From Crambe crambe (Eukaryota > Porifera > Demospongiae > Poecilosclerida > Crambeidae): a stretch of 64,000 nucleotides of DNA. The stretch lies in contig OZ004589.1 in NCBI GenBank assembly GCA_963924555.1, positions 4,526,001 through 4,590,000 of the forward strand. Direction: 5' to 3'. Positions 1 to 64,000 of this stretch are shown piece after piece (the stretch's first letter is position 1; every line of letters begins with the position of its first letter). A program made the translations under genes and the position numbers. A model generated the notes under the pieces. That model had not been told where the DNA came from and searched no databases. It was given only the letters and a program-made list of their open reading frames with translations.

Positions 1-345
1 TTTTGCCATCTGTTATAATTATTGTCATTATTACAAGTAATATCAGAATAATTTCATGCTTTTATCAGAAAGTGCACAAACCCCCCCTTTTCGGTGCTAC
101 GTAAGCCACTCTACTAATTACAAGTAGCTAATAAGTAAAGGAAAACATTTCTGTGTAATGAAAAAAAAATATTAAGCAAGCATAGGTAGGGACGAAGGAA
201 TTAATCTTTGTTCCATAATTATATCCAGCTAGCTGAGAATCTGTTACACAAAGGTGTGCTATGCCATTGTGGTGGCTAGCTCTATCTGTGACATATGTGA
301 AGCTACAACCAGTTACATACCACAAACTCATACATTATGCATGAA
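1..345. repeat. Relic of a GPCR 3' flank with a foldback arm
   Basis: The opening TTTTGCCATCTGTTATAATT and the following sequence through the TTACACAAAGGTGTGCTATG motif match 10385-10660, the region just downstream of the intact GPCR. The window therefore probably starts just after another family B copy. AAGTAAAGGAAAACATTTCTG at about 134 is a foldback-element terminus. The short open frame on the minus strand is not a gene. Confidence 0.55.
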
Positions 346-589
346 AATTAAATGACATGTGCAGTAGAGCACATGGTGACTGAAAAAAAGAAAAGCTGAA
401 TCAGAATCCTCAGCCATCAGGTACATAATTTAAGTCTATGTAGTATAATACACAATAACAACTACTCAGACTCACATTTAGATAGGAAAACCCAATCAAA
501 CCTAAGAATCAACCAACATGGTAGTTTGCACACCAAAAGCCAACAGACTAAGCATGTGTCACTCAAAACAGAAAAAACAACAGGAGACT

Positions 590-725
590 ACAACGACACA
601 GTCCGGACTCCTGTGGGAATGGTCCCGCCCTTTTCATAGCTGGCCATGTCGGGAGACTAATGGGACCGAAACCTATGGTTGGTGAGGATCGAACTGGGTT
701 CTCCCCTGATGACCGGATAAGAAGC
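590..725 (-). mobile_element. Possible tRNA-derived SINE fragment
   Basis: On the minus strand CAGTTCGATCC (near 695-685) resembles a Pol III B box within a T-arm-like setting, preceded by GGTCATCAGGGGAGAACC. The body continues with GGTCCCATTAGTCTCCCGAC. No clear A box is seen and there is no second full copy in the window, so this is a weak call. Confidence 0.25.
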
Positions 726-943
726 TCTTAAAGGAAAATAAGTTCTCAAAGAAAAACTCAAACAACTCAGTAGAATCATCTCACAATCACACTATCTCAA
801 CATAAGTATAGTAATGGTCCTAAAGGTTAATTATTAAGTTAATCTGATTAAATAGGTGACCTCTACCTGTGATAAAACAATGGACAAAGGTCTTACCAAA
901 CTTATACTTTTATGTTTTTCTCCTTTTATTTTTCTTACGATTC

Positions 944-981
<38 letters not shown>
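944..981. repeat. (AC)n microsatellite
   Basis: Uninterrupted CA dinucleotide repeat of about 18 units. It explains the THTHTH stretch in the overlapping short open frame, which is not a gene. Confidence 0.95.
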
Positions 982-983
<2 letters not shown>

Positions 984-1074
984 CTTCTGCTTGCAGCACA
1001 CGTATTCTTCCTCTTGTAAGAGGCCACTTCATCTACTCCTTCCCTGCATCACACTGCCCACTTCTTCCTGTCCT

Positions 1075-1570
1075 GCCACACCTACACCATAGGGATATTA
1101 CCAACCTACACCTACACCATAGGGATATTACCAACCTACACCTACACCATAGGGATATTACCAACCTACACCTACACCATAGGGACATTACTACCTACAC
1201 CTGTATACCATAGGGACATCACACTGTAAAAACAAAAGTGTTTACTGCACACCATTTTGTCCCAATACACACTATTTTGCTTTTGGTGTGTGTATTGGGA
1301 CAATTTAGTGTGCAGTACACACTTTCGTTTTTACAGTGATACTACCTACACCTACACCATAGGGACATTACTACCTACACCTACACCATAGGGACATACT
1401 ACCTACACCTACACCATAGGGACATACTACCTACACCTATACCATAGGGACATTACTACCTACACCTACATACGCCATAGGGACATTACTACCTACACCT
1501 ACATACGCCATAGGGACATTACTACCTACACCTACATACGCCATAGGGACATTACTACCTACACCATACA
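1075..1570. repeat. Minisatellite, about 26-34 base unit
   Basis: About twelve tandem units built around CTACACCATAGGGACATTAC. Early units have GGGATATTACCAAC and later ones ACATACGCCATAGGGACATT, so variants are clustered by position. The same core (ACCATAGGGACATTA) appears at 55250-55268 and a related form at 7420-7440, so it is a dispersed satellite. A foldback element interrupts it at 1222-1338. Confidence 0.9.
1222..1338. mobile_element. 117-base foldback MITE inside the minisatellite
   Basis: Starts CACTGTAAAAACAAAAGTG and ends CACTTTCGTTTTTACAGTG. The two arms of about 51 bases pair nearly fully, with GTCCCAATACACAC mirrored by GTGTGTATTGGGAC around a short centre. Inserted between minisatellite units, so it is younger than the array expansion there. 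Confidence 0.8.
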
Positions 1571-1621
1571 CTGTAAGTGCATGTGTACTACACTTACAGA
1601 CTAAAAACAAAACAGACTTCA

Positions 1622-2110
1622 TAGGCGGTGGAACAGGTCAGGCCAGTCAGGCCTAGGCCTTTGGGAAAAACAATTGTTAAATTCAGTTGCTATCAATCAA
1701 TAACAAAAGAAAGTGTCAAATTGTAGAGCTTCAGTTGTCTGGGGGATTACAATTCAATTTCAGGCCTGACCACTCGAATCTTGCTTCCAACACCTCTGGT
1801 CATTTTGTTGTAGCAAAACAGCAGAAGTTCTTCTGAGTATCTGGTGCCTTGAGTCGTTCCAGTAGACTCCAGTCCAAGTAGCCCAAATGTGTGGGCAGGG
1901 TCATAATGGTCTCGTGCACTGCCCACGCCAAATTAAGTTGGTTCTACCCCCACATGACTTCCCATCCACAATTGAAAGGAGGACCTGGGGACAGACGCTA
2001 CGAAGGGGCATGATTATATGTGAAACGGGCATGTGCATGTAGGCTAGCTCCTGCAGATTATGCTCAAATTTTGCCCAAGATTCTATTCTTTCTATCCCTT
2101 ATTATTCTCT
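1622..2110. mobile_element. hAT-like dispersed repeat remnant
   Basis: Contains GGCGGTGGAACAGGTCAGGC near 1625, a reverse-orientation end GACCACTCGAATCTTGCTTCC near 1767-1790, and the internal GGGCATGTGCATGTAGGCT. The same parts occur at 40510-40628, 33430-33478 and 50957-51180. Termini of the type CAGGSSCGTAGGAAGC suggest a nonautonomous hAT-like family. No transposase frame is present. Confidence 0.45.
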
Positions 2111-2499
2111 CAATTGTACTGACAAAATTAGAAAGATCAATTTTCCCAAGTGTACAGCTACTATACTGATGATAAATTTATTTTTCATTAGCTATACTGA
2201 TTGATAACCTGATAACTTTTCCCAAGTGACTATCAACTAAAACCACACTTTCATTCTCACATGGTGGTCCATCTGCCAACCTACTTGCTATAATATAGAG
2301 CTCACTCTTTGGGAATAATGGGTCAGCTATAGTAGGAAAGGTCATTCCTCTAAAATAGTGATCTTAGTACAAGTGCTATGATTCCCAAAAATGCCAGCAT
2401 GATCTTCTGGAGCCTATTGAACTTCCCTTTTAGCTCACTGAGACGAGTGAAATGTTATAAGATCTCACTGATATATTGTTATTACTATTAATGATCAAT
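1804..2499. other. Spacer upstream of the first family A gene
   Basis: Apart from the repeat remnant up to about 2110, I see AT-rich unique-looking sequence and no supported gene or RNA. Confidence 0.4.
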
Positions 2500-2589
2500 T
2501 AATGTTTGATGATCTATTTGATAGTTTAATGTTTATAACAGTATCACATTAGTCTGGCAATAGCCATAGCAAGCTAGCTAGTTGCAAGC
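2500..2589 (+). promoter_or_regulatory. Conserved 5' element of family A (5'UTR/promoter)
   Basis: The last 50 bases before the ATG (ATTAGTCTGGCAATAGCC, then AGCAAGCTAGCTAGTTGCAAGC) recur almost unchanged upstream of the copies starting at 37043, 43518, 45562, 49889, 52994 and 55790. This shared stretch is outside the coding region, so it is either core promoter/5'UTR carried by duplication or a conserved regulatory site. No TATA box can be assigned with confidence. Confidence 0.45.
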
Positions 2590-4245
2590 ATGAACTGTAA
2601 ACTCTTTTTTGTGTTGTTACTTATTCCTTGCAGTGAGGCCTCAGGAGATATCCAATATCAGGAAGAATCAGAGGTTAAAGAGATGACTTGTCCCACGTGG
2701 TACCACATTAACTCTGCCGGCCAGTGCGAATGTGGTGTACGCTTAGAAAACAGTGTGATGTGTAAGCCAAAAAAGAAAGTTGCCATAGATGCTTGGCTGT
2801 GTATGTCTTTGAGTTATGATAATCGAAGTAAAGTTACAGTTGCAGGAAATTGCATATACAGTCCTTTAGACAGTTTCAACAACGAATTTTTCATTGAACA
2901 GCCCATTGCTGTGACAGAATTGGATAATTTCACTTGTGGCTGGTTGAAGCGAACTGGCCTTTTGTGCAGCCACTGCAGGAATCAGTCACATGGAGTTGCT
3001 ATGCTATCCTACAGGTATGAGTGTGTGGAATGTCTTGGGAGTATCTATGGATGGCTGCTTTATTTCACCCTCGTACTTGTTCCAGTCACGTTATTCTTCC
3101 TCGTCATCATAGTCTGCAATGTTCGTGCAACAGCTGCCCACATGAATGCATTCATATGCATTGTACAGATCTCACTTAACGGCATTAACAGTTTAATAAG
3201 TGGAGTTCATACAAACTTCGATAAAATTGTCGTGACCCTATTTGGTATTTGGAATTTGGATTTTTTTCAGTATACTTTCCCTCCATTCTGCATCGATAAA
3301 AACTACTCGACTTTGAGAGTACTATCATTTGGCTACATCAATGCCTTCTATCCATTAGCACTCCTGATAATCACGTACATTTGTATTGAGTTATACGACA
3401 AGAACTGCCGACTGCTCAGAGCAGTTTGGCTACCTTTTGGATTATGTCTATCTTTCATTCAGAAACATTTGTCTGTAAAACTTCACATAAATGCTAAATT
3501 GAATGTTTTGAATGCATTTGCTAGTTTCATCATCTTAGCATACTGCAAGATATTGTACATAAATTTCGCCCTTCTTAGTTTTACACAGCTCTTTGAGAGC
3601 AATGGATCTCCATTTCCACCAAATGGAACACGATATACTCTCTACAATGCTTCAGTGCCGTACCTTGAAGAAGAGCATAAACCTTACTTCATCCTGGCCT
3701 TTATTGTGCTCCTGGTCTTCAACATCTTTCCAATGCTTCTTCTACTCTTGTACCCCACGAAACCCTTTCAAAAGTTACTCAACTACTTCCCCCGAATGCG
3801 TTGGGATTACCTTCACATATTCATGGACTGTTTTCAAGGTTGTTACAAAAACGGAACTAACAACACTCTGGACTATCGCTACTTCGCTGGACTTTACCTC
3901 CTCATTCGATTCATAAACCACATCAGTAGAGTCCACAGTGATTGGTCGTACACCATCACCATTCAGATAATTCTTTGCCTGACTGTCTCAATTCTGTTTG
4001 GAGTTTTACGACCATACAGAAACGATTTCTATAACAGAGTAGACTGTATGTTCTTTGGATTGCTAACATTGGGCATTGTATGCATATTGTGCAACCAATA
4101 CATTATCCATCTTCGAAACCTTACAGTCATCTTAGGAGTGATTGCAGTGTCATACGCACTCTTGATACTGCTACAGAACTGGACATCAATAGTGTGTCCA
4201 CAAAGTCTCATAGTTAAACTCAAAAAATTCTTCAGCTACATGTAG
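2590..4245 (+). CDS. Family A multi-pass membrane protein with Cys-rich ectodomain, intact copy 1
   Basis: Single open frame of 551 residues, ATG to TAG, with no intron visible. Residues 1-19 look like a signal peptide (MNCKLFFVLLLIPCSEASG). An ectodomain to about residue 150 has Cys at 34, 46, 48, 58, 71, 88, 116, 126, 129, 145 and 148, including CSHC (126-129) and CVEC (145-148), plus N-glycosylation sequons. Eight or nine hydrophobic segments follow, near 151-178, 182-203, 248-268, 305-330, 365-388, 432-445, 456-474, 486-502 and 511-530. A conserved block DCFQGCYKNGTNN (413-425) precedes the sixth. At least a dozen related pieces lie in this window. The start is supported by the same ATG and the same upstream element in other copies. 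I do not recognise a named family. A receptor-like surface protein is inferred from layout only. Confidence 0.85.
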   Translation: MNCKLFFVLLLIPCSEASGDIQYQEESEVKEMTCPTWYHINSAGQCECGVRLENSVMCKPKKKVAIDAWLCMSLSYDNRSKVTVAGNCIYSPLDSFNNEFFIEQPIAVTELDNFTCGWLKRTGLLCSHCRNQSHGVAMLSYRYECVECLGSIYGWLLYFTLVLVPVTLFFLVIIVCNVRATAAHMNAFICIVQISLNGINSLISGVHTNFDKIVVTLFGIWNLDFFQYTFPPFCIDKNYSTLRVLSFGYINAFYPLALLIITYICIELYDKNCRLLRAVWLPFGLCLSFIQKHLSVKLHINAKLNVLNAFASFIILAYCKILYINFALLSFTQLFESNGSPFPPNGTRYTLYNASVPYLEEEHKPYFILAFIVLLVFNIFPMLLLLLYPTKPFQKLLNYFPRMRWDYLHIFMDCFQGCYKNGTNNTLDYRYFAGLYLLIRFINHISRVHSDWSYTITIQIILCLTVSILFGVLRPYRNDFYNRVDCMFFGLLTLGIVCILCNQYIIHLRNLTVILGVIAVSYALLILLQNWTSIVCPQSLIVKLKKFFSYM

Positions 4246-5091
4246 CTATTAGGTAACACTTAGTGATAATTTAGCTAGCACAGTCAGAGTGTGTCATGCA
4301 GTGTGTATTCTTATGGTTTGCCAAGATGCAATCACATATCCTTCTCCTCTTATTATCCCCCCTCCCCTTGATATTGCCCTCCTTGATCTCTAAAGAGATT
4401 ATAAAACAGGTGCTCTTTCAAGTACATCTAGCTATGGCAAATTCAACAGAGCGTTTATTCTGCAACCGAAAGTTGATACTTTGCTTCTGTGTACGTAGCT
4501 AGCTAATTTAAGGGTATCGCATTGAACAAACTTGCATGGATATCACAATAATTTCAGCTATTGTCCGATAGTTTAATATATTTTTAGAAGTGGCATGCAT
4601 GTAAGAAAAGCAGGTGCATATCCTTTGACTAAGGATACAGTCAGTTTTACCTAAGGGGTAAGGAGTAGAAGGGGATGATGACGAGGTGAGGGGAAGGGTG
4701 AGGGCTGGGGTGTGTGAGGGCTGGGGTTGAGGGAAAGGTGGAGGGTTGGAGGAGAAGTTTATATATGGGGGAGAAGGGTAGAAAGATAAGATGAGAGGAT
4801 GAGAGGTAGAAGGGGAAAGAAAAGGAGATGAAAAGATGATCTCTTGAAAAAAAAAACAACTTCATTTCACACAGTAAAACACTTAGCTATGTTATTATGA
4901 GATGCAAAACACCAGTTAATTTGGTATAAAATAATAGAAAATGATGCACCATATTACATAACATAGTTATTTTGACAGAACTGTTTTTACTGTGTAATAA
5001 GGACACTATTTAAAGTCAGAGTTATGAAAAGGAATGCTATCTAGCTATCATAAATAAGTTACATAGGTAGCTATCATAAAAGTGTTCTTAC
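4246..5091. other. Spacer between two convergent family A copies
   Basis: The first 350 bases resemble the 3' flanks after other family A copies (near 39880-40100 and 57540-57720), so the duplicated unit includes its downstream flank. Positions 4650-4855 are a G/A-rich stretch with simple repeats, recalled in weaker form at 40255-40345 and 57885-57945. No convincing gene is seen; the short open frames lie in simple sequence. Confidence 0.5.
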
Positions 5092-6739
5092 CTAAAGAAC
5101 TGTTTTGAGTTTATCTATGAGACTTTGTGGACACACTATTGATATCAAGTTCTGTAGCAGCATCAACAGTGTGTAGGACACTACAATCATTACCAAGAAG
5201 TATTGTAGGACTAAATAATTTCGTAGATGAATGATGTATTCATTGCACAGTACGGATACAGCGTCCAATGTGAGCAATCCAAAGAGTGCACAGTCTAATC
5301 TGTTATAGAAATCATTTCTGTATGGTCGCAAAACTCCAAACAGAATCGAGACTGTCAGGCAAAGAATAGCTCGAATAATCGTGGAATATGACCAATCACT
5401 GTGGATTATACTGATATGATTTATGAGTCGAATGAGGAGGTAAAGTCCAGGGAAGTAGCGATAGTCCAGAGTGTTATTAGTTCCATTTTTGTAACACCCT
5501 TGAAAAAAATCCATGAATATGTGAAGGTAATCCCAACGTATTCGGGGGAAGAAGTTGAGTAACTTTTGAAAGGATTTCGTGGGGTACAAAAGTAGTAGAA
5601 GCATTGGAAAGATGTTGAAGATCAGGAGCACAATAATGGCCAGGATGAAGTAAGGTTTATGCTCTTCTCCGAGGTACGGCACTGAAGCATTGTAGAGAGT
5701 ATATCGTGTTCCTCTTGATGGAAATGGAGATCCATTGCTCTCAAAGAGTTGCGTAGGACTAAGAAGGACAAAATTTGTGTACAATATCTTGCAGTAGGCT
5801 AAGATGATGAAAGTAGCGAATGCATTCAAGACATTCAATTTAGCATTTATGTGAAGTTTCACAGACAAATACTTCTGAATGAAAGACAGACATGATCCAA
5901 AAGGTAGCCAAACTGCTCTGAACAGTCTGTAGTTCTTGTCGTATAACTGAATGCAAATGTATGTGATTATCAGGAGAACTAGTGGATAGAATGCATTGAT
6001 GTAGCCAAATGATAATACTCTCAAAGTTGAGTAGTTTTTATCAATGCAGAATGGAGGGAAAGTATACTGAAAAAAATCCAAATTCCAAATACCAAATAGG
6101 GTCGCAATAAATTTTTCAAAGTTTGTATGAACTCCACTTATTAGCCTGTTGATGGTGTAGAGTGTGATCTGTACAATGCATATGAATGCATTCAAGTGGG
6201 CTGCTGTTGCACAAATATTGCAGACTATGATGACGAGGAAGAATAACGTGACTGGAACAAGTACAAGGGCGAAATAAAGCAGCCATCCATAGATACTCCC
6301 CAGACACTCTGCACACTCATAACTGTAGGATAGCACAGCAACTCCATGTGACTGATTCCTGCAATGACTGCACAAAAGGCCAGTTCGATTCAACCAGCCA
6401 CAAGTGAAATTATCCAACTCTGTCACAGCAATGGGCTGCTCGATAAAATAATCATTGTTGGCACTGCCTAAAGGACTGTATATGCAATTTCCTGCAACTG
6501 TGACTTTACTTTTATTATCGTAACTCATACACGTCCAGGCAATAGTAGCAACTTTCTTATTTGGCTTACATATCACTTTTTATCTCCCAAGCGTACACCA
6601 TATTCACACTGGCCAGCAGAGTTAGTGTGGTACCATGTGGACGTGGAACAGGTCATCTCTTTAACCTCTGATTCTTGATATCTCCTGAGTCCACACTACA
6701 AAGAATAAGTAGCAACACACAAAAGAGTTGAAAATCCAT
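5092..6739 (-). pseudogene. Family A copy, open over most of its length but broken near the N-terminus
   Basis: From 6576 down to 5092 the frame is open for 494 residues and matches the intact copies from the CKPNKK region through all membrane segments to the C-terminus. The normal ATG is at 6739 with a recognisable signal peptide. Compared with intact copies there is a short deletion after GDI (the QYQE part) and a small length change just before the MICKPNKK stretch, so the first 60 codons are out of frame. Either a recent pseudogene or a gene rescued by an unseen splice. It faces the 2590-4245 copy tail to tail. Confidence 0.75.
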
Positions 6740-6779
6740 GGTACATAATTTGCAAGCTGCTATTTTTATACTGTTTCAA

Positions 6780-7265
6780 ACAGTACAGGAGGACACGGAT
6801 AATGTTACCATGTACATGTGCAGTAGCATATGGTTTCCTATCCTGCTATCATATCCATAGTATAGTGCAATTAACTAGATACACTCAAGAAGCATTAATA
6901 ACAATAACAATAATCAATAAAATTTCAAAAATAAGCACACTTGATGTATACATCTGCATAGGTTTACCTTGAAAGAGCAGAGCTATACATATTCGTAATG
7001 GTCCTTTTCTTATGGTGAGTGGGCAAGCCTATGTAGCTATAACTATATAGCTAGGATACCCCAGGACGTGAATTCATCCCCACCCATACAGCATGAGATA
7101 CGCACTCAGCATTGTCAAATAGGGAGTGCATTCATGTAGCAATACTGTAGCTATGCTCTTTCAGTATAACCATGGGATACCATGTGTGTTTATAGTTATC
7201 GTTATTGCTATCAGCTAATGGTTGATTGAGTATATCTAACTAATAGCATGCATGTTTATCAGTTA
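6780..7265. other. Intergenic spacer, no gene seen
   Basis: AT-rich sequence. Near 7156-7190 it contains the upstream block GCTCTTTCAGTATAACCATG, which also occurs at about 50890 and in partial form at 52470 and 55590. It belongs to the duplicated 5' flank of family A. Confidence 0.4.
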
Positions 7266-7269
7266 TTAA

Positions 7270-7325
7270 CAGTATCAGTGTGTAGAAGAAACAACACACA
7301 TTAGTCTGGCAATAGCTAGTAAGTT
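7270..7325 (+). promoter_or_regulatory. Orphan family A 5' element
   Basis: GTGTAGAAGAAACAACACAC followed by ATTAGTCTGGCAATAGC matches the element directly upstream of intact family A genes at 52930-52990 and 55725-55789. Here no gene body follows; the sequence runs into a purine tract. It looks like a leftover promoter of a deleted copy. Confidence 0.5.
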
Positions 7326-7442
7326 GTAATTATTTATATGGATTGAAGGTGACCACTAGGCAAAACCAATAACACACTCTAAGTATATTAGGCAAAATAC
7401 CACCCATTTCTGGTATAACCACAGGGACATTACCCATTTCTG

Positions 7443-7799
7443 GTGGGAAGGAAGGGAGGGGAAGGAAGGGAGGGGAAGGGAGGGGAAGGAAGGGAGGGGA
7501 AGGGAGGGAAAGGAAGGGAGGGGAAGGGAGGGGAAGGGAGGGGAAGGAAGGGAGGGGAAGGGAGGGGAAGTTGAAGGGAGGGGAAGGAAGGGAGGGGAAG
7601 GAAGGGAGGGGAAGGGAGGGGAAGGAAAGGAGGGGAAGGAAGGGAGGGGAAGGAAGGGAGGGGAAGGAAAGGAGGGGAAGGAAGGGAGGGGAAGGAAGGG
7701 AGGGGAAGGGAGGGGAAGTTGAAGGGAGGGGAAGGAAGGGAGGGGAAGGAAGGGAGGGGAAGGAAGGGAGGAGAAGGAGGAGGAGGGAAAGGAAAGGGA
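7443..7799. repeat. Long polypurine (GGGAAGGAAGGGA) tract
   Basis: About 350 bases made almost only of G and A, built from GGGAAGGAAGGGA and GGGGAAGGGA units. It has two identical GTTG interruptions, at about 7570 and 7718, giving a higher-order period near 148 bases. Mirror-symmetric polypurine sequence of this length can form triplex (H-DNA). The long open frames on both strands here are an artefact of the low complexity. Confidence 0.85.
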
Positions 7800-8189
7800 G
7801 GAAAAATAAAGAAATAAAAATAATTAACTCTAGGAGATGACTGATCACAACCATGGCATTATAGACTTTCTCCACATTACTCTCTCCTATAACAAAAGAC
7901 TGCCACATGATGCTCACATGAAAGTCATGTGACCTACCTTCAGCTACATCAACAGTCAAGGTGGCTCCATAGGTAGGAGCAGTTGATATTTGCTCAATGA
8001 ATATAGGGTAATAACCTGGTTATCACAATGAACAAACTGTTCAAGTACTCCTTGGACGATAACCATGGAAATCACAATGTTATTTGAAGTGCTTTACTCA
8101 GTGAATCTAAGTTCAAAATAATAAGAAAAAAACCATTTGTACACCTAGTGATAGTTATACGTAGCTAAAGTTGGCTAGCTAGATTTTTA

Positions 8190-8990
8190 GTGCTTCTACT
8201 AGCTTGTAGTGAGGGCTCAGGAGATATATCAGGGAGAATCAGAGGTTAAAGAGATGACCTGTCCCACACTAACTCTATTGGTAAGTGTATGCTTGAGAAA
8301 CAAAGTGATATGTAAGCCAAATAAGAAAGTTGCTGGCTGTGTATGAGTTATGATAATAAAAGTAAAGTCACAGTTGCAGGGAAATGTTTAATCAGTCCTT
8401 TAGACAGCTTCAACATATTTCATCGAGCAGCCTGCTGTGACCGAATTTGTGGTTGGTTGAATTGAACTGGCCTTTTGTGCAGTCAGTCACATGGAATTGC
8501 TCTGCTATCCAACAAGTATGAGTGTATGGAATATCTGGGGAGAATCTATGGATGGCTGCTTTATTTCACCCTTGAACTTGTTCCAGTCACATTATTCTTC
8601 TTGTCATTATAGCCTGCAACATTAGTGCAACAGCAGCTAGCCCATATGAATGCACTGAACAGATCACACTCTATGCCATTAACAGTAACATATGTACATT
8701 TGCATTGAGTTATACAACAAGAACTACTGACTGCTCAGAGCAGTTTGGTGGATTATGTCTATTCTTCATTCATGTCAGTGAAATTTCACATAATAATAAT
8801 GTTAAATTGAATGTCATCTTAGCATAATGCAAGATATTTCGCCTTTCTTAGTCCTATCTCCATTTCTACCGAGTGGAACATGATATACTCTCTACAGCGC
8901 ATATCTCAAAGAAGAGCATAAGCCTTATTTCATCCTGGCCATTATTGTGCTCCTGGTATTCAACATCTTTCCAATGGTTCTTCTCCTATC
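8190..8990 (+). pseudogene. Strongly decayed family A copy
   Basis: Pieces of family A follow in order: the end of the signal peptide (GAGGGCTCAGGAGATAT), the CKPNKK region, the AGKC region, the LYFTL membrane segment, the ELYNKNY region and the EEHKPYFILAIIVLLVFNIF segment. Many deletions and frame changes separate them. It retains too little to encode a protein. Its 3' end is fused to a GPCR fragment (next entry). Confidence 0.75.
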
Positions 8991-9055
8991 TTGGATAGCT
9001 TCCATCTTGCTCATCCTCCTGATTATTGGATGGCTACACTTTGCTTATAGCAGCA
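8985..9055 (+). pseudogene. GPCR TM4 fragment fused to the family A relic
   Basis: TCCTATCTTGGATAGCTTCC and the following GGATGGCTACACTTTGC match TM4 and the loop after it in the family B GPCRs (9718-9788). The fragment begins in the middle of the family A phrase FNIFPMVLL. The join is at a shared CTTCTCCT-like stretch, suggesting microhomology. Confidence 0.6.
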
Positions 9056-9244
9056 TTCATACAGCATAGTGTTATTAGCTATCAATTAGCATCTCAAATA
9101 TTACGATATTTAGCCTTGCGTGATTGACTCGATGTGTTGAATAACATCTCCAAAAGTTACACTCCTCTGCTAGCCTACAATCAATCAGTAACTTAGAAGG
9201 TTCTTCGATCATCATTATCAACTGTGAATAATAGCTACGTAATC

Positions 9245-10303
9245 ATGAGTGGTGCTGATCTCTTCAATATCACCAGTAATGACACCACATGTGTGGCACG
9301 CAACATTCAAGGTTCTGTCCTACTCCCGTTCAACGAAAGTGCATCAATAGTGGTGAAAATCATCCAAGCCTTTCATTCCTTCCTCGTCCTGATCTGTGGT
9401 ATTTTACTTAATTCAATGGTTCTTTTTGTCGTGGGAAAGTTCAAGAAACTCCAGACTCCATCATTTTCCATTGGTCTCCAAGTTGTGGTACTTGACTTGA
9501 TGTTAGCACTGATTCAAATATTTGTACTTACCTCCATTATAGCAGGCAGCTGGCCATTTGGCGAGGCCTTGTGTGCAATTGTTGGTTTTATCGTTCAATT
9601 AACTGGACTCACAAGGACCTTCTTGATGCTTGTGCTGGTAATTGATCGTTTTCTTTCTGTCTTTTCCCCTTTCCTTTATCCAAAGTATGATTCCAAAATC
9701 ATAGTGTGCCTTTCACTCCTATCTTGGATAGCTTCCATCTTGCTCCTCATTCCTCCTTTCCCTGGATTGTTGGACTGCTACACTTTCTTGTCAACATCTT
9801 GGATTTGTAACCTTTCTAGTTCATGTAACAGGAAATGTGTAGCATTCATCAACATCTACTTTGGTTTAATAATTGCACCTTTGACGATACTTCCCCTCAT
9901 TCTCTATATCATACTCTACTGTAAAGCAAAGAAGATAAAAAATTCATCCATTGCAGTGTCTAGCAATCCAAGTGAAGGTGAAGCTAAGAGGAGAAGGAAT
10001 CAAGTTACTATCACTTTCTTTCTGCTATTCATCACTTTGTTTGTAGTGATTGTACCATCCGTTGGAATTAGTGTCATTATACGCTCTTTTATTCAGTCAA
10101 TAGGAAGCACATCAACTCTTGTGCATTCTCTGCTGATAGTTAGCAGCTCAATGGTCACTTTTCTGGTGATTACAGATCCAATAGTGATCATGCGCAATAG
10201 TGATATCAGAGAAGCACTATCTAAAATCAAAGGCACCCTGATTCCAAAAATGTGTCCTTCTATCAACGATCACCAAGATGCTGATGGCAGTCATAGCTAC
10301 TGA
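9245..10303 (+). CDS. Rhodopsin-like (class A) GPCR, family B, intact copy
   Basis: Single exon; the first in-frame ATG is at 9245 and gives 352 residues (the frame is open a little further upstream without an ATG). Class A marks: TM1 GILLNSMV with N56, TM2 D84, ECL1 W103 and TM3 C110 in SWPFGEALC, DRF (134-136) in place of DRY, TM4 W161, a basic third loop (KAKKIK, KRRR), and TM7 ITDPIVIMRN with DPIVI (311-315) where NPxxY is usual, followed by an amphipathic helix 8 (SDIREALSKI). The N-tail has NIT and NDT sequons. TM6 lacks the usual CWxP. A plasma-membrane receptor coupled to G proteins is the family role; the ligand is unknown. Closely similar to 25541-26620 and 23267-24380. Confidence 0.9.
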   Translation: MSGADLFNITSNDTTCVARNIQGSVLLPFNESASIVVKIIQAFHSFLVLICGILLNSMVLFVVGKFKKLQTPSFSIGLQVVVLDLMLALIQIFVLTSIIAGSWPFGEALCAIVGFIVQLTGLTRTFLMLVLVIDRFLSVFSPFLYPKYDSKIIVCLSLLSWIASILLLIPPFPGLLDCYTFLSTSWICNLSSSCNRKCVAFINIYFGLIIAPLTILPLILYIILYCKAKKIKNSSIAVSSNPSEGEAKRRRNQVTITFFLLFITLFVVIVPSVGISVIIRSFIQSIGSTSTLVHSLLIVSSSMVTFLVITDPIVIMRNSDIREALSKIKGTLIPKMCPSINDHQDADGSHSY

Positions 10304-10384
10304 ACTGGCTGAATATTACATGTAAATCCCCCCAGCATTAACTATCAGCACAAGTTGCATATAGTTATTTTAAATTGCTTGAAA

Positions 10385-10489
10385 TTTTGCCATCAGTTAT
10401 AATTATAAGTAAACTGAATAATACCAGCAACATTAATTATTACAAGTAGTTAATACAAGTAAAGGAAACATTTCTGTGTATAGCTACAC

Positions 10490-10562
<73 letters not shown>

Positions 10563-10840
10563 AAGCAAGTAGCTATAGGTGAATCAATCTTTGATCCATA
10601 ATTATATCCAGTTAGCTAAGATATCTGTTACACAAAGGTGTGCTATGCTATTGTGGTGTCTGTGACATAAGTAGTGTAACATTAATTAGGATTGATAGCT
10701 ACAAAACTAAGATTGACCCCATGCATATTCTTCCTTCATCCCTACCCAGGCTACCCTTGTTTGCGTACTTTTTTAAGTTATGGTCACATCCCTATTTATT
10801 TATTTCACAGAAATGAATAAATTTTGTTTCTTTGGCCAAG
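10385..10840. mobile_element. Foldback (MITE-like) element in the GPCR 3' flank, with (AAT)n inside
   Basis: The left arm near 10455 (ACAAGTAAAGGAAACATTTC) and the right arm near 10725-10835 (TTCATCCCTACCC, GGTCACATCCCTATTT, TTATTTCACAGAAATG) are inverted relatives of the hairpin termini at 49020-49307 and 60280-60560. The left arm is interrupted by a pure AAT microsatellite at about 10489-10561. The block 10385-10690 also matches window positions 1-330, so it was copied with the GPCR flank. Confidence 0.55.
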
Positions 10841-10949
10841 GAGACAACTGACAGTAGCTACATGCAGTGCCCAGTAGTGTTGTAGCTGGTAGAATTTAGA
10901 GTTAGAAATACTTGCTGTAGCTGGTGGTTGTCTAAGAGAAGAAGAAGAA

Positions 10950-11550
10950 TGCAACAACTTAGCCTGATGGTGGCTATTGTTCTTTTTGTAGTGGGGAAGT
11001 TAAAAACAACAACAAATAAACAAAAAACAACAACAAATCAAACAACAATGACAACAAGTGTTGCTGTTAGCATTGATACATACTTGCCTCCAGGCCGCTG
11101 GCCATTATGTGTGTGCAATTATTGGTTTTATTATTCTTGGCCTCACAAGATGCTTGTGTTGTCCCTTTCAAAAGTACAATTCCAAAATCATAATGTACCT
11201 TAATTTTCTTTGATAGCTTCTGTCTTGCTCATTCCCTCATTTATCTGATTGCTATATTTTCACACTTACTATCTCTAGTTCATGTAGTGGGAAATGTAAT
11301 GTTAATTGCACCTTGATGGTTTTTTCCCTAAGTCAAGAAGCTCAAAAGTTTCCTTTGCAGCATCTAATATTCCAAGTGAAAGTGAAGCAGAACCAAGTTA
11401 ATGTCACCTTCTTTCTGCTTGTGGCAAGCTCTTTTATTCATTCAGCAGAATTAAAGCACATCAGCTCTTAATTGTGCACTCCCTGCACGTATTCTGATTC
11501 AAAAATGGTGTATGTCCATCAACAATCATCAAGGTGTTGATGGCATTACA
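10950..11550 (+). pseudogene. Decayed family B GPCR
   Basis: Ordered fragments of the receptor: VLFVVGK before TM2, AGRWPLCVCNYW (TM3 entry), the KYNSKI region, IAS-LLIP of TM4, SSSCSGKC of ECL2, NPSESEAEPSQ of loop 3 and the C-terminal MCPSINNHQGVDG. Frame changes, a run of CAACAACAAATCAAA simple repeat and deletions make it non-coding. Confidence 0.75.
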
Positions 11551-11554
11551 GTCA

Positions 11555-11556
<2 letters not shown>

Positions 11557-11630
<74 letters not shown>

Positions 11631-11632
11631 CA
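11557..11632. repeat. Poly-C followed by (AC)n
   Basis: About 33 C residues followed by about 20 CA repeats, at the 3' end of the GPCR relic. A comparable C or G run occurs at 18120-18151 and 55507-55532. Lengths in an assembly are unreliable for such runs. Confidence 0.9.
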
Positions 11633-11639
11633 CACAAAA

Positions 11640-12328
11640 GAAGAAGAATTCAAGAAGAAGAAGAAGAAGAAAGCAATATTTTAGAACCTTATTAAACTAT
11701 TAGCTATGTCCGTCTTTTGCTTGAAAGTAGCTATTTGGAACTACAATACAGGTATGGCTAATACAATTGTCACATTTCAGGGAGTCCTAATTGAGGTATA
11801 ATAATTATTCCAATAGTTGCTGAGTAAATTTCTTTGCTTTTATCAAGTGAACATTTGATATGACAACAAGGGTACATACTGCAGCTTTGCCTTAGACAAT
11901 AAACAGGAATTACACACCAGTGAGGTTTTCTTACTAAAAGAAAGCATCACTGAGTATATGGGAGTAGCTATGTATGAATGAAATATTGATGCACAATTCA
12001 TAGCTGGAGATTTTAATATTGTGGGATTAGGTAGCTTGCATGATCCCCATGGTTATGATATCACCCAGTTGTGGGTGTGGATTGTCCTAAGAATTGCTCT
12101 TTTTTGTGTACGTATGAGATTTGATGATTGTGTGGATACCTATAGCTTGTATACATAATATGCTCCAGAATGTCAATCTTTCAGAATAAAGCACGCCTGC
12201 CTGCAACATTTAGTTTGCACTCATCATAGTGTGAAAAGCTGCAATATAATTATGATAGGCTTTATGTGCTAAATACTGGATGATAACACCACCAAAGTGA
12301 TAAACATCTAGTCAGGTGCACTGGAGCT
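11640..12328. other. Spacer between GPCR relics
   Basis: AT-rich, no supported gene. GGATGATAACACCACCAAAG near 12278 leads into the next GPCR copy. Confidence 0.4.
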
Positions 12329-13381
12329 ATGAGCAGTACAGATCTATCAGTCTTCAATATCACCAGTGATAACCTCACACTGACATGTGTGACACTGAAC
12401 ATTCAAGGTCCTGTTGCACTTCCCTTCAGCCAAACTGCAGCAATAGCAGTGAAAGTCATCACTCCTTCCTCATCCTGATCTTTGGTATTCTACTTGATTC
12501 AATGGTTCTTTTTGTAGTGGGAAAGTTCAAGAAACTCCAGACTCCATCATATTCCATCAGTCTCCAAGTTGTGGTACTTGACTTAATGTTAGCATTGGTT
12601 CAAATATTTGTATTTGTCTCTGTAATAGCAGGCCGCTGGCCATTTGGTGAGGTCTTTTGTGCAATAGCAGGTCTTTTACTTTTTTTGGTACCCTCACAAG
12701 GACCTTCTTTATGTTAGTGTTGGTAATCGATCGCTTTCTTTCTGTATTTTCCCCTTTCCTTTACCCAAAGTACAATACCAAAATCATAGTGTGCCTTTCA
12801 CTCCAATCTTGGACAGCTTCCATTTTACTCAGCATTCTTCCTTTACCTGGAATAATGGATTGCTACATTTTCTCGTCAAGATTTTAGATTTGTGGCCTCT
12901 CCACTTCATGTACGTAATGTGAAATGTATGGCATTTGGCAACATCTACTTTGGTTTAGTAGTTGCACCTTTGACAATCTCCCCACTCATTCTCTATCTAT
13001 TGTAAAGCCAAGAAGATCAGAAATTCATCAATTGCAATGTCTATTAATCCAAGTGAAGGTGAAGCTAAGAGGAGAGAGAACCGAGTTACTATCACCTCAT
13101 TTCTGCTATTCATCACTTTATTTGCAGTTATTGTGCCATCTACTGGAATCAGCATCGTGGCACGCTCTTTTATTCAGTTGACAGAAAGTACATCAGCTCT
13201 AGTGTACTCTCTGCAGGCAGTTAACAGTTTAGTGGTCCCCTTTTTGGTGATTACAGATCCAATAGTGATCATGCGTAATAGGGATATCAGGGAAGCACTA
13301 TCTGAAATCAAAGGCACTCTAGTTCAAATGTGGTGTCTGTCTATCAACAATCATCAAGATATTGATTGCAGTCATTACTGA
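12329..13381 (+). pseudogene. Family B GPCR with several frameshifts
   Basis: Starts at ATG 12329 (MSSTDLSVFNIT) and ends at the TGA near 13381 after the usual tail SINNHQDIDCSHY. Against the intact gene it has a deletion of about 10 bases before TM1, a frame change after TM3 entry near 12690, a stop and frame change in ECL2 near 12885-12920, and a loss near 13000 in TM5. Loop 3 to the end (13037-13381) is open for 114 residues, including ITDPIVIMRNRDIREAL. A recent pseudogene by its high similarity. Confidence 0.8.
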
Positions 13382-13526
13382 ACTGGCTGGATATTAATAA
13401 CTATTATAGCTACTCATTTATCAGATATTTTGTAAACATACTCTCCACTACATGCGATCAGTAACTTTGAAAAGTCTACTTAGCCTGATCATCATTACCA
13501 TGCAACTGCTCTGATTGGTTTGACAG

Positions 13527-13740
13527 ATATGGAAATATGAGTGGTGCTCATCTGTGGGGCTCTGCATGCAGTCTTGAATATCATCACAAATTAATGACAC
13601 CTAATGATCTCCCTTCTGATGATTATGGATCCAATTGTGATCAGCTATATATGCGCAATAGAGAAAGTGCTGTCTCAAATCAAAGGCACTCTGATCCAAA
13701 AATGGTGTTCCTCTATCAACATATGTCATTGTCAAGATAC
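13527..13740 (+). pseudogene. Internally deleted family B GPCR
   Basis: ATGAGTGGTGCTCATCTG (the MSGADL start) is followed within about 60 bases by the TM7 region (GATTATGGATCCAATTGTGA, then ATGCGCAATAG) and the tail SNQRHSDPKM/IKGTL region. TM1 to TM6 are missing. The flank GATCAGTAACTTTGAAAAG at about 13457 is the normal GPCR 5' flank (compare 9183-9200), so this was a full unit before the deletion. Confidence 0.7.
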
Positions 13741-14417
13741 TACTTAGAGCATCTTCAACGTGTTTCAGAATTGGCATTGGACACAATACTAACTACAGTG
13801 GTTGTTGAAAGAGTGAAGATGGCTAGATTGGTTTGTTAGAAAGATAATAAGTTAGTAAATTGAGAGGGTATAGCGGTAGCTAGTTGGCTACTTCTTTTCA
13901 GAAGAAAGTACAGGTATATGAGATGCTGTGATTCCATAGCTTGGTGCTGTTCAATTGTGCTTCATTCTCCGGAGTTTTCAATAGTATGCTTGAAATATGA
14001 ACGATCATTATTTAGATACAAGTGTCAGGTCTGATGCTGAGTAGATTTCCTTGTTTTCATAGCTATTATCTCTTTAAACTTAGAACTCAAAGGTTCATAA
14101 GGAAAAGTATTACTACAGCCATATGGTCCTCAATGAATATTGTGAATGCTATGACCCCATGACCTTAACCAATGAACAGGAAGTACTCTGAGCTAATTAG
14201 CTAGCTACTTTGAACCTAAAGAAGACATAAACAACTGTGACATCACTTATCATGCATTTGGGGGGATTATTACCTTATGCTCTGGTATAAAAAAAGATAA
14301 GTTAGTTACAAGCTACAAGTCATTTCTTAAAGCAAAGAAGACCAAACTATAATTATAGGTAGTTGCTAATGAAATAAAGCTGTCTGTGTTTTGTTTTTTC
14401 AGTAGGAAAGAAACACC
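13741..14417. other. Spacer upstream of the astacin gene
   Basis: Nothing recognisable beyond AT-rich sequence. A TATA-like GGTATAAAAAAAGATAAG lies at about 14283, roughly 130 bases before the astacin ATG, and could be its core promoter. Confidence 0.35.
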
Positions 14418-16275
14418 ATGGTTCAATACTCCCTGTTATTCATGGTAGCCATTGGCTTGATGGCTATTAGTACACTTGCTGTGGCTGAGGTAGACAGACT
14501 AAATTACTTTGAAGGTGATTTGGATATTAGTAACGAACTAATTCAAGCCTACTATGGATATGGCAGCTCACTGGTAAACATACAATTTTTAGATAGGTTT
14601 ATTAGCTATTATAGTGACTTGTTATAACCAACTAATAATACATATTTGGGTATACCTGAGAATGGTAGCTAATTTACAGCTGTATACTTGAGGAGAATGG
14701 GATTACAATTAGCAGTTGCTATTATATCTCTAGATCTAGCTGCTATAAGAGATGGTTATCATAGTAATATTAATTTCGTAGCACCTTGCTACCAAAGCAG
14801 CAATTAGGTCTCAAAATCGTCTATGGAGTGATCAGATCGTATACTACACCTTTCACAGCAGCACAAATGCAACCACAGCCAATCTGATAAGAGGAGCTAT
14901 GCAAGAGTGGAATAGAGTAACCTGTTTGAGGTTTATTATCAGGACAAGAGCAGCCATAAGAGATTATATTGAATTTCGTACAGATGGAAGAGGTTGTTTT
15001 AGCTCTTCAATTGGTCGTAATGGTGGTAGGCAAGTGATAAATCTACAAAATCCAAGATGTATGCAACATGGAATAATTTTACATGAGATTGGGCATGCTA
15101 TAGGATTTTGGCATGAACAGTCACGGCCTGATCGCAATTTATTTGTGACTATCAACAATAATAACATCATCCCAGATAAACTAGCCAATTTCCAGGTACG
15201 AAACTTGTATGAAACAGATAACCAGGGATCGATATATGACTATGGATCAATAATGCACTATGGACATTTTTTCTTCTCTGCCAATAGTAGGCCAACAATT
15301 ACTGTCAATAATATCAATGAATATAACAGACAAGGTCGACCAACACTTGGACAACGAATACGTTTGAGTGCCATTGATGTCAGACAAGCAAACCGACTTT
15401 ATAATTGTCGAGGATCAGGTGTACGGGGAATCTTAACGGTACGTGTGAATTATGCTCTTGGTGTCCCAAGCCATGATACCATTGGTAACTCAGAAGTGTA
15501 TGTTAGGGTGTCTGCAAGGGATGACACCAACTTTAGGCTCACTAGGCAGACACGAACGATTTCTAAAAGACGCAGTCAGAGCAGAGTTAACTGGTACCAA
15601 ACTCTGAGTTTTGGTGGAAGAGCATGGCAAAATGTGGAGATTAGCATCGGGGAAGACGATGTGTTTATTGATGACGGAGTAACAAATCCACAATCGTTCT
15701 CAATCCATAATGGAAGAAGAATGTACAGACATTGCAACAATGTCAACTGCACCACATCTTTAAGCTTTTACGTGAACCTGGTGCCAGATGGGAATGATTG
15801 TAGCCCAAACCCATGTAGGAATGGGGCAACATGTATTGATCTCATATTGAACTATCGTTGCAACTGCAGGGGTGGATATGCAGGACGCCAGTGTCAATAC
15901 TTAACAGGTATCCTGAGTATTCAAGCACGTAATGCAGTAGGTCTTCCAGATCGAGACGGTTGGATCAACCTAAGTGATCCTTACATGCAAGTGGTGGCCA
16001 TCGATGTGAATGGACATCGAGAAACTCGCAAGACACATCATATAACAGGCACACTCAACCCTGTTTGGAATGAGAGGATCCGGTTTAGTGGCAGGAGAGC
16101 TTGGAGCAGAATTGAAGTCACTGTGTATGATCATGATTTATTTAATGATGACCGTCTTACTCGGACAGCTATCCACACTGGAATTATGAATCTCCGTTCA
16201 CCGTTTTCCACGAGCACCTGCAGTATCCATGGCTGTGGTGGTCGTGCTTATTATATCACTTACTTTACCCCTTAA
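14418..16275 (+). CDS. Secreted astacin metalloprotease with C2-EGF-C2 modules (two exons)
   Basis: Exon 1 is 14418-14573 and exon 2 is 14782-16275. The intron 14574-14781 (208 bases) has GTAAAC at its 5' end, TTTCGTAG at its 3' end and joins in phase 0, giving 549 residues. Residues 1-23 are a signal peptide. FEGD (31-34) matches the astacin pro-segment FxGD aspartate switch. The catalytic domain begins near AAIRSQNRLW (58-67) and has the zinc motif HEIGHAIGFWHEQSRPDR (153-170) and Met-turn SIMHYG (208-213). Then come a C2-like domain (about 266-388), an EGF domain with six Cys (about 391-428) and a second C2-like domain (about 433-549) with DPYMQV and TLNPVWNE. The family is extracellular endopeptidases activated by pro-segment removal. 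C2 folds in a secreted protease are unusual. Confidence 0.9.
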
Positions 16276-16736
16276 ATCCTTCACATTGATTGTATCATAA
16301 TATTACTTTTGTGTGAAAAACTATGATAGATCACAAGGCAAGAAGCTAGGGCTGGCAGGTTTGAGCATTGTGATGTTGTCATTGCTATTACATCATGCTA
16401 CACCATCACCTTATTTTGATATGCTGATTCCCCTATTTCTACTTTTAATCCTCTTGACCATTAAATTTTGATAAAAATTACTTAGAGGATAATCAATGAG
16501 TCATGTGTTATTGCAAAAACAATTTACAATGTTGCTACATATACATTAGCTGTGTGATAAAGTCACTGCCAGGACACAATAGCATTAAAACTAGTTGGTA
16601 AAAGTGGAGTTCCAGGATAGGACAGAACACACAAAATGAAAGCTCTCTACTGGTCTATCTTTACTACCTAAATAGTCATAATAATATTAAGCATTCATAT
16701 ATCTATGGGGAATTAAGATCCATTTTTAAATTAGTG
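16276..16736. other. Astacin 3' flank
   Basis: No gene. AT-rich sequence between the astacin stop and the duplicated 3' scrap. Confidence 0.4.
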
Positions 16737-16895
16737 GTGAGCAGAATTAAAATCACAGTGATGATTGTCTTACGTAGACAGCTATCCATACAGGAATCAT
16801 AAACCTCCATTTACTGTTTTCTGTGAGCACCTGCAGTATCCATGCTGTAGTATTTTACCCCTTGAATCCTTTACATTGGTGATTGCATCGTGTGT
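16737..16895 (+). pseudogene. Duplicated 3' end of the astacin gene
   Basis: AGCAGAATTAAAATCACAGT followed by CAGCTATCCATACAGGAAT, GAGCACCTGCAGTATCCATG and TTTTACCCCTTGAATCCTTT parallels 16108-16285 of the functional gene, including its stop region and 3' flank. It carries internal deletions and is not coding. Confidence 0.75.
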
Positions 16896-16989
16896 AATTA
16901 ATTTGTACACTAACTTATAACTGATTTCATTAAGAGCTTACATACATAAAACCACCTGATTTGGGGAGGAAGGCCTTTGGAAGAAAATC

Positions 16990-17283
16990 AGTTGTCTCTC
17001 AACTTCAGTGCAATATCTTTGTTGTGGACAGTAATAATCACCGTATCCAAGTCCTGACACCACCAAATGTAGTGATGAATTCCCCCATTGTCGAGAAAAC
17101 TGATATCCGTTTATTACTATAGTCTGTAATGTATGTCATATTTCGATGGATTGCTGCAGCTGAGATCGGATAATCTAGTTCTCCTTTTCGTTTCCCATAC
17201 TGTCCAATGTTACGAATATGTTGTCCGTGTGGAGAATCCAGTACACATACTTCAATCAAGCTATGCGTGGAATAACCATTCAA
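16990..17283. pseudogene. NHL-repeat relic in two opposite pieces
   Basis: On the minus strand 17283 to about 17050 encodes most of two NHL blades: LDSPHGQHIRNIGQYG and then MTYITDYSNKRISVFSTMG followed by EFITTFGG. Right beside it on the plus strand, 17005-17045 reads CNIFVVDSNNHRIQVL, another NHL blade. The pieces point in opposite directions and neither extends into a full propeller. NHL repeats form beta-propellers in TRIM/Brat-like proteins. Probably a rearranged gene remnant. Confidence 0.6.
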
Positions 17284-17329
17284 AAGGGCAGTTTGAAAGT
17301 GTTGAACAGCAAGAAAGCTAGCTGACTAA

Positions 17330-18060
17330 TCAGTTACTCCAATAAGCTCAGTGCGCATTGGCAACATTTTGTAGAAACATTTGACCCCACAAACCCCTGC
17401 ACTTTTCATTGTTTATGCAAGTGTTCAGCCAGACTAATTGGACTCTAATCTCAGTGTATATTACACCTTTTACTTGTCTCTTACCACGGTTGCACTTGTG
17501 CCGAGGCATTCCTAGTCTTTTTAAAAGACTAACTTGTTATAAGTTAGATGTTGCAGATGTATATAGCATACAACAATAAGTTAGCATCTAAAATTTAGCT
17601 TCAATTTGTTGCGCACTTTCCAGGAAAATTAAGCAACTATGGTGCATGATCTTGGTAATATGATAATGAATGGAGCTAAGATTTCCTGACTAAACAAATT
17701 GTCCACCATGTACAAGCCTTGAAATATTCAAATCATATGAATGTGATAGCTATGTCTTTCAATATGCCCCTCCCCCCTCCAGCCTCCACCCTACCCGGAA
17801 AGGAGAGGGGTCTGGTGACTATGGGCATAAATCTTGGTTTTGCTAACTCAGCAGTATTAAAATTGAGTAAACCAATCAGAATAGCACTGTCACAATTTAG
17901 TGGGATCGATCGATAGCTAGCTTGCCAGCGCCATGGATCGAAGCTAACCCTGTTTGCCACTAGCACTGCAACTAGTCCCTAGATATGCATAAATCGGCTT
18001 CCAGTTACCTAGTCTTCTAGCTAGCGAGCGAGCTTGCAGGTGTGGGGGCGGGGTTTGACA
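17330..18060. other. Spacer with a small inverted repeat pair
   Basis: No gene. TCTGGTGACTATGGGC...TTGGTTTTGCTAACTCAG (17810-17852) recurs inverted at about 18076-18118, just before a C run. The pair may mark the ends of a small element of about 310 bases. Confidence 0.35.
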
Positions 18061-18119
18061 TTAATTAACTGCCCACGTAGCTGAGTCAGCAAAACCAAGC
18101 CCCATAGTCACCAGATCAG

Positions 18120-18151
<32 letters not shown>
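18120..18151. repeat. Poly-C run
   Basis: About 31 C residues in a row. It produces the G-rich tail of the minus-strand short open frame, which I do not accept as a gene. Confidence 0.95.
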
Positions 18152-18153
<2 letters not shown>

Positions 18154-18543
18154 CCCCCCATGTGATTCTTGGCATGGCCCGGTGATCGTGACACGTGATT
18201 CTTGCACCTTGACCTTGCATCTGACTGCCAATTGATTCAGAGTATATAAACCCATGGCACTGGTCTGGTATGAATCAAGCCTTGATGCAAGGTACAACAC
18301 CAGTAAAGTACAATAAACTGTATAGATACGAGCTCCATCAGGATTCATCTTCCAGATAGATTCATCTTGGCTCACAATTGAATTATGATGAAACCTCTGA
18401 TGAACTGCATAGCTACAATACATGTTTGGGATGGATAGGCATCCAGTGCAAAGTAATAAGTATCTATGATATTCTAGATACATGCATCGTATTTTCATTA
18501 TAGCTATCTGCATTACATCAAAAAAGATGAACAAAAAATATTT

Positions 18544-18828
18544 ATAATAAAAGAGAAGTAGCTAGCTAGGGATGGCTGTGTGCGGTTCAAAGAAGTTCAG
18601 CAACAAGAGAGTGAACTTTAGTCAAGAACCCCTTACCCATCACCAATATTACCAAACTACGAGCTACTTCACTCCCTTTATATTATCTTGGCCTGTCATG
18701 GGAGTGAAGTAGGAATAGTTAGCTCATAGTTTGGTAGCTAATATTGGTGATGTATGGGTAGGGGAAGTTCATTCCCTTGTTGCTGAAAGCGCACACAGCC
18801 ATCCCTACTTATTTTTTCTTTTATTATA
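18544..18828. mobile_element. Foldback MITE of about 285 bases
   Basis: ATAATAAAAGAGAAGTAGC...GGGATGGCTGTGTGCG at the left is mirrored by CGCACACAGCCATCCC...TTTCTTTTATTAT at the right. The inner CACCAATATTACCAAACTA is mirrored by TAGTTTGGTAGCTAATATTG, and CTTCACTCCC by GGGAGTGAAG. The arms are well over 100 bases with small differences. A different family from the 49020 hairpin. No coding content. Confidence 0.8.
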
Positions 18829-19415
18829 GTCAGCAGCAAGGGAGTATAGCTAGGATCTTGGATTCGGTGCTTATGGGGAGAAAATTTTGCCCATGGCTGA
18901 AATTTGGCCGCAAGTAAAATGGCTAACTCATTAAATATTTGATCAGGGAACTGGTTATATTTTTCTTACTGGGCCCCATGCAGTTGCCCTAATGGTAGCT
19001 ACAGCTTCATAGGTGCAGTATGCTTCCTTTTCCTTCAACTGACCTTAAATATATATTTATATAGCTAACATGATAAGGAAGCCAATCAGCAAAACTACTG
19101 ATGATTGTAAAAAAAATGTGTAAAAGCAACCCCTTTTTGGTTATCTGAGTTTTAATTTGTAACTCAGACAACCTAAAAATGGATTGTTTTTTGTGATGAA
19201 TAGTGCCATGACTGTAAACTCCACCATCAATGGATCACTGCACATTTTCTATATACGTAGCTAGTACAGTAGTTTTTATTTGCTGCTATATATATATATA
19301 TATAGCTAGCTAAAGCTTCTATTTTGATGTGAGATAGCTATCCCACAAGTTGGCTACATTACAAATAATTTTATATCATTATGAATCACAAAACTTGAAT
19401 ATTAAAAGTTAATAT
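18829..19415. other. Spacer downstream of the methyltransferase
   Basis: AT-rich, with a (TA)n stretch near 19290. No supported gene. Confidence 0.4.
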
Positions 19416-20147
19416 TCATTCTTCCTTTATCAAGATACAGTGAAAAGTTGGAACAGAATATGGGATTTCCCCTTCACCATGGTGGTCTTTTATGGCATTA
19501 ATATTGAAATGTTCATCACCAAACTCTCCATTAGTATGTGTTTTATAAAATTCAATAAAAACAGAGGCATCTTTAAAGGTGTCTTTGTATTCACCCTCTT
19601 TGGAATACACCATCTTGAAGTTGTGTGCTGATGCGGTTTTGAGGTAGTCTCCAACAGAACAGGTTGGTAATCGTTCAATGTACATACGACGGAATTCAGG
19701 ACTAAAAAATTCAGCTGGTCCGGTGCTAATTTTGCTATTCAAAACAACAACAAAGGCAAATTTACCTCCTTTCTTTAGACTCTGGGAAACTTGATGGAAC
19801 ACCTGGTCCTTATCTTTACACCAGTGAATAACATAGTTGGAAAAAATTATGTCGTAATCAGTTCCTGGAATATTCTCAGCTGTTCCCTGACGGTATTCCA
19901 AGTTGCCAGCAGGGTATTTCTCCTTAGCTAGCTGCAGGCGTTCCAAGTTAGGGTCAATTGCGATGACCTTTCCCTCAGGACCTACAATATCAGCTAGGAC
20001 CTTGGAAAAGTAGCCAGTGCCACAGCCCAGGTCGAGGATTTTGTCACCTCTCTCTGGGGTCATTTGTTTGATAATACCTTGCCCATCTTCTTTTTGTATG
20101 CTGGAGTTGTTTTCATAGATTTCAGCTTGATTGAAGGCACCTGACAT
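19416..20147 (-). CDS. Class I SAM-dependent methyltransferase
   Basis: Single-exon frame of 243 residues from ATG at 20147 to the stop at 19416. Motif I ILDLGCGTGYFSKVL (37-51) with GCGTG at 41-45 binds SAM; the acidic residue ending beta 2 is D65 in VIAIDP. RQGTAENIPG is motif II-like, and DIIFSNYVIHWCKDKDQ with SLKKGGKF follow as motifs for catalysis and beta 5. This is the Methyltransf_11/25-like small-molecule type, comparable with trans-aconitate or juvenile-hormone-acid methyltransferases. The substrate cannot be read from the sequence. It has no signal peptide, so it is probably cytosolic. It is not linked by layout to the receptor families. Absence of introns fits the neighbourhood. 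Confidence 0.88.
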   Translation of the reverse strand: MSGAFNQAEIYENNSSIQKEDGQGIIKQMTPERGDKILDLGCGTGYFSKVLADIVGPEGKVIAIDPNLERLQLAKEKYPAGNLEYRQGTAENIPGTDYDIIFSNYVIHWCKDKDQVFHQVSQSLKKGGKFAFVVVLNSKISTGPAEFFSPEFRRMYIERLPTCSVGDYLKTASAHNFKMVYSKEGEYKDTFKDASVFIEFYKTHTNGEFGDEHFNINAIKDHHGEGEIPYSVPTFHCILIKEE

Positions 20148-20454
20148 GTTGCTTCCCTACGCTTCCCTACGCTGCTTAGCTAGATCGATTGATGAACCAC
20201 CCCAATCTAAGAGCCAATTCGACGTTCAGTTTGATAATAGACTTCAGTCTGCCACACCCCCTACCCAAGGTCGTCACGTAAAGAAACTAAGTTCCCACCA
20301 TTGCAATGCACATGGGCTATACCGTACCCAGAAGTATGTGAGCATTGAGGTTCACGCATATATTCAGTACTTAAATGAGATTCTGACTGGTAGAAATGTG
20401 AACCGTCTGAGTCTGTCTAAATAAATGTAAAGAAGAAATATTGCAGCCATGCAG
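20148..20454. other. Methyltransferase 5' flank
   Basis: Holds a short direct repeat TTCCCTACGC just upstream of the ATG. No further gene is supported; the plus-strand open frame here has no recognisable content. Confidence 0.4.
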
Positions 20455-20530
20455 TTTAGTAGCCATCAGTCTCCTGACGAATTACTGCTTGAGTGACACC
20501 ATTTTGAATCAGAGCTCTTTTGATTTAAGA
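20455..20530 (-). pseudogene. GPCR C-terminal scrap
   Basis: GAATTACTGCTTGAGTGACA and AGAGCTCTTTTGATTTAAG match 25540-25575, the last codons (RALVSLKQ) and 3' flank of the intact minus-strand GPCR. Only the tail remains. Confidence 0.6.
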
Positions 20531-22554
20531 CAGGTTGCCAAGGAAGCCAATCTCCACAGAACTTGGGCACTACCATAGCTACATACAAAACAGAAGGATT
20601 AAAAAAAAAAAAAAATAAATAAATAAAAAAATTTAAAAAAGCTAATCGTGAATGCTATCTGAACTTCTACATGAGATAATATGAATAAATCCCTCTGTAG
20701 CTAATTTTGTTCACCTAGGCAATAGCTGTAATGCGCTTAGTGTAATTTTCCCCCCACACATTTCATAATCCCACTGAAAAACTCTGTATCACACTGGTGA
20801 CCGCATACGTGACCATGCATTATTTGAGGAAGTACAGTCACTGTTCTCAGATTTCTCCTATGTAACATGTCGTAGTGTTGCTGACAGTTCTCAGATAGCT
20901 AGCTAGCTTGCTTGGACTTGTCCTCTGACAACTTAGAGATCTCCAATAGCTAGCTTGTTGCTGAAGCTTAGGCTTGTCACCGACAGTTCTCCAACAGCTT
21001 ACAGATAGTCTGTGTCAAAGAGCTATATAAAATTAATAGTGTACTTCAGGCAATCATCACCAATCATCACCAATTTCCTCTAACATAGAGTTAGCTACCA
21101 TTAATATGATACTTAGTCTATTAGTTATCCATAGCCATTCTGACACCATAACTGAGATAGCAAAAGTAGCTAGCTATTTGGGAAATTATAATACTGATAC
21201 AGTAAATCCATAACCTTCAATGTTTTAGTACATGTCAAACACTATATGAAGGAAATATTTGTCACACTTACCACTAAGTGGAGACGAGTGGTTTCAATCA
21301 CATATGATTTCCCTCATATACATTGCATAAGCCATGTTTAGCATGTACTAAACACGTAATAAGTATGAAGGGTTATGAATGTATATAAAGATATCAGTGT
21401 TACAATTTTCCAAAAGTATTTTCGCTATCTCAGTCATGATTGGGTTTTGAATACAGCTGTATGTAGAAAGTGGTTCTGCAGTCTTCATAAGAGTTGGAAA
21501 CCTCACAGTGACACTGCCAGTGCAGTCCTATCCTATATTATAGCTAGCTAGCTATATACTTCCCTTCAGCCAAATTGTAGCAGTCTTCAGCATTCTAGCT
21601 ACCAGTTTACACTAAGACGCGCGTTAATTACGTGATCACTTCCTGTCTGGTGGTCAATGGAGTGGAATTTGACTTTTAACATTACTGTATTTTACCTGTG
21701 ATATCTCAGAAATGCTTTCAGCTAGTGCTTTCAAAATGAAAGGTTGGTGATCATTCTCTTTGCCCTTAATTTAGCAAAAACTGAGTGCCCTCTCTGATAT
21801 GGCAGGGCTAACTAGTGAGATTTCAGCATGGGTACCTATCTTCAGTACACCGGACATCTCGATGCAAAATGGATTGGGTCTTTGATACTTTGCATGTGGA
21901 TAGCCAACAGTATGAACTATATAATCATGCAAAAAACTTAAGTCTAGCTTGAAAACACATGCACTGAACTGCAGGACAATGAAATGTCACAAAAAATCAC
22001 TTATTTTGGAGTGACACAGCAAACTTTCTACTCATAAAAGGTTTCTGAGACTTGAATGGAGGCTTAACTAGCCCTTTCTTTATAGTGTGGAGCAATCAGA
22101 TTGTTTGTATGTTAAACCAATAAAAAGTCATACAAGTTTTATTGGCACTACTTTTCCAACTATCTCCAAACTGGTCAACTTTAGTACACTGGATATCTCG
22201 ATATAAATGGTCTGTTCCCAAAATTTAAGTTGCTATCTGATCCACACAGTTTAAACTTTAATATGATATGATAAGATATGCACAAAACCTTGTCATAAAT
22301 GAAATATGACTGTTGAAAAGTCTGGTTTACAGCTTCAGACCCACAGTTGTGATGTCATCAAAACGTCAGGTGATACGTGGTGGCTACAGCTCAATAGAAC
22401 AGGTGGTCATTAAAATGACATGTCCCAGTCTTTACATCACGTGAAGCCTTATGAAACGTCATCAAGTGGTTTGTAGTATGGTTTATCCTGACATTCCACA
22501 ATCAGGTACTTAACGCATCTTACATGAGTGTAAACTGGCTATTCAATACTATTG
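20531..22554. other. Gene-poor stretch with one GPCR scrap
   Basis: No gene. An A-rich run lies at 20600-20640. GACAGTTCTC...CAACTTAGAGATCTCC and CAGTTCTCCAACAGCTTACAG near 20880-21010 are loose local repeats. A GPCR N-terminal scrap is listed separately at 21465-21590. A sequence TTTAGTACACTGGATATCTC at 22180 repeats TTCAGTACACCGGACATCTC at 21840, hinting at an internal duplication. Confidence 0.4.
21465..21590 (+). pseudogene. GPCR N-terminal scrap
   Basis: GAAAGTGGTTCTGCAGTCTTC, then GGAAACCTCACAGTGACACT and CTTCCCTTCAGCCAAA match the N-tail coding region of the intact GPCR copies (compare 26570-26465 on the minus strand). A TAGC-rich insertion separates the parts. Confidence 0.55.
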
Positions 22555-22735
22555 TTCTTTTGTAGTGGGGAAATTCAAGAAACGATCGGTTTCCAATTTG
22601 TTTTACTCAATATTTGCTGTTAGCATTGATTAATCACTTGCCTCAATAATAGCAGGATGCTGGTAATTTGGTGAGGCCTTGTGTGTGATTATTAAAGATT
22701 TATAATTATCAGGTGTCTTCCTCCTCTAACACATT
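22555..22735 (+). pseudogene. GPCR TM1-TM3 relic
   Basis: TTCTTTTGTAGTGGGGAAAT, then TTTGCTGTTAGCATTGAT and AATTTGGTGAGGCCTTGTGTG match the family B sequence from the end of TM1 to TM3 entry. Deletions and frame changes make it non-coding. Confidence 0.65.
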
Positions 22736-23266
22736 TAGTATGCATATAATTACGAGTCAAAGCAGCAAATTTAAATTGTAATATAAGGATGGTGATGGTG
22801 TGGGAGGCTAGACCATTAGAAATATCAACTGCAGGATTCAATCTACATTACAAAGACCAGTTGGTGACATTTGCAGTCACCTTATAGTTCAAAGTTCCTA
22901 CTCTCCGACCCTTGTCAACCCGACCTGTTTTGAAATGGAATGGCTTCAACATTAGACACCCAATGAAGAATAAGGGCTTCAGATTTTTTTCTACTAAACT
23001 TAGTGCAAGAATGTGAATGGCAGACGAAGAGTTTTGTTCAGTATAATAATATCAGCATACTGTGATTTTAAGGATTGTTCTTGCATTTGTTATAAGGAAG
23101 AAGTGGCAAATTAAAGCCAACATGATGATGTATATGTCCTAGCTACACATTTTTAATACTGCAACTTTTAGCCTTGCATGATGCTAAATACCATTATAGC
23201 CTTATTAATATGTAATAATACTCAACCGCTGTATATCTTATGGAGTTATAGCTTGCTAGCTATTGT

Positions 23267-24380
23267 ATGGACACATCTGGAGACATGAGTGGTGATGACC
23301 TGTGGAGATCAGGAGAAAGTGGTTCTGGAGTCTTCAATTATACTGATAACCTCACATTGACATGTGCGGCACAGGAGATTCGAGGTCCTGTTGTACTCCC
23401 CTTCAGTCAAAGTGCAGCAATAGCAGTGAGAGTCATCAGGGCCTTACAGTCCTTTATCATCGTAATCTTTGGTATTCTACTCAATTCAATGGTTCTTTTA
23501 GTAGTGGGGAAATTCAAGAAACTCCAGACTCCATCATTCTCTATTGGTTTCCAAGTCGTGATATTTGACTTGCTATTGGCATTGTATCATATATTTGCAT
23601 TAGCCTCTGCAATAGCAGGCCGCTGGCCATTTGGTGAGGCCTTGTGTGTGATTACCGGCCTTTTCCATATTTTGAATACCATCATGAGGACCTTCTTCAT
23701 GTTAGTGCTGGTAATTGATCGCTTTCTTACCATATTTTCCCCTTTCCTTTACCCAAAGTACAGTTCCAAAATCATAGTGTGCCTTTCACTCCTATCTTGG
23801 ATGGTTTCCATCTTGCTCACAATTCCTCCTTTACCTGGAATATTGGATTGTTACACTTTCTCATCAGCATCCTGGTTTTGCATGTTGTCTGGTTCATGTA
23901 ATGTTAAATGCAAAGCATTTAGTAACTTTTTTCTTCGTGGCATTATGGCACCTTTGACTGACAATTCTTGCCCTCATTCTCTATATTATACTCTACTGTA
24001 AAGCAAAAAAGATCAAGAATTCGTCCATTGCTGTATCTGATGATCCAAGTGAAGGTGAAGCTAGGAGAAGAGAAAGACGAATAACTATCACTGCCTTCCT
24101 ATTATTCATAACTTTATTTGCTGTCCTCCTGCCCATCATTGTATTCAGTATCATAGTACATTCTTTAGCCAATCAGCCAAATGAAAGAAGACTAGCTCTT
24201 GTGTACTCTCTGATGCTAGTTACCAACTTAATGATCTCCTTTCTGTTGATTACAGATCCAATTGTAATCATGCGCAATAGGGATGTCAGGGAAATACTGT
24301 CTGAAATCAAAGGTGCTCTGATTCAAAAATGGTGTCCCTTAAGCAACAATCATCGGGATATTAGAAGCCATCATTACTGA
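23267..24380 (+). pseudogene. Family B GPCR with one 4-base duplication (otherwise intact)
   Basis: Opens with ATG at 23267 and reads MDTSGDMSGDDLW, then the normal receptor through TM5. At 23955-23962 TGAC is repeated (TGACTGAC). Without one copy the frame would continue unbroken to the TGA at 24378-24380; as written, the first frame ends at 24001 after 244 residues. Features: GILLNSMV, RWPFGEALC, IDRF, LSLLSW, and in the second part KAKKIK, ITDPIVIMRNRDVREIL and a tail like that at 10240-10300. A very young pseudogene, an allele, or an assembly error. Confidence 0.85.
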
Positions 24381-25540
24381 ATTGACTGATCTGAGATTAG
24401 CAAAAAATAATTTAATTTTAATGAACAGTAGTTATAGCTAGCTCTTTAAGCCAGTTATAGCTAATGTTATGCTTAATTGTCATGTTTTGCTAGCTAGTCA
24501 TATGTCACACAGTTAGTCTAAGAATACCTAGCTAATGTTCGAAATTTCATCACTCATCATTAATTTTGTGCTCAGATTAGCTTCCATTGGATTTTCAATA
24601 AGTGCCCCCCCCTCCGATTATGGGAGGATACCATAATATACACAGTAGCTAATGTTCTTTTCACAAGCCTACATTAGAAATTTAGCTAAGAACATCCTGA
24701 TTCAAAAATGGCACAATCGCCAAGCCATCTGACTGATCTATATATTTATGTCTCAGTTAGAATTTATAAGGACAAATAGTCCACAGTCACTAGCTACTGT
24801 CAGTTTCAATGCAAGTTGTTGCAGATTTTGTTGTCTTGTGGTCCCTGAGAATGCCTGAAAATTAATAACATCCTATTATAAAAGTAACATGCACCCTACT
24901 CATAATATAACATACCCCAGTCATGTCATTAATAACACCCGGTGTTATTCTTCAGCTTCTATGGCTAGCCTCTGAAAATTCAACTCCTAACTAACTTCTG
25001 TTTGCAATAGCTAGTGTCATTATAAAACCATGCACTCTCCAATACCACCACTTGCTGATGGATCGTGGTTGACCAAGACTGGCTTCTGTTGTTGAGTTGT
25101 GGCCACAGTAGTCTGTGGGAGGGAGAGCCTGGGTAAAGCCAAGGAAGGGCTCCAGTATAAAACTGGGGGTGGACAGGTCAGCTACGTACGTCCAATGAAA
25201 TCTATGATGAAGGAGAAGTGTATAAACTTGTATGGTCACTATTATAGTACTGTTGAAGGGTGTGAGTATCGAGGCAGATATGTTTACTCCATTTCAATAC
25301 TGTAGCATGTTATAATAAATCTAAATAAATAAACGGATTGGTATAAATGAAATGTGAGACAGAGCATGAAAACGCCTATCTTGTAAGCTGTTACTATAAA
25401 TGACTCAGAGGTAGCAATATAAAAATGAAGGCATATCTTAGAATTAACTTAATATCTATACATCATAATTATTAACATAATAAGGATGATAATGATGACA
25501 CAGCTAAGAGTAATGAAGCAGCTATCAGCACCCTGATGAA
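24381..25540. other. Spacer between divergent-flank GPCR copies
   Basis: No gene. A tiny GPCR tail scrap (CATCCTGATTCAAAAATGG) is at about 24692. Positions 25020-25130 hold a dispersed repeat: GACTGGCTTCTGTTGTTGAG and the following GTGGCCACAGTAGTCTGTGG recur at about 63024-63066. Confidence 0.45.
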
Positions 25541-26620
25541 TTACTGCTTGAGTGATACCAGAGCTCTTTTGATTTCAGACAGTACTTCCCTGACATCCCT
25601 ATTACGCATTATCACTATTGGATCTGTAATTACCAACAAGGGGATCACTGAACTGCTAAATACCAGCAGAGAGTGCACAAGAGCTGATGTGCTTTCTGCT
25701 GACTGAGAAATTAAGGAGCGTGCCACGACATTGATTCCAATGGTTGGCATGATCACCACAAACAAAGTGATGAATAGCAGAAAAAAGGTGAGAGTAATTT
25801 GTCTCTCTCTTCTCTTAGCTTCACCTTCACTTGGATTACCAGACACTGCAGCAGATGAATTTTTTATCTTCTTGGCTTTACAGTAAAGTATGATGTAAAG
25901 AATGAGGGGAAGAATCGTTAAAGGTGCGACTATTAAACCAAAGTAGATGTTGACAAATACTATACATTTCCCATTACATGAACTAGAGATGGTACAGATC
26001 CAACCTACAGGTGTGAAAGTGTAGCAATCCAACAATCCAGGTAAAGGAGATATGCTGAGCAAGATGGAAGCTATCCAAGATAGGAGTGAAAGGCACACTA
26101 TGATTTTGGAATTGTACTTTGGGTAAAGGAAAGGGGAAAATATGGAAAGAAAGCGATCAACTACCAGCACAAGCATCAAGAAGGTCCTTGTAAGTCCAGT
26201 TAATTGAACAATTAAACCAACTACTGCACATAAAGCCTCGCCAAATGGCCAGCTACCTGCTATAATGGAGGTAAGTATGAATATTTGAATCAATGCTAGC
26301 TGCAAGTCAAGCACCACGACTTGGAAACCGATGGAAAATGATGGAGTCTGGAGTTTCTTGAACCTTCCCACTATAAAAAGAACCATCGAATTGAGTAGTA
26401 TACCAAAGATTAGGATAAGGAAGGAGTGTAAGGCTTGGATGACTCTTACCGCTATTGCTGCAGTTTGACTGAAGGGAAGTAAGACAGGACCTTGAATGTT
26501 CTGTGATGCACATGACATTGCCAGTGTCACTGTGAGATTGCCATCTCTGGTGAAGACTGCAGAACCACTTTCTCCTGAACTCCATAGGCCATTATCACTC
26601 ATGCCTCTAGATGTGGCCAT
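25541..26620 (-). CDS. Rhodopsin-like (class A) GPCR, family B, intact copy
   Basis: Single exon of 359 residues, ATG at 26620. N-tail with ESGSAVF and an NLT sequon; TM1 GILLNSMVLF; TM2 D in VVVLDLQLAL; TM3 entry SWPFGEALC; VDRF in place of DRY; TM4 LSLLSWIAS; TM5 APLTILPLILY; loop 3 KAKKIK and AKRRERQ; TM6 without CWxP; TM7 ITDPIVIMRN; helix 8 RDVREVLSEI. It ends RALVSLKQ, shorter and different from the SINDHQDADGSHSY tail of the 9245 copy, so the C-terminal tails have diverged more than the core. Ligand unknown; surface G-protein receptor by family. Confidence 0.9.
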   Translation of the reverse strand: MATSRGMSDNGLWSSGESGSAVFTRDGNLTVTLAMSCASQNIQGPVLLPFSQTAAIAVRVIQALHSFLILIFGILLNSMVLFIVGRFKKLQTPSFSIGFQVVVLDLQLALIQIFILTSIIAGSWPFGEALCAVVGLIVQLTGLTRTFLMLVLVVDRFLSIFSPFLYPKYNSKIIVCLSLLSWIASILLSISPLPGLLDCYTFTPVGWICTISSSCNGKCIVFVNIYFGLIVAPLTILPLILYIILYCKAKKIKNSSAAVSGNPSEGEAKRRERQITLTFFLLFITLFVVIMPTIGINVVARSLISQSAESTSALVHSLLVFSSSVIPLLVITDPIVIMRNRDVREVLSEIKRALVSLKQ

Positions 26621-27094
26621 TGATAGCTTTTATGATTGGCAGTCTAAATGCTGCAAATAACTGGCATCTGTATCGGCTATTATAGCAAGAAGTAGCTATA
26701 TTGAAATTTACCATATCAAGGCTGAATGTAAGCTAGGGCTACAGCTGGTTAACACGTTGATATTACTGAATGATAAATTGACCATTGTTGAGCAATTCTA
26801 ATAGACTTGTGAAAAGAATATTAGCAGCTGTATGGTGTCCTCCTATGACCCCTCTTCCCCTCATCCACGGAGGACAAAACTCATTATAGCATAATCAATC
26901 CTAATGATCGTTGATTACCACAAAACTATTCTATTTTAAATGGTGACTTGCTTGCAAAACAAGACAAGAATGTGTGGTTTGCCTAGCTACGTAGCTGTAT
27001 AGTCACTAATCATAGGACAGTCAGTTTAGTAACAATAGCTGACAGTATCTTTGTTGCTTGCCTTTTAAATAGTTATTCCCCGACACCTATGTAT
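26621..27094. other. Upstream flank of the minus-strand GPCR
   Basis: No gene seen; AT-rich. Confidence 0.35.
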
Positions 27095-27470
27095 TGGGAA
27101 TTGTACTTCGGATAAAGGAAAGGGGAAAATGCAGAAAGGAAATGATCAATTATATGAAGGTCCTTGATATTGCACCCAAGACCTCACCAAATAGCATGGC
27201 CAATGGTCTGCTAATGGAGGCAAGTATGAATATTGGTAACAACAAATCAAGTACTAGCATAACTTGGGAACGATGATGCCTGAACTTTCCCACTAAAAAA
27301 GAACCATTGAATTACCAAAGATCAGGATGAAGAAGGATGGATGACTCTCACTCGCCACTATTGGTGCTGTATGGATGAACAGAAGGGAAGTAAGACAGGA
27401 CCTGTGCCACACATGTCATATCATTCATGGTGATATTGAAGACTGCAGGTCAGCACTGCTCATATTTCTG
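27095..27470 (-). pseudogene. GPCR relic (N-terminus to TM4 start)
   Basis: Read on the minus strand it runs from ATGAGCAGTGCTGACCTGC (27470) through NIT, the RSCLTSL-equivalent region, TM1, FKK, TM2 and DHF to KYNSQ (27095), parallel to 26585-26100. Several deletions break the frame. Confidence 0.65.
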
Positions 27471-27569
27471 ATTATAGACATTTATTGCTTTAATGTTATT
27501 ATTTAGCACATAAAGCTAACCATTACAAGGCTAAATATATTCAATTATTCTTCAATGCACTCATTCCTC

Positions 27570-27930
27570 CATTCGTATTTGTGGTATTCTATTCAATACA
27601 ATCCTCCATCCGTGTTTTTTGATATTCTATGGTTCTTTTTGTCGTGGGGAAGTTTAAGAAACTCCAGACTCCATCTGTCTCCAAATTGTAGCATTTGATT
27701 TGCTGTTAGCATTGTCTCCTTTTTTATAACAGGGCACTGGCAATTTGTGTGTGTGATTATAGGTCTTTTCTTACTTTGAGTATAGCCACACAAGGAGGTT
27801 CTTAAGTTAAAAAGTCAAGAATTCATCAATGATGATCCAAGTGAAGGTGAATCTAGAAGCAGAGAGAGATGAACAACTATCACTTTCTTCAAAAGTGGCA
27901 GTGCTTTTAAGCAATGATCATATACTCATA
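27570..27930 (+). pseudogene. GPCR relic (TM1 to loop 3, internally deleted)
   Basis: GGTTCTTTTTGTCGTGGGGAA, AGAAACTCCAGACTCCATC, TTTGCTGTTAGCATTG, then a jump to AGTCAAGAATTCATCAATGA and ATCCAAGTGAAGGTGA of loop 3. TM4 and TM5 are missing. Lies head to head with the relic at 27095-27470. Confidence 0.65.
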
Positions 27931-29200
27931 GCCATTGTTACAACACTATTATTATTATAGGTAGCTAGCTGTTTTAATTGGCAACCCAGTCACTAGCCAC
28001 AGTTATTAACGAATATGATGCCTAATTTTGTACCTTCTGCCTCAATCATCTCAAAATTTGCCATAGCCTTGGAGATATCGCTCATTTGGGCATAATATGA
28101 TATACATAAACCAAGTTCATGTAACCGGGTCAGGGTTTCCTCGCTGTGTTTTGTTGCACCATAAATTTTAAGTGCTATATAAATTTCAAGAGGCGTCTAA
28201 TAATGATGATAAAATGTGGGGAACTGATTTTCTCCTGTGCGTTGTTAAAAATTCACCATCGAACCTTTGTTTTGAATCAAAAATATGTTCTCTGAGGTGA
28301 ATCGGTGTTCGGGCCATGTTGCACGCATCTTGATCAGGACTTCAATGTAGCTCATGAGCACCTGCTTTTCCAATCACATCTTTACATGCTATGTAAAGCT
28401 TCTTATCAGCCTTTAGATGGAATTTGTGACAGAATACATTCTTGAAGGTGCGTGATCTGGAACTATGTCACCCACAATTCTGCCAGCACAATGTAAAATG
28501 GACCATCACTATCACTCTCAGTAGCTACTATTTCTGCAAGGGCAATACCTCACTATTATGGTATTTATGCAGACAGGACCTGTGGTGAGTGTAATACACC
28601 TAGTCATGCATTCTTTGTGATAACTGTATTGTGTGCAAAGAGGTCACCATTAGTAGCCCCTGCCCTCACATTAAGGTCACACTCAGTAGAAGAAATGCAT
28701 GTGTATCACTTTTTCAGAGTCATCAACATAAAACAGACAGGTGTCACTACTTGTACTGCATTGATTCAGCCTTCTTGTCTTGGCTGGACTTGCATGTGCT
28801 GCATCGTGAGGCCGCTTTCCCTTGTGATTATTCGAGTGAGTTTGTTGAAGCAGGATTTATGAATTGCTTGATTAGTCATCAAATTAATTTTGTTGAAGGT
28901 TGGCATCGTTTGAAAGAGATTTTGGAATGTTCAGTACACTATGACTGTCTTCAAAATTATGAAATGAGTCCTTTTCCAAACATTCATCATTGATGCTGTG
29001 CCACCTTGAACCATGCTGCTAGCAAGGTCAAAGGTGAAAGGGGCGGGGCTCAGCAAGGCAAAAAGAGTAACAGCAGCTATTCGAGTTATTAACTTAGAAG
29101 CTACCATTACGGAGGTTCTCAGCTTCTTATGCTGGCTTCTTTTGCTTAATATCCTCAGCATGAGTCTGTTCCGTAGAATAGTATTCTGCGCTGTTTATGC
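27931..29200. other. Decayed coding-like stretch, not identified
   Basis: On the minus strand 28050-28450 reads as coding-like pieces (for example EHIFDSKQRFDGEFLT and FKNVFCHKFHLKADKK) broken by stops. On the plus strand 28575-28720 reads YADRTCGECNTPSHAFF. The pieces look like an old protein-coding gene or transposon relic, but I cannot name it. Plus-strand frames of 80-120 codons at 28617-28993 have no recognisable domain. Confidence 0.3.
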
Positions 29201-29400
29201 GCATGGGCACTTAAAGGATCCGTTCCGTAGAATAGTAGCCCGGTGTTATAGTGATATGTGTTTCCCAGTGGCGCGTGTTCCCCGAACGCATAACTCTAGG
29301 GATATCTGTTCTCCCGAACGCATAACACTGGATTTCGTTTTTTTGAAAGCGCTCAGGGATAGATGTTCCCCAGGGTAAATTGTTCCCTCGCCTGCCGGGA
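29200..29400 (+). repeat. Dispersed repeat with GTGATATGTGTTTCCC motif
   Basis: TTATAGTGATATGTGTTTCCC, GGCGCGTGTTCCCCGAACGC and ATAACTCTAGGGATATCTGTTC recur inverted at 34182-34255. TCCGTAGAATAGTA is present twice at 29170 and 29224. GTGATATGTGTTT also marks each unit of the minisatellite at 30650-31915. Confidence 0.6.
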
Positions 29401-29644
29401 TTAGCTATGCCATAATCTGATAGCTACTAATGGTGTGTGGTCTTTGTACATGTGTGGTGGAGGTAATCTGCAATTCAGGGGTGGCATGCAGTAGATATAA
29501 TCCCTTAATTGTAGCTATAAAACTACAGACAAAATGCTTGGTCCATTTTAGAGAGGTTCCACTGTATAATAGTTTGCTATAACAAAGCATATGAAGCTAT
29601 TCAGTTATAACGAGCTTGTTATAGCAGTAGCTTGACCACAGGGG

Positions 29645-29990
29645 ATGCTCCAGATTGCACAACACTGTGGTGAGGAGTTGGATTGGGCTATATACTCTCT
29701 CCATAAGGAGTTGTCAGAAGCTGTGTCTGTGCTGAAGAATTTTGACTGGCTATTCTCTTATACCACCCATGGTAGCTATTTTCCTCTGCAAGCAATTCAA
29801 ACCTCCAACAGGTCAACTCTTGCCAACTATTTGGTTCGAATAAACTATCACAAAGTGTCAGTCTTTGTGAGTGTGGTACAATCGTGGGACACTGTACCAG
29901 ATAGTATCATCTCCCTATCTTCAAAATAGTGCATTGTTTTTTGTTTTTTTTGTTATTATTTTCGTTTTTGTTGTTGATTTTTCCCCATTG
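29645..29990 (+). mobile_element. Possible LINE 3' end (reverse-transcriptase ORF tail)
   Basis: An open frame to 29929 ends with YLVRINYHKVSVFVSVVQSW and DTVPDSIISL, resembling the R.N...FF.R.V..WN.LP..I pattern at the C-terminus of many LINE pol proteins. It is followed by a T-rich, low-complexity 3' region. No RT catalytic motif lies in this fragment, so it is 5'-truncated at best. Confidence 0.35.
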
Positions 29991-30493
29991 TTCTGTTTTC
30001 CCTATCTCTTGTGTAGGGCCATGCTATGCTAGTTGATTGCTAGTTGATGCATGGTCCTGGTGTTGTACACCAAATTGTTTACAAAAAAAAGTGATGTCAT
30101 AGTGATACATTAATTTAACTATATATAGCTATAGCTATTCTTTGTGTTCTGTTTGAGTAACTGCTGCAAATCTTGATTTCTTTTGCATCTTTAGCTATAG
30201 CAGAGTCCAAATCTTTTGCTTATAGGAGAATCATTGCCTGCATTTAAAAGAAAGTATCATTTCAAGCATTATAGCTACGTATAGCTAGCTTTGTACCAAT
30301 AGCAGCTACTTCAGGCCAGAGCACATAACTTGCAATATAGTTATACAGGTTGGTAATTGTTTTCTTATTTTGAGCATCACTCTGAATACCCCTCAAGTAA
30401 GTGTCCACCCCAGCTGTCTGTTAATGTGGTAACAATTAACAAGCAATAATAACTCTATAGCTAATAGCTATATCTAATCTGGGCATATATACC

Positions 30494-30603
30494 ATGTCAT
30501 TGGGCTACTGTGATGAAAACTTCCTCCTCTCTCCCTTTTATGGGGAAAAAGAGTATGTACTCTGGACAGATCCTTCCACTATACTCCGCCATAATAATCT
30601 CTC
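30494..30603 (+). other. Possible isolated exon
   Basis: ATG at 30494 opens MSLGYCDENFLLSPFYGEK followed by EYVLWTDPSTILRHNNL and ends in CATCATG|GTAAGC, a good splice donor. The composition is protein-like and unlike the flanking repeats. No partner exon is found, so this may be a gene remnant. Confidence 0.25.
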
Positions 30604-30649
30604 ACATCATGGTAAGCTAGCTAGTTACATGCTAATATCCCATGCATGG

Positions 30650-31915
30650 TTCAGAGTGCATTATGTAAACTGAGTCAGTGATATGTGCTTATCTCATGCA
30701 CAGTCCATTCAGATTGCATTAATTTGAGGGGAAACACATATCACTGACAATAGAAGTCGGTGATATGTGTTTATCTCATGCAAGTCCATTCAGATTGCAT
30801 TGAGGGGAAACACATATCACTGACAATAGAAGTCGGTGATATGTGTTTATCTCATGCAAGTCCATTCAGATTGCATTAAATTGAGGGGAAACACATATCA
30901 CTGACAATAGAAGTCGGTGATATGTGTTTATCTCATGCAAGTCCATTCAGATTGCATTAAATTGAGGAAACACATATCACTGACAATAGAAGTCGGTGAT
31001 TTGTGTTTATCTCATGCAAGTCCATTCAGATTATTGCATTAAATTAAGTCAATGAGGGGAAACACATATCACTGACAATATAGAAGTCAGTGATATGTGT
31101 TTATCTCATGCACAGTCCATTCAGATTGCATTAAACTGAGGGGAAGCACATATCACTGACAATAGAAGTCAGTGATAATTGTTTATCTCATGCAAATCCA
31201 TTCAGATTGCATTAAATTGAGGGGAAACACATATCACTGACAACAGAAGTCATCACTGACAATACAAGTCAGTGATTTGTGTTTATCTCATGCAAGTCCA
31301 TTCAGATTGCATTAAATTGAGGGGAAACACATATCACTGACAATAGAAGTCAGTGATATGTGTTTATGGTTTCTATCTACAATTTGATTGTCACAGTGAA
31401 ACTTTAAATAGAACTAAGCTTTCGTACGAAAGGATCGAGTGATAGATATCTGCTGGTGATATTGTGGGCCTCTGGTAAACTTTCGAGGGGGAGTGGAGAA
31501 GTGGCATAAGGGTAGTGCGATTGCTTTGAAGGCAGTTGTGTGTTAGTTCGAATCTGATTTTCTTCATAAGTTTATCTCATGTATGCATTAAATTGAGGAA
31601 ACACATATCACTGACAATAGAAGTCAGTGATATGTGTTTATTTCATGAACAGTCCATTCAGATTGCATTAAATTGAGGGGAAACACATCACTGACAATAG
31701 AAGTCGGTGATGTGTTTATCTCATGCAAGTCAATTCAGATTGCATTGAAGTTGGCAACTACGTAGCTAGAGTTCATTCAGATTGCATTAAACTGAGAGGA
31801 ACATATATAATTATATCACTGACAATAGAAGTCATGTGTTCTATTTTATGCACAGTCACATTATTCAGATTGCATTAAACTGAGGGGAAACATAATAGAA
31901 GTCTGAGATATGCGT
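30650..31915. repeat. Hairpin-bearing minisatellite, unit about 77-85 bases, about 13 copies
   Basis: Each unit carries AAACACATATCACTGAC, then AATAGAAGTC and then GGTGATATGTGTTTATCTCA, so it contains a stem of about 14 bases with a short loop. The rest of the unit is CATGCAAGTCCATTCAGATT and GCATTAAATTGAGGGG. The array is interrupted at about 31365-31570 by unrelated sequence holding a tRNA-like element. Units at the right end are more degenerate. Confidence 0.92.
31495..31566 (+). tRNA. tRNA-like sequence (UGA-anticodon position), probably a pseudo-tRNA or SINE head
   Basis: It folds as a cloverleaf: acceptor GGAGAAG with TTTCTTC (two G-U pairs), D arm GCA...TGC, anticodon stem ATTGC/GCAGT around loop TTTGAAG (TGA at positions 34-36), a 5-base variable region, and T arm GTTAG/CTGAT around TTCGAAT. 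AGTTCGAATCT is a good Pol III B box; the D loop is irregular as an A box. A Ser identity would need a long variable arm, which is absent, so a functional tRNA-Ser is doubtful. Confidence 0.35.
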
Positions 31916-32083
31916 GCATAGGAGGACCAAGAATGTCTCAGTCTTTTATATACAAGGCATGATTGTGGTTAGGAAAAATGATGAGCTGTGATGAGCAAGT
32001 CTGTATCTAATGAAAAATGTGCAGGCTCTTGAGCCAATAGAGGTTAGCTTGTTAGTGGGGACACTAGTTATAGTCTATTATTA

Positions 32084-33478
32084 CAGGCCCGTAAACTTTC
32101 GACCCGATACCCCTAAGTGAGTATTAGGGCTCATTCAACTATATTCTCAAATTTTCAAGCACACTGCATGCCCATAATGCTTTGATATCTACCAAGCTTT
32201 GATATACTCAAAAGACATAATATTACTGCTAGTGCTAGAAGCTTCAGGCTCAAGCTCAATTTCTTTCCCAATAGGATTGGTGGAATACTGGAATCTGAGA
32301 TTTCGATTATTAACACACGTTCCGACCTCGGCTTCCATATGCATGTTCTATATTGCATTGGTATTAAATCTGTGATTGCTAGCAATAATTGTACCAATTA
32401 AGATGCAGGAATCTATCAGTGTGATGCAGTTAAAGGTGGATGTAGCAGCTTTGTGTTAAACATAACCATGAAAAAATTGCTTTTCGCAAAGAGTTGGAGT
32501 GTACAATACAAGAGGAGATGTGATCGTGTTAATCACCTGTTACTACTATAGTTCCCTGAGGATGTTTGCTGAGTAGTGAAAACATATACATATCTACATA
32601 TCACTTAAAGGTAGCTAGTAGGCCCGGATAAATAATACTGGCGTCATACAGTATATCTAGAAGTGTTGTGTAATATTTGAGAATTATAGTTTATAGCTAC
32701 AGTATCAGTCTGACCATATGGTAATAATATGGAATGTGGATGTGGGATTCAGCATATGACAGATACAATACTCAAGAGCTGCATGATCTTACAAGTTCTA
32801 TATTAGGTTTCAGTGATAACAATCGCTTATATAGCTGTCATACATGATTTGAGGAGTAATAAATAATTGTTGGTACTGGCATGTTTGTTAGCGTTGAAGA
32901 ATGAATTGTAGGTTAACTGGGCCTAATAGCTAGTAGCTAGATCAATAGTATTGGTAGTATTCTAGTCCAGTATTCAATTCCACTGTTCCCAATCCACGGG
33001 CCTACTAGCTACCTTCAAGTGATATGTTACTCAGCAAACATCCATAGTACATGATCATGTCTCCTCTTGTGCACTGTATTCTATTCCACTGTTTCCAATC
33101 CACAGGCCTACTAGCTACCTTCAAGTGATATGTAGATATGTTACTCAGCAAACATCCATGGAAGCCAAGGTCGGAACGTGTGTAAATAATCTAACGTAGA
33201 TTCCAATATATTCCCATCCCTGCCGTTATGTATAGAGCATTGGCCCTCTCACTATCTTGCCACTCAATGCACCCTTGGTGCATGTTATTCATCATGCATG
33301 TCATGCATGTCACAAGGGAATCAGCAAGTTGCCAGTTACTGCTCAAATTCTACTTATAAAATGTTCACCAGCATAATTTATGCAGCCCTAGTGAGTATTA
33401 TTGTGTAGCCACACCCATTTCACTTGACCACACCCACATCCTGGCCTGACCATTGAAATTTTGCTTCCTACGGGCCTG
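32084..33478. mobile_element. Nonautonomous hAT-like DNA transposon, about 1.4 kb
   Basis: Starts CAGGCCCGTA and ends TACGGGCCTG, a 10-base inverted terminal repeat, and is flanked by TATTA on both sides (32079-32083 and 33479-33483; 6 of 8 bases match if an 8-base duplication is assumed). Internally it has a large inverted repeat: ACACACGTTCCGACCTCGGC near 32310 is mirrored near 33163-33182, and CACTTAAAGGTAGCTAGTAG near 32603 is mirrored at 33002-33023 and again at 33105-33126. The right end in reverse (CAGGCCCGTAGGAAGC) matches the start at 50957. No transposase frame is seen. Confidence 0.65.
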
Positions 33479-33483
33479 TATTA

Positions 33484-34130
33484 GTGTAACAACTATAGAG
33501 AGGGTAAAACTGCAAGGTGAAGTGCAAGCACGAAATCACTTCAGCATGTTAGCAATGGCCAATATGATATATGATTGCAGTATTTTCATTGTGAGGGCAG
33601 TTAGTAGCTACATAGATATTGTCCATGGAATGAACAGAGTATGCTCCCATGGACCAAATCTGGCAAGACCAAATGTACATTGCATGATAGGCTCCTGCAT
33701 GCAGAATTGTCAGCAAATAGTCTGTTACTAGCTAGCTCTTCTAATGATGGCCAGCTGAACTTCAGATCAACATGTGCACAAGTGTATGTGATGATTGAAT
33801 TATCACTAGCTACGTAGCTATAGCTAAAGCTACTCTAACCTTCTCTTCATGTAATAATTTGGCCAATAATAACAAGCCTTTATTTTACCAAATAGTACTC
33901 TATGCCGTCGAATGACATTCCATAAAGACCCTGTCTACTTCATTTCTTCCTCAAAGTATAAGTCTTTGGAAAGTAGAACCATCAGAATGTAGTGCAGCTG
34001 ATCACCTATCAGCTGATAACTCTTGCTTGCCCTTATCTGATTGCTGTTAAAACCAGGAAGATATTCTTGCTTCTCAATATAACCCAAGTAGCTATCTTTC
34101 TTCTTCCATGCCAAACGAAAATTAGCACGT
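33484..34130. other. Spacer, no gene seen
   Basis: Open frames here are short and show no domain. Confidence 0.35.
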
Positions 34131-34330
34131 GGGGAACACATATCACTGCAGGTTTTGAGAGTGACGTTTGATTTCGCGTGGGCGAACAGATATCCCTAGA
34201 GTTATGCGTTCGGGGAACACGCGCCACCGGGAAACACATATCACTGTAACACCGGAACCGTCCGTTCCAGTCTGTTTCGTTCTGGTGTGGGCCCCCCACC
34301 CCCAAATCACTAGAGATTTAGGGCTGGGGG
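34130..34330 (-). repeat. Inverted second copy of the 29200-29400 repeat
   Basis: GAACAGATATCCCTAGAGTTAT, GCGTTCGGGGAACACGCG and GGGAAACACATATCACTG are the reverse complement of 29245-29310, with high identity over about 75 bases. GGGGAACACATATCACTG also occurs once more at about 34132. Confidence 0.7.
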
Positions 34331-36589
34331 GGTGGGCGGGCATGGGCATGCAACTACGGTTATGGGGACCCATATTCCTAGGGCTATAGGGACCAGTCAG
34401 TGATATGGGGCTCCCTCAATTTCCAAGCTTCCCAGCAAAATAAAAGCTTTTAGCTTTACAGTGTAGTTAACTGTGACGGTGTCTGCGGACAATTTTCACC
34501 AGTGAATAATGTCCCCCTAGGACATAATTCACTGGTGAATAATGTCCCCCCTCAGTGAATAATGAAATCAAGGCTGAAGAATTGTCACTGCATGGATGCA
34601 AGAAAGAGATAGGTGGTTTTCTCCAGTCTAGCTATGAAAATCACCTTGGAAAATTCTATCACATGCTAGATGAGAAAATGTCATCTTGGTCCACAATTGA
34701 ATACTTTTACCACAAAATAGCTATCTAGCTAGGTGAGGCTTCCTATTTTCTGTGTCACATAGCACTAGAAAAGTATCTCAGTCTGCATGGTCAATGTCAC
34801 AGAGTCTATGAAGCAAATCAGAAAATTTACACTCGACTGTGGTTAGCTATAATACTCCAACTGACTAACAGACCATTAGAATATTGTAGCAATGAGGAAT
34901 CTATATAGAAACTATGTATCTTTGCCTCTTGTATGCAATGTATGCCAGCTAGCTCAAGTCAATGGCGCCTACCTCACACGGTTAGCCTCCTGAAACTCAT
35001 GGCAGCTGGCACGCATGAACCTAGTTAGATGTTAGTGTTCCAGCACAGTTTTAGCCAGGGTCTCTAGGGGCTAACTCCAAGAAGCTCTGCCCACCAAATC
35101 AACACATCAGCCTAGCGCCTATAGCAATTTATATATGCTGCAGTTTCGTGGATCTTCCTCCTCAGACCATGCTTAGACTGCTTGTCATAGCCATCAGCTC
35201 CACCTATTAAGTACTCTTTGATGGCTGTGTAGGAATACTGACATAGCTATTCCCCAGCATGCGTGCATGGGCCAAAATACTAGCGCTTTGAAGCCCCCCT
35301 GGGGGCCCCATTTCACTAGTAATATATGGCCCGGGGGCCCCATATCGCTCCTACACCGGGAAATAGTGAGGCCCATTTATTTGAGTATAATTATATGTAT
35401 GGCAGATAAAGGCAGGGTGGTCAGGGTAGTCCTACTGGGGATATGCCCCACTAATTGCTACATAGTTTTGACCATGTCCTATGGGATAATACCTGTGAGA
35501 GCACTTACCCGATCATTATTTTGTCAAGACCAATCAGGTTGAATGGCCATTGTTAAACAGTACGATTTGTCCTGCCTATGGTCAGACAGACATTTACAGT
35601 TTGTTTCCTAAATGCCCCATGTGTTTGATCAGCACAACCCTTACCTGATGCAGTGATCGAGTCAAAGCCATCAAAGGAATATCATGAGAAAATATGCTAG
35701 GGAAAGTACTCTGTACTGCAGCTCATAGCTGCAGAGTATCCACTTGTATTGATTAGGCCAAGTAGTAGTGGTGACCTTTAACGGATATGCGTAATGACCT
35801 TTACCCATGAGCAGTTAAGTGAAATAACTCCCTGATAGCAACCCTTAGCTGATATTTCCGAAGCACACACAATAATAAAGTCTTGCATGATCATCTATTG
35901 ATTTGACCACTCCTTATAATGGGACGAGCATTAGTGATAACCCTTACCAGATATTCAGTTGAGAGGTTTATCCTCTTTTGGAGTGTCTTTAACTAAAGGG
36001 GACCTTAGTATAGTCACTCAGTACAACCTTGCATTGGTCCCAAGTGTGGCCCTTATTTAGAGGTTCCACTGATACTATTGTAGAATGATCCACCCTCTTT
36101 CCTGATGAGTCTCTATGGACTAGTGATGACCACTCATCTATAATGACAGATAACTATACCCACTGAACCTGGTATGCTGGTCGCTTTTGAAGACCCTTAG
36201 CCTTCTAGGGGAACATATGAGTCACAGTGAGTGAGAGACCAATGCCTATAGTGCCTACTGTGTACTATTGCATAACACCTGGGGCATTTTGGAGGCAGTA
36301 CATTATTAATGTTCAACGAGTCATCAATAAGATTTTACTCAATAGTAATCATGTTATATAGTTTGTTTTTGTTTCGTGACTCTCTTTATTGCTGTCTTTT
36401 GCTTCATGGCAGGATATTATCAATTTATAATGCTAACCCTCTCAGATAAACTCCGTGACTCCATGGTTGCTCTAAACTCTGGTGACCCCATGATTGCTCT
36501 GAACTTCAGTTTTGGACCACCATGACTTTTAACTCACCATGCATGTGTTTCATTTTAACCCACCATCATTGTTCTAAAAATAACACATT
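34331..36589. other. Gene-free repeat-bearing region
   Basis: TCACCAGTGAATAATGTCCCC (34497) and its close copy TCACTGGTGAATAATGTCC (34529) are partly palindromic with each other. GGGGGCCCCAT occurs twice at 35301 and 35335 in a GC-rich dyad. A loose periodic phrase AACCCTTACC(A/T)GAT recurs at about 35636, 35841 (weaker) and 35938. No coding frame is supported. Confidence 0.45.
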
Positions 36590-36830
36590 GTATAATGTTA
36601 TTCAACATGCGCGATGTGCTATAACACAGTAAAGCGTGCTATAATTAACATACCGGAGTGGGTTAAAAACAACACGCTTGTACAAAATAACACGCCGAGT
36701 AGCGTGTGTTAAAACAACACGCTATCAAAATAACACGCCGTATAGCGTGCCAAATTTGGGACAATTGATTGACACGCGACCTGCCAAATTAGGACAATTG
36801 ATTGACACGCGACCGAAACAACACGCTAGT
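36590..36830. repeat. TAACACGC-rich repeat cluster
   Basis: AACAACACGCT and AATAACACGCCG recur several times (near 36670-36740 and 36822), some followed by the reverse motif TAGCGTGT, so short hairpins are possible. A unit of about 32 bases, CCAAATTTGGGACAATTGAT plus TGACACGCGACC, is present twice in tandem (36750-36781 and 36784-36814). It abuts the broken end of a family A fragment. Confidence 0.75.
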
Positions 36831-36837
36831 TTTTTAC

Positions 36838-37043
36838 AGGGAATTTTCTTATCCGGCTTACACATCACACTGTTTTCTAAGCGTGCACCACAGTGACATT
36901 CACACCAGCCAGCAGAGTTGGTGTGGTACCATGTGGGACAGGTCATCTCTTTAACCTCTGATTCTTCCTGATATTAAATATCTCCCAAGGCCTCACTATA
37001 TACAAGGAATAAGTAGCAACACAAAAAAGAGTTTACAATCCAT
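36838..37043 (-). pseudogene. Family A N-terminal fragment
   Basis: Starts at the usual ATG (37043), with the conserved 5' element just upstream to about 37105, and runs through CPTWYHTNSAGWCEC to CKPDKK, where the repeat cluster at 36590-36830 begins. Only about the first 60 codons remain, with a small frame change in the signal peptide region. Confidence 0.8.
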
Positions 37044-37109
37044 GCTTGCAACTAGCTAGTTTGCTATGGCTATTGCCAGACTAATGTGTGGTGTTCTTCT
37101 ACACACAGT

Positions 37110-37518
37110 AACGAGGCTAACACAGGTGGTACTGTTCAATCATTAATAGTTAAATATGAAAGAACATTGCTACAGTACAAGGAATCATTACTACTGAATT
37201 AAGGAAGCAAAATCAACAAAAGGGGTAATGCATTAACTGCATTATACTGGTACGTTATCATTCCTTACTGTACATGCTACAATAGACTGGTAGTCTGATA
37301 TATTGGGCTTTATCAGAATGAAATGCACACACACAAGCACGCACACACACACCTGTGTGGGATAGATAAACATCAATTTAATGCATCAACAGAGAGCTGA
37401 TTGTCCATTCTCTCTGCTGGTATTTGAAATTTGAAATTTGGCTAAGAATTGAGAAAGTTATAGCAGTTATAGTGAATGATCAAGGGGCAAGGTGAATGCA
37501 AATAGATTTTAGCTACTT
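37110..37518. other. Spacer, no gene seen
   Basis: Contains a short CA-rich stretch near 37325-37352 and the direct repeat TTTGAAATTTGAAATTTGG near 37420. No gene. Confidence 0.35.
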
Positions 37519-39115
37519 AAAGAATAGTTTTGAGTTTAACTATGAGATTCTGTACACACTATTAATATCAAGTTCAGTAGCAGTATCACAAGTGTGAAGA
37601 ACACTGTAATCATTCCCAAGAAGTATAATATTATTATGACTAAAAGATATTGTAGACGGATGATGTTTATGTTGCACAGTATGCATACACTGCCCAATGT
37701 TAGCAATCCAAAGAACATACAGTCTAATCTGTTATAGAAATCATTTTTGCATGGTTGTAAAACTCCAAACAGAATCGAGACAGTCAGGAAAATGTACTTT
37801 GAATAACGATGGAATACGACCAATCATTGAGTTTACTAATGTGGGTTATAAGTCTATGAGGAGGTAAAATCCAGCGAAGTAGCCATATAGTCCATGAGTT
37901 TTGTTGGTTCCCTTTTTGTAACAGCCTTGAAAGCAATCCATGAATGTGAAGGTAATCCCAACGCATTTGGGGGAAGCAGTTGAGTAACTTTGGATACAAA
38001 AATAGAAGAACCATTGGAAAGATATTGAAGACCAAGAGTATACAATAATGGCCAAGATGAAGTAAGGTTTATGCTCTTCTCTGGGGTATGGCACCGTGAA
38101 GCATTGTAAAGAAAATATTGTGTTCCACTCAGTGGAAATGGAGATCCATAAAGCTACTAAGAAGGGGAAATTCATAGCTATACGATGTCTTACAGTAGGC
38201 TAGCTAAGATGATGAAAGTAGCAAATTCATTCAATACATTCAATTTCGCATTATAGACAAATTTTTCTGAATGAAGGATATAGACATAATCCAAAAGGTA
38301 GCCGAACTGCTCTAAACAGTTGGTATAGTTCTTATCATATAATTCTATGCAAATGTACATGATTATCAGGAGAGCTAGTGGACGGAAGGCATTAACCAAA
38401 CGATAATATTCTCAAAGTTGAATATTTTTTATTAATGCAGAATGGAGAGGAAAGTATACTGAAAAAAATCCAAATTCCAAATACCCAATAGGGTCACAGC
38501 AAATTTAGTATGAATTCCACTTATTAGACCATTGATGCTGTAAGAGTGAGATCTGTACAGTGCATATGAATGCATTCATGTGGGCTGCTGTTGCATGAAT
38601 GCTGCAGACCATAATGATGAGGAAGAATAAACAAGTACAAGGGTGAAATACTTCCCAGACATTCCGCACACTCATACCTGTAGGATAACACAGAAACTGC
38701 ATGTGACTGATTCCTGCGGTGACTACACAAAAGGCCAGTTCGCTTCAACCAGCCACAAGTGAAATTATCCAATTCTGTCACAGCAATGGGCTGCTCAATG
38801 AAAGAATCATTACTGAAGCTGTCTAAATGACTGCGTGTATATGCATTTTCCTGCAACTGTGACTTTACTTTTATTATTGTAACTCATGCATGCACTGCAG
38901 GTAATAGTAGCAACTTTCTTATTTGGCTTACACACCACATTGTTTTTCAAGCGTACACCACATTTGTGCTGGCCAGCAGAGTTAGTGTAGTACCACGTGG
39001 GACAGGTCATCTCTTTAACCCTCTGATTCTTCCTGCATGATATTGAATATCTCCTGAGGTCTCACTAACAAGGAATAACTTAGAGTAGCAGCACAAAAAA
39101 GAGTCTACAATCCAT
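37519..39115 (-). pseudogene. Family A copy with many frame breaks
   Basis: All parts of the family are present in order from the ATG at 39115: signal peptide, CPTWYYTNSAGQHKCG, CKPNKK, EQPIAVTELDNFTCGWL, membrane segments, the cyt EEHKPYFILAIIV segment and the C-terminal LDCMFFGLLTLG. At least six frameshifts or small deletions separate them, including a loss of the GWLLYFTL segment. Non-coding, moderately old. Confidence 0.85.
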
Positions 39116-39440
39116 ACCTACTTGTATTGCCAGACTATAATGTGTGTTGTTTCTACTACACACTGATACTATTATAACAATGTATTCCAGATAGTATGCT
39201 CCAATGCGGAAGCTATTGCCATTTTACTTGGACTGGTCCAACATGGCTGCCTGCAGTGCCTCTTTGATGGCTGCTACAGATTGTTCCTGAGTTAGTAGCT
39301 GGCCATCTCTTTGGAGTGCTAACATTTGGCTATGTAGTTTTATTGTGCAACGATCCAATTTGGTGTGAGTGTGTATAGAACACAGTTTTGTCAATGCATG
39401 CCTAAGAAACTACCTACGTACGTAATAAGAGTGGGGCAAG
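39116..39440. other. Family A 5' flank and spacer
   Basis: The 5' element is present in degraded form at 39120-39180 (ATTGCCAGACTATAATGTGT). The rest shows no gene. Confidence 0.4.
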
Positions 39441-39449
39441 GGGACTGTT

Positions 39450-39770
39450 GTAATCCACCTCAGGTCTTCAACATCTTCCCAATGCTTCTTCTGCTCTTGT
39501 ACCCCATGAAAAGTTACTCAATTACATTCCCAGAATGTGTTGGGATTACCTTCATAGCTATATTCATGGATTTCTTTCAAAAAACAATCTGGACTATCTG
39601 GACTTTACCTTCTCATTTGATTAATTCATACACCACAACAGTACACCATCATCATTCCTTCATCTGAGACTCTTTGGACACACAGATGAATGATGTATTG
39701 TTGCATGATGCCCAATGTTAGCAATCCAAAGAATCCACAGTCTAGAAATCGTCATAAACAAACAGAATTA
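39450..39770 (+). pseudogene. Family A fragment with an inverted tail
   Basis: Plus-strand FNIFPMLLLLLYP, then WDYLH-like and MDFFQ pieces, run to about 39660. Then GATGAATGATGTATTGTTGC and CCCAATGTTAGCAATCCAAAG (39687-39740) belong to the opposite strand of the same gene. Two pieces of the same gene are therefore joined head to head. Confidence 0.7.
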
Positions 39771-39779
39771 GTAAAAACT

Positions 39780-40425
39780 CAAAAAGCTACACATAGCTAG
39801 CTAATTAGCTACTACTTTAGCTAACACAGTCACAGTGTGTCATGCAGTGTGTATCATTAACATCATCATGTGGAGGCCCGAATATCACAGGATCTAGGAA
39901 GATAGAACATCCCATCATGCTTGGCATTGAAAGCATTAGGGGGGAATAGGGACCTTCTCCCTTTATACTGCCCCCTTTGAAAAACTAAAAATCTATCAGC
40001 AGTGTAAACCTGCTGTTGCAGATACAACAGTGTTTATTCTGAAACCAAAGTTGATATTTGCTTGTGTCTGATGAATATAAAGTAATTTTGGTCATCACAA
40101 TAAACAAACTTCATGTACTGTCCTCCGATAATAAACACAGAATAGCTAAGTGGCAAGTTCAGTAGCTACGCATGCACGATTGTAAGAAAAAAAACAGGTG
40201 CATATCCTTTGACTAAAGGGTGCATGGCAGCTACATAATAGTTTTACCTAAGGGTGGAAGGGGCAAGGGGTGGGGGTAGGGTGGGTTAGGAGGGGGAGGG
40301 GTAAGGGGATGGGTGCACATGTGAAGGGGAGGGGTGGGGTGTGAGGAGAAAGGTGATTGAAAAGGAACACATCAATGAATCTTTTCTATCTACTAACTAT
40401 CATTAAGTGTTACTAGCTACTTTTT
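39780..40425. other. Family A 3' flank
   Basis: CACAGTCACAGTGTGTCATG, CTTGGCATTGAAAGCATTAG and GGTGCATATCCTTTGACTAA parallel the flanks at 4275-4640 and 57450-57860. No gene. A G-rich simple stretch is at 40255-40345. Confidence 0.5.
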
Positions 40426-40426
40426 G

Positions 40427-41340
40427 AGTTTAACTATGAGACTTAGTGGACACACTATCGATATCAAGTTCTGTAGCAGTATAAACGGTAATTAATTGTA
40501 TACTGAAGTGCTGCATCATAGGACATTTTCCTTTGTTATTGATTGATAGCCACTGAATGATTAACTTTTTCTCCCAAATATTGGTCAGGCCTAGGCCTGA
40601 CTGGCCTGACCTGTTCCACCGTCTATGGGATGATGTATTCGTTGCACAGTATGCATACAGTGCCCAATGCGACCAATCCGAAGAACGCACAGTCTAATTT
40701 CTGTATGGTTGTAAAACACCAAACAGAATCGAGACAATCAGGCAAAGAATAGTTCAAATGATTATGGAATATGACCCATCATTGTGGATTATACTGATGA
40801 GGCTTATGAATCGAATGAGGAGGTAAAGTTCAGCAAAGTAGCGATAGTCCAGAGTGTTGTCAGTTCCATTTTTGTAACAGCCTAGCAATCCATGAATATG
40901 TGAAGGTAATCCCAACATAAATGGGGGAAGCAGCTGAGTAACTTTTGAAAGGGTTCTGTGGATTATACTGATGAGGTTTATGAACCGAATGAGGAGGTAC
41001 CGTAGCTAATAAAAGTTCAGCGAAGCAGCGATTGTCCAGAGTGTTATCAGTTCCACTTTTGTAGCTAACAGCCTAGAATATGTGAAGGTAATCCCAATAG
41101 CTATAGCTATTCGGGGGAAGCAGCTGAGTAACTTTCGAAAGGTTTAGTGGAATACAAAAGTAGAAGAAGCATTGGACAGATGTTGAAAACCAGGAACACA
41201 ATGATAGCCAGGATGAAGTAAAGTTTATGCTCTTCTCTGAGGTATGGTACTGAAGAGTATAGCTATCGTGTTTCATTCAATGGAAAGGGAGATCCATTGC
41301 TTTCAAAGAGCTGCATAGGACTGTAAGTAGAAGGATAAAA
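40427..41340 (-). pseudogene. Family A C-terminal half with internal duplication and an inserted repeat
   Basis: Minus strand, from LFESNGSPFPL near 41310 to the C-terminus near 40430. The segment around INHISIIHS...CYKNGT is duplicated in tandem (about 40787-40964 and 40965-41145) with diverged copies. A hAT-like repeat piece interrupts the C-terminal part (about 40490-40628). Several TAGCTA insertions occur. Non-coding. Confidence 0.8.
40490..40628. mobile_element. hAT-like repeat piece inside the family A relic
   Basis: TTGGTCAGGCCTAGGCCTGAC followed by TGGCCTGACCTGTTCCACCG is the reverse complement of 1625-1660, and ATTGATTGATAGCCACTGAA mirrors CAGTTGCTATCAATCAAT at 1683. It splits a conserved gene sequence, so it is a true insertion. 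Confidence 0.55.
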
Positions 41341-41344
41341 TTTG

Positions 41345-41874
41345 TGTGTAAAACGACAAAAGCCTTCCGATAATTAGGCCACAATATGTCCATGTACTTA
41401 ACGAACCAGATCCCATTTCTACAATAAATTCAGTTGAATAAACTATCAGGCATGATAACATTATTGTGAATTCCATCTGAGGACAGTACAAGGAGTTTGT
41501 TTATTGTGATGACCAGGTTATTATCATGCACTGTCCAGTAAGCTTTATACACAAGCAAATATCAACCTTTTTGATTGCATGCAGAATATAAATACTCTGT
41601 CATATCTGTCATAGGTGTACTTGAAAGAACACCCCTGTAGATTTTCATAAGATCGAGGGGGAGTAGTATCAAGGAGGAGAATATGTATAGGAGAAGGTCC
41701 CCATTTCCCCCCTTGTGGATAAAAGCCTTCAATGCCAAGCATGATGGACTATCCTATCTTCTCCCGACATTCAGACCTAGCTGGCAAATCATAATGAGAT
41801 CATACAGGACACACTGTGACTGCATGTGCTAGCTAACATTACAAAAGTGTTAGTTAATATGTACATGTAACTAG
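41345..41874. other. Family A 3' flank of the next copy
   Basis: Contains the reverse of the CTTGGCATTGAAGGCTTTTA flank (near 41724-41745), also found at 57560 on the plus strand. No gene. Confidence 0.4.
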
Positions 41875-43518
41875 CTATGTAAGGAATTTTTTAAATTTGA
41901 CTATGAGACTCTGTGGACACACTATTGATATCAAGTTCTGTAGCAGTATCAACAGTGTGTAGGACACTGCGATCATTCCCATTAAGCGTACTGAGACTGA
42001 AAGGTTTCGTAGTTGGATGATGTATTCATTGCATAATATGCATACACTGCCCAATGTTAGTACTCCAAAGAACATGCAGTCTAATCTGTTATAGAAATTG
42101 TTTCTGTATGGTCGCAAAACTCCGAACAGAATTGAGAAAGTCAGGTGAAGAAAACTTTGAATTATAATGGAATATGACCTATCACTTAAGATCGTACACA
42201 TGTGGTTTATGAATCGAACGAGGAGGTAAAGCCCAGCAAAGTAACGATAGTCCAGAGTGTTGTTGGTTCCATTTTTGTAACAGCCTTGAAAGAAATCCAT
42301 GGATATGTGGAGGTAATCCCAACGCATTTGTGGGAAGCAATTTAGTAATTTTTGAAAGGGTTTTGTGGGGTACAAAAGCAGAAGAAGCATTGGAAAGACA
42401 TTGAAGACCAGGAGCACAATAATGGCCACAATGAAATAAGGTTTGTGCTCTTCTCCAAGGTATGGCACTGAAGCATTGTAGTGAGCATATCGTGCTCCAC
42501 TTGAATATCCATTGCTTTCGTAAAGTTGTATAGGACTAAGAAGGACAAAATTTGTGTGCAAGATCTTGGAGTAGGCTAAAATAATGAAAGTAGCAAATGC
42601 ATTCAAGACATTTAATTTAGCATTGATATGAAGTTTAACAGATAAATGCTTCTGAATGAAAGATAGACACAATCCAAAAGGTAGCCAAACTGCTCTGAAC
42701 AGTCGGCAGTTCTTGTCGTATAACTCGATGCAAATGTATGTGATTATCAGGAGAGCTAGTGGATAGAAGGCATTGATGTAATCAAAGGATAATACTCTCA
42801 AAGTCGAGTAGTTTTTATTAATACAAAACGGAGGGAAAGTATATTGAAAAAAATCTAAATTCCAAATACCCAATAGGGTCATAGCAATTTTATCGAAGTT
42901 TGTTTGAACTCCACTTATCAAACCATCAATACTGTAGAGTCCAAGTTGTACAATGGATATGAATGCATTCATGTGGGGTGCTGTTGCACGAATATTGCAG
43001 GCTATAATGACAAGGAAGAATAACGTGGCTGGAACAAGTACAAGGGTGAAATAAAGCAGCCATCCATAGATACTCCCCAGACATTCCACACACTCATACC
43101 TGTAGGATAGCACAGCAACTCCATGTGACTGATTCCTGCAGTGACTGCATAAAAGGCCAGTTCGCTTCAACCAGCCACAAGTGAAATTATCCAACTTTGT
43201 TACGGAGATGGGCTGCTCGATAAAATAATCGTCATTGGAGCTGCGTGAATAACTGTGTATGCATTTTCCTGCTACTGTGACTTTACTTTTATTATCATAA
43301 CTCATACAAAGCCAGGGAATTATAGCAACTTTCTTATTTGGCTTACATATCACTTTGTTTCTCAAACGTACACCACATTCGCACCGGCCAGCAGAGTTAG
43401 TGTGGTACCACGTGGGACAGGTCATCTCTTTAACCTCTGATTCTTCCTGATATTGGATATCTCCTGAGGCCTCACTACAAGGAATAAGTAACAACACAAA
43501 AAAGAGTCTATAATCCAT
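41875..43518 (-). CDS. Family A multi-pass membrane protein, intact copy 2
   Basis: Open from ATG 43518 to the stop at 41875, 547 residues. Signal peptide MDYRLFFVLLLIPCSEASG, the same ectodomain Cys set (CPTWYHTNSAGRCECG, CKPNKK, CGWL, CSHC, CVEC) and the same membrane segments. It differs from copy 1 in a variable stretch of the ectodomain (HSYSRSSNDDYF) and in a shorter loop (YESNGYSSGARYAHY in place of FESNGSPFPPNGTRYTLY). The C-terminus ends KFKKFLT. The 5' element lies at 43525-43590. It forms a tandem block with the copy at 44205-45562, with matching flanks. Confidence 0.85.
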   Translation of the reverse strand: MDYRLFFVLLLIPCSEASGDIQYQEESEVKEMTCPTWYHTNSAGRCECGVRLRNKVICKPNKKVAIIPWLCMSYDNKSKVTVAGKCIHSYSRSSNDDYFIEQPISVTKLDNFTCGWLKRTGLLCSHCRNQSHGVAVLSYRYECVECLGSIYGWLLYFTLVLVPATLFFLVIIACNIRATAPHMNAFISIVQLGLYSIDGLISGVQTNFDKIAMTLLGIWNLDFFQYTFPPFCINKNYSTLRVLSFDYINAFYPLALLIITYICIELYDKNCRLFRAVWLPFGLCLSFIQKHLSVKLHINAKLNVLNAFATFIILAYSKILHTNFVLLSPIQLYESNGYSSGARYAHYNASVPYLGEEHKPYFIVAIIVLLVFNVFPMLLLLLYPTKPFQKLLNCFPQMRWDYLHISMDFFQGCYKNGTNNTLDYRYFAGLYLLVRFINHMCTILSDRSYSIIIQSFLHLTFSILFGVLRPYRNNFYNRLDCMFFGVLTLGSVCILCNEYIIQLRNLSVSVRLMGMIAVSYTLLILLQNLISIVCPQSLIVKFKKFLT

Positions 43519-44204
43519 GCTTACGTATAACTAGCTAGTTTGCTATGGTTATATAGCCAGGCTAATGTGTGTTAATTATTTCTTCTACACAGCAATGCTA
43601 TTATAAATATTGTATGCTATTAGCTAGCAATAACAATAAAAGTAACTGTAACATGAGTAATAAGCAAGCACACTCAAAGTATCCCATGGTTGTATTTTAA
43701 AGAATATCTTAAATAGCACAGGTTTTTTTTACAAGGAAGCAAAATCAAGGGAAGAAATATCAAGGGGTGTACCCTTATTTTCTCAGTGTATTAAATATCG
43801 TCAGATCATAGCAAGTTTAGCCAGTCAGTTGAGTCAACATGACTTTTCTCTTCCAGTTAACACTATCTGATACTTACTGCTTATGTACGTAGCTGGAGCA
43901 CATGAATCTTTTTAGCATGTGGAGGGGGGTGGGGTGGGTAGCAAATTACGGCAGCTTCCAAATATCCCTGCTCCTTAAAAAATCGTGTCATTAATTTTTT
44001 CAAATATGCTTTGATATCATGTGTCTTATAATGGTTAGAGCAATATACACCAAAATTTCAGTCCTACTAAGGTCACAACAAGCTTAAGATAGCCATGACC
44101 ATATCTGAGACTGATACATGAAATTAATTTTAAAAAGCTATAGCACACTAGCTAATGCAATGTGACTGAACATTACAGCTTATAGCTACATATACGTACG
44201 TAGC
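43519..44204. other. Tandem-block flank
   Basis: No gene. It matches 45563-46260 along most of its length, for example GGAAGCAAAATCAAGGGAAG, GTGTTAAATATCG and GGGTAGCAAATTACGGCAGC, so gene plus flank were duplicated as one unit of about 2 kb. Confidence 0.6.
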
Positions 44205-45562
44205 TAAAGAATTGTTCTTAGTTTAACTATGAGACACTATTGATATCAAGTATCAACAGTGTGTAGGACACTCCAATCACTCCCAAGAAGTATAATATGA
44301 CTGAAACTTTTAGTAGATGAATGATGTATTCGTTGCACAGTACACATACAATGCCCTATGTTGCCAATCCAAAGAACATACAGTCTAATCTGTTATAGAA
44401 ATCATTTCTGTATGGTCGTAAAACTCCAAACAGAATTGAGACAGTCAGGTAAAGAATACTTTGAGTGATGATGGTATAAGACCGATTATACTGATGTGGT
44501 ATATGAATCGAATGAGGAGGTAAAGTCCAGCAAAGTAGCGACAGTCCAGAGTGTTGTTGGTTCCATTTTTATAACAGCCTTGAAAGAAATCCATGGATAT
44601 GTGGAGGTAATCCCAACGCATTCGTGGGAAGCAATTTAGTAATTTTTGAAAGGGTTTTGTGGGGTACAAAAGCAGAAGAAGCATTGGAAAGACATTGAAG
44701 ACCAGGAGCACAATAATGGCCACAATGAAATAAGGTTTGTGCTCTTCTCCAAGGTATGGCACTGAAGCATTGTAGTGAGTATATCGTGCTCCACTTGAAT
44801 ATCCATTGCTTTCGTAAAGTCGTATAGGACTAAGAAGGACAAAATTTGTGTGCAAGATATTGGAGTAGGCTAAAATAATGAAAGTAGCAAATGCATTCAA
44901 GACATTTAATTTAGCATTGATATGAAATTTAACAGACAGATGCTTCTGAATGAAAGACAGACATAACCCAAAAGGTAGCCAAACTGCTCTGAACAGTCGA
45001 TAGTTCTTGTCATATAACTCAATGCAAATGTATGTGATTATCAGGAGAGCTAGTGGATAGAAGGCATTGATGTAATCAACGGATAATACTCTCAAAGTTG
45101 AGTAGTTTTTATTAATACAAAACATACTGAAAAAAATCTAAATTCCAAATACCCAATAGGGTCATAGCAATTTTATTGAAGTTTGTTTGAACTCCACTTA
45201 TCAGACCATCGATACTGTAGAGTCCAAGTTGTACCATGGATATGAATGCATTCATGTGGGGTGCTGTTGCACGAATGTTGCAGGCTATAATGACAAGGAA
45301 GAATAATGTGAAATAAAGCAGCCATCCATAGATACTCCCCAGACATTCCACACACTCATACCTGTAGGATAGCACAGCAACTCCATGTGACTGATTCCTG
45401 CAGTGACTGCACAAAATGCCAGTTCGCCACAAGTGAAATTATCCAACTTTGTTACGGAGTGGTACCATGTGGGACAGGTCATCTCTTTAACCTCTGATTC
45501 TTCCTGATATTGGATATCTCCTGAGGCCTCACTACAAGGAATAAGTAGCATCTACAATCCAT
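44205..45562 (-). pseudogene. Family A copy lacking most of its ectodomain
   Basis: Shares the YESNGYSSGARYTHY loop and near-identical core with 41875-43518. It has lost part of the signal peptide, most of the Cys domain (from CPTWYH directly to SVTKLDNFTCG), a piece around VLVPATLFF, the TFPPFC stretch and a C-terminal piece. The longest open piece is 226 residues (45125-44445). Pseudogene of the tandem block. Confidence 0.85.
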
Positions 45563-46847
45563 GCTTCCAACTAGCTAGTTTGCTATGGCTATATAGCCAG
45601 ACTAATGTGTGTTAATTGTTTCTTCTACACAGCAATGCTATTATAAACATTGTATGCTATTAGCTAGCAATAACAATTAAAGTAACTGTAACATGAGTAA
45701 GAACTCAGAATAAGCAAGCACACTCAAAGTATATTTTAAAGAACAACTTTAGTTAGTAAGAAATAGCACAGGTTTGTAAGGAAGCAAAATCAAGGGAAGA
45801 AATATCAAGGGGTGCACCCTTATTTCTCAGTGTGTTAAATATCGTCAGATCATAGCATGTTTACTTATAATAATTATGAGCCAGTCAGTTGAGTCAACAT
45901 GTGATTGATTGACTTCTCTCTTCCAGTTAACACTATCTGATACCTACAGACTGCTTATGTAGCTGGAACACATGAATCTTTTTAGCATGTGGAGAGGGAT
46001 GGGGTGGGTAGCAAATTACGGCAGCTTCCAAATTATCCGTGCTCCTTAAAAATCTTATTAGCTAGCTATGTCATTTTTTTTCAAATATGCTTTGATATCA
46101 TGTGTTTTATAATGGTTAGACCATATACACCAAAATTTCAGCCTTACTAAGGTCACAAGCTTAAAATAGCCATGACCAAAAAAAATAAAAAATGCATATC
46201 TGAGACTGATACATGAAAAGAAAAAAAGCTATAGCACACTAATGCAATGTGACTAAACATCTACATGTAAAGAATTGTTCTTAGTTTAACTATGAGACAC
46301 TGTGGAAAGACTATTGATATCAAGTTCTGTAGCAGTATCAATAGTGTGTAATTACTAATTCTATTGAAGTATAATATGACTGAAACTTTTAGTAGATGAA
46401 TGATGCATTCTTTGCACAGTATACATACATTGTCATAAATTTGCAATCCAAAGAATACACAGTCTAATCTATTATAGAAGTCGTTTCTGTATGGTCGCAA
46501 AACTCCAATCAGAATGAAGATAGTCAGGTGAAGAACAGTTTTTATGGTGATGGCATCACTGTGGATTATACTGATGTGGTGTATGAATTGGATGAGGAGG
46601 TAAAGCTCAGCAATGTAGCGATAGTCCCGAATGTTGTTAGTTCTGCTTTTGTAACAGCCTTGAAAGAAATCCATGAATATGTGAAGGTAATCCCAACGCA
46701 TTCGAGGGAAGCAGTTGAGTAACTTTTGAAAGGATTTCATGGGGTACAAAAGCAGAAGAAGCATTGGAAAGATGTTTAAGACCAGGAGCACAATAAAGGC
46801 CAGGATGAAGTAAGGTTTATGCTCTTCTTCAAGGTACGGCACTGAAG

Positions 46848-47823
46848 TACAGTGTTCAAGAAGTGGCTCGCGTGGCAACTAACTTATCATTACATAATCG
46901 TGAATTACATAATTGTGACATGATGCATGATTGTGATGTAATCATGACGTAATGTATGATTGTGATACATATGAGTATAATAATACTATAACAGTAAGTA
47001 TGAACACTACATCCCTCCCTTACTTTAGATTGGAGGTAGAGTCACTTATCGTAAATGTTCTGTCCATAGCGGTGAATCGGGTTTCGAGACCTGGCTGGGT
47101 ATCACCTGGTTGGGTATCGCCTGGTTGGCTGAGGTGCAGGCGGTGCAACAGGTACAACAGGAACAGGTACTATGGCAGCTGGGTCAGGTGTATCAGCTTC
47201 ATCATTCAGTTGATCGTCATCAGAGTCATCTGAATCGCATTCCGGAGTTTTCATAGTCGGTTCGATTTTCTTGAAATGGCTTATGTTGCGCGTGATGTAC
47301 TTTTCATTTCTCACACCAGTCAACACGGTTCCTTTGATTTCAACAACTTTGTATGGAGACGGATCAAATTTGGTTGTAAACTTGTTCTTTTTCTTCTGAC
47401 GCACGAGAACAGTGTCACCAATATTTATATTGGATTCACGAGCTTGAACTCTTTGATCAGCATATTCTTTCATCTTCTGCTTCGCCTGAGAATCTTTGGC
47501 TTGTAGCTATCTCAGAATTATTTTTCTCACAAATTTCAGGAAGTTTCATTGAAATCTTCCGATTGAAAAGTAACTCAGCAGGGGAAACTGCTGTTGAACT
47601 GTGAGGAGTTGCACGGTAATTCAACAGAAATCGGTAAAGTTCTTTCTTCCAATCTCTCCCTTCAGCATGTGCAGATCGAACTGCTTTGGTGAGTGGCTTC
47701 ATAAAGCTTTCAGCTTCTCCATTTGCTTGTGGCCATAATGGGGTGACCTTCTGGTGCTTGATACCATTTTCTTCCATGTGAGCTCTGAATTCTTCCCCAA
47801 AAAACGGAGGACCAAACACTGTA
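46848..47823 (-). mobile_element. Ty3/gypsy-like LTR retrotransposon fossil (integrase end)
   Basis: Between two TGAAG direct repeats (46843-46847 and 47824-47828) lies a block with 9-base inverted ends (TACAGTGTT and AACACTGTA). On the minus strand it encodes part of a Ty3/gypsy integrase core, with PQANGEAESF and YRATPHSSTAVSPAELLF, and the C-terminal part with GDTVLVRQKKKNK and PYKVVEIKGT. The stretch 46848-47100 may be LTR-derived. The element is broken: only the 3' end of pol remains, with at least one break in the reading frame. It is younger than the gene copy it interrupts. Confidence 0.75.
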
Positions 47824-48265
47824 TGAAGCATTCTAGAGAGTACATTGTGTTCCACTCAAATATCCATTGCTCTTATAGAGCTGTGTAAGACTAAGAAGGG
47901 CGAAATTTGTGTATAATATCTTGCAGTAGGCTAAGATGATGAAAGTAGCAAATGCATTCAAGACATTTAATTTAGCATTGATGTGAAATTTTACAGACAA
48001 ATACTTCAGAATGAAGGATAGACATAATCCAAAGGGTAGCCAAACTGCTCTGAATGGTTGGTAGTTCTTGTCGTATAACTCAATGCAAATGTATGTGATT
48101 ATCAGGAGAGCTAGTGGATAGAAGGCATTGATGTAGCCAAAATAATACTCTCAAAGTCGAGTAGTTTTTATCAATGCAGAATGGAGGGAAAGTATACTGA
48201 AAAAAATCCAAATTCCAAATACTCAATAGGGTCGAAACAATTTTATCTGAACTCCACTTATCAGA

Positions 48266-49019
48266 GAGTGCGGTAGCACTCTCTATGTAGGGATGACTCG
48301 GACAGCCGCGTGCGCCGCTTATAGGCTAATACTAAAGTGAAATTCTAGTTCCCCCACTTAGACCTAACCAAAGCTACTGTGAATGATTATCCAGCCTACT
48401 AGAGCCTACTACAATGTGCAGACCAAGTTTCAGGACCAGGGAGCTTACCGTTTCAGAAATACGGCAAGCAGGTAAATCGCTGGATTCTTCTTCTTCTCTA
48501 TTGTTATCGTTATTCTTCTTAGACAACCATATCTCTCGAACCACTCAAGCTACAGCTATGATTTCTGGATAAATCCACTCCAAATTCTACCAGCTACGAT
48601 CTTTTGCACTCGTTGATCCTCGAAAGAGTCGATGAAAAAGGAGACAGTAAGGAGCACAGCACTCGACTAATTCAATTCAATTAGGAAGCCATCTTTTCTA
48701 TAATACGCATGCGCATGTATTTGATATCCGAAAATTATAATAATTACTCAGCTGTCTCTAGCTAGCTAGCTAACTAGCTTAGTATAGATTATCTATGCTA
48801 TGATAGACTACTGTATCGACTCGGGGATTTAGATTCACCACGGTAGACTATTTCAGCATCTTTGACCTCCAAGTAAGACATGACACAACACCTTGACTCG
48901 TTGATTGGGTTGGTATGCTATCGGAGAACTACTCTTCTTTCATCTGTCCCTGCATAGACATAGAAGAATGAACTTTATACATAGCTAAAACCATAAAAGA
49001 GAGGAAAAAAAGACCAGGA
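48266..49019. mobile_element. Body of a composite foldback element, copy 1
   Basis: Begins with AGAGAGTGCGGTAGCACTCTCT (a short palindrome) and TGTAGGGATGACTC, and continues with CAGCCTACTAGAGCCTACTA, TTTCTGGATAAATCCACTCC and AATACGCATGCGCATG. The same order is seen at 59693-60270. It ends in the perfect hairpin at 49020-49307. Inserted in a family A gene. No transposase frame. Confidence 0.65.
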
Positions 49020-49307
49020 ACAAGTAAGTGAAAAAGCATTTCGTGAAATGAAAAAAGATGTAGGGATGACCACTGCTCAAAAAAGTAAGGAAACAAGAAG
49101 GATGGAATCTTTGTTCTGTATATCCAGCCAACAATCCCTACATATACGTGTAGCTTCAGATTATAGTGCAGTAATGTACGTATATGTAGGGATTGTTGGC
49201 TGGATATACAGAACAAAGATTCCATCCTTCTTGTTTCCTTACTTTTTTGAGCAGTGGTCATCCCTACATCTTTTTTCATTTCACGAAATGCTTTTTCACT
49301 TACTTGT
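49020..49307. repeat. Perfect foldback hairpin, arms about 130 bases
   Basis: ACAAGTAAGTGAAAAAGCAT at 49020 is mirrored by ATGCTTTTTCACTTACTTGT ending at 49307. By eye every base pairs through CATATACGT around a loop of about 25-28 bases. Both strands therefore open the same short frame (MKKDVGMTTAQKSKETRRM), which is not a gene. The termini contain TGTAGGGATGACC, shared with the foldbacks at 10455-10835 and 60280-60560. Confidence 0.92.
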
Positions 49308-49949
49308 AAGACTATTGATGCTGTAGAGTGTGATCTGTACAATGCATATGAATGCATTCATGTGGGGTGCTGTTGCACGAATGTTGCAGGCTATAATGAC
49401 GAAGAAGAATAGAACAAATACTAGTGTGAAATAGAGCAGCCATCCATAGATACTTCCCAGACATTCCACACACTCATACCTGTAGGATAGCACAGCAACT
49501 CCATGTGACTGATTTCTGCAGTGACTACACAAAAGACCAATTCGCTTCAACCAGCCACAAGTGAAATTATCCAACTCTGTCACAGCAATGGGCTGCTCAA
49601 TGAAATAACCGTTGTTGACGCTGCCTAAAGGACTGTATATGCAATTTCCAGCAACTGTGACTTTACTTTTATTATCGTAACTCATACACAGCCAGGCATT
49701 TAAAGCAACTTTTTTATTTGGCTTACATATCACTTTATTTCTCAAGTGTACACCACATTCACACCGGCCAGCAGAATTAGTGTGGTACCACGTGGGACAG
49801 GTCATCTCTGATTCTTCCTGATATCGGATATCTCCTGAGGCCTCATTACAAGGAATAAGTAGCAGCACAAAAAAGAGTCTACAATCCATGCTTGCAACTA
49901 AGTGGCTATTGCCAGACTAATATGTGCCATTTCCTCCACACACTGAAAC

Positions 49950-50576
49950 TGTGCTATCTAATAAAATTAATCATCAACCATTATAACAGCAATAACAATA
50001 ACAGTCAGTCCAGGGGAGTAGGAAGCAAATTTGCATTGGTCAGGCCGTTCCCACACCTTAATGGGTATGTCTTAACTATGCCTGCAACTAGCTATATGGC
50101 TGCTGTTTTTCTATACATTGATACTGTTTTTAAAACATGCATACAATAAGCGTATTATGAAAATAGTGAAACACTATTTTGGAATGCTCTTTCCTACATG
50201 GAGCCCTAGCCCTAAATAATAAAGTGTTCCATAATGCACCACCATTTCATAAGAGCTATCTTTATCTACCCTAACAGTAAGTGCATAGCTAATATTGAAT
50301 AGAAACTCAAATAATTATAAGCACACTCGATGGTATATCTGCATGGGTTTACCTTGAAAGAGCATATAGCTATAATACATCTTAGTAAGAAATAGCATAG
50401 GTATCATTGCCACATTAAACATGGAATGGGGATATGTACGTAGCTAAAGGTGTGGAATAGAAATGGATGATGGGTGTGTGTGTGATGTCCCTAGCTATAA
50501 TAGTATATCCATCAGAAATGGGTGGTGTTCTGGGGTAATGTTCCTATAAATGTTATTTAGGTTGTATAGTGGTCAC
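49950..50576. other. Family A upstream flank
   Basis: No gene. The region 50480-50560 repeats in reverse the CAGAAATGGGTGGT...GGGGTAATGTTCC theme seen at 7395-7440. Confidence 0.4.
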
Positions 50577-50670
50577 AAAAGAGTCTACAATCCATGCTTA
50601 CAACTAACTAGCTTGCTATTGCTTTTTTCAGACTAATGTGTGTTGTCATTCTTCTACACACTGAAACATG
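50577..50670 (-). promoter_or_regulatory. Orphan family A start with 5' element
   Basis: On the minus strand, ACACACATTAGTCTG, CAATAGCAAGCTAGTTAGTTG and ATGGATTGTAGACTCTTTTG repeat the family A 5' element, ATG and first 6 codons, and then the gene stops abruptly. Remnant of a deleted copy. Confidence 0.6.
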
Positions 50671-50884
50671 CATGCATGCTACTAGTAATAACAACACATT
50701 ATGTGGATTCAAGCAATCTGATTCAGTGGTCAGTTACTGTTGAATAATTCATGGTACAATGATAAACTCTAGCTGCTGTACATGCATGTGTGGATATGAA
50801 TTCAGGGTATATAGTTTTGGATTTCAGTATAGAGAATCACCATTAGAAAAAAAACAACAAATGACCGTTGATATAATTACAAAG

Positions 50885-50956
50885 ATGTAGTTATGCTCTT
50901 TCAAGTACAACCATGGGATACCAAGTGTGCTTATTCTAAGTACTATTTTTCAGTAA
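50885..50956 (+). promoter_or_regulatory. Detached family A upstream block
   Basis: GCTCTTTCAAGTACAACCATG followed by GGATACCAAGTGTGCTTATTC is the block normally 100-180 bases upstream of a family A ATG (compare 7156-7200 and 55595-55640). Here it runs into a hAT-like repeat at 50957. Confidence 0.4.
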
Positions 50957-51180
50957 TCAGGGGCGTAGGAAGCATTCTGGCCAGTCAGGCGATGGCCTGA
51001 CCAATATTCAGGCAACCAATGCAAACAGGCACAATCCCATGCAAAGGGGCATGGTTACATGTGAAATGGACATGCGCATGTAGGCTCCTGTAGATTACAC
51101 TCAAAATTCTATTCTCAGATTCTCACTCTAGCCCTTATTATATTCTCATAATTGTACCCATTATTCCCAAAATTCTCTTA
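50957..51180 (+). mobile_element. hAT-like element end
   Basis: Starts CAGGGGCGTAGGAAGCATTC and continues TGGCCAGTCAGGC. The terminus matches the reverse of 33463-33478, and the internal AAGGGGCATGGTTACATG, GGACATGCGCATGTAGGCTC matches 2004-2050. The other end is not identified. Confidence 0.5.
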
Positions 51181-51574
51181 TTATAGCAAGACTTGTACGT
51201 ATGAAATAACACTATACTTTTGCTAATTGTCAGTATAGTAAACTTGGGAAAAGTTAGCTACGTACGCTATGGGAAAAGAAATTTATCATCAGTAGAGTAC
51301 ACTTGGGAAAATAAACAAGTATATTTCCTGAAATAATTATGGTGATCTTAATAGAACTGAGTAATAAATACTCTTTGTGGTGTTGTTCATACTGTGAGGT
51401 GTGTGTGTCAGCTATGCCGAATTAAATAGCTGTGAGTCCCTTTCCTTGATCCATCAATCTATGCAGACATGAGCTGCAGAGGAATTTTTCACTTCGAAAT
51501 TCATTGTATAATAAGCTGAAGAGTGGCAGCCCAAGCATTGAGAATGCAGCTTCTTCTGCTTTTGTAGCTATCCT
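51181..51574. other. Spacer, no gene seen
   Basis: AT-rich; no supported gene. Confidence 0.35.
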
Positions 51575-51890
51575 ATGAAACCCTCACATTATGGATTGCT
51601 CTCATGAAAATGGAACCAGCAACAATACCCTGGACTATCACTGGGCTTTATCTCCTCATTAGACTCATAACCTGCATGAGTGCAATCCAAAGTGATTGGT
51701 CATATTCCATCTTCATTCGAAGTATTCTTCATCTGACTGTCTCTGTTTGGAGCTTTACGACCATACAGAAATGATTTCTATAACAGATTAGATTGTATGT
51801 TCTTTGGATTGCTCAGTCTTGCAATGATGCTACTTCAGAACTTGATATCAATAGTGTGTCTATAGTCAAACTTAAAAAAATGTTTAGGTA
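51575..51890 (+). pseudogene. Family A C-terminal fragment
   Basis: Runs from the CYKNGTNNTLDYRYFAGL region (with deletions) through LLIRLI, the IFGVLRPYRNDFYNRLDCMF region and MLLQNLISIVC to the tail KLKKMF. Several deletions make it non-coding. Confidence 0.75.
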
Positions 51891-52920
51891 TAACACTTTA
51901 ATAATTACATGGTATAATTATGCGATAGTCTCAGGTGTGGGTTAAATATAGCTAGTGATTTAATGCATTCGTTTCTTGTTCTCCATAACTCAATGATTAT
52001 TAGCTAGTAAACTTCAACCATTATACGTAGATCACATGATAGAAGTTTTGAACAATGACTAAGTGTTTTTTAGAGAGGGAGGCAGGGGGAAGGGAGGGGG
52101 TAATTTACTCTCACTGTTTACAGAGAGCATTCAAAAGATATGAAACAACACTTTCACTTTCAGAGTGTAGAAAAAGTTGTGTACTGGAATTTGCAGCAAT
52201 AAAGTGAAAACCACATGTGCATGGGCAGCAATACCTAATTTAAATTCTCATGTTTTTTTTTTGTTTTTTTTCGTTTTGCTCTTTGGTTATGTTTTGTTAA
52301 TATAGGAGACAGTAATGTGGAGAAAGCCGTGGACATAATAGATACACACTCAGCATTGAAGGCTTTTATTTGGATAGGGAGAAATTAGGAGTGCACCCAT
52401 TGATAGCTATTTCTATACCCTTGATTTTAGTGGCAATGCTATCTAATTACTTATAGTAGCTAGCTAGACTGTATGTTCTTTCAAGTGCACCCATTGGATA
52501 CTATGAGCAGGGCTGTAGGAATTAAGGCATAGAATAATGTTAAGTAGTTAAATTGTAGCTTTTAACCACTTAACATTGTTTAGCTATGTCTCAATAAATA
52601 AATAGGTCCTAGTAGTCGTGCAGCTGCTCAGAGTCTGAACCACGACCATTATAATGACAACAATGGCCTCTTTGAACTTTTCCAGTCCTGTGGTGAGGCC
52701 ATGGCATGAATAAATGCATGCAGCTACATGAGTTACATGTCCTGATAGTTGTGCAGCTGTTCAAGAGTCTGAACCACAACCTTTAATCACAACAATGGCC
52801 TCTCCACTTAAATTTTGTATGGCCTTGATAGAGTGTGCATATTCTGAATAACAATAACTGTTATCGTTAAGGGTTGATGATTTATTTGAGTGTATCTAGA
52901 AATAGCATGCATGCATGTTT
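51891..52920. other. Spacer upstream of the next family A copy
   Basis: No gene. GTCGTGCAGCTGCTCAGAGTC (52614) and GTTGTGCAGCTGTTCAAGAGTC (52747), each followed by TGAACCACRACC and later CAACAATGGCCTC, form an internal direct repeat of about 130 bases. The upstream family A block is recognisable at 52470-52500. Confidence 0.45.
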
Positions 52921-52924
52921 ATAA

Positions 52925-52993
52925 GAGTATCAGTGTGTAGAAGAAACAACACATATAGCTACAATAGCCATAGCAAGCTAGTTAGTTGCAAGC
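52925..52993 (+). promoter_or_regulatory. Family A 5' element
   Basis: GTGTGTAGAAGAAACAACAC, then CAATAGCCATAGCAAGCTAG and TTGCAAGC directly before the ATG. It is the best preserved together with 55725-55789. Confidence 0.5.
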
Positions 52994-54644
52994 ATGGATT
53001 GTAGACTCTTTTTTGTGTTGCTACTTATTCCTTGTAGTGAAACCTCAGGAGATATCCAATATCAGGAAGAATCAGAGGTTAAAGAGATGACCTGTCCCAC
53101 ATGGTACCACACTAACTCTGCTGGACAGTGCAAATGTGGTGTACACTTGAGAAACAAAGTGATATGTAAGCCAAATAAGAAAGTTGCTACTATTGCCTGG
53201 TTGTGTATGAGTTATGATAATAAAAGTAAAGTCACAGTTGCAGGAAAATGTATATACAGTCATTTAGACAGCTTCAATGACAATTACTTCATCGAGCAGC
53301 CCATTGCTGTGACAGAGTTAGATAATTTCACTTGCGGCTGGTTGAAGCGAACTGGCCTTTTATGCAGTCATTGCAGGAATCAGTCACATGGAGTTTCTGC
53401 ACTATCCTACAGGTATGAGTGTGTGGAATGTCTGGGGAGTGTCTATGGATGGCTTCTTTATTTCACCCTCATATTTGTTCCAGTCACATTATTCTTCCTT
53501 GTCATTATAACCTGCAACATTCGTGCAACAGCACCTCACATGAATGCATTCATATGCATTGTGCAGATTGCACTCAATGCCATCAATGGTCTATTAAGTG
53601 CAGTTCATACAAACTTTGATAAAATTGTTATGACCCTATTGGGTATTTGGAATTTGGATTTTTTTCAGTATACTTTCCCTCCATTCTGCATTAATAAAAA
53701 CTACTCGACTTTGAGAGTATTATCATTTGGCTACATCAATGCTTTCTATCCACTAGTTCTCCTGACAATCACGTACATTTGCATTGAGTTATACGACAAG
53801 AACTACCGACTTTTCAGAGCAGTTTGGCTACCTTTTGGATTTTGTCTATCTTTCATTCAGAAGCATTTGTCAGCAAAACTTCACATAAATGCAAAATTGA
53901 ATGTCTTGAATGCATTTGCTACTTTCATCATCTTAGCCTACTGCAAGATACTATACACGAATTTCACCCTTCTTAGTCCTACACAGCTCTTTGAGAGCAA
54001 TGGATCTCCATTTGCACCAAGTGGAACACAATATACTCTCTACAATGCTTCAGTGCCATACCTTGGAGAAGACCATAAACCTTATTTCATCCTGGCCATT
54101 ATAGTGCTCCTGGTATTCAACATCTTTCCGATGCTTCTTCTGCTCTTGTACCCAGCAAAACCTTTTCAAAAGTTACTCAACTGCTTTCCCCAAATGCGTT
54201 GGGATTATCTTCACATATTTATGGATTTCTTTCAAGGCTGTTACAAAAATGGAACTAATAACACTCTGGACTATCGCTACTTCGCTGGATTTTTACCTCC
54301 TTATTCGATTCATAAGCCTCATCAGTATAATCCACAGTGATGGGTCATATTCCATCATCATTCAAGGTATTCTTTACCTGACTGTCTCGATTCTGTTTGG
54401 AGTCTTACGACCATACAAAAAGGATTTCTATAACAGATTAGACTGTACATTCTTTGGATTGCTGACATTGGGTAATGTGTGCATACTGTGCAATGAATAC
54501 ATCATCCATGTTCGAAATTTTTCAGTCATATTACACTTCTTGGTAATGATCACAGTGTCCTACACACTGTTGATACTGCTACAGAACTTGATATCAATAG
54601 TGTGTCCACAAAGTTTCATGAACTCAAAACAATTCTTTAAGTAA
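52994..54644 (+). pseudogene. Family A copy with a single frameshift late in the gene
   Basis: Open from ATG 52994 for about 433 family-like codons, with full signal peptide, Cys domain (CPTWYHTNSAGQCKCG, CKPNKK, CGWL, CSHC, CVEC) and most membrane segments. An extra T in the run at about 54291-54295 (GGATTTTTACC against GGACTTTACC) shifts the frame so that the first frame ends at 54340. The remainder (LLIRFISLISIIHS to NSKQFFK) is open to 54644. It carries the long loop form FESNGSPFAPSGTQYTLY. Could be a young pseudogene or a homopolymer sequencing error. Confidence 0.85.
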
Positions 54645-55506
54645 TAACACTTTCTATCCTTTTAAACTGACTATTATAGTTATTACAGTTGTACATTGCA
54701 TAGTGATAGTCTCAGGGTAGAAGTCAAATATAGCTAGTAACTTTCAACTATATTACAGATCACAATGGCGTAACTAGGCTTGATTGAGGGGGGTCCACAG
54801 AAGAAAATTTTGGCCTGACCATATTATAAACCGCACCCTCTTTGGAGAACTGTGCCCACTTGGTTGGAATTAGGACATAATATCTAACCACTACACAGCT
54901 AGAGGGGAAAGAAAAGGAGAAGAAAGAAGAGACACACAGTATCCCCTGATATACAAATGATCTTTGTTTAATTAAGGAAACATGCACAAACTATCCAAAG
55001 TCACTAGCTGCGACTATCACAGCCCATATTTATTCTGTAATAATTGATACAAATTGTATTGTATCTATTACAAATTGTATGAAATTCTGTAATTTGATAC
55101 AAATTCAAAATATGTCAAGATGTTGACCCTTCACCTCTTTTCAGAACATGGTGCTGGTGGACACCCACACCTACGTATTCTATAGGGACATTTTACCCAC
55201 ACCCCACCATCAATTTTCTGGTGACACCTACTCTATAGGAGCACTCACCTACACCATAGGGACATTATCACATCCACTTCTGGTGGATGCACATTATCTT
55301 GTGGATACCCACACCTATTACACACACACCCCATCATCCATTTCTATTCCACACCTCTCAAGCCCCTCCTATAACTAACAAAGGTTTCGTCCCGAGTCCA
55401 GTTGAAAAGGGAGCTAGGGGGAAGGTCCAGCAGTGTGTCCTTCATGATCTGGTTCGTTTCATAATAGCTAACAGAGCATTGAAGACTTTTGTCGAATAAT
55501 CAATGT
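54645..55506. other. Spacer with a diverged minisatellite
   Basis: No gene. GGCGTAACTAGG...GGCCTGACCATATTAT near 54764-54825 is another hAT-like scrap. GATACAAATTGTATTG repeats near 55045-55090. At 55155-55350 CACCCACACCTACGTATTC and CACCTACACCATAGGGACATT units relate to the 1075-1570 minisatellite. Confidence 0.5.
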
Positions 55507-55532
55507 GGGAGGGGGGGGGGGGGGGGGGGGGG
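55507..55532. repeat. Poly-G run
   Basis: About 23-25 G residues after GTGGGAGG. Confidence 0.95.
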
Positions 55533-55789
55533 CATTCCATTGATTTTGCTTAAACTAGTGGTGGGTATGCTATTTCTTACTAAAGTGTGCTGTAGCTAAG
55601 TACAACCATGGGATAATTATCATGAGTATGCTTATTCTGAGTTGTTATTCAGATCATGTTATTATTATTGTTATTATAATGGTTGGAAAATCTATCTGAG
55701 TGTATCTAGCTGCATGTTTATAGCAGTAGAAGAAACAACACACATTAGTCTGGCAATAGCCATAGCAAGCTACGTAGCTAGTATCAAGC

Positions 55790-57445
55790 ATGGATGGTAG
55801 ACTCTTTTTCATGCTGTTGCTACTTATTCCTTGTATTGAGGCATTAGGAGATACCCGATATCAGGAAGAATCAGAGGTTAAAGAGATGACCTGTCCTACG
55901 TGGTACCACACTAACTCTGCAGGCCAGTGTGGGTGTGGTGTGCATTTGAGAAACAAAGTGATATGTAAGCCAAATAAGAAAGTTGCTACTATTGCCTGGC
56001 TGTGTATGAGTTATAATAATAAAAGTAAAGTCACAGTTGCAGGAAAATGCATATATAGTCATTTAGGCAGCTTCAACAACAATTATTTTATCGAGCAACC
56101 CATTGCTGTAACAGAATTGGATAATTTCACATGTGGCTGGTTGAAGCGAACTGGCCTTTTATGTAGTCACTGCAGAAATCAGTCACATGGAGTTGCTGTG
56201 CTATCCTACAGGAACGAGTGTGTGGAATGTCTGGGGAGTGTCTATGGATGGCTGCTTTATTTCACACTCATACTTGTACCAGTCACATTATTCTTCCTCA
56301 TCATTATAGCCTGCGACATTCGTGCAACAGCAGCCCATATGAATGGATTCATATTTATTGTGCAGATCACACTCTACAGCATCAATGATCAAATAAGTGG
56401 AATTCATACAAATTTTGATAAAATTGTTGTGACCCTACTGGGTATTTGGAATTTGGATTTTTTTCAGTATATTTTCCCTCCGTTCTGCATTGATGAAAAC
56501 TACTCAGCTTTGAGAGTGTTATCATTCGGCTACATCAATGCCTTCTATCCACTAGCTCTCCTGATAATCACATACATTTGCATTGAGTTGTATGACCAAA
56601 ACTACCGACTGTTCAGAGCAGTTTGGCTACCTTTTGGATTATGTCTATCTTCCATTCAGAAGCATTTGTACTTAAGACTTCACATCAATGCTAAATCGAA
56701 TGTCTTGAATGCATTTGCTACTTTCATCATCTTAGCCTACTGCAAGATATTGCACATAAATTTTGGCCTTCTTACTCCTATACAGCTTTATGAGAGCAAT
56801 GGATATTCAAGTGGAGCAAAATATACTCTCTACAATGCTTCAATGCCATACTTTGAAGAAGACCATAAGCCTTACTTCATCCTAGCCATTATTGTGCTCC
56901 TGGTATTCAACATCTTTCCAATGCTTCTTCTGCTCTTGTACCCCACAAAACCCTTTCAAAAGTTACTCAACTGCTTTCCCCAAATGCGTTGGGATTACCT
57001 TCACATATTCATGGATTGCTTTCAAGGCTGTTACAAAAATGGAATTAACAACACTTGGGATTATCGCTACTTCGCTGGACTTTACCTCCTCATTCGATTC
57101 ATAAACCATATCAGTAGAGTCCAGAGTGATCATTCATACACCATCATCATTCAAATAATTCTTCATCTGACTGTCTCGATTCTGTTTGGAGTTTTACAAC
57201 CATACAGAAAGGATTACTATAACAGATTAGACTGTGCATTCTTTGGATTGCTAACATTGGGTAATGTATGCTTTCTTAGCAACGAATACATCATCCATCT
57301 TCAAAATTTTACAGTCATATTATACTTCATGGGAATGATCTTAGTAGCCTACACGCTGTTGATACTGCTACAGAACTTGATATCGATAGTGTGTCCACAG
57401 AGTCTCATAGTCAAACTCAAAATTAAATGTAGTGACATTTTATAG
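55790..57445 (+). CDS. Family A multi-pass membrane protein, intact copy 3
   Basis: Open for 551 residues, ATG 55790 to TAG 57445. Signal peptide MDGRLFFMLLLLIPCIEALG; Cys domain with CPTWYHTNSAGQCGCG, CKPNKK, AWLCMSY, CIYSH, CGWL, CSHC, CVEC; membrane segments as in copy 1. The N-terminal half is closest to the 52994 copy (KVATIAWLCMSY, GKCIYSHL), yet the loop has the short form YESNGYSSGAKYTLY of the 41875 group, so it looks mosaic. The 5' element is at 55725-55789. The 3' half and 3' flank are copied inverted at 58868-59692. Confidence 0.87.
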   Translation: MDGRLFFMLLLLIPCIEALGDTRYQEESEVKEMTCPTWYHTNSAGQCGCGVHLRNKVICKPNKKVATIAWLCMSYNNKSKVTVAGKCIYSHLGSFNNNYFIEQPIAVTELDNFTCGWLKRTGLLCSHCRNQSHGVAVLSYRNECVECLGSVYGWLLYFTLILVPVTLFFLIIIACDIRATAAHMNGFIFIVQITLYSINDQISGIHTNFDKIVVTLLGIWNLDFFQYIFPPFCIDENYSALRVLSFGYINAFYPLALLIITYICIELYDQNYRLFRAVWLPFGLCLSSIQKHLYLRLHINAKSNVLNAFATFIILAYCKILHINFGLLTPIQLYESNGYSSGAKYTLYNASMPYFEEDHKPYFILAIIVLLVFNIFPMLLLLLYPTKPFQKLLNCFPQMRWDYLHIFMDCFQGCYKNGINNTWDYRYFAGLYLLIRFINHISRVQSDHSYTIIIQIILHLTVSILFGVLQPYRKDYYNRLDCAFFGLLTLGNVCFLSNEYIIHLQNFTVILYFMGMILVAYTLLILLQNLISIVCPQSLIVKLKIKCSDIL

Positions 57446-57538
57446 CTCACAGTGTGTCCTGCATGATATCATTATGGTTTGCCAAGATATACAATGACAT
57501 AGACCTGAATATCAGGGAAAGATATGTACGTAGAACAT

Positions 57539-57945
57539 TCATGACAGCCTATATCATGCTTGGCATTGAAGGCTTTTATCCATTAAGGGGAATTATGGAC
57601 CTCCTCCTTGATCTCTAATAAAAATCTAACCGGTTCTGTTTTAAGTACACCTATGGCAGATATGACAAGTATTTTGTTACTGATGAACATAACCTGGTCA
57701 TCATGATGAATAAACTCCTTGGATAATAGTGAAGCATGCATGGGAATCACTTAATTATTGTGCCTGATAGTTTATTCAACTGAATTTATCATAGAAGTAA
57801 ACATGTAAGAAAAACAGGCACATAAAAAAAACATCTTTTGACTAAAGGGTGCATGGATACAGTCTTCATCTAGTTTTACCTAAGGGTGGAAGGGATAAGG
57901 GGTGGATAGTGGAAGGGGTAAGGGGTAAAGAGGTTAAGATAGGGA
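57539..57945. other. Family A 3' flank between inverted arms
   Basis: CTTGGCATTGAAGGCTTTTAT and GGGTGCATGGATACAGTC parallel other family A 3' flanks. No gene; ends in a G-rich stretch. Confidence 0.45.
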
Positions 57946-58148
57946 ATAATGGCCAGGATGAAGTAAGGTTTATGTTCTTCTCCAAGGTATATGGCACTGA
58001 ATTAAGCATAGTTGAGTATATCGTGTTCCACTCATTGGAAATGGAGATCCATTACTCCCAAAGAGCTGCGTAGCACTATAAGAAGGGCAAAATTTGTGTA
58101 CTCATAATTATAACTCAATACAAATGTACGTGATTTTCAGGAGAGCAA
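57946..58148 (-). pseudogene. Family A fragment
   Basis: Minus strand: YICIELY-like, then LLSP...LFGSNGSPFP and EHKPYFILAII regions, with the intervening membrane segment lost. About 200 bases remain. Confidence 0.7.
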
Positions 58149-58149
58149 G

Positions 58150-58867
58150 CATTCACATTATATATTATAAAATAACATTATATATTATGATTGTATCTTA
58201 TGTCAAAATAACAAACTCTTGCTGTTAATATTATAACAAATAATACTGGAAATGCATTTCATAATTATAACAAGTGTTTTACTGTGTTGATGGACACTGT
58301 TCCACTGTTGCTAAATATAGCTGCATGGCGAGGTATTAATGAGTTATTAATAGTTAATAGTTAGGCCAGACCAAATTGATTTTTTGTTGCTCGGGCCCGG
58401 CAGGTCAAATTTTTGAGCACCCCACAAAAAATTCTCATGTGATCAATTGAAAAATGGCTAGCTGCTCTAGGTCTCTTGGTCTTCGGCTTGCTATCAAGGT
58501 GCTAAAGTTCTCAAAGTTCACAACATTCATGTTCCCCCATGGCTTTCTCACTGGTTGCTACTTCTTGTATCACAGATTGTGTCTGCATAATGATAATAGC
58601 TAAATAAATTGTTGCACTAAAACTATAAACATACATTTTTCTTAGTAACTAAAACAATTTCTTTGCATCCATTTTCTTCTATCTCTTCTTCAAATAAACT
58701 TCCTTCACTCTCTGTCTCAATATCACTATTTGACTCCATGAGCCGGCCGTCTCCAGCGCTAGCGGCTATTCCGCCATAGAAACCCGTAATTTACTATTGT
58801 ATCCGTGCGCGTAGTCCGTGACCGCGCGTCACATCCATACGGAGTATCTATATTATCTATGGTTCTA
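58150..58867. other. Spacer with a repeat remnant
   Basis: GTTAGGCCAGACCAAATTG...CTCGGGCCCGGCAGGTCAAAT (58357-58410) looks like a transposon-derived repeat. A CpG-rich patch (GCGCGTAGTCCGTGACCGCGCG) lies near 58806-58828. No gene is supported. Confidence 0.4.
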
Positions 58868-59692
58868 CGTACGTATCTTCCCCTGATATTCAGGTCTATG
58901 TCATTGTATATCTTGGCAAACCATAATGAGATCATGCAGGACACATTGTGAGCTATAAAATGTCATTAGATTTAATTTTGAGTTTGACTATGAGACTCTG
59001 TGGACACACTATCGATATCAAGTTCTGTAGCAGTATCAACAGTGTGTAGGCTACTAAGATCATTCCCATGAAGTGTGAAATTTTGAAGATGGATGATGTA
59101 TTTGTTGCTATGTTAGCAATCCAAAGAATGCACAGTCTAATCTGTTATAGTAATCCTTTCTGTATGGTTGTAAAACTCCAAACAGAATCGAGACAGTCAG
59201 ATGAAGAATTATTTGAATGATGATGGTGTATGAATGATCACTCTGGACTCTACTGATATGGTTTATGAATCGAATGAGGAGGTAAAGTCCAGCGAAGTAG
59301 CGATAATCCCAAGTGTTGTTAGTTCCATTTTTGTAACAGCCTTGAAAGCAATCCATGAATATGTGAAGGTAATCCCAACGCATTTGGGGAAAGCAGTTGA
59401 GTAACTTTTGAAAGGGTTTTGTGGGGTACAAGAGCAGAAGAAGCATTGGAAAGATGTTGAATACCAGGAGCACAATAATGGCTAGGATGAAGTAAGGCTT
59501 ATGGTCTTCTTCAAAGTATGGCATTGAAGCATTGTAGAGAGTATATTTTGCTCCACTTGAATATCCATTGCTCTCATAAAGCTGTATAGGAGTAAGAAGG
59601 CCAAAATTTATGTGCAATATCTTGCAGTAGGCTAAGATGATGAAAGTAGCAAATGCATTCAAGACATTCAATTTAGCATTGATGTGAAGTCT
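58868..59692 (-). pseudogene. Inverted near-identical 3' half of family A copy 3
   Basis: Reverse copy of 56684-57538 including about 100 bases of 3' flank (CCTGATATTCAGGTCTATGT against ACATAGACCTGAATATCAGG). The 187-residue open stretch differs from copy 3 at a single residue (T for I in KNGTNNTWDY), apart from a small deletion near 59110 that breaks the frame. It is truncated at 59692 by the composite foldback element. It has no ATG, signal peptide or ectodomain. Confidence 0.9.
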
Positions 59693-60565
59693 TTATTCAG
59701 CCTACTAGAGCCTACTACAAAGTGCAGGCCGATTAAGTTTCAGGATCAGAGAGCTTGTATACCATTATGGCAAGAAGGTAAGTTGTTGGATTCTTCTTCT
59801 CTATTGTTGTTATCGTTATTCTTCATATCTCACAAACCACTCAAGCTATACAGCTATGATTTCTGGATAAATCCACTCCAAATTCTACCAGCTATGATCT
59901 TTTGTACTCATCAATCCTCGAAGTAAAAGGCACTATGGAGCACAGTAGCTACTAATTTAATTATTGGCAGCCGTTTTTTTCCTTTGATAATACGCATGCG
60001 CATGCATGTATTTGATATCCAATTATTCTAATTATTAAGCTCTAGCTCTAGATATGTGCGTAGACTACTCTACAACTCGTAGGTTTTAGATTCACTAATC
60101 CATCTACTAAGAGACTTTCATCTGCGTCCTCGACCTCCAAGTATATCTCAACACTTCAAGCCTTGACTCGCTGATAAAATTAATAATCATTGTGTTGCTC
60201 ATCTCTCCCTACACACACATAGAAGAATGAACTCTATACATAACGCCATAAAAGAGAGGAAAAAAAGACCAGGAATAAGGGGGAAAAGATTTCTGTGAAA
60301 TGAAAAAATGTAGGGATGACTATTGCTCAAAAAAAAAAAAAAAAGGAAACAAGGAGGATCCATGCATGCAAATGGGATCCATCTTCATTCTGTGTACCCA
60401 GCCAACGATCCCTACATATACACACTATTAGCTATCTGAAGCTACCCGATGTATACAGAACAAAGATCCCATTTGCATCCTTCATCCCTATACCCTTGTT
60501 TCCTTACTTTTTGAGCAATGGTCATCCCTACATTTTTTTTTTTCATTTCACGGAAATGTTTTCCC
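59693..60565. mobile_element. Composite foldback element, copy 2
   Basis: CAGCCTACTAGAGCCTACTA, TTTCTGGATAAATCCACTCC, AATACGCATGCGCATG, AGAAGAATGAACTCTATACA and AAGAGAGGAAAAAAAGACCAGG appear in the same order as in copy 1 (48380-49019). It ends in a diverged foldback (60280-60565) with ATGTAGGGATGACTATTGC mirrored by GCAATGGTCATCCCTACAT. It lacks the first about 110 bases of copy 1. It abuts the inverted family A piece. Confidence 0.7.
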
Positions 60566-60621
60566 CTTACTTTATTTTATGGGTTAAGTAGGGGAGGGGT
60601 GCTAAAATCTAGTTGGGCTGT

Positions 60622-60747
60622 ATAAATGTACTGCAGCCTCATATGAAATAAATCCCTACATTTACATCCACTGCCTCTATTATAGCTAGCTAATGGCAGT
60701 TGTAAATGTAGGGATTGTTTTCATAATGAGGCTGCAGTACATTTATA
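60622..60747. mobile_element. Small foldback element
   Basis: AAATGTACTGCAGCCTCAT is mirrored by ATGAGGCTGCAGTACATTT, and AATCCCTACATTTACA by TGTAAATGTAGGGATT, around a centre of about 40 bases. No coding content. Confidence 0.8.
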
Positions 60748-60749
60748 GC

Positions 60750-62030
60750 TAGATTTCTACATAATCTTTTTATTTATAAGAAATTTTTTGCGCTCACTTG
60801 TTTCAGGCCTGTAGAGTTTTTGAAAATGGGATTAGAAGAAATCTGCACGCTTGCGAGTGAATTTTTTTTTGCATAGCCATGTATAACCACACCAATTTTG
60901 GATAAACTGTGCCCACTTCATGTTAATAACAATGACATATTTTAAATCTAGCTAGCAGCTGTAATTGTTGCTATGAAGTACTGTATGAAGATTATGAGTA
61001 GATGGCACTTCTTCACAAACTTCTTCACAATCCACTAGCTAGTTTTTACAGAAGTTGAACCTCAGGCACTAAAATTAATGCTTGAGGCTATACTGCTTTA
61101 GACTGACCTTTTCTGGATGAAAAATACCATTAGGCTTTGCCTGATTTGTTCTAGTTCTTTCTCTTTATGGTTCATGTGCGCATGCAAATTGCACTCATTT
61201 GTGCTTAAGAATTAGCTATTTCGGGCCTGCATTTTCATCCTTTTTTTAATAAGATGTGCTTAGTTAGCTAAACTGAAGAGAAGAGCTAGCTAGCTCTGTA
61301 GCTGGGTATGTGCGCAAGAAGGTGCTATCCTATGTGGCCCTGCCCATATACATGCCTGCCCCTCCAGTGCGCATGCACTGGCACAAAATGGTTAAGAGAA
61401 AGTTGCCAAACAGAATTTTGATGACTATAACCAGTACGTCGGTGCTTCGATCTCAATTATAAGAGAAAAAGAATAAAAGAATAGAAATCTTTTTTTCCTA
61501 TGTTAGCAAATGAATTCAAACGTTCTTCCCTCTTTTGTGTAGATGTAGTATTTCATTGTAGCCTTCTGAGAACCATGTAGAGTAAGGGTAGAAGAGAAAG
61601 AGTTTCAGTCTTATGACCTTTGACACACCATCCCTATACTTAGAGACTCGATAAATTTGCACAAAATATGGATCTTGAGACAGGTTACAGTACATCAATC
61701 ATCTGCATCAGCTATTTTCCCCTTTGTTGGAGTACATGGCTAGTACTAATAACAAAAACTGTCAACTCTGACTAGTATAGCTAATGAGCAGCTGCTCTCT
61801 CTAAACATACAAAAATGACGTAATTATAGGATAGTTAGTACAATGTCATGAATAATAATAATTGAGATACACAACTAAACATAAGTCACACTAGCTGGCT
61901 AGCTTCCATGCACAATAAAACATATATTACTCTATCTGTCCACCTCAACATCTTTGGTTAAGTCTGTGGTAGTTATGCAGGGCACTCGTTCAAATTTTAG
62001 TGGGAGCTTCATATACTTTAGGCTTAATCT
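60750..62030. other. Gene-free AT-rich region
   Basis: CAGGCCTGTAGAG at 60805 resembles a hAT-like terminus, but no matching end is found. Short open frames show no domain. Confidence 0.4.
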
Positions 62031-62033
62031 TTG

Positions 62034-62435
62034 CATAGGCGGAGGAACATAAATTTACCTGGGGGGGGGGGGGCACCATGCATACCCGACAATAGTTATA
62101 AAAAACAAGAGTCATAATTCTGTCAACACAAACAAGTTATATATGTAGCTAACAGTAATAGATACCAAAATAATTCTTCCTATGTTCATTTAGTTCAATA
62201 AATTCTTTTGCTACTTGGTAAACCTCAATTTTGTCCGTCATATCTTTATGAGTGATTTTCATGTTTGCATATTAATTGTCAATAGAGTTGAAAATGTTTC
62301 ACTTTGCACATGCAGTCATGTATAATTGTCTCCTACAATGACAAATACTGTAGTTGAATGAAATCTGGGGGGGGGCCAAAATTATAAGTCTAAAAATCTG
62401 GGGGGGGGGGGGGCAGGGTTCCTCCACCTATGCTT
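62034..62435. mobile_element. Foldback-type repeat with G-run ends
   Basis: GCATAGGCGGAGGAAC at the left is mirrored by GTTCCTCCACCTATGC at the right, giving inverted ends of 16 bases with one mismatch, about 400 bases apart. Next to each end, on the inside, is a G run (13-14 G). The GGCGGNGGAACA terminus resembles the one at 1625. No coding content. Confidence 0.6.
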
Positions 62436-63394
62436 TGTGTACATGGTTATCAATCTTTTGAAATCCTAGCACATTGAAGGTGTTCTGTCTTCAAGTAGGA
62501 GGGAAGTTAGCTATTTTGGAGTCATGAAAGAAAATATTAGTCCAATGGGGCAATCCATGCCATCCCTACTTAGAGAGTATACTGTCTTACTCTAGCTGAT
62601 ACCATAGACAATGAAGATAACATCAGATCCCATAAGTATAACACCCTATTATAATTATAGTACCAGTAAGCCATGTACTGCAGGATCATACATAACACGT
62701 AAAAAAAATTAATACCATGCCGACCTGAGGTAATGTCTGAGTCCACAGTCACTATACTATCAGTCTCATGCAGCATCACTACTACCACTACATCTTGTGG
62801 TGATCCCTTTGTGTTGATCATTGATAGAAGGAAGATACTTTGAGAATATTACAGCTAGAAGAAGAAACTTGAAAATAGAAGCATTACTAATCATACACCC
62901 AGTGTTCTTCTTCAGCAGCCTGTTGAAATTCTATACGTTCTGTCTGCATGACATTATTATAAGTCATGCATGCACTCTCCAATACATGATTATAAAACCT
63001 ATACTGGATTGTGGCTGATGCATGACTGGCTTCTGTTGTTGAGTTGTGGCCACAGTAGTCTGTGGGAGGGAGAGGCCCAGGAGTGGTAGTAACAGTAGTA
63101 CATAATTATAATAAAAATTATAGCTGATTATCAGTGATGATACTTATCATGTGTACAGTAGCTAGCTAGCTAGTTCATTGTTTATTTTATTCATAGATCT
63201 GAATGTCAGTTATTGATAGTTTCTTTTTCTCAGTCTGTGCATGGCAGAATCCGTGAGTATGCATCACTACGAGTGTGGCTCATTCTTGACGCTGAGGCTG
63301 AGCCACGATATCTTTGATGGATGTTCAGCAATGTCCATTTTTCTGCGCATGCATGTATGCATTAAAGCCATGTAACTACCAACCATAGCTAAAC
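62436..63394. other. Region downstream of the right-edge gene
   Basis: GACTGGCTTCTGTTGTTGAG and GTGGCCACAGTAGTCTGTGG (63024-63066) repeat 25079-25121. A minus-strand frame at 62570-62821 (SPQDVVVVVMLHETDSIV) could be an exon of the neighbouring gene, but no in-frame splice was found. Confidence 0.35.
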
Positions 63395-63912
63395 TTACTT
63401 TTTAAATCTTTTCAGCACAATGATCATAATTCCAATGCATAGTGCTATGGTTAACTCTATAGCTACAGTGCAGCCAACAATAACGAAACCAGCAAGATCT
63501 ATAACACCATCATCAATAGTGAATTTGTCTCTGTCAGTTGTACTTGTGCATTCAGCATCATCAAATGTGGAGATGATTGGTTCACATGTTTTATCAATGT
63601 TGAGTTGCACACCTTGAATGAGGATGGACTGAGTAGAGTTTATCCATCGCTGAATAAAAGTCAGTAGTTGTCCTGCTGTGGTCCGTAATGTCCTCTTGAT
63701 GTGTGCCCTGTAGGTCACATGATGAGGAGACTGAGGAATGAAACATAGAAACTGTTCCATTGCTATGTGGGATGCAGTAAAACAACATCCACAAGCTTGC
63801 TGCACTTCCTGGACCAACAGGTCTGTGATATATCTGAGTTTGAATAGTGTGTTAGTCCCCCTCCACTGAATGCAGTCATAGACTCCACTTAGTCGAAGCT
63901 GGAACAGTGAGT
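63395..63912 (-). CDS. Terminal exon of a single-pass membrane protein (partial)
   Basis: Minus-strand exon opening after a splice acceptor (AAATCCCAG at about 63921-63913) and open to a TAA at 63397-63395. An ectodomain with Cys (YDCIQWRG, ACGCCFTASH, DKTCEP, DAECTS) is followed by a hydrophobic segment, LAGFVIVGCTVAIELTIALC and GIMIIVL, and a short basic tail KRFKK. An alternative donor GTAAGT overlaps the stop, so an extra exon with a longer tail is possible. A further exon sliver at 63983-64000 ends in AAG|GTAATT, giving an intron of about 70 bases (63913-63982). The gene continues beyond the window. Family not recognised. Confidence 0.5.
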
Positions 63913-64000
63913 CTGGGATTTATCATGCAATGTCACGTCATTTATTAGGCTACATATTTAGCTAGATAGTTAATACAATTACCTTCTTTACTGTTATGTG

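Follow-up and report, generated by a model that had tools for sequence, protein, structure and literature searches.

What kind of protein has multiplied so often on this stretch of the Crambe crambe genome, and does its abundance mark a repertoire of receptors? The window analyzed here (64,000 nucleotides; assembly GCA_963924555.1, contig OZ004589.1, positions 4,526,001 to 4,590,000; coordinates below are those of the window) carries an unnamed family of single-frame genes for multi-pass membrane proteins. The initial annotation, made from the sequence alone, described at least 15 copies or pieces in 57 kb on both strands, with three fully open copies of about 550 residues. Using the three open proteins of the window as tblastn queries (E ≤ 1e-4; same-strand pieces no more than 250 bp apart merged), we found 17 separate family places between 2590 and 59693, 6 on the plus strand and 11 on the minus strand, and the picture of open copies beside many broken ones was borne out: three places are open from ATG to stop, and the remaining 14 are broken or partial.

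The open members lie at 2590 to 4245 (plus strand, 551 amino acids [aa]), 41875 to 43518 (minus strand, 547 aa), and 55790 to 57445 (plus strand, 551 aa). Like these, several incomplete copies appear both in the list of open reading frames (ORFs) and in the tblastn results: a broken member with a 494-aa open part and its N-terminal piece in a different frame (5092 to 6683, minus strand), a copy broken over several frames (44230 to 45551, minus strand), an open C-terminal fragment (46270 to 46848, minus strand), an N-terminal fragment with 197 open aa (49296 to 49889, minus strand), and a broken copy in which 448 open aa are followed by a family match continuing in a different frame (52994 to 54641, plus strand). 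Those recognized by tblastn are, on the plus strand, a degenerate, diverged copy with 43 to 50% identity and stops within its first piece (8184 to 8988), a tiny fragment (39502 to 39597), and a C-terminal fragment in two frames (51637 to 51859); on the minus strand, they are an N-terminal fragment (36821 to 37043), an almost full-length degenerate copy (37545 to 39115), the second half of a copy split over several frames (40420 to 41364), a middle fragment with three stops (47824 to 48270), and a small fragment (57915 to 58077). The last place, a C-terminal fragment (58956 to 59693, minus strand; inverted-repeat search and tblastn), is partly an inverted duplicate of the 55790 copy.

Positions 59110 to 59693 are 100% complementary to 56674 to 57257, and this pair is a very recent inverted duplication. 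The other inverted-repeat pairs of family DNA span 314 to 1,608 nucleotides with 84 to 90% complementarity, well beyond chance. By eye and by local alignment, an upstream element with a TTTATAA-like box lies directly before the ATG of the first open copy (2477 to 2589, plus strand). By eye, it also precedes the copies at 52994 and 55790 and, on the minus strand, those at 43518, 45551, 39115, and 37018; it is found before the minus-strand copy at 49889 without a clear box and is not clearly present before that at 6677 (minus strand). Pairwise comparison of the upstream 600 bp of five copies gave ten best local alignments, nine of which ended on or close to the ATG; the remaining one, between the copies at 55790 and 49889, spanned about −473 to −433 in the former. 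Because upstream DNA is common to the copies, DNA duplication is favored over retrocopying. New copies would thus arise by local duplication and inversion, carrying the short upstream element along, and many of them would then decay.

The window cluster makes up a small share of a family spread across the genome. Searches of the same genome recovered at least 256 distinct places, of which at least 179 are full-length and uninterrupted (both lower bounds); tandem clusters occur on many contigs, 202 of the 256 places lie in clusters of three or more, and subfamilies are arranged as local arrays. A codon pattern for WNLDFFR gave 158 exact matches, compared with none for the reversed control. Eight of the 179 full-length copies sit within open frames of 1,319 to 1,440 aa (long forms). 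Among bacterial genome contigs, 14 stretches matched the peptide pattern and one was confirmed as a diverged relative (L051; best segment, 28% identity). We place it on a sponge metagenome contig through the assembly name alone, MH-Pat-SR being the short-read assembly of Mycale hentscheli (PMC7157528). Because the 7,853 bases examined of this contig have a single ORF of at least 150 aa, we read it as sponge DNA that was probably binned by mistake. The literature searched yielded no description of this family or its kind. We refrain from calling the family categorically new, one reason being that uncharacterized cnidarian and sponge proteins presumably carry similar motifs around D-x-F-Q-x-C-x-K...R-x-F-A-x-L-Y-x-L-x-R.

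The predicted architecture agrees with that proposed originally. In the open window copies, the N-terminus (about residues 1 to 19) is hydrophobic, which by hydropathy matches the suggested signal peptide, and the coding frame is intronless as stated, though the 5′ untranslated region may hold an intron. The 11-cysteine ectodomain was recovered in all three open copies, counting between residue 20 and the first transmembrane segment (TM1). In an alignment of 45 family members, two of them from the window, the cysteine count ranges from 5 (in a row truncated at the N-terminus) to 16, and Cys88, Cys116, Cys126, Cys129, Cys145, Cys148, and Cys234 are present in every row. Cys34 and Cys46 are replaced together in four rows that form one clade and so represent one event; their joint replacement suggests that the two are paired in a disulfide. 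Hydropathy averaged over the 45 members suggests about nine membrane crossings, close to the 8 to 9 segments described before, with a weak, ambiguous stretch at 183 to 229; together with charge, it would place the N-terminus outside and the C-terminus inside. The inferred protein has an ectodomain rich in cysteines (about 130 aa), then about nine helices, and is probably disulfide bonded and located at the cell surface. An AlphaFold2 model built on a shallow 11-row alignment (window pieces and L051) had a mean pLDDT of 36, was useless, and was set aside.

Selection was estimated, pairwise and pooled, from 18 open copies of the window's subfamily (153 pairs). The pooled pN/pS was 0.40; the open copies are under purifying selection, and turnover affects copy number, not protein sequence. 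The description of the cluster as fast-evolving therefore stands for its copies and fails for its proteins. The ectodomain, for which a dN/dS comparison had been proposed, is likewise under purifying selection, and its constraint matches that on the protein overall (pN/pS also 0.40); pairwise positive selection was not found there in the subfamily tested, with 1 of 151 usable pairs exceeding 1. By region, pN/pS is lowest in predicted cytosolic loops (271 to 303, 0.19; 391 to 430, 0.21) and higher in the last helices (431 to 535, 0.53). Variable patches reach 0.55 to 0.91, the highest 25-codon windows being 201 to 225 (0.91), 51 to 75 (0.71), and 326 to 350 (0.69); the ectodomain window 26 to 50 is low (0.19). 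Across the 45 rows, 13 of 40 columns in the predicted cytosolic stretch 391 to 430 are at least 80% conserved, compared with 0 of 21 in the outer stretch 330 to 350. The loop at 270 to 303 is middling (entropy, 2.06), helices TM3 to TM5 are the most conserved (entropy, 1.43 to 1.47), and TM8, TM9, and the tail vary as much as the outer loops. Constrained inner loops set against several variable outer patches thus form a partial pattern, in which the side of 201 to 225 is ambiguous by hydropathy.

Pfam, NCBIfam, and PDB sequence searches gave only subthreshold matches for single members and profiles (NCBIfam was queried with the three open window proteins), which upholds the absence of a known domain at threshold. 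A housekeeping transporter family, the match that would have spoken against the initial annotation, was looked for in the same three databases, and none was found; an HKT transporter chain (E = 9.6) and an NADH dehydrogenase subunit (E = 0.24) were noise. DUF7630 (PF24633) matched a membrane-proximal GxLCGxC...C..C in 10 of the 45 members at E ≤ 1 (best, 0.0033), a short cysteine motif whose match could be convergence, and no family member examined reached its 27-bit cutoff. In the same genome, DUF7630 matches 17 places at E ≤ 0.01, six of which pass the cutoff, in five open frames of 1,227 to 1,306 aa and one of 586 aa (C16:3659810; relation to the membrane family putative). Because none of the 17 places falls in the listed long-form frames, a link between DUF7630 and the long forms is unsupported.

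The fungal TRP-like or flavin carrier (Flc) family, which has about nine helices, is among the closest known systems. Its profile, PF06011, gave three weak matches in the genome at E ≤ 1. Two lie in long-form ORFs, which match the profile from position 327 on; in both, the match falls at a similar point in the module, near an R-P-Y...N..D stretch (a place estimated from distance and not aligned); the best scored 22.2 bits against a cutoff of 28.5, in a long-form ORF, and the other two matches are at chance level. None of the 45 aligned rows matched at E ≤ 1. Flc proteins combine an ML-like domain with a TRP domain, and the ML-like domain is missing from some fungal members of the family (PMC9600462). 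An ectodomain followed by a multihelix domain is common to both, but the proteins described here differ in their below-cutoff matches, their hundreds of copies, and their lack of an ML-like domain (PF14558/PF02221 unmatched in Pfam by the 45 members at E ≤ 1 and by six proteins at E ≤ 10). The membrane module may be a distant TRP-like relative. The Flc-like plan and the weak long-form matches could also mean that the family comprises multi-pass transporters or channels for lipids, flavins, ions, or small solutes, acting in the fungal Flc/TRP-like manner, with diet or detoxification, not recognition, behind their expansion. Charged positions within predicted helices or close to them are almost invariant (D224 in every row; at least 90% for K320 and R440) and would suit such a role, which we regard as possible but doubtful given the search results above and since such families usually keep fewer diverged paralogues than hundreds.

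Animal chemoreceptor repertoires (odorant, serpentine, and gustatory) are large, arranged in tandem, often single-exon, and rich in pseudogenes. The present family is like them in these habits, and its hundreds of genes with ectodomain and helices might suggest a new G-protein-coupled-like class of chemoreceptors; it differs in having a cysteine-rich ectodomain, about nine predicted helices rather than seven, and no sequence match, none of the 45 members hitting a 7tm family at E ≤ 1. Two window ORFs (9224 to 10303 and 25541 to 26620) do encode rhodopsin-type GPCRs (7tm_1 at about 1e-22), and profile comparison with these gave a probability of 0.6%, a weak test with three rows on the GPCR side. 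We consider such a class unlikely. GPCR families reported in choanoflagellates and sponges are membrane receptors as well, found in animal lineages that branched early and in their kin, but the portions of these reports consulted describe none with this ectodomain and helix plan (PMC12716839, PMC4302439). Immune or self/nonself recognition (microbe sensing or allorecognition) in place of environmental chemosensing would fit the cysteine-rich ectodomain, high copy number, and birth-and-death turnover, and a dileucine-type C-terminal tail in 16 of the 45 members (shuffled mean, 4.1; maximum, 10 in 500) would suit endocytic sorting. This motif is absent, however, from both window rows of the alignment, no immune domain exceeded threshold in Pfam among the 45 members scanned, and the ectodomain of the subfamily tested lacks positive selection, so we hold this role to be a minority prospect. 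The abundance of copies and fragments, found on either strand, could also indicate the genes of a self-copying mobile element or virus. This is highly improbable: relatives were not confirmed in viral contigs (queried with two alignments and one protein after a peptide-pattern prefilter) and were not found in phages (L051 as the query) and plasmids (the 2590 copy as the query), the common upstream DNA is short, and the subfamilies lie in local arrays.

We favor the reading, with a probability of roughly 0.5, that these proteins are lineage-expanded surface receptors for external ligands, either chemicals or microbes, and perhaps distantly TRP-like. Open copies and pseudogenes in a large tandem repertoire are what chemosensory and recognition families display, and the receptor role proposed originally fits this repertoire, the hydrophobic leader, and the cysteine-rich ectodomain. 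It is also suggested because, in the window's subfamily, parts of the ectodomain and an outer loop vary while two predicted cytosolic loops are the most constrained segments. External ligands would be met by the parts of the ectodomain and the outer loop that differ among paralogues, and the constrained loops at 271 to 303 and 391 to 430 would read out to common machinery; ligand-gated cation entry is one possible output if the membrane module is TRP-like. More tentatively, we speculate that the family forms an undescribed class of receptor-channels, a nine-helix, disulfide-headed module of TRP-like kinship in short (550 to 640 aa) and long (1,150 to 1,440 aa) forms, expanded in nerveless animals to hundreds of single-exon genes that serve as a principal means of detecting chemicals or microbes.

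Overall, at least 179 open full-length copies make this a very large family without a Pfam model or a solved relative, and a profile of the 45-row alignment would allow any animal or protist proteome to be screened for it. If the proteins are receptors, the constrained predicted cytosolic loops would indicate a common downstream partner, and the family would provide one explanation of how an animal that lacks neurons perceives its environment or distinguishes microbes.

A tblastn search with the three open window proteins as queries located 17 places of the family, a set of unnamed single-frame multi-pass membrane proteins of about 550 aa, within 2590-59692. Six are on the forward strand (at 2590, 8184, 39502, 51637, 52994, and 55790) and 11 on the reverse strand. 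Three members have an intact reading frame running from the ATG through to the stop codon (2590-4245 and 55790-57445, forward; 41875-43518, reverse), and the remaining 14 places are frameshifted, stopped, or partial. Family DNA forms inverted-repeat pairs of 314 to 1,608 nt with 84 to 90% complementarity; the complementarity between 59110-59693 and 56674-57257 is 100%, so this duplication by inversion was recent. The initial annotation, which counted at least fifteen copies or pieces here, was right and understated the case, with 17 places in the window and at least 256 genome-wide. The copies have a short element upstream of the ATG in common. When the 600 bases preceding the ATG were compared pairwise among five copies, the best local alignment in 9 of the 10 pairs terminated at the ATG or close to it and reached 45 to 192 bases upstream, a pattern that favors duplication at the DNA level over retrocopying. 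The flank of one family copy (L024, reverse strand, approximately the first 892 bases) contains an open frame that looks like a Tc1-type transposase.

Protein searches of the genome returned at least 83 matches with the 2590 copy (966 candidates at first look, 79 scored) and at least 82, 77, 69, and 80 with four other members. The 304 match rows merged into at least 256 distinct places, at least 179 of them full-length and uninterrupted (merged match spanning 430 codons or more, stop-to-stop frame of 540 aa or more, no internal stop); both counts are lower bounds, with about 70 to 80 candidates scored per search, and the genome-wide count includes 9 window places versus the 17 found by direct tblastn of the window. 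Clusters of three or more hold 202 of the 256 places. The codon pattern for WNLDFFR had 158 exact matches in the genome versus 0 for the reversed control, and 291 versus 46 with one mismatch allowed. Short-form frames measure 555 to 634 aa (5th to 95th percentile). A family HMM matched each of the 75 ORFs of at least 480 aa recovered from the window and loci, which encode 71 distinct proteins (weakest E value, 8.4e-102); since these ORFs were fetched by similarity and the HMM was trained on 21 family proteins, this result shows coherence and not independent discovery.

The genome also appears to encode a second, large group of single-frame proteins built on this plan with an enlarged outer portion, most of them assigned by a sequence match in the outer region. 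One family locus, L081, sits in a 1,375-aa open frame, and seven further matches of one genome search lie in open frames of 1,319 to 1,440 aa. A query covering the initial 170 residues of the L081 piece, 124 preceding the module and 46 inside its start, matched 113 places at E ≤ 1, itself included, and 82 at E ≤ 1e-3; of these 82, 61 are in open frames 1,150 aa or longer. All eight long frames are among the 113, one at just E 0.076. The single-frame ORFs in which this outer region recurs, many of 1,150 to 1,440 aa, are on contigs C6, C10, C15, C16, C5, and others.

Searches of Pfam, NCBIfam, and PDB gave no match at threshold for the family, to which the initial annotation had assigned no known domain name. 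Its Cys motif close to the membrane shows similarity to DUF7630, with matches at E ≤ 1 in 10 of 45 aligned members (best, 0.0033). A DUF7630 motif is above the cutoff in open frames at C6:1132638, C12:6130771, C19:5524512, C19:5519598, C9:1349423, and C16:3659810, which may be unrelated to the family. The TRP-like family PF06011 had three matches at E ≤ 1 genome-wide, none over the cutoff. The strongest (E 0.0036) and the weakest (E 0.6) occur within open frames of 1,272 and 1,231 aa, both of which were also hit by the L081 outer region (E 0.0012 and 1.9e-4, respectively); agreement in frame length, strand, and spacing identifies these as the same ORFs. Both matches start at profile position 327 and, judged from distance, cover roughly the same stretch of the module, near R-P-Y-K...Y-N-x-x-D. 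Because they agree in profile start and module place, a TRP-like kinship is possible. Three points speak against such kinship: the remaining match (E 0.19) falls in a stop-containing 204-aa frame absent from all family search results, L081 and the 45 aligned rows themselves have no PF06011 match, and the profile may simply favor hydrophobic stretches.

Hydropathy averaged over the 45 members (numbered by the 2590 copy) indicates a hydrophobic N terminus (1-19), an ectodomain up to about residue 152, and hydrophobic segments near 157-177, 248-268, 304-329, 365-390, 433-448, 454-472, 486-503, and 512-534, with a weak signal across 183-229. Basic residues cluster in 271-303, around 391-430, in 476-482, and in the C-tail, and loop 331-364 is glycosylatable. 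Placing the basic stretches inside and this loop outside calls for one extra crossing in 183-229, from which we infer nine crossings in all, with the N terminus outside and the C terminus inside. Each of the three open window copies carries 11 cysteines from residue 20 up to TM1; given this odd number and the presence of Cys234, in a predicted outer loop, in all 45 rows, a disulfide bridge joining Cys234 to the ectodomain is a plausible conjecture. Cys34 and Cys46 probably pair with each other, as the alignment has them kept together (40 rows) or lost together, replaced by R and Y in four rows and missing from one further, truncated row; the four rows form one clade and so reflect a single event. 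Sixteen of 45 members carry a dileucine-type motif within the final 30 residues of the C-tail (for shuffled sequences, mean 4.1 and maximum 10); neither window row of this set has it.

For 18 open copies from the subfamily present in the window (3 window copies and 15 loci; 153 pairs), pooled pN/pS was 0.40 for both the whole protein and the ectodomain, and none of the 152 usable pairs exceeded 1 over the whole length. By region, the minimum values fell in loops predicted to be cytosolic (271-303, 0.19; 391-430, 0.21), and the highest belonged to the leader (0.63), the final helices (431-535; 0.53), and outer loop 331-364 (0.47). By 25-codon windows, the top values were at 201-225 (0.91), 51-75 (0.71), 326-350 (0.69), and 501-525 (0.64) and the bottom values at 301-325 and 401-425 (0.14 each) and 251-275 (0.16); the lowest within the ectodomain was 0.19 (26-50). 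Across the 45 diverged rows, conservation peaks in TM3 to TM5, loop 391-430 is well conserved, and loop 270-303 is middling; loop 200-211 varies, as do outer loop 330-350, the final helices, and the tail. The outside thus tends to vary and the inside to remain constant, a tendency that has exceptions.

Other genes share the window. Two rhodopsin-type GPCR genes (9224-10303, forward; 25541-26620, reverse; 7tm_1 in Pfam, about 1e-22 each) belong to a small cluster with a third copy at 23267-24320 (forward), which looks broken because its frame stops at 24001 while the repeat continues; a further diverged copy near 12373-13295 was detected as DNA repeats. Pfam also identified an open frame with astacin protease, C2, and EGF-like domains (14899-16275, forward), which likely has an upstream exon, as the frame begins inside the astacin profile, and a methyltransferase-domain ORF (Methyltransf_31/11; 19416-20147, reverse).

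One relative, L051, was found outside the Crambe crambe genome (best segment, 28% identity). Its contig, WLWP01000010.1, is titled as a bacterial genome from MH-Pat-SR, a name that PMC7157528 uses for an assembly of short reads from the sponge Mycale hentscheli. L051, a stretch carrying an animal-type gene inside a bacterial metagenome-assembled genome from a sponge, is probably host contamination. A quick, midpoint-rooted tree of 58 rows placed L051 within the family, adjoining a group of members from contigs C8, C16, C1, and C19 (support, 91, unstarred), on a long branch whose position the tree program calls unsure. If this placement is right, the main family groups split before the two species did. 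A receptor interpretation of the family is reasonable but unproven; the family merits naming, a profile of its own, and a structure.
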